From: a virus
Length of the DNA: 21,146 nt
Reading direction: 5' to 3' (one strand)
Virus record (IMG/VR): IMGVR_UViG_3300044822_000033
Span: 1 to 21,146 of that record
Shown: positions 1 to 21,146 of the stretch, piece after piece
Layout: the number at the start of each line of letters is the position of its first letter
Position numbering within the stretch: the stretch's first letter is position 1
The notes under the pieces: generated by a model
The model's input: only the letters and a program-made list of their open reading frames with translations
Told to the model about the DNA's origin: nothing
Databases searched by the model: none
Program-made: the position numbers and the translations under genes

Positions 1-531
1 GTTCGCCGCCTGCGACTCGCCGCCACCGCAATCAAAGCTGGTCGTCGGTGTTGCGCCTCCGGTAACATACGCAAACGGCACACCTGTCGGAAGCGTGATC
101 GTCGAGCAAAAGCTACCAACAAACGGCCCGCACGTTGTCACCGTAGAAGAAGTTACGCCTGTTAGTCTGACAGAGTGCGCGGTAGACGCGAGTGGGGACC
201 CCGCCGCATTATAAACAGGAGAGACGCCTCCCCCGGTAACAGGAACGGAGAACGTCGCGCCGTTGGCAAATACCATCGGTATCGAGCCGCCAAACGTCGC
301 TTCGCCTGTCGTGAGAGGGATGATCTGTGACGCATAGATGCCTGCCGATCCGATGTTCGTGTTGTCGATATTCGGGTTGTTTAAAAACGTGTAAAGCGTG
401 TTAAAGTCCGCATTGACCTGTGCGCTGTACGCGGGCGTGTCCGGCTCAAACGTATAAGGGACAGGCCCCGGCGTTGTTGCTGTCAAGCCAAAAATTGCGA
501 TAAGCGTAATAGCGTTTAAGGGAAGTTTCAT
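1..531 (-). CDS. Fibre-like appendage protein with signal-peptide-like N-terminus (partial)
   Basis: The reading frame is open from an ATG at 529-531 to the left window edge, giving 177 codons with no stop, so the C-terminus is missing. A GAGG ribosome-binding site overlaps the stop of the preceding gene (TGAGG, 7 nt before the ATG). The first ~20 residues (MKLPLNAITLIAIFGLTATT) form a short charged and then hydrophobic segment like a Sec signal peptide. After it comes a stretch with VNADFNTLYTFLNNP and NTNIGSAGIYASQI, a pattern common at the N-termini of phage tail-fibre proteins. The rest is rich in Thr, Gly, Val and Pro with a few Cys, as in extended beta structures. I infer a tail fibre or receptor-contact protein. 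It is last in this stretch of the operon, after the hub protein, where fibre genes often sit. The signal-like start is unusual for a virion protein. Confidence 0.6.
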   Translation of the reverse strand, partial: MKLPLNAITLIAIFGLTATTPGPVPYTFEPDTPAYSAQVNADFNTLYTFLNNPNIDNTNIGSAGIYASQIIPLTTGEATFGGSIPMVFANGATFSVPVTGGGVSPVYNAAGSPLASTAHSVRLTGVTSSTVTTCGPFVGSFCSTITLPTGVPFAYVTGGATPTTSFDCGGGESQAAN

Positions 532-537
532 ACTGCC

Positions 538-2247
538 TCAGTTCTTTGGCATCTGAGAATAGCGCCCGGTAAAGCCCATGCACCGATATGTACCGTAAGG
601 CAGATTGCCAGGAGACGGTGTTTCCGTGTCGATTTCGGCTCCCTGCTCGGTAAGAATATCCATGCCTGTTTGCGTTTGAATTGGCGTAGGAGGCGGATTT
701 GGATTTGGACACACGATTCCAAATGCAAACGCCTCGGCTTGAATGTTCACGTCGATGCGCGTCTTTGAGTAGCCTGCGCCAATAGACGCCCAATCAAACT
801 GATCCCAACTCGAACTGTCCCATTCTGCGTTCGCGTTGTACGCAAGCGGGATTTCTTGAACGAGTGTCGTCTGTCCGTAGTCCGTGACGATCTGCACGGC
901 TCCATTAAACTGATAGAAGAACACTTCCATCAGGATTCGCAGGACGCGCTTCTCGCTACCGGGATCGCCAATCTTGAAAAACTTAGAAAGCCATGTGCTT
1001 GAGATGCTTTGCCCGTTGTCCGTTGCGTTGAAAGAACTTTCGCCGACTAAGTAAACGTCAAAGTTATAGGTGTTGCCTGTTGTCTGATCGACCATGACAA
1101 AGACTTCGGGCGTCGGATCGCCGGGAGCGTTAATCAAGCAGCCTGCGCCAAAGCCAATCGCGCTTGAATAGATCGTCCAACCTTGGCGATCTAAGTCCCA
1201 AACAAGCGCCGTGTTTAGCTTTGTGTTGCCGCTGTTCGTCGGGTTTGAGATATACCAAAAGTAAATGCGCCTGTTCCAATACATGGCCCAGGATTGCATA
1301 CGGTCGCCGTTCATGGGGTAGTCGATCTCAGTTGGATCGTTGAGAATCCACGGACGAACTTTGCGACTGATCTCTTGGAACGAGTTGCCGTCGTAACGAT
1401 AGATGGCAAAGTTACCGATAAAGTATAAGATGCCGTCAACTGTTATCATGGCGCGTCCACCGATCACGCCGTCATTCATGGGAATGTCTTGTTCGATAAA
1501 GCTAACAGGCGTGAAGCCGGACAGGAGCGCGATGCCCGAAACAAGGCCCACGACAAGGGCCGCTTGCAGACCGATGCCGAGCGTGCCGAGTCCCGTAACA
1601 GGCGTTGATAAGGCGAATGTGTTATACGCAGGCGTAGACTCGGGCTGGCCTATCCCCGACGCCGCGACGAGATTCGGCTGACCCGGTAGACCCGCGAACC
1701 ACAATATATTATTGAGGAGCTTGCACCAGCGAGCGCCCGTGACCGTCGTCGGAGTAGCATCGAGGTTATAAAGTGTCGTGCCGTCGTAGGCAAACGGGCC
1801 TCCAGAACTGCCGACGCAGATAACAAGTATGTCTGTTCCGCCGTTGTGGCTCGGATCAAAGATGCGTTCGCACGACATAGGCAGCGCGCCGACGCCAAGC
1901 TGTCCGACCGAGCCGATTACATAGCCCGTCGTTTGATCGTAAAGCGTCGAGCCGACCTGTTGGATCGTCTGTCGAAACGTCGAGATAGCACCGCCTGCGA
2001 TCTCTTGATAGAATCTATAAATGCCACGCGAGCCCGCGGGCGTGTTCGCCGGAAACGATGCACCTGTTAAATTGACGCCGCGGCGGGATAACACATCGCC
2101 CTCGGTCGAGAGATAGACGTTGACAGCCTGCGACAAGTCGTTGTCGGCCAGCTTCTGCGGCGAATCTTGAATGTTGATGCCGCCGCCGAAGTCATACTGC
2201 GAGAAGTCGAACAGCTTGCGGCCTGTTTTGATTGGCGCTGTTTTCAT
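538..2247 (-). CDS. Probable tail hub / stabilisation protein (beta-propeller-like)
   Basis: This 569-aa protein starts at ATG 2245-2247, 1 nt after the stop of the adaptor-like gene. Its N-terminus has the layout seen in many podophage tail-tube or stabilisation proteins: a short basic leader, FGGGIN at residues 20-25, ADNDLSQAVNV near 34-44 and LSRRG at 53-57. The remainder has repeated short beta-strand segments with Trp/Tyr-rich turns (for example WAMYWNRRIYFWY and NTALVWDLDRQGW), consistent with a propeller or beta-solenoid-like fold. The C-terminus is Pro-rich. In podophages such proteins form the nozzle below the portal and adaptor. The pairing with the neighbouring adaptor-like gene supports this, but the family match is from memory of pattern, not a search. 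No signal peptide is seen, unlike the appendage genes transcribed before it. Confidence 0.55.
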   Translation of the reverse strand: MKTAPIKTGRKLFDFSQYDFGGGINIQDSPQKLADNDLSQAVNVYLSTEGDVLSRRGVNLTGASFPANTPAGSRGIYRFYQEIAGGAISTFRQTIQQVGSTLYDQTTGYVIGSVGQLGVGALPMSCERIFDPSHNGGTDILVICVGSSGGPFAYDGTTLYNLDATPTTVTGARWCKLLNNILWFAGLPGQPNLVAASGIGQPESTPAYNTFALSTPVTGLGTLGIGLQAALVVGLVSGIALLSGFTPVSFIEQDIPMNDGVIGGRAMITVDGILYFIGNFAIYRYDGNSFQEISRKVRPWILNDPTEIDYPMNGDRMQSWAMYWNRRIYFWYISNPTNSGNTKLNTALVWDLDRQGWTIYSSAIGFGAGCLINAPGDPTPEVFVMVDQTTGNTYNFDVYLVGESSFNATDNGQSISSTWLSKFFKIGDPGSEKRVLRILMEVFFYQFNGAVQIVTDYGQTTLVQEIPLAYNANAEWDSSSWDQFDWASIGAGYSKTRIDVNIQAEAFAFGIVCPNPNPPPTPIQTQTGMDILTEQGAEIDTETPSPGNLPYGTYRCMGFTGRYSQMPKN

Positions 2248-2248
2248 G

Positions 2249-3247
2249 CTAACGCATCCACGGAGCGATCACGCTCTCGTTTGCGGTTACGTCTCGCACG
2301 GTATTGGTCCCACGCTTGCGGGTACGGCGCTTGACTTTGAGGCTGTTCTTCTCCATCGCGGCTTCAAACATCTTAAAGAAGCGATCAGCGGTGCCGTAAT
2401 CTTCACGGTTCTCGCACGCCTGAGAACAGGCGTAAAGGATCACGGCCTCTTGCCAAAGCGAATCTAAGTCGGTAAAACTTGTCGCGCTGGCGACGTTGCC
2501 AGGGCCTACGACATATATGGCGGGTCGCTTGTAATAATGAAAGTTGAATTGTCCGGCGTTGGCGAAAGGGTAGAACTGTACCAACATGATTCCGCTAGAA
2601 TCTTGGACAAGCGAATAGATCGTAGGGATTCCGCCGATACCGCCAGCCGGACTCGCATCCGTCTCTTGAATAAAACTGTCATAGTCAAGCTGAACAAGCT
2701 CATACACAACTGTCCCACCAACAGCAGGATTGCCCGTCGAAAAGTTCGCATCACGCACCCTCTCGAAGTCTAGTGGCAGAGCAAGCATATTGGTGTTCGG
2801 CGCGACGACCAAAAGGCTTTGCATCGCGACAACAGGTTCTATATCTGCTGATACGGCTTCGATGCCGTCGTTCAGCATGGCGACAATATCTAAATCAGCA
2901 GGCTCTCCAAAGTTTAAGTTGGTGCGCCTTCTCACGGTTGCGACGGCCTGTGCGGCCGACCTGCCTGTTTGAACAGTCGTGATAGGCGTGTATGTTAAAA
3001 CAGGAACGTAACAGGCGTTAAGCAGCGAGTCTGTTACGCTAACTAAGCCCGAGATCGGGAACGTCGCCGTATTTGTAACCGTGACGGTTACGCCGTCTGT
3101 TCCAAGAGTTGCGCTGAGAAACGGCGTGTTGGTCGTGATCGTGAACGGATCAAGCGTCTCGGGCACGTCAAGGCTGTTCCCGACAGTAAACGTCGAAGAA
3201 GTGCCGTTGGCTTGAACGAGATTCTGAACGCTCGCGATCAGGGCCAT
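2249..3247 (-). CDS. Probable head-tail adaptor / neck protein
   Basis: This 332-aa protein starts at an ATG (3245-3247) that overlaps the previous stop as TAATG. Residues 1-90 are a Thr/Val-rich beta domain resembling an Ig-like or cell-adhesion module. From about residue 95 the pattern changes: an Arg-rich helix (VRRRTN), then LNDGIEAVSADIEPV near 125-139, a beta-rich middle with VQFYPFANAG near 223-232, YYKRP near 238-242, and a final helical part LWQEAVILYACSQACENREDYGTADRFFKMFEAAM. That sequence of an N-terminal helix, a Y/FP turn in a hairpin and a C-terminal helix ending in a bulky-residue repeat is typical of phage head-tail adaptor proteins that bind below the portal. The extra N-terminal beta domain is unusual. 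The two C-terminal Cys are not in an obvious metal site. Confidence 0.5.
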   Translation of the reverse strand: MALIASVQNLVQANGTSSTFTVGNSLDVPETLDPFTITTNTPFLSATLGTDGVTVTVTNTATFPISGLVSVTDSLLNACYVPVLTYTPITTVQTGRSAAQAVATVRRRTNLNFGEPADLDIVAMLNDGIEAVSADIEPVVAMQSLLVVAPNTNMLALPLDFERVRDANFSTGNPAVGGTVVYELVQLDYDSFIQETDASPAGGIGGIPTIYSLVQDSSGIMLVQFYPFANAGQFNFHYYKRPAIYVVGPGNVASATSFTDLDSLWQEAVILYACSQACENREDYGTADRFFKMFEAAMEKNSLKVKRRTRKRGTNTVRDVTANESVIAPWMR

Positions 3248-3807
3248 TAGGTGACGTTCCCCGCAATCGTGACCCGAAGGCCGGACACCCCGCCGCCGCC
3301 CGAAGTCGAGACACGCAGCGTCAGTTCGCCCCCGAGCGGATAGAGCGCCCCGGCTCCGTAGGGCGTCGAGAACGCCGGAGAGCCTGCGCCTGAGACAACA
3401 GGTGCCGTCGCAAAGATCGCGTTCCCTGCAACAGCCGTTGCGCCCGCCGCCGTCGCGCCTGTGATCGCGACTTCGCCGTAAGCGACGTTGATGCTCACCG
3501 TGCCCGAGACGGCCTGCGCGACATACGCGATGCTCGTCGGCGTGAAGTTACGCGGCAGCGGGAGCCTGTCCACGATGGCCGTGAGCGCGTTGCCGGGGCC
3601 GACGCCCGAGAGATCGAACGAAGCGAGCGCGATCCCCGAGCCGCCCCCGCCGCCGCCTCCCTGTTGGATCGATAGGACGGTGAACTTCGACGTGACGCCG
3701 CCCACGCCGAGGATGCCGCCGTGTATGCCGAACAGCACGTCGCCGGGACTCGGTGTTGCAAGGGGCAGATTGGAGCCCGCAACTTGGGCTAAGAAGATCG
3801 GAAACAT
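3247..3807 (-). CDS. Gly-rich structural protein of unknown function
   Basis: This 186-aa protein is read from ATG 3805-3807, just after the stop of the GH26-like gene (TGATATG). An upstream in-frame GTG at 3838-3840 would add 11 residues and overlap the GH26-like gene; I prefer the ATG because of the tight junction. The protein begins MFPIFLAQVAGSNLP and contains a seven-Gly run followed by SG (QQGGGGGGGSG), then alternating Ala/Val/Thr/Gly segments ending in LRVTIAGNVT. The composition suggests beta-sandwich structure. The Gly run looks like a hinge between a small N-terminal anchor and a larger C-terminal domain. It lies between the hydrolase and the adaptor, so a virion role (decoration, collar or fibre base) is likely. 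I do not recognise the family. Confidence 0.6.
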   Translation of the reverse strand: MFPIFLAQVAGSNLPLATPSPGDVLFGIHGGILGVGGVTSKFTVLSIQQGGGGGGGSGIALASFDLSGVGPGNALTAIVDRLPLPRNFTPTSIAYVAQAVSGTVSINVAYGEVAITGATAAGATAVAGNAIFATAPVVSGAGSPAFSTPYGAGALYPLGGELTLRVSTSGGGGVSGLRVTIAGNVT

Positions 3808-3808
3808 A

Positions 3809-4831
3809 TCAGTACCCAAACACGTCGAAGTACGGCTCACTTGCCGTTGTTGCTAAAGAAGAAGTTCCAAGCGTATCAAGAATCCAATTATAAGTAGACG
3901 GGTGCGATGAGAAGTACGAAAAGCCGTGAAGCGCAGGAAAGTTCGCCTGTGCGTTAGTGGCAAGATCGGCAAAGTATTGCGCCTGTGTCCACGGAGCGAT
4001 GTTGTTATTTACCTCGCCTGTTTCGTCCAAGATCATCGGCTTGCCCTGACCGGGAAACGTCTTGCCTGTTCCTGGTTCGATGTATGTATAAAACGGCGTG
4101 ATCGTCTGAACAAGCCCGATGCTGCCCGAGCCTATCGGGTCGCCTTTGTCATATACGTCAAAGCCAATCCAATCGACATACTGCAAAGGCGGTAGCCACA
4201 GGAACAGGTCGTGGGCTGCAACGTCTTGATAGCTGCCGTTTGGGCACCAAACAAAAGCGACGTTCGTTACGCCGTCTGCTTGAAAGCGATTCCAGATATG
4301 TTCCCATGCGGCGACAAACTCGGCACCGTTTTGCGCGTCGGTATTACCCGCAGCGAAGCAGCCGGGGTTGTCTCCATTCGCGCACTTTGAAGCTGTCAGG
4401 CAAAGATTAAACTCGTGAAAGAACCGCAACCCAACAGGTACTTTGAGTTGGCTCAAAGCGAACGCGGCATTATCAATATAAGTGTCGTAGGTGCCGTTTG
4501 TGTAATTCGTAAGCGGCCCGCCGCACGTCCACGAAAACCACGGCATACGCTCGTGCGTGAGATCACCGAGAACAGTTGGATCGGAAAAGACATGGGCATA
4601 GGTAATTGGAGACTTTGAGTTCAAGCCGTAGTAGTGAAGCTGAAACGCATAGTTGCGGCCGATAGCTGTTTCGACTGCTTCGGTGTCGCCTTCTTTTTGA
4701 GACGGTGACGCCGACTTACCTTGCGTGTTGTTAAAGCCCCCGATGAACATATACGGTGTTGACGGCTTCGGGTTCGGGTACGCCTGCGTGATCCCGAACA
4801 GTTGAGCGAGAAACAAGATCGCAACTAGCAT
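3809..4831 (-). CDS. GH26-like secreted endoglycanase
   Basis: With the start at ATG 4829-4831 the protein has 340 aa and a textbook signal peptide (MLVAILFLAQLFGITQA, cleavage expected before YPNP). This start overlaps the stop of the previous gene by 7 nt; a start at 4867 would bury the signal behind a polar leader. The mature part reads as a beta/alpha-barrel hydrolase of the GH26 type. GLRFFHEFN around 134-142 carries the candidate acid/base E140, VAFVWCPN is at 191-198, YVDWIGFDVYD at 218-228, and KPMILDETGE at 264-273 carries the candidate nucleophile E270. GH26 enzymes cleave mannans and related beta-glycans with retention of configuration; the substrate here is unknown. Several Cys (103, 144, 150, 158, 196) fit an exported protein. 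The neighbouring gene encodes a GH16 domain. Confidence 0.75.
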   Translation of the reverse strand: MLVAILFLAQLFGITQAYPNPKPSTPYMFIGGFNNTQGKSASPSQKEGDTEAVETAIGRNYAFQLHYYGLNSKSPITYAHVFSDPTVLGDLTHERMPWFSWTCGGPLTNYTNGTYDTYIDNAAFALSQLKVPVGLRFFHEFNLCLTASKCANGDNPGCFAAGNTDAQNGAEFVAAWEHIWNRFQADGVTNVAFVWCPNGSYQDVAAHDLFLWLPPLQYVDWIGFDVYDKGDPIGSGSIGLVQTITPFYTYIEPGTGKTFPGQGKPMILDETGEVNNNIAPWTQAQYFADLATNAQANFPALHGFSYFSSHPSTYNWILDTLGTSSLATTASEPYFDVFGY

Positions 4832-7800
4832 CCGACCATACCATGAAGCAGAGACGCAGGGATACACGGAGGAGCCGTTGCCGTTGCGGCAGGGATAAAC
4901 ACGAGATACGCAGAGGCGTTACCGCCGTTACCCGAAAACGTGTAAAGCGGATTGTTCATAATCGGCTGCGAGTTCGCTAAGTAGGCATCTTGCAAGATGT
5001 TTTCCACTTGCAGATTGCCTTGCGAGTTGTTCCCGTTACCTGTTGCTACGTTGAGGTTCGACTCTAACGTGTTTGTTGTAAGCGCGCCTGTTAGACTATC
5101 AACAATGCTCGTCAGCGTGGGGGTTGTCGTGCCGGGATTGAAGCTGCCTTCGATGACGAGCGTCAGGCCGTTCTGCGACGGAATCGTAAGCGGAACACTC
5201 GGCGTTCCTGTTGAACTTGTATAATAAGCGTTATAGCTTAACGGGCTAACAACCCACGGAGTACCTGCTCGGGTAAACTCATAGATATGAACGAGCCCGC
5301 CAAAGCCGCCTGAGTTGGTTGCGCCGACCGGGTAGTTAAACGACCACGAGTTTGCGACCGGGCATTGACCGCCGCCTGAGCCGACGACGCAGTAGTAGAT
5401 GCCGAGCGTACTTGTGCCTGCGTCAATCAGCGCCGTCCAATTTGTCGAAGGCTTCGCAAAGCTGTTGCCGGGCGATCCGTTCACGATGCCGAGCAGCATC
5501 TGTCCCGACGTGGAGTTTGCGCCCCCCGACAAGCCGCACGTTAAGCTGCCGCTTGAGCCCGAGCTATTGCAATCAGACGCAGACTGTGCGCTGATCGACG
5601 GCGCAACAGCCGGGGGGGCTGTCGGCGGCGCAGTCGGAACAGGCGTCGGACTTGGCGGCGGCGGCACTCCAAACGGCGGTCCGCAAACTGTCGTGCTTGG
5701 CGCATAGTGACGATAATACTGTTCGATCATCACAAGCGGCGATGCCGTTGGGTTGACACCCGGCGCGCAGTACGAGCCCCACCAACAGGACTGTTGCACC
5801 ATGATTGGCGACACGCCGGGAAACGACGGGTTGTTCGCAGCGGGCACTTGGTTAAGCGGAAACAACGTCTGCGGCTGATTGTTGTGCATGAGCCACACGT
5901 TGGTCGGTGTCGAGACTTCAGACCATGTACCCGGCACCATCGCTATCGTGCTGTCGTTAAAAGTATAATACTGTGCGAGCGCGGGAGACGTTGGGCCGGG
6001 GTTTGGTGCCTCGCCGCCTGCGGCTTCGCCTTGAAGCGTTTGACGGCCGATGCCTGCGCCGAAAATCGTCGAGAACACCTCGAACGTGTCCATTTCGTAG
6101 TAGTCGTTATTCGCGGGACCACAACCGCCCGACTCGCAGAGCGTCCAATCCGAAGGCCAATCGCCTTGAAAATTGCTACTGCCGTCCGGCACTTGCACGG
6201 TGCCATACACCCAATAGCCATACTCATAGGCGTTGTTTACGTTGCCGTCCATAAGCCCGCCTAAGTTGTGCAGGCAGTACGCAACGCTAAAGCACGTCTG
6301 AGATGCTACGTCAGCAGGTGTAGCACTCATAATTTGGCCGAGCGGGTGAGATGCACCGAAGCCAGGAGAGATCGTAACAGTTGTGCCCGAAACAGCCGTG
6401 ATCGTCGGGTTAAGATTATCGTAGTTTGAGCCCGAAAACGACACGACTTGTCCAGCAGCAAGACCTGTTGCCGACGTAACAGTTAACGTTGAAGGGCCAA
6501 AGACAACCGTCTGCGTTCCGCCGTTGGGGTTGTCGATGTAGCTCGTTGCGAACCCGGTTCCCGAAAGCGTGATCGTGGTGCCCGAAATCGCCGTAACCTT
6601 CGGGTAATTCGTGTCGTATTGATACTGATGAACGCAGCCCATCTGTGCTACGCATTGAATCGAGGCGTACTCTCCGACCGAGATGCCCGTGTTACTGCTT
6701 ACGATAAGCGTCGTCGAACCTGCGGTGTAGTTTGCCGCGAGCGTCGGGGTTGCAACGGTGTATGCAGCCGAGAGCGTCGGATGATACAGTCCGGTGTTAT
6801 ACTCACGAAGAATAACACCGACGCCAGGATCAAGCTGAATCGTTGACGGATACGCGGCTGCGCCATACTCCGCTTGCCACGTTGCGATTTGCGCGAACGA
6901 CGGGTACTTTGAATCGTCTACTCCGGCAAGCCCGCCGTTACTGCGGCCGAAGCTATACTGATTGCTCCACGTTGTTTGATTGCCTGTTGATATGGCAGGC
7001 GGGCTCGCAGCCGGATAGTTGTCGGAGATGTTTAAATCGCTTGGAACAGGTGACGCGGTATTCAACGCAAGGTCTTGGTTGAACTCGTCGTCGCTGACTA
7101 AGTTGTAAACAAGCCCGGTGCCGTCGATCTGCCCGATGCAGAGCGCCGTTGCGTTGGGCTGCGGCGTCGGCGTTGCGGCCGGGGAGGGCGGGGGACTCGG
7201 CGGCGGGCTCGTCGAGACGGGGATCGGATAGGGCGTTGCATCGACGATGCCTGCCGAGTCCGCGATACCCTGCGCGCACCGATCATAGCCGTTCGGCACC
7301 GAACCCTGCGCTGAACAGTTGAGCCACACGCCTGCGAAGTTCGGCGGGACGTTCTCAAGCAGGGTGTCGATCTGCCCCTGCGTTGCTTCGGTGCCACCTG
7401 TTAAGACTTGTCCGACGCCCAGAAAGATTTGCAGGTTGGTGTTGTAGGCCATGATCTTCGCAAGCTGCGGTTCCCAAACGTTCTGCCAGCTTGAAAGCGA
7501 TGCACCTCCGGTTTGGGATTGCGCGTCCCACATTCCTGGAACATTCGTAACCCAATACGGGCTCGTGCCGTAGAGAACAGAAAGCTGGCCTGAATCAGAT
7601 TGACTGATCCCGGCTGTTGATTGAAAATTATCGGACGGATAGGTTGCCTCAAGCTGTTGGGGAAACGCCCAATAATACCAACCCGGCACGCTGTTATCGC
7701 CGCCTGGAACCGCATTTTCGTTCGGGTTCGTCTGCGGGATCGTGCTTGTCTCGTTGTCGTATTGAACGGCAACAAACGGAGCAAGCCAAGGCGTCGGCAT

Positions 7801-8793
7801 TGTCTGACTTGATTGATAAAGAAAATCGGGGTTATACGTCGTAAAGCGGATGAGATAGGTAATCGGCCCGGTGAACAGGCTAGAGGGCGGCGTACATTCG
7901 ATGCCATGCCCGACAGAGTACGGTTGGTTCTGCCAGGGGTTTTCGTTGACGACGATAAGCGGATTAGTGTGATACAGCGCCGCAAGCGCGTTTGCGGCCA
8001 TCGTCGAAGTGATGTTGCCGCCGGGATTCGCGAGCGATCCGTTCGGGCCTGAGCCGCATACGAAGTCAATGCCAAGCATATAACGCAGCGTCGTAACCGC
8101 TTGTCCGGCAGGGTTATCGTACCAGCCGAGCGCGTGAACAATCGTCGGCGCTGCCGTATTAAAGTTGATCTGCGCGCTCGTTCCGCCTGGAGGAGCCGTC
8201 GCGCTCTCGTACTGTTCTTCGCCAAAGACCGTATTGTTTCTATACGCCTGTTCCGTCCAGCCGCTTTGATTGCAGGTGCCGACACCTCCCGTGCAACGGT
8301 TCAAGGTCGCAGTTTCAAACAGTCCCTCACCAACTGAGCCGCTATAACTCGGCAGGCCAAGAGAAACCGAAGGACTTAAAACCGATCCGGCAGGTGTTGC
8401 CATCGTGCAAGGCGAGCCTGTTGTAAACGGATTCGACGTGTTCATGCCCGACCGCTCGCCAAGAAACAGCGTGCCACCTGAAGCACCGCTCCACGTCATC
8501 GTTCCGTAATTTGGGTTCTCGCCTGATCCTGCAACGTGATACCAAAGATAACCGCCGCTTGTCGGATTAGAACAGGCGAGTGTAAACCCTGACGGTCCAT
8601 TCGGCGTTGTCGCAGCGCCAAAGATGCCGCCAAGAACCATCACGTCGCCTGCTAAAGGCGTTTGAGCAGCGACGACAGTCTTGCTTGTCGTGCTGGAGCC
8701 AAACGTCTGAATTGAGTCTGTTCCGACAACACCGATAGCATCACAAGCTGCAAAGAACAGAAGGACGCTAAAAAGTGCCTGATGAAGTTTCAC
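4825..8793 (-). CDS. Giant modular secreted glycoside hydrolase with GH16 domain
   Basis: This 1322-aa protein starts at a GTG placed directly after the previous stop (TAAGTG). Residues 1-19 are a signal peptide; AAC near 15-17 might even be a lipobox. Residues ~25-230 are a beta-sandwich (GDVMVLGGIFG, WYHVAGSGE). About 232-525 is an unrecognised, possibly TIM-barrel-like domain (LIVVNENPW, VPGMWDAQS). A Pro/Ser/Thr linker (526-548) follows. From ~565 to 1035 is a GH16 domain: SDDEFNQD, then AYEYGYWVYGTVQVPDG at ~855-871, GDWPSDW at 877-883, and the ExDxxE signature EMDTFE with E900, D902 and E905. Two tandem beta repeats (685-812) are inserted in this domain. A second Pro-rich linker (1043-1063) leads to a C-terminal beta-sandwich like the N-terminal one. 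GH16 enzymes cleave beta-1,3/1,4-glucans or galactans. I infer an exported or virion-displayed depolymerase. Confidence 0.8.
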   Translation of the reverse strand: MKLHQALFSVLLFFAACDAIGVVGTDSIQTFGSSTTSKTVVAAQTPLAGDVMVLGGIFGAATTPNGPSGFTLACSNPTSGGYLWYHVAGSGENPNYGTMTWSGASGGTLFLGERSGMNTSNPFTTGSPCTMATPAGSVLSPSVSLGLPSYSGSVGEGLFETATLNRCTGGVGTCNQSGWTEQAYRNNTVFGEEQYESATAPPGGTSAQINFNTAAPTIVHALGWYDNPAGQAVTTLRYMLGIDFVCGSGPNGSLANPGGNITSTMAANALAALYHTNPLIVVNENPWQNQPYSVGHGIECTPPSSLFTGPITYLIRFTTYNPDFLYQSSQTMPTPWLAPFVAVQYDNETSTIPQTNPNENAVPGGDNSVPGWYYWAFPQQLEATYPSDNFQSTAGISQSDSGQLSVLYGTSPYWVTNVPGMWDAQSQTGGASLSSWQNVWEPQLAKIMAYNTNLQIFLGVGQVLTGGTEATQGQIDTLLENVPPNFAGVWLNCSAQGSVPNGYDRCAQGIADSAGIVDATPYPIPVSTSPPPSPPPSPAATPTPQPNATALCIGQIDGTGLVYNLVSDDEFNQDLALNTASPVPSDLNISDNYPAASPPAISTGNQTTWSNQYSFGRSNGGLAGVDDSKYPSFAQIATWQAEYGAAAYPSTIQLDPGVGVILREYNTGLYHPTLSAAYTVATPTLAANYTAGSTTLIVSSNTGISVGEYASIQCVAQMGCVHQYQYDTNYPKVTAISGTTITLSGTGFATSYIDNPNGGTQTVVFGPSTLTVTSATGLAAGQVVSFSGSNYDNLNPTITAVSGTTVTISPGFGASHPLGQIMSATPADVASQTCFSVAYCLHNLGGLMDGNVNNAYEYGYWVYGTVQVPDGSSNFQGDWPSDWTLCESGGCGPANNDYYEMDTFEVFSTIFGAGIGRQTLQGEAAGGEAPNPGPTSPALAQYYTFNDSTIAMVPGTWSEVSTPTNVWLMHNNQPQTLFPLNQVPAANNPSFPGVSPIMVQQSCWWGSYCAPGVNPTASPLVMIEQYYRHYAPSTTVCGPPFGVPPPPSPTPVPTAPPTAPPAVAPSISAQSASDCNSSGSSGSLTCGLSGGANSTSGQMLLGIVNGSPGNSFAKPSTNWTALIDAGTSTLGIYYCVVGSGGGQCPVANSWSFNYPVGATNSGGFGGLVHIYEFTRAGTPWVVSPLSYNAYYTSSTGTPSVPLTIPSQNGLTLVIEGSFNPGTTTPTLTSIVDSLTGALTTNTLESNLNVATGNGNNSQGNLQVENILQDAYLANSQPIMNNPLYTFSGNGGNASAYLVFIPAATATAPPCIPASLLHGMVGC
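6358..6741 (-). repeat. Tandem beta-module repeats inside the GH16 domain
   Basis: Residues about 685-750 and 759-812 of the 1322-aa protein follow the same plan: a start like GSTTLIVSS or GPSTLTVTS, then a Gly-containing turn with SVGEYASIQ or AAGQVVSFS, then VTAISGTTITLSGTGF or ITAVSGTTVTISPGF. This is an imperfect protein-level repeat of roughly 55-65 residues. It interrupts the GH16 jelly roll between its first strands and the strand with the YEYGYW motif, so it looks like an inserted binding or spacer module. Confidence 0.7.
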
Positions 8794-9930
8794 TTAGAAC
8801 TGCGCGATTTCCGCCGTAATATATAGCGTTGAAACAGCCGTACTAGACTTCGCGCAAATGCCGCCGCCTGTTGTCGGATTGATAACATACGGGACAATGC
8901 TCACGGGCAGCACGAGGCCGCTTCCGGCAGGAATAAACTGCGGTCCCCAAATAGTTGTCGAGTTACACGTCCCGCTTGTGCTTGTCACAAGCGAAAACAG
9001 CGTCGTTGTTGCCGACGAGTTGGTGATCGTGAGGCCCATGACATAATCGGCCTTGGACGTGACGCCTGTTATCAATGTCGTCGCCGTCGAAGTCGTTAGC
9101 GCGAGATTACAGGCATATCCAGCAACAGAACTGTTACAGGCCGCGTTTGCGGGGTTATCAGGAAAGATTCCGTTTGTGTTGGGGTTTCCTGACGTGCTTG
9201 AGTTTTTGAGATTGAGCGCATCGGTAAAGGCATTACCTGTTGCCGGATCGCCGTGGCAGCTTGTGTAACCGTTAGAAGTCTGCGGAGTGCTGGTGCATCC
9301 GGGACTCATCGCCATGATATTGTTGCCGTTACCGCCTGTTGGCGGCGTCGTCCACGTCGGAGCAGGCGGGCTTGTCGAAGATACAATCGGGATATTTTGT
9401 CCAGCAATCGTCGTCTGTTGATTGCCATTCGAGTCGTAGGCGCGCGGGAGGTCAATCGGCTTAGAGTTGCAACGAAACGTGGCGTTCTGATTTGCGCCCG
9501 ATGTGACCACGTTGAAGTTTAAGAACTGTGCTACACCAACGGAAACAGCATACGAGCCGTTTAACGTAATCGACGTGCCATATCCCGGCTGCGTCGTCGA
9601 GACGTAGTAGATGTTCGCAGGCTCCGGGATAGAGTTGGCGCTATCGGGCGTAAGCGTTGCCGAAAGAACAGCTACACCGTCTAAGCCCTGAATATCGCAC
9701 CACTCTGTCCCGGCATTGTAGGCCGTGAGCGGAATCGTCACGACGTTGTTCGCCACGGTGCCGATAGGCGCGGTCGTTACAATCGGAGTCGGTACGGCGG
9801 GGTACTGCGGCTGTGCGGGCAGGTACGACGGAACAGGCGTAGGTCCCGCTTGAGCCAACACCTGCCCATGTGCCGTCTGTAGAAGTGCCGCGACAATCGC
9901 AAGCGGGACGAGATAAATCAGCTTGTTCAT
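8794..9930 (-). CDS. Secreted beta-rich appendage protein, 378 aa
   Basis: The ATG at 9928-9930 follows the previous stop by 4 nt, with GTGAGG and TAGG purine stretches just before it. The N-terminus MNKLIYLVPLAIVAALLQTAHG is a clear Sec signal peptide with a likely AHG or AQA cleavage site. After it comes a Pro-rich segment (PTPVPSYLPAQPQYP), then Ser/Thr/Asn/Gly-rich beta-type sequence with scattered Cys (WCDIQG, FRCNSK, SPGCTS, TSCHGD) that could pair in disulfides outside the cytoplasm. The last ~100 residues (TATTLITGVTSKADYVMGLTI to the end) look like the C-terminal domain of the neighbouring 376-aa protein: a small beta-sandwich with a central Cys and an IPAGSGLVLPV strand. Such domains occur in phage fibre and appendage proteins. 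No catalytic motif was seen. Function unknown; receptor or glycan contact is a guess. Confidence 0.65.
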   Translation of the reverse strand: MNKLIYLVPLAIVAALLQTAHGQVLAQAGPTPVPSYLPAQPQYPAVPTPIVTTAPIGTVANNVVTIPLTAYNAGTEWCDIQGLDGVAVLSATLTPDSANSIPEPANIYYVSTTQPGYGTSITLNGSYAVSVGVAQFLNFNVVTSGANQNATFRCNSKPIDLPRAYDSNGNQQTTIAGQNIPIVSSTSPPAPTWTTPPTGGNGNNIMAMSPGCTSTPQTSNGYTSCHGDPATGNAFTDALNLKNSSTSGNPNTNGIFPDNPANAACNSSVAGYACNLALTTSTATTLITGVTSKADYVMGLTITNSSATTTLFSLVTSTSGTCNSTTIWGPQFIPAGSGLVLPVSIVPYVINPTTGGGICAKSSTAVSTLYITAEIAQF

Positions 9931-9934
9931 CCTA

Positions 9935-11065
9935 CTAGTACCTCACATATGTCAGCCAGCCTTGCGCTGACGGCGACGTTCCGCCGACTGTCAGGCAAAG
10001 CGCATCGCCCGCCGGAACCTCAAAGACAAGATTAGACGCTCCGCCTGATGGACTCGTAATCACCGATCCACTTGTCGGAGCCATCGCGCCAAGCGTGGTC
10101 GTGCCTGTTCCGCAATTTGTGCCTGTCCCATACGCAAACGCGGCTGTCGGGCTTGTGCCTGTAAGCGTAAATTGGTACGAGCAAACTCGTATGTTTGTCG
10201 ATCCGCTCAACCCAACAAGTTGGACGGTTCCCGACGTGACGTTAATGGTAACAGGTGCCGCGATGCCGCAGTAAAACTCACGGTCCCATCCGTTCGTGCC
10301 AGCGCCGTTGTAGACATAACCGAACCCCTTAACGTAAAGCATTTGGTTTGAGTTGGCGACACTATCTATCGAACCGTTGCCATTGACGATCTGCGCGCCT
10401 GTTGAGCCGTACAACGTGTGGATCGGATTGCCGTTTGCGTCTGTCGGCCACGGGTACGGGCCTGTTGCCTGAACGCACGGCGCGTTCGGCGCGGCGCTAC
10501 AAGTAGGCGCGACATACGGCGCGGCCGTGTTGACGCTCAAAGGTACCGACGAGCTAACAACAACAGGCAAAGGAACAGGCGAGACTTGCACGGTGCCCGT
10601 GATCGCGCCGCCGCCCCCGCTCGAACTACCGGGAGCTACGCCAGCACCGCAGGTGATCGAATACGTGACCGCGCCGACGACCGTACCGGGGGACAGCCGG
10701 AACGCCGCCGTGCCTCCGGGGTAGGCCGCAGCAACGCCGAGCGTCGTACCCGAATAACTGATCGAAGAACTGATAAGCGAGGCCGTCACCCATGCCGCGT
10801 TCGACGGATTGCCGACGCTCGTCGGATCGCTCGACCCCTGGGGCACGATGGTCGCGGACGTACCGCCTGAAAAGCTAACGCCGCAGCTTGATTGGCCGTT
10901 GATCGCGAGCGGTGGCGTCGGCACGTTACTGACGAGCGTGCCCGTCTGCGTGATCGTTACGCCTGCATACGTCGGGCTCGTTTGAGCGCCCGCTTGCGAA
11001 CAGGCTAACAGTAAAGCCGCCGCAATCGCGACGGCTCCACCGATCTTGTGTAGCTTGTTGTTCAT
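9935..11065 (-). CDS. Secreted beta-rich appendage protein, 376 aa
   Basis: The ATG at 11063-11065 overlaps the stop of the 55-aa basic gene as ATGA. The N-terminus (MNNKLHKIGGAVAIAAALLLACSQAGAQ) is a strong signal peptide. It has an AGAQ-type cleavage site and also LLAC, which could be a weak lipobox. The next ~120 residues are Ser/Thr/Gly-rich beta sequence ending in a GSSSGGGG hinge near residue 150. The C-terminal ~110 residues contain VTSGTVQLVGLSGSTNIRV, then CSYQFTLTG, YGTGTNCGTGTTTL, FEVPAGDALCLTV and a final GWLTYVRY. That arrangement of three Cys in a compact beta-sandwich is a module I associate with phage tail-fibre-like proteins. It is the first appendage gene after the head genes. 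I infer an exported or surface-displayed binding protein; the target is unknown. Confidence 0.65.
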   Translation of the reverse strand: MNNKLHKIGGAVAIAAALLLACSQAGAQTSPTYAGVTITQTGTLVSNVPTPPLAINGQSSCGVSFSGGTSATIVPQGSSDPTSVGNPSNAAWVTASLISSSISYSGTTLGVAAAYPGGTAAFRLSPGTVVGAVTYSITCGAGVAPGSSSGGGGAITGTVQVSPVPLPVVVSSSVPLSVNTAAPYVAPTCSAAPNAPCVQATGPYPWPTDANGNPIHTLYGSTGAQIVNGNGSIDSVANSNQMLYVKGFGYVYNGAGTNGWDREFYCGIAAPVTINVTSGTVQLVGLSGSTNIRVCSYQFTLTGTSPTAAFAYGTGTNCGTGTTTLGAMAPTSGSVITSPSGGASNLVFEVPAGDALCLTVGGTSPSAQGWLTYVRY

Positions 11066-11229
11066 CCTCGTTTGTGCCTCTTAGAGCCCCTCTTGGACAT
11101 TTTCTTGTCCATCATGGCTTCCATCATCGCTTCTTTGCCGCCGCCTTTACGGCCCTTTTTGCCTTTGTGACGCTTGCCTTTCATAGACTTCTTTTCGGCC
11201 CACTTGGCCTCGTCCTCGCGCTTGTTCAT
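11062..11229 (-). CDS. Very basic 55-aa mini-protein
   Basis: This short ORF starts at ATG 11227-11229, inside the stop of the 23-aa ORF (ATGA), and ends at TGA 11062-11064, inside the start of the 376-aa gene (ATGA). Such double coupling argues strongly that it is translated. The product begins MNKREDEAKWAEKK and contains 22 Lys/Arg among 55 residues, mostly in Gly-spaced clusters (KGKRHKGKKGRKGGGK), a Met-rich helix (EAMMEAMMDKKM) and a basic end (SKRHKRG). The basic clusters suggest nucleic-acid binding, as in protamine-like or capsid-associated basic peptides. I do not recognise a family. A head-internal or DNA-condensing role is only an inference. Confidence 0.65.
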   Translation of the reverse strand: MNKREDEAKWAEKKSMKGKRHKGKKGRKGGGKEAMMEAMMDKKMSKRGSKRHKRG

Positions 11230-11297
11230 CGACGGCCACCCCGGCGACGAAGAACTTTGCCGAGGCCCTTGCGGGACTTCTTACCGCGCTTCCTCAT
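11226..11297 (-). CDS. Arg/Lys-rich 23-aa mini-protein
   Basis: ATG 11295-11297 overlaps the stop of the 84-aa gene (TGATG), and the TGA at 11226-11228 overlaps the next ATG. The product (MRKRGKKSRKGLGKVLRRRG followed by GRR) has 13 Lys/Arg out of 23 residues and no acidic residue. The two-sided overlap and codon choice like the neighbours (CGC, AAG, GGC) support a real gene despite its size. It could bind DNA or RNA, or simply keep ribosomes coupled between its neighbours. Confidence 0.5.
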   Translation of the reverse strand: MRKRGKKSRKGLGKVLRRRGGRR

Positions 11298-11551
11298 CAC
11301 CAACCGCCTTTCGACTTTTTACGAATGTCTTCTTCGCTTACATAGTCAAGATCACACCGAGTCGGATTGCTTTCGAGAAACGGATCGTTGTTGTCGAAGC
11401 CCATCGAATACTGAGCAGCGACCTCGGGATGACCGAGCAAGACCGATTCCTCGCGGTTTTCTCCCGGCGCGTAGAACATACCGCCGTACCCGTTCTTGAG
11501 GTCGTTGGCGCTTGGGATACGACGGCCAACCCGTTGCTTCTCGTCTGCCAT
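11297..11551 (-). CDS. Small hypothetical virion-region protein, 84 aa
   Basis: It starts at ATG 11549-11551, one base after the TAA of the 204-aa gene, and ends with TGATG overlap to the 23-aa ORF. The sequence is polar and mildly acidic: MADEKQRVGRRIPSANDLKN at the start, then GMFYAPGENREESVLLGHPE, and SEEDIRKKSKGGW at the end. It has no membrane segment or recognised motif. Small soluble proteins at this position, between capsid and tail genes, are often minor head or neck components, but nothing in the sequence proves this. Confidence 0.6.
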   Translation of the reverse strand: MADEKQRVGRRIPSANDLKNGYGGMFYAPGENREESVLLGHPEVAAQYSMGFDNNDPFLESNPTRCDLDYVSEEDIRKKSKGGW

Positions 11552-11552
11552 G

Positions 11553-12167
11553 TTAAACCTCGATCAGACTTCCGCTGCGAACGCGGTCTTGATCCACTAG
11601 GACTTCGCTCACTTTGATTTCTTCGCGGGAGAACTCCAGATAGCCCATGTTGCTTTCACCGATCACGAACCTGTTGAGGTTGCGCCCGTTGAGCATAGCC
11701 ATCTCGTTCGTGCGTTCGCGTCCGTTGCGACTGTTCATGCGCTCGTAGTTGCCCATGAACAGGTCCCACAGCCCGCTTGGCACGGTGATCCACGGAGCGG
11801 GGTTGCCGTCCTGGTCGAACGGCGGAATCTCGTAACGACGATTATCGAAGCGCGCCACGAAACTCTGCGGCTCAACGCGATAGTCGTACTTGTTCATGTC
11901 CTCGTTGTTGGCCGCTCGCAGACGAAGCTGGTCAACAGACGACGTGTTGCCGAAGTTCTCGGCAGCGTACTTCTTATCGGACAGTTGAACTTCGCCACCA
12001 CGCCGCCAGGAAACGTGTTCTTGAACGATCTTGCGCTTGACTGTTGCCGACAAATTGCGAACACGCACGACGACGTTCTGCGTCGTGCCGTTGTACGGCG
12101 CTTGCAGACCCGATTCGCCCGGAAGCGAGCCGAGCGGGGCCTTCGTATAGTCGATGACTTCCGGCAT
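11553..12167 (-). CDS. Conserved-looking structural protein, 204 aa
   Basis: ATG 12165-12167 overlaps the preceding stop (TAATG). The protein is soluble with many charged residues and no signal peptide. Recognisable stretches are NVVVRVRNLSATVKRKIVQ near the start, YRVEPQSFVARFDNRRYEIPP in the middle and SNMGYLEFSREEIKVSEVLV near the end. The mixture of beta strands and a Asn/Arg/Met-rich loop (GNYERMNSRNGRERTNEM) would suit a head-completion or neck protein. I do not know the family. Position after the capsid and decoration-like genes and before the appendage genes supports a virion role. Confidence 0.6.
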   Translation of the reverse strand: MPEVIDYTKAPLGSLPGESGLQAPYNGTTQNVVVRVRNLSATVKRKIVQEHVSWRRGGEVQLSDKKYAAENFGNTSSVDQLRLRAANNEDMNKYDYRVEPQSFVARFDNRRYEIPPFDQDGNPAPWITVPSGLWDLFMGNYERMNSRNGRERTNEMAMLNGRNLNRFVIGESNMGYLEFSREEIKVSEVLVDQDRVRSGSLIEV

Positions 12168-12523
12168 TAGAGATAACTTACCGTGAAGCCAGGACTGTTC
12201 GACGCGCCGACAGCCGTAATGCCGTTGAGCGCGGGCATACGAATGTCGAACACATAGCCAACAACAGCCGAAGCGTTTGCCGTCGTGCCAGGAATAACAG
12301 CGAGAATCGTTCCCGAGCCCGCCGAAGCGTTATCGTAGATCGTACAGTTGCCCGTCGTGCCTGCCGTCGTGATGACGACGCGACAAAGCATCCCGGTGCC
12401 GTTTGCGCCGGGGCCTGCCTTCACGACCGTCGTGCCGACGCCAGCCGCAACCGCAGCGTTCTCAACGCCGAAGTCGGAGGTGCGGGTCCAATTCGGGGTG
12501 ATCGGTGAATCGCCTTGCGCCAT
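12167..12523 (-). CDS. Small beta-rich head protein, possible decoration protein
   Basis: This 118-aa product starts at ATG 12521-12523, 3 nt after the previous stop, and its TAA overlaps the next ATG. After a polar N-terminal arm (MAQGDSPITPNWTRTSDFG) it is made almost entirely of short Ala/Gly/Val/Thr strands (VAAGVGTTVVKAGPG, LCRVVITTAGTTGNCTIYDN, GYVFDIRMP). The compact, uncharged beta-sandwich appearance resembles phage capsid decoration or head-fibre domains, which bind the outside of the shell. The location three genes after the major capsid protein fits. Two Cys lie about 12 residues apart. Family assignment is not certain. Confidence 0.55.
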   Translation of the reverse strand: MAQGDSPITPNWTRTSDFGVENAAVAAGVGTTVVKAGPGANGTGMLCRVVITTAGTTGNCTIYDNASAGSGTILAVIPGTTANASAVVGYVFDIRMPALNGITAVGASNSPGFTVSYL

Positions 12524-12526
12524 GCT

Positions 12527-13084
12527 CTAATAGCCTCCCACAGTCACGGCGACGAGCGTTGCACCCTGCGAGACGGCAAGCGTCCCCTTCGAGATCGCCA
12601 GCACGATGCCGGGAGCCGGGGTCGTCGCGCCGATGGGCGTCAGGTTGCCGTTACCGTCCGCGATCAGCGCCGTACCGACCGCCACGGCGTAGGTGCCGCC
12701 TGTCGTGCAGTACGCGAGGCACCAGCCCTTTTGGCGGATTCGGATTTCAAAGCCGCCGCCTGTCGTGGTGTTTGGCGCGGGAGCCGAAACAGCCGGGAGG
12801 CCCGACGGGTTCGACGGCGCTCCGGTGAAGATGCCATACGAGAACAGCGGCAGCGCCTGCCCGGCTGTTGCCGACAACGTATAGTTCGCGTCACCGCTAT
12901 TGGCCGCGAGAAACTGTTCCACGAACAGTTTGCCGATCCCGAGGGCCGTCGAGTTCGCCGCGCGGTTGTCGATCACCGTCGCGTCGATGCCTTCGATGTT
13001 CGGCCCCTGTTGAAAGGCCGAGTTGCCAAGTCCGGCAACGACACCGCCTGACGGGTAGGCGAGGTCTTGAACTGAACGAAGCAC
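12527..13084 (-). CDS. Beta-rich head-associated protein, 185 aa (DUF2190-like)
   Basis: I place the start at the GTG 13082-13084, which overlaps the stop of the 64-aa gene (TAGTG). The longer open frame reaching to 13339 reads through the 64-aa gene and the capsid end with unlike codon use, so it is not taken. The product has an N-terminal part with GNSAFQQGPNIEGIDATVIDNRA and then a Gly/Thr-rich beta domain ending in VSQGATLVAVTVGGY. The C-terminal part, with phrases such as AVAVGTALIADGNGNLTPIG and PGIVLAISKGTL, resembles small capsid-associated beta-barrel proteins that sit next to major capsid genes (DUF2190-like). That resemblance is from pattern memory. Role: probably capsid decoration or stabilisation. 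Confidence 0.55.
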   Translation of the reverse strand: MLRSVQDLAYPSGGVVAGLGNSAFQQGPNIEGIDATVIDNRAANSTALGIGKLFVEQFLAANSGDANYTLSATAGQALPLFSYGIFTGAPSNPSGLPAVSAPAPNTTTGGGFEIRIRQKGWCLAYCTTGGTYAVAVGTALIADGNGNLTPIGATTPAPGIVLAISKGTLAVSQGATLVAVTVGGY

Positions 13085-13278
13085 TAGCTCTTGGCCCCCT
13101 TCTTGCTGCCGTGCGGTGCCTGTTCGGCAATCGCGCTTTCGATGGCGTTGTTGCCCTTGGCAACGTAGTCGCCAAAGATCGAACCAACAGGTGAGTCGAT
13201 GGTGAGATCGCCGCCCCGAAACTCGGACTCTTTGCCTCGGAAGAACGGATTCTCGTGCGAGCCTTCTTTTTTCGCCAT
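13084..13278 (-). CDS. Small hydrophilic protein next to capsid gene, 64 aa
   Basis: ATG 13276-13278 follows the major capsid gene by 9 nt and has a strong AGGAG site 6 nt upstream, so high expression is expected. The product is charged at both ends (MAKKEGSHENPFFRGKESEF and QAPHGSKKGAKS) with a short possible helix in between (GDYVAKGNNAIESAIAE). It has no known motif. The strong site and position suggest a minor capsid or assembly-cofactor role, but the function is unknown. Confidence 0.6.
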   Translation of the reverse strand: MAKKEGSHENPFFRGKESEFRGGDLTIDSPVGSIFGDYVAKGNNAIESAIAEQAPHGSKKGAKS

Positions 13279-13284
13279 GTCTTA

Positions 13285-13289
13285 CTCCT
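13285..13289 (-). promoter_or_regulatory. Strong ribosome-binding site for the 64-aa gene
   Basis: The mRNA-strand sequence AGGAG lies 6 nt before the ATG at 13276-13278 and shares bases with the TAG stop of the capsid gene. Translation of the small gene is therefore likely tied to that of the capsid protein. Confidence 0.75.
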
Positions 13290-14313
13290 AGAGGTTCGAG
13301 ATCGAATTGACGTTGAACAGCGCGCCGCCCGTGCGGCATTGGCTAGAGGCGTACTGAAAGCACGTCACATAGCGGGAGACTTTGCCGACACGATTCGGCA
13401 GATCGACCCACGGGAAGAACTCGAAGCCCTTTTCGCCCATGTAGTAGAACTTGGTGTGCCGACGATTGGTGAAGTAGAAGTTGCAGCCGATCTTCGTGCC
13501 GTTGGTCGGCGGGGTGAAATGCTCGTCTGCGAGGATCGGCGTGTTGAAGATGTTGGCCCCGCCCATGCCCGCGTTCGCCATGTCCATCGGAGCAACACGC
13601 TGTTGCGACTGTTGAGCGTACATATACGCCGACACGCCGCCTTTGATCGTGAAGCACTCGGTCGGCGTCTCGACACCTTGGGTCGAACGGGTGAACACGT
13701 CGTAGAACAAGGCAAACGGCGCATCGTTCGCGGCTGTTCCGATCCCCGAGCTAAGCAACGTGCGATTGCAGTTACCCTGCCAATTCGCGAACGCGCCAGC
13801 ACCTGTTCTCAGAATGTTGCCGTAGAGGTTGATGACGGTGCCATCGTCGGTCGCTTCGACAAGGCCGAGGGCGTTGATGCCGTTCTCGGTCGCCTGCGAC
13901 TTCGTGACGTTGCACAAGTCCTCGCCGCACACATCGGCAAGGGACGCGATCCCGGCTTGAATCTGCACCGCGACGAGTTTGACGCGGGCGTTCCGGCCTC
14001 GGTTGATCTTGAGCGTCTGATAATCGACGGCTACGCTGACAACGTAGAACGGCCACGGATACGATGCCGTCGAGAGAATGGTTTGCGGCGACGAACTGAT
14101 TTCGTCGTTCTGACCAAACGCAGTTGCGGTTTGGTTCTTGCCCGTCAGAAGATCGACGTTGAGAGTACGACCTTCTTCGACCTGTTCCGCCTCGTCCCAA
14201 TTCGTCTGAAACACGAGGTTCGAGACGAACACGTTGTCGTCTACGCTGCGCTTGAACGTTTCGGCCATCGAACCCGATAGCTGGTCGTATGCAGCGTTGT
14301 AACTGATTGCCAA
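13288..14313 (-). CDS. Major capsid protein
   Basis: This 341-aa protein is assigned by sequence style and position directly after a scaffold-like gene. The N-terminus reads AISYNAAYDQLSGSMAETFK, followed by FQTNWDEAEQVEEGRTLNVDL, NDEISSSPQTILSTASYPWP, a YVVSVAVDYQTLKINRGRNAR segment, a long helix (VKLVAVQIQAGIASLADVCGEDLCN) and LVEATDDGTVINLYGNI. This order (extended arm, then a strand with an N-x-G turn, then a spine-like helix and a small-residue domain) is typical of HK97-fold capsid proteins of podo- and siphophages. The start is a TTG at 14311-14313 with GTGAGG 7 nt upstream; no ATG exists until codon 16. A rare start for the most abundant virion protein is unusual. No protease gene was seen, so maturation cleavage may not occur. 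Confidence 0.75.
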   Translation of the reverse strand: MAISYNAAYDQLSGSMAETFKRSVDDNVFVSNLVFQTNWDEAEQVEEGRTLNVDLLTGKNQTATAFGQNDEISSSPQTILSTASYPWPFYVVSVAVDYQTLKINRGRNARVKLVAVQIQAGIASLADVCGEDLCNVTKSQATENGINALGLVEATDDGTVINLYGNILRTGAGAFANWQGNCNRTLLSSGIGTAANDAPFALFYDVFTRSTQGVETPTECFTIKGGVSAYMYAQQSQQRVAPMDMANAGMGGANIFNTPILADEHFTPPTNGTKIGCNFYFTNRRHTKFYYMGEKGFEFFPWVDLPNRVGKVSRYVTCFQYASSQCRTGGALFNVNSISNL

Positions 14314-14320
14314 GACACTA

Positions 14321-14326
14321 CCTCAC
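14321..14326 (-). promoter_or_regulatory. Ribosome-binding site deciding the TTG start of the capsid gene
   Basis: GTGAGG on the mRNA strand sits 7 nt before TTG 14311-14313. It is the only good site near the beginning of this frame and is why I accept the TTG start rather than the ATG at codon 16. Confidence 0.6.
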
Positions 14327-14423
14327 GGAAAGCAAGATTTGAACTGCTCTGCTACGTTTGGTGTGTCTAGCTTCGTGGTGAGGGCCTTACGGCTTGTCTC
14401 TGAAGTCTAGGACCCTATTGGAT

Positions 14424-14461
14424 GCCCTCCCCTTCGGGCGCGCTTTGCCTCGGGGGAGGGC
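14424..14461 (-). other. Stem-loop in the capsid-gene leader
   Basis: GCCCTCCCC (14424-14432) and GGGGAGGGC (14453-14461) form a perfect 9-bp, mostly G-C stem with a 20-nt loop. It lies in the only real intergenic gap of the window (14314-14486, 173 nt), between the scaffold-like and capsid genes. No U-rich tail follows on either strand, so it is not a standard intrinsic terminator. It could be an mRNA-processing or stability element, or an attenuator that sets the ratio of scaffold to capsid mRNA. The rest of the gap shows nothing I can name. Confidence 0.6.
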
Positions 14462-14486
14462 AATCTCATCGTACCACGCTTGTCAA

Positions 14487-15839
14487 CTAGACGGCGTTCG
14501 GGTGGGCCTTCATGTACGCGGCGATCTCGGTCGGGGTCAGCGCCCGCTTCTGTTGCGTCCGCTTGTCCACGATGTAGCGCGGGACACGCTCGCGCTTCGG
14601 CTTGATTTCCGGGGCTGAACCGGACGCGCCGCCCGAGGCGGTCTGCTGCCCGACGCTCGCAGCGGCCTGTGCGGCCAGCGCCTCGCCGTTACGGCGTATG
14701 TCGGCCATCGTCTGCGCCGCAACGGAGCCCGCCTGGGGAACAGGCTGTCCGATCCCTGCGAGGCCAAGCGGCGACCGTAGCGCCTGCGCGGCGAGCGCAT
14801 ACGTCGATGGCGACATTCCATAGCGTTGAACGAGCCCCGACGAGTTTGCGTACTCCATGACTCGGTGCCATTGTTCTTGAGGTGTGTTCTGATTGTATAC
14901 ATCAGGCATGACTTCCATAAGAAGCGCCCTGCTCGCAGCGCCGACTTGGCGCTCGTACTCGTATCTGCGGCGCTGTTGATCTTGCTGTTGTGCTGCCTGT
15001 TGTTGCTGCCTGTTGAAGTTATTAAGCTGAACTTCTTGGCGAGCCAACAATCTACTTGTGCCTGTTTGTGCTTTGATTAAGATTTCTCGCGTGTAGTCGT
15101 CTACGCTTCCGTCTTGAGGCAAGCTCTCCGCGTACTCTCTCTGAAGGCGTTGAAAGACAGCTTCTTCGTCCTGTTGAGCAACTTGTGGAGTCGGCGCAGT
15201 TGCGGCCCGCATGGCTTCCTGCTGTTGTACGACAAGCGGCAAACCAGCCATACGTCGCGCGTGTGCTTGGGCGACGAACTGCGCGAACTCCGGGTCACGC
15301 ATCCCGAGGTCGATGACGGGGGCAATATCGTCAAAGCGATTGTTCGCGATGATCGGCTCAAGAACAGCCCGGTGCTTCCCCATAAAGCCTGTCGTGCGAT
15401 CCATGACAGATCGACGGGAGTATCCGTTCTTGACTTTATCGGCATCAGGCTTTTTAGCTCTGACGACATACGTCTCTCCGGTGTCGCCGTCTTTGTATTC
15501 GACTTCGACAGCATCAGCCCACGGGTCCGGCTCTGTCGATGCGGGCTGTTGCGTTGTCTGAACAGGGGCTGCGGCGAGCGGCTGTTCGCCCTGAGCGCCT
15601 GTCGTGCTGGCCTGTTGAGCCGCAGGCGCAGCTTTGGCCGGATCGACTCCTGGCGGCGCTACGTCGTCGTCGTCATAGCCGTACTCGGGCTCTGCCGCTT
15701 GGGTCGGCGCGTCGGCTGTTGACGGAGCTAAAACTTCGGTGTCATCGACACCAGGATCGGCGGGCATCGTGGCGAGCGCCGCCGCAAGCACATCGGCCGA
15801 TCCGGGAAGCCCGGTCTTAGGCTTGGTTCGCGTGTCCAT
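14487..15839 (-). CDS. Scaffold-like capsid assembly protein
   Basis: I choose ATG 15837-15839 (450 aa) because an AGGAGA site lies just upstream; a start at 15899 would add an unsupported leader. The N-terminal half is acidic and low-complexity, with Ala/Pro/Gln/Thr runs, a DDDD patch (YGYDDDDVAPP) and DPWADAVEVEYKDGDTGETYVV. The middle contains helical, coiled-coil-like sequence with Gln-rich tracts (NRQQQQAAQQQDQQRRRYEYE). The C-terminus is basic (KPKRERVPRYIVDKRTQQKR). A disordered acidic start, helical middle and basic end next to the capsid gene is the usual scaffold layout: the basic tail contacts the capsid protein. Scaffolds are diverse in sequence, so the call rests on composition and position between portal and capsid genes. 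Confidence 0.65.
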   Translation of the reverse strand: MDTRTKPKTGLPGSADVLAAALATMPADPGVDDTEVLAPSTADAPTQAAEPEYGYDDDDVAPPGVDPAKAAPAAQQASTTGAQGEQPLAAAPVQTTQQPASTEPDPWADAVEVEYKDGDTGETYVVRAKKPDADKVKNGYSRRSVMDRTTGFMGKHRAVLEPIIANNRFDDIAPVIDLGMRDPEFAQFVAQAHARRMAGLPLVVQQQEAMRAATAPTPQVAQQDEEAVFQRLQREYAESLPQDGSVDDYTREILIKAQTGTSRLLARQEVQLNNFNRQQQQAAQQQDQQRRRYEYERQVGAASRALLMEVMPDVYNQNTPQEQWHRVMEYANSSGLVQRYGMSPSTYALAAQALRSPLGLAGIGQPVPQAGSVAAQTMADIRRNGEALAAQAAASVGQQTASGGASGSAPEIKPKRERVPRYIVDKRTQQKRALTPTEIAAYMKAHPNAV

Positions 15840-15843
15840 ATCT

Positions 15844-15849
15844 TCTCCT
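15844..15849 (-). promoter_or_regulatory. Ribosome-binding site of the scaffold gene, containing an AACAGG copy
   Basis: The mRNA strand reads AACAGGAGAAGAT before ATG 15837-15839, so a near-consensus AGGAGA site overlaps one copy of the dispersed AACAGG motif. It decides the start of the scaffold gene. Confidence 0.75.
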
Positions 15850-15915
15850 GTTGGAACGGGAAAAGGGCTCCGCGCATGAGCGTCACGGAACCCTTCCACG
15901 ATCAGAACGGGCTAC

Positions 15916-16051
15916 TTAGCCCTTCTTGTGCCGACGATGGCCCTTTTTGTGCTTGCGGCCTCCGACATGGAGGCTGTGCTTGCCCTTGCGACGTGCTATG
16001 AGAAACACCCCCCCTCGGGTAGACGGCGTGCTTGGGTGCCTGTCTATTCAT
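15916..16051 (-). CDS. Lys/Arg/His-rich mini-protein, frame interrupted at a run of seven G
   Basis: An ATG at 16049-16051 overlaps the stop of the 149-aa gene (ATGAATAG) and opens MNRQAPKHAVYPRGG. At the C7 run on the plus strand (16008-16014) the frame that makes sense changes. In the shifted frame the sequence continues VFLIARRKGKHSLHVGG, then RKHKKGHRRHKKG and TAA at 15916-15918, with codons (AAG, CGC, GGC) like the neighbouring genes. If the original frame is kept, the ORF ends at 15902 with atypical codons. One base fewer in the G run, or a ribosomal slip there, would give one 45-aa basic protein; alternatively a 30-aa peptide starts at GTG 16006-16008. Strong Lys/Arg/His content suggests nucleic-acid binding. 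The true form is uncertain. Confidence 0.4.
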
Positions 16052-16493
16052 CGGTATCCGACGCCTGATCGTCCATTCCCTCCTCGTCATCGAGGAGCGG
16101 GCCGGAATCAGAAATGTCGGGCGAGATAGACGGCGCTTCGGGCGTCGAGCCGCCTGTCCCTCCCTTGCTGCCGTTCGCGATGATGTTCGCGAGTTGCGCG
16201 TGAATCGAACGAACCCCGGCGAGAACTTTGGGCTCCTGGTAAAAGCCGCCCGTGTTGATCGCCTGTTCGATAGTCGAAGCGGCCGCGTCGAGAAGCTGAT
16301 AATGCGCGGGCAGCTTGTCGCTCAGATCGGTGAACGGTGTAGGCGAAGCGGGGGACGGTCCACCAACAGGTGCCCCGGAGGGCATCGGAGGTGGTCCTGG
16401 GGGCGGTCCTGGCGGGGGCGCTCCGGGTGGCGGTGATCCTCCAGGGGGCGGACCCCCCGGTGCCCCGGCACCTGGGGGAGGCATACCAGCCAT
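16044..16493 (-). CDS. Pro/Gly-rich (collagen-like) head-region protein, 149 aa
   Basis: The ATG at 16491-16493 overlaps the previous stop as TAATG. Residues 1-50 are almost only Pro, Gly, Ala and Ser, with PPG triplets (GGSPPPGAPPPGPPPGPPP), so the N-terminus is extended or polyproline/collagen-like. The middle (DLSDKLPAHYQLLDAAASTIEQAINTGGF, then KVLAGVRSIHAQLANII) looks like two amphipathic helices. The C-terminus is acidic (LLDDEEGMDDQASDTDE). The layout of flexible arm, helical pair and acidic tail suits a scaffold co-factor or a portal-associated protein. I do not recognise a family, and the function is unknown. Confidence 0.65.
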   Translation of the reverse strand: MAGMPPPGAGAPGGPPPGGSPPPGAPPPGPPPGPPPMPSGAPVGGPSPASPTPFTDLSDKLPAHYQLLDAAASTIEQAINTGGFYQEPKVLAGVRSIHAQLANIIANGSKGGTGGSTPEAPSISPDISDSGPLLDDEEGMDDQASDTDE

Positions 16494-16831
16494 TATTCAG
16501 CCTCCCCCGCTTCGTCGTCATCTTCTTCGTGAGGGTAGGGCTCAACGTCCTCTGACCCGGTTTCGGTTGCGAACATCGTAGAGGCGCAGTACGCCTGTCC
16601 TGTTGCGAGGACGCCCATGATGGCGTACCACTCGGAATCGACGCCGTAGCTTTGCACGACGTACTTCTCGCCCTCGTCGCCCTCGGGCGGCTCGATCAGT
16701 ACGAGAACAGCCTTCGCGTCGGGCCGCAGGTTCGCAACCTCGGCCATCAGGCGGCTGTGATCCGAGTCATGCGTAATCATGCCCGTCGTCGGGTCCTCGT
16801 ATTGAATGTCGTCGTTCGTATCAACGTCCAC
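16493..16831 (-). CDS. Acidic hypothetical protein, 112 aa
   Basis: The start is a GTG at 16829-16831, inside the end of the 78-aa gene (11-nt overlap), with a GGAG site about 10 nt upstream. The product is acidic at both ends (MDVDTNDDIQYEDPTTG and YPHEEDDDEAGEAE). In the middle is a compact domain with NLRPDAKAVLVLIEPPEGDEGEKYVVQSYG and a C-terminal helix containing YAIMGVLATGQAYCAS. No recognised motif. Being between portal and scaffold genes suggests a role in head assembly, but that is inference. Confidence 0.6.
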   Translation of the reverse strand: MDVDTNDDIQYEDPTTGMITHDSDHSRLMAEVANLRPDAKAVLVLIEPPEGDEGEKYVVQSYGVDSEWYAIMGVLATGQAYCASTMFATETGSEDVEPYPHEEDDDEAGEAE

Positions 16832-17057
16832 GCTTGGCTTTCTCCTTTGGCTTGTTCTTAGCTCTGTAGGTTAAGTCTCTCAAAATTAAAATCATTTCTT
16901 CTACGTCAGCGATTCCGCCAAACACCACAGTAACAGTACCGCGATCAGAAAAAACAATATCATGTCGGCTGTCTCGGGCAAACGTCAAGTAGACGCACGG
17001 ATCACCCGGTAGTGCCGCCTTTGGTTGGGGTTGTTGCTCGGGCTGATCTTCCGCCAT
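16821..17057 (-). CDS. Small protein overlapping the portal gene end, 78 aa
   Basis: ATG 17055-17057 has AAGGAA just upstream and lies inside the portal gene, so the two share 56 nt in different frames. The product begins with a Gln/Pro-rich segment (MAEDQPEQQPQPK), continues with a beta-rich core (DPCVYLTFARDSRHDIVFSD, VTVVFGGIADVEEMILIL) and ends in a very basic tail (RAKNKPKEKAKRGR). Function unknown. The long overlap for such compact DNA suggests coupling to portal translation. Confidence 0.6.
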   Translation of the reverse strand: MAEDQPEQQPQPKAALPGDPCVYLTFARDSRHDIVFSDRGTVTVVFGGIADVEEMILILRDLTYRAKNKPKEKAKRGR

Positions 17058-19101
17058 TTCCTTTTGCTTTCTTTTTCTGCTTCCCGCCAGGAGGCGATAA
17101 CGCAGGAATCAGCCATTGAAGTTGCGGGTTACTCCGCTCTTGTTGTAAACGCTTGAGAACACGAGTCGCGCTGTCAATCAAGCCGACTTCTTCAAGGTTG
17201 CGTAACAGTTCGGGTATGTCGAACGCGGGCGTATTGATAAGCTGTAGCGCGTAATTCAAACGGGCAGATGGGCTTGTCGGAAGCATCGAGCCAGCCTTCA
17301 CCGTCATGTGCATATTGCCTGTCAGCCGCGTTCCGATAAAGGCAACGTGACGCTCGACACCAGCATCGTCTTTGTAGTGAATCAAGCGTTCTCTTGTATA
17401 GAACTGCCCGACGAGTCCCCGGAACTGTTGTCCGATCTCTACGATGCATTGTTCCACCATTCGCATAGAAGGCCGAATCGAGATGTTCGCAGCCTCTTGA
17501 TACATCGAGACTGTCTCGGCCGCCTGTTGACCTTTGAACTTGCCGCCTGTCGCCGTCTCGGTGAGGCCGCTAAGCTCGCGAATCTGCGAAATAATAAACT
17601 GTATAAAGTTGATGACATACGCAGGCATGTCTGGCCCGCGCTCGCGCTTGCCAAGCTTAAGGCTCATGGGGTCCTCGCGCAAGATGGCCCCCGGCGCGTT
17701 CGTAATATCTTCGTCGGCAACGTCGCTGTTGAGCGGCATACGCCAAATGGGGTTGGCGGTTAAATGCGCCGCGTCGAACACCATGCTGACGATGCGATTC
17801 AAACAGTCTTGCAGGCTAGAGATTCTGTCGATGCTCGAACGGGGATAGTAGCGCGTTGCGGGACGCTCGGGCAGCGGCGCATAGGGAAAGCGTCCGTGAG
17901 CAAACGGGTTGCACCCGTCGTCTGCGATCACGCTTCCAACAGCGATCATGCGCCTGCCTGTTGGGTACAGCGGAACTTTCTTCGTTATGTGGACGGCTTC
18001 GAGGGCATCTTCGGAATGAAGTACCCGTAAGCCGCCGAACTGTTCTGCGAACTGAAGGACCATAACTGTTGATAACGGCAGTTCGTATACGATATGGTTA
18101 GAAAGAATAACGGTCTGTAGAGGCTCACGGTGTCCATCGGCAAACTCCAGAAACTTCGGGCGCGTAACAACTTCGCCTGCGACGGTGAACTTGATCTCGT
18201 CTACTTCAGTTTGGTATTGCGGCCCACGCGGACGAGTCCAGACTTCACGGATAAGACAGCGTTTCCCGTCTCGTTCAAAGTTACCACGGCTATCCGGCGC
18301 AGAGTAGGGGGCAGTATGTTGAGTGACGCCTTCGGGATCGGTGTAGCTTTGGGCGGGCTGGACTTTGGTATCACCGCCCGCGCTGTTGGAGTTTTCGCCT
18401 TGCTCATCTTCGTCCTCGGTGTCATAGCCCGAAAATATGTCTCGGTTGCCTTTTAGCTTCGGGTACTTTTCAATAACAAGGCCAACAGGTTCGGTGTATT
18501 CTTCAAGAAAGATTTCCGCGTCAAGCGGGCTCGTCGCTTCTTTATTGGCGTAGCACGAAATGCCGTCAACGCACTTGGCGGTGATAGCGCCGCGTCCGGC
18601 ATCAGCAATCGGATCGTAGCCAAGCTTAATATAACCGATCTTACGGATGACGGCGATCTTCGACGTAATCTCGATCTTGTTTTGAATCTGCGCGGTTTCC
18701 CACCACTCACTCCAAGCGGCGCTCAGAATCTCGGCTTGATAAGCGTCCTCGCGTTTGGGAGTGGTGTACGTCGCTTTCGGCCTATTATCAGCCATGATGG
18801 CGCTTTTGGTGTCTGCGACCCAGGCGACGTAATTAACAACGCCCGAAAGCTTCCAGGGGGCTCGCCTGTTGGAGCCAAACGTCTCCCATTGCTTATCTTC
18901 GTAGAGAGACATATTGCGGCGCATCTCTTGCGTGACGATGCTACGCTCGTTAGAAAGTGTATTGCGGACGGCATCAAGCCATTCAACGCGCTTGTCACGC
19001 GGCTTCCGCAGGGCGTCGTTGCCCATGTAGTCACGCTGACGATCCCCTGAGAGTCCTCCTGAGATGAACGACCCCGGTTGGGGAAACGAAGTCCTACCCA
19101 C
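17002..19101 (-). CDS. Portal protein
   Basis: At 699 aa with the GTG start (19099-19101), this is in the size range of large podophage portals, which form the dodecameric DNA gate at one capsid vertex. Supporting signs: an N-terminal helical region with WLDAVRNTLSNERS and NMSLYEDKQWETFGSNRRAPW, then VVNYVAWVADTKSAIMADNRPKATY, a clip-type beta region (YEMD-free, CVDGISCYANKEA), a central part with PYAPLPERPATRYYPRSSIDRI and SLQDCLNRIVSMVFDAA, and a long helix with ELSGLTETATGGKFKGQQAAETVSMYQEAA. The motif of N-R-x-W/F substrate-like helices followed by SGLTE..TG..QQAAE is shared by many portals. An ATG at 19024-19026 is an alternative start 25 codons in. It follows terminase genes, as usual. 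Confidence 0.8.
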   Translation of the reverse strand: MGRTSFPQPGSFISGGLSGDRQRDYMGNDALRKPRDKRVEWLDAVRNTLSNERSIVTQEMRRNMSLYEDKQWETFGSNRRAPWKLSGVVNYVAWVADTKSAIMADNRPKATYTTPKREDAYQAEILSAAWSEWWETAQIQNKIEITSKIAVIRKIGYIKLGYDPIADAGRGAITAKCVDGISCYANKEATSPLDAEIFLEEYTEPVGLVIEKYPKLKGNRDIFSGYDTEDEDEQGENSNSAGGDTKVQPAQSYTDPEGVTQHTAPYSAPDSRGNFERDGKRCLIREVWTRPRGPQYQTEVDEIKFTVAGEVVTRPKFLEFADGHREPLQTVILSNHIVYELPLSTVMVLQFAEQFGGLRVLHSEDALEAVHITKKVPLYPTGRRMIAVGSVIADDGCNPFAHGRFPYAPLPERPATRYYPRSSIDRISSLQDCLNRIVSMVFDAAHLTANPIWRMPLNSDVADEDITNAPGAILREDPMSLKLGKRERGPDMPAYVINFIQFIISQIRELSGLTETATGGKFKGQQAAETVSMYQEAANISIRPSMRMVEQCIVEIGQQFRGLVGQFYTRERLIHYKDDAGVERHVAFIGTRLTGNMHMTVKAGSMLPTSPSARLNYALQLINTPAFDIPELLRNLEEVGLIDSATRVLKRLQQERSNPQLQWLIPALSPPGGKQKKKAKGNGGRSARATTPTKGGTTG

Positions 19102-19207
19102 GCGACTTCTTGTTATCGTCGCACAAGAAAATGGGATCGACTTCGCGGTGCTTGAACTGTTGCACCAAACTCGAACGCAACAGCATCATCAACTTTTCAT
19201 AGTCCAT
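19094..19207 (-). CDS. Short ORF of 37 aa before the portal gene
   Basis: ATG 19205-19207 lies one base after the stop of the 254-aa gene, and the TAG at 19094-19096 overlaps the portal GTG start by 8 nt. The product (MDYEKLMMLLRSSLVQQFKH, then REVDPIFLCDDNKKSRG) has an amphipathic helix and a polar tail. The exact fit into the gap and the normal codon choice support it, but so short an ORF could also act only to couple translation. Confidence 0.45.
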   Translation of the reverse strand: MDYEKLMMLLRSSLVQQFKHREVDPIFLCDDNKKSRG

Positions 19208-19208
19208 G

Positions 19209-19973
19209 CTAGAGTTCTCCGATCTTTCTCGGGAGCTTCGCGTCGATCTTAGCAAGTTGCGTGTCGCGCCGCAAGTCACGCTCGGCCTGTTTGGCCTTCT
19301 TGATCTTTTCGACGTGAGCGAAGTAACCTTTATCAAACTGTTCGTAACCCTTGGTGGCGCGCTTGTATTCGGCACGACCGCCCGTGATCTCTTTACCGCC
19401 GCGTATCGTGCCGTCGTGGGTCATCCGCCCCTGCGCGTCGTAGGTCGGGTTGCCCTTGAGCGTCCGGCCCCCCCGGAACGCGGCCATCCCCGCCTTCGTC
19501 GGGTCGTGGTGCGCCACGTCGTTGCCTCGGATCGTCGGGTAAAAGCCGTTGTAGAGGGCGTCATCTTCGGGCGCGATGCTCAGCGACATGATGTGTGCGC
19601 GAATCTCGTCGCCTGTCATGCTGTCGAAATCAACGCCCTTGCGGGTTGAGTGATACGAAACGCGCCAGCCGCCGATAGGAATGTTGCCTGTTGACGTGAG
19701 CCGCAGGACTTCGGCTGTTGGAAGATGTTCAAGATTTAACGGGATCGGCGTCCAGCGTTCTTCGATACCGGGCCGGACCTCCCGCCGCCTGTCGGCGGGA
19801 ACAACTGCATCGGCTGGCATCGTGAACGCAACAGCCTCGCGCATCGTGTCGAACGCAAGTACGGCCCCAGGACTGACGACAACCGTACCTGTTTTGATAC
19901 GAGGAGGCGCTGCTCCCGGATCAGACATGATCTTATCGAGAGCGCCGCCCAAAGCCGCAACAAGCCGTCTCAC
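19209..19973 (-). CDS. Hypothetical protein, 254 aa
   Basis: I take the start as GTG 19971-19973, overlapping the previous TGA (GTGA); ATG 19926-19928 (MSDPGAAPP) is equally possible and neither has a good ribosome-binding site. The N-terminal third has beta strands with RIKTGTVVVSPGAVLAFDTM and a Pro/Arg-rich stretch. The middle has WRVSYHSTRKGVDFDSMTGDEI. The C-terminal ~80 residues are basic with repeated GGR/RGG turns and then a Lys/Arg/Glu helix (AHVEKIKKAKQAERDLRRDTQLAK). No enzymatic motif. It sits between terminase and portal genes; packaging or head assembly is a guess. Confidence 0.6.
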   Translation of the reverse strand: MRRLVAALGGALDKIMSDPGAAPPRIKTGTVVVSPGAVLAFDTMREAVAFTMPADAVVPADRRREVRPGIEERWTPIPLNLEHLPTAEVLRLTSTGNIPIGGWRVSYHSTRKGVDFDSMTGDEIRAHIMSLSIAPEDDALYNGFYPTIRGNDVAHHDPTKAGMAAFRGGRTLKGNPTYDAQGRMTHDGTIRGGKEITGGRAEYKRATKGYEQFDKGYFAHVEKIKKAKQAERDLRRDTQLAKIDAKLPRKIGEL

Positions 19974-20383
19974 CCGAAGATGCTTTCCATGCCCGCCTCT
20001 TTGAACATCAAAGCGGCTTCGAGTTCGGGCAGCTTCGCGAGAATATCAACTTGATTGATGATCGTGAACACCTGTCCTCCGAGGCCTTTGATCTCTCGGC
20101 CGGAAAACTTCTCGACCATAACGATCTCGTCGGGCTCGTAGGGCATCTTTACATGAACGTCAGACTCCATGCGATAGCCATCTCCGCCAGCAACGATGCG
20201 AGCAAGATAATAACCATCCCGTTGTTCAACTTCTTCAGGCGTTCCTTCGACGAGGATACGTTTTTCTCCAACGGAGTAAAAACGATCAACATGAATCTTT
20301 TCGACAATGTAGCGATCTCCATGCGGCACGATCAGCGCCGGGTTTAAGTTGTGAATCGCTTGCAGCGAAACAGTCGGTTTCAT
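19970..20383 (-). CDS. Hypothetical protein downstream of terminase, 137 aa
   Basis: ATG 20381-20383 overlaps the terminase TGA as ATGA. The protein is soluble and beta-rich with SLQAIHNLNPALIVPHGDRY, EKRILVEGTPEEVEQRDGYY, and a C-terminal helix DILAKLPELEAALMFKEAGM. The strands and Gly turns suggest a small barrel or OB-like domain, but I cannot name a family. Its place directly after the terminase suggests a part in packaging or head completion. Confidence 0.6.
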   Translation of the reverse strand: MKPTVSLQAIHNLNPALIVPHGDRYIVEKIHVDRFYSVGEKRILVEGTPEEVEQRDGYYLARIVAGGDGYRMESDVHVKMPYEPDEIVMVEKFSGREIKGLGGQVFTIINQVDILAKLPELEAALMFKEAGMESIFG

Positions 20384-21146
20384 AAATCCCTCAAGCTTGG
20401 CATATTGCGAGAAGTCGTGCCTGTCGTTTGCAGGCGTTGGTAAGAATACAGCGCGCCTTCGACCGCCTGTTGTTGTTGCTTCTTCGGGGGAACATACGGA
20501 CGCAGCGGGTCGCGGTCCAGCGCGAGGGCGATCATCAAGGCATCGGCCGCGTCGTCATGCGCCGATCCACGGCCTTTGATCCGTTCTTCGCCGGGGTAGC
20601 GTTTGAGCATCTTGAGTTGGTCGATTGTTCTCTTGTCGCGGAGGATTAGGTCGGGGCTCGGTCGCCCTTCAAACCTGTGAGCGATATACTCCATAAGTAG
20701 ACCCTCCATTTGCCCACGCGAATGTTGGTCTGTATACCAGCCGAGAAACTTAGTGTCCTCGGGCACTTCAACGTCGAGTCGCTTCCAACGATACTGATTC
20801 CGCGCTCCCATCGAAAACAACTCATAAACCAAGTTCTTACCAGGACCATTGGATTCGACTCCGAGATAGGCGTTGTTATAGTATCGGTAGAGGTTGTATA
20901 CCATTTCTCGTACACGATGCATGGGTGCCCGGCTCTCATATACTGCAACCTGTTTTCGATCTCTCCGACGAATAACACAGGCATAACTTTGGTCAGAGTC
21001 CGGTGACTCGAAACTCCATCCAAGGTCAACTCCAATAACATACTGTTCTCCTGGTGAGGACGGTGCCCAGAAGCGCATCTCGTCCCACGGGTACGGATTG
21101 TGAACAACATCCCAGGTTAGGGTCCCGTTCTTGACTCCACTTTCAA
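20380..21146 (-). CDS. Terminase large subunit, C-terminal nuclease part (partial)
   Basis: The frame is open to the right window edge, so the N-terminal ATPase half (Walker motifs) lies outside. About 254 residues remain. They carry the RNase H-like nuclease pattern of phage terminases: VIGVDLGWSFE with the first catalytic Asp, a middle acidic residue in LGVESNGPGKNLVYEL, and DDAADALMIALAL near the end with the last Asp. These acidic residues bind two metal ions and cut the concatemer during packaging. Upstream of the first motif, the residues TWDVVHNPYPWDEMRFWAP lead in from the edge. The Gln run (KKQQQQ) near the C-terminus and the loose tail are typical of the part that contacts the portal. 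This is the most upstream gene of the operon in this window. Confidence 0.85.
   Translation of the reverse strand, partial: ESGVKNGTLTWDVVHNPYPWDEMRFWAPSSPGEQYVIGVDLGWSFESPDSDQSYACVIRRRDRKQVAVYESRAPMHRVREMVYNLYRYYNNAYLGVESNGPGKNLVYELFSMGARNQYRWKRLDVEVPEDTKFLGWYTDQHSRGQMEGLLMEYIAHRFEGRPSPDLILRDKRTIDQLKMLKRYPGEERIKGRGSAHDDAADALMIALALDRDPLRPYVPPKKQQQQAVEGALYSYQRLQTTGTTSRNMPSLRDL

Follow-up and report, generated by a model that had tools for sequence, protein, structure and literature searches.

A non-palindromic word, AACAGGYG, is strongly over-represented in phage DNA shorn of most restriction-type sites and may be a Chi-like site

Most oligonucleotides recognised as being under selection in phages are avoided words, or a previously identified host Chi enriched by a factor of two to three, and known Chi sequences vary between lineages. 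The Chi of E. coli, GCTGGTGG, is over-represented in phages without RecBCD inhibitors (PMC3784561), while phages are expected either to avoid the sites of restriction and defence systems or to treat them neutrally (PMC6286503). Like Chi, the word described here is short, oriented and non-palindromic, dispersed in coding DNA, enriched beyond codon needs and plausibly linked to restriction; it differs in that AACAGGYG is not a known Chi and has a higher density and enrichment. The DNA uptake sequences of Neisseria (DUS) and Haemophilus (USS) resemble it as single, strongly enriched oriented words, but AACAGG lies in a phage, and no equally loaded bacterial genome was present among those scanned. 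The cyanobacterial HIP1 (GCGATCGC) reaches a comparable z under the same null, but is palindromic and a feature of host genomes, and its core, CGATCG, occurs 0 times in the phage DNA against 11.7 expected.

The window, by which we mean the whole analysed stretch of 21,146 bases, is a 21-kb genome fragment of an uncultured phage, with structural genes only, among them the following:

20380..21144, minus strand: terminase large subunit, C-terminal nuclease part (PHROG phrog_2, 4e-9; Pfam Terminase_6C, 2.6e-5)
17002..19101, minus strand: portal protein, P22-like (phrog_156, 1.2e-31; PF16510, 1.2e-11)
13288..14313, minus strand: major capsid protein (phrog_9953, 9.3e-19)
2249..3247, minus strand: SU10-type head-tail adaptor (PF24175, 8.8e-15)

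No tRNA or Rfam RNA was found in the window. Searches of IMG/VR with the portal, capsid, terminase, tail, adaptor and a third head-region protein returned one portal at 24% identity and nothing closer. Matches among GenBank phages were limited to portals only 22-28% identical, mostly from Actinobacteria phages, and one capsid, from a Bradyrhizobium phage, at 22% identity.

AACAGG/CCTGTT occurs 74 times in these 21,146 bases and ranks first among all hexamers of the window, at a density of 3.5 per kb and a mean spacing of 285 bp. On the plus strand, the copies begin at the following positions:

CCTGTT (47 copies), plus strand: 158, 665, 1076, 1270, 1956, 2063, 2222, 2964, 3660, 4017, 4065, 5039, 5087, 5207, 6464, 6983, 7397, 8247, 8417, 8867, 9065, 9236, 9335, 10104, 10398, 10461, 11670, 13006, 13119, 13802, 14181, 14996, 15009, 15061, 15170, 15611, 15847, 16262, 16599, 17523, 17957, 18865, 19286, 19687, 19888, 20466, 20949
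AACAGG (27 copies), plus strand: 214, 238, 1504, 1597, 2425, 2831, 2999, 3010, 3397, 4203, 4433, 5638, 5784, 7045, 7874, 8571, 9832, 10250, 10562, 10574, 10999, 11758, 13186, 14739, 15561, 16365, 18484

The initial annotation, which put the count at about 74 against about 10 expected between 158 and 20954, was exact: the first copy begins at 158, the last ends at 20954, and 9.8 copies are expected from base composition, with 7.6 from dinucleotides and 13.3 from trinucleotides. It had proposed that the word behaves as a DNA-level signature, and that a similar count after a codon- and dipeptide-preserving shuffle, or equal enrichment of many unrelated hexamers, would speak against this. When proteins and codon usage were held fixed, synonymous shuffling gave 12.0 +/- 3.2 copies with a maximum of 21 in 500 runs; shuffling within genes gave 13.4, and 13.5 when codon-junction dinucleotides were also kept, so that the excess is ~6-fold over what proteins and codon usage require. 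The hexamers of comparable enrichment (ACAGGC, CAACAG, CTGTTC and CAGGCG) all overlap AACAGG, and the first clearly unrelated one, GCTTGA, reaches only 30 against 10.7 expected. The highest-order Markov expectation of 66 is no argument against the excess, since the same signal also raises AACAG and ACAGG, from which that expectation is built. The z of 17.7 for AACAGG compares with a median of 5.2 and a maximum of 12.0 for the best hexamer of any kind in 151 unrelated viral loci, each of at least 7 kb, and with 10-14.5 for CGATCG in ~8-kb Microcoleus/Tychonema loci, run through the same test as a positive control for HIP1. The proposal of a DNA-level signature is thus supported on both strands and in all frames, and its retention probably reflects recognition at the level of DNA.

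The signal is a graded word, AACAG-G-Y-G, with the consensus 5'-AACAGGYG-3', in which five bases are strict and three graded; its strongest octamer, AACAGGCG, was observed 21 times against 2.3 expected. No information lies outside the octamer, as expected, given that it is non-palindromic, for a site read on one strand. Enrichment is 5.6-fold in one orientation and 8.3-fold in the other, which fits a linear molecule entered from either end. The copies are spread evenly, with AACAGG ranking 1, 1 and 2 in successive thirds of the window, gaps that vary a little less than under random placement (gap CV 0.80, P 0.025) and per-strand spacings of ~450 and ~780 bp. They occur in 18 of the 22 genes, and the window contains no tandem array of them.

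The word is used in all frames, as had been claimed, and each of the ten coordinates checked carries the context assigned to it, including Thr-Gly (1076 and 2222), Pro-Val (1504 and 4433), Asn-Arg (15009), Gln-Ala (14996), Ser-Cys-Trp (5784), Cys (2425) and Leu-Phe (11758). Selection is visible at the level of codon pairs, CCT GTT encoding 19 of 26 Pro-Val pairs where ~1.6 are expected. ACA-GG is preceded by A in 29 cases, by G in 12 and by other bases in 2, and AACAG is also enriched in frames other than that of A-ACA-GG. With the failure of the synonymous nulls and the enrichment of both strands, this bears out the earlier statement that neither a protein motif nor codon bias explains the word.

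Most restriction-type sites have been lost from the same DNA, and the loss is extreme. Palindromic hexamers number 76 against 329 expected, and several words are absent altogether (observed/expected: RCCGGY 0/43, ACTGG 0/33, CAGTG 0/26, RGATCY 0/17). This is an extreme form of the restriction-site avoidance described for dsDNA phages (PMC6286503), which differs from the present signal in that it concerns the depleted words and not AACAGG. When a synonymous null was also made to hold 382 depleted words low, AACAGG rose only to 15-25 copies, so displacement explains little of the excess.

Since the selected word occurs in either orientation, evenly spread and with graded specificity over an octamer, in DNA purged of restriction-type sites, our leading reading, a tentative one, is that AACAGGYG is Chi-like, a site read by a DNA-processing enzyme, most likely a RecBCD/AddAB-type helicase-nuclease of the host. 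Selection would then have favoured a high copy number in the phage. Cuts made in its DNA during infection or replication, above all by restriction enzymes, would give RecBCD/AddAB an end at which to enter and degrade the DNA up to a correctly read AACAGGYG, where the nuclease would stop degradation and begin recombination. With sites only a few hundred bases apart, less DNA would be lost and rescue would be possible, and such a stop signal would be favoured in a heavily restricted phage. AACAGG agrees with Chi in being an oriented, non-palindromic short word over-represented in the DNA that it would protect, and a Chi-like site is the best of the options listed in the initial annotation, uptake sequences and HIP1-like words being less likely. 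Several points count against a Chi-like site: the window carries structural genes only, with no recombination genes among them; no candidate host genome is strongly enriched in AACAGG; a density of 3.5 per kb and an enrichment of ~6-fold are well above the observed/expected ratios reported for Chi in phages; and AACAGGCG is unlike known Chi sequences.

The suggestion that the word is shared with the host found no support, as none of ~1,300 genomes from five phyla (Acidobacteriota, Armatimonadota, Pseudomonadota, Verrucomicrobiota and Planctomycetota; a small share of GTDB, so that the host itself may lie outside them) had phage-like dispersed enrichment. E. coli Chi is only ~2.3-fold enriched in its host, and a signal that weak would escape cluster scans. 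In two genomes sampled over 280 kb and 100 kb, AACAGG stood at 1.2-1.4 times codon expectation. Clustered copies in the genome scans were tandem repeats, hairpin repeats (among the GTDB matches listed, those of Microcoleus/Tychonema) or repeat proteins. One genome from the Acidobacteriota (G292) combined the best portal match with 157 clustered pairs, but was rejected, the pairs being 21-bp tandem repeats; its AACAGG figure was 117/111 in the 324 kb sampled. Hexamer residuals of the window and candidate hosts correlated at best at r ~0.2-0.3 among well-sampled genomes (Acidobacteriota), too weakly for a host to be named. In the IMG/VR scan for clustered copies, only the window exceeded a z of 6.2 for AACAGG under the codon null, the rest being repeat-protein phages or chance matches.

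A rather unlikely alternative is that AACAGGYG serves replication proteins belonging to the phage itself, in the simplest case as the template site of a long-site primase (5'-CRCCTGTT-3') whose primers start pppAACAGG. Both strands would then need at least one site per Okazaki fragment, as T7-type primase sites are required on both strands at intervals, and both are indeed served at the observed per-strand spacings; host enrichment would not be required. The same null shows a mild excess of the sites preferred by T7 primase (TGGTC 1.49-fold, rank 11; GGGTC 1.36-fold), but AACAGG far exceeds them, the window has no replication gene, and known primases mostly recognise sites of 3-5 bases. Longer sites do exist in phages, such as 5'-TTTGGTTA-3' of NrS-1 (PMC8718748). 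A broader and similarly doubtful form, private to the phage, has a phage-encoded protein with a long recognition sequence, either a primase or an end-protection/recombination factor, behind a genome-wide synonymous rewrite, making AACAGGYG a phage counterpart of Chi that evolved alongside the near-complete loss of restriction sites. An uptake sequence or HIP1-like word acquired from the host is less probable still: AACAGG resembles CGATCG of Microcoleus/Tychonema in strength and dispersion, but such a host should carry AACAGG at similar density, no scanned genome had clustered dispersed copies, and AACAGG lacks the palindromy of a HIP1-like, host-abundant word.

Methylation-based systems commonly use non-palindromic hexamers of this kind, and a phage under heavy restriction pressure might use AACAGG as a modification target, its own or its host's, that protects DNA or marks self. 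We consider this quite unlikely, as phages are expected to avoid restriction and defence sites or to be neutral towards them (PMC6286503), and many other avoided sites would stay uncovered if only AACAGG were modified. That the word is a by-product, ACAGG/CCTGTT being what remains for Thr-Gly and Pro-Val once ACTGG and RCCGGY are avoided, is very improbable: avoidance lifts AACAGG from 12 to ~20, far below 74, which largely refutes it, and explains neither the preference for A before ACAGG nor the enrichment of AACAG in other frames. A protein-motif, codon-bias or repeat artefact does account for much of the clustering in three viral contigs (L132, L195 and L133), where AACAGG lies in Thr-Gly-rich repeat proteins and much of the excess disappears under the codon null; for the window it is refuted by the synonymous nulls, the spread over genes and the lack of a tandem array. 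Pairs of AACAG in the window have no preferred spacing, orientation or dimer arrangement, and a repressor or LexA-like operator was rejected for lack of fixed half-site spacing.

Of 5.39 million open-access full texts, 17 contain AACAGG, and judged by title or abstract none of these deals with a phage or bacterial signal of this kind. Within that literature it is an unreported word, and it is the strongest signal in the DNA of a phage that has also been shorn of most restriction-type sites. Should AACAGGYG be Chi-like, it is likely the sequence that acts as Chi in an uncultured lineage, and the view that Chi counters restriction would gain support; should a primase or a modification enzyme read it, the site would be exceptionally long for its kind and would have left its mark across the genome.

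Two local arrangements of the word can be added:

2999..3015, plus strand: pair of like-oriented AACAGG copies at a distance of 11 bp
15847..15852, minus strand: copy in a possible ribosome-binding site (AACAGGAGAAGATATG), just upstream of an in-frame ATG

The second had been described as part of a ribosome-binding site. Its position just upstream of the ATG at 15837-15839 was confirmed, while its role hinges on this ATG, and not the GTG at 15899, being the true start.

The hexamer AACAGG/CCTGTT occurs 74 times in the window (47 CCTGTT and 27 AACAGG on the plus strand), as the initial annotation had counted, whereas mono-, di- and trinucleotide frequencies predict 9.8, 7.6 and 13.3 copies, and the coordinates and codon contexts reported there were correct at all ten positions checked. 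The proposal that this excess is a DNA-level signature also withstood permutation of synonymous codons with proteins and codon usage fixed. This null, built on 20.6 kb in 22 open reading frames whose boundaries are our own interpretation of the ORF list, gave 12.0 ± 3.2 AACAGG, and none of 500 runs exceeded 21. Permuting inside each gene gave 13.4 expected copies, and 13.5 when codon-junction dinucleotides were also kept. Against the codon null, AACAGG ranked first of 2,080 hexamers, the next ones all overlapping it, and it ranked first, first and second in successive thirds of the window, with copies in 18 of the 22 genes. Pro-Val dipeptides are encoded by CCT GTT in 19 of 26 cases, where ~1.6 would be expected; of the 71 Thr-Gly dipeptides, 29 use ACA GG with a preceding A.

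With the codon null as background for the flanking bases, the word resolved into five strict bases, AACAG, followed by three graded ones: G (6.3-fold; T 3.2, C 2.5, A 1.8), then C (6.7-fold) or T (4.5-fold; A 2.0, G 1.4), then G (5.5-fold), with little effect beyond these eight positions. AACAGGCG is present in 21 copies versus 2.3 expected and AACAGGTG in 8 versus 0.5. On the coding strand, AACAGG is enriched 5.6-fold and CCTGTT 8.3-fold, indicating that the strand difference in raw counts (47 versus 27) comes from codon opportunity. Copies are spaced slightly more evenly than random (CV 0.80, P 0.025), and pairs of copies in the window showed no favoured distance or orientation.

The z-score of the word, 17.7, was compared to the best hexamer of any kind in 151 other viral loci of at least 7 kb, all shorter than the window (median 5.2, maximum 12.0); thirds of the window, ~7 kb each, gave 13.3, 9.5 and 7.7. 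The same procedure gave z of 10–14.5 for HIP1 in 8-kb cyanobacterial loci, indicating that it detects a known genome-wide word. The top words of T7 and SP6 under the same null reached about 2.2-fold or less. A full-text search of 5.39 million open-access papers returned no paper presenting AACAGG as a genomic signal in title or abstract.

Restriction-type sites are almost purged from this DNA. Palindromic hexamers number 76 versus 329 under the codon null, 42 of the 64 having no copy, and the depleted words include RCCGGY (0/43, observed/expected), ACTGG (0/33), CAGTG (0/26), RGATCY (0/17), GWGCWC (0/15), RAATTY (0/14) and RCATGY (1/16). Tolerated palindromes include TCGCGA (12), GCGCGC (12) and CGGCCG (11). 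Since avoidance can shift codon choice onto other words, a null was run with proteins and codon usage fixed and 382 depleted words held near their observed level (302–353 occurrences; the window has 270, and the plain shuffle gave 1,731). This yielded 15–25 AACAGG and not 74; displacement by avoided words is a small addition, and the remaining excess reflects positive selection on the word.

The window, a linear record of 21,146 bases, is a genome fragment of a tailed phage whose main genes all lie on the minus strand.

Main features of the window
Window, minus strand: terminase, C-terminal nuclease part
Window, minus strand: portal protein, P22-like
Window, minus strand: major capsid protein
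Window, minus strand: head-tail adaptor, SU10-type
19970-20383, minus strand: GroES-like (Cpn10) protein adjoining the terminase gene (PF00166, 2.3e-5; phrog_3188, 0.001)
Window, minus strand: several long tail or surface proteins

Several long tail-region proteins on this strand (1-531, 4825-8793, 8794-9930 and 9935-11065) open with apparent Sec signal peptides, e.g. MNKLIYLVPLAIVAALLQTAHGQ and MNNKLHKIGGAVAIAAALLLACSQAGAQ, which are unusual for virion proteins; those tested had no family match. Judged by eye, glycoside-hydrolase-like proteins with Pro/Thr linkers lie at 3809-8793 (minus strand), with a GH26-like protein at 3809-4867 and a GH16-like stretch within 4825-8793; they are possible depolymerases, and Pfam and PDB sequence searches returned no match for them. 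The gene at 14487-15899 (minus strand) may start at ATG 15837-15839 rather than GTG 15899, in which case an AACAGG copy would supply its ribosome-binding site, AGGAG. Searches of IMG/VR, of GenBank phages and of Acidobacteriota genomes returned no close relative.

Being oriented, short, graded and present on both strands along the whole molecule, the word fits single-strand recognition by a DNA-translocating enzyme. We favor AACAGGYG as a putative Chi-like site, because this would also account for its carriage by a heavily restricted phage; that its reader is the host RecBCD/AddAB is a tentative assignment, somewhat short of an even chance. Host Chi is over-represented in phages without a recombinase (median O/E 3.12) and in those with a recombinase but no RecBCD inhibitor (2.50), and Chi has been proposed as a guard against restriction via RecBCD (PMC3784561). 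The main rival is a site used in replication, for example a primase template; it draws on the 8-base site recognized by the NrS-1 primase (PMC8718748) and on T7 primase sites, which are mildly enriched under the same codon null; however, the enrichment here is far above that of the T7 sites and the fragment carries no replication genes. We rate this explanation as unlikely. Less probable still, in descending order, are an uptake or HIP1-like host word, a modification target, displacement by avoided words and, last, artefacts.

Bacterial genomes were scanned for clusters of two copies (297 Acidobacteriota) or three copies (201 Armatimonadota, 398 Pseudomonadota, 241 Verrucomicrobiota, 179 Planctomycetota and a partly overlapping set of 19 from the order of the Acidobacteriota genome G292). 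By our estimate, a phage-like load would give about twenty dispersed three-copy matches per genome, and no genome scanned had this, at a sensitivity that a weak host enrichment such as that of E. coli Chi (2.3-fold) would escape. In genomes with high counts, the matches were tandem repeats (e.g. G292, G703, G914 and G577) or repeat proteins. In G292, 21-bp tandem arrays (AACAGGCCSGTTGCAAAYGAA) are numerous and spread over several contigs (loci L390 on C2 and L408 on C20). AACAGGC...GCCTGTT hairpin repeats in Microcoleus/Tychonema loci (L243, L250, L258, L277 and others) predominate among the matches listed in a scan of GTDB bacterial genomes. The chromosome of Chloracidobacterium sp. UBA7656 (loci L377-L381) itself strongly avoids restriction sites (CAGCTC 0/57, CGATCG 3/55, CGGTCC 0/43; palindrome ratio 0.55) and has about 98 matches to an inverted repeat of AACAGGC/GCCTGTT, most of them AACAGGCTGGCAGCCTGTT.
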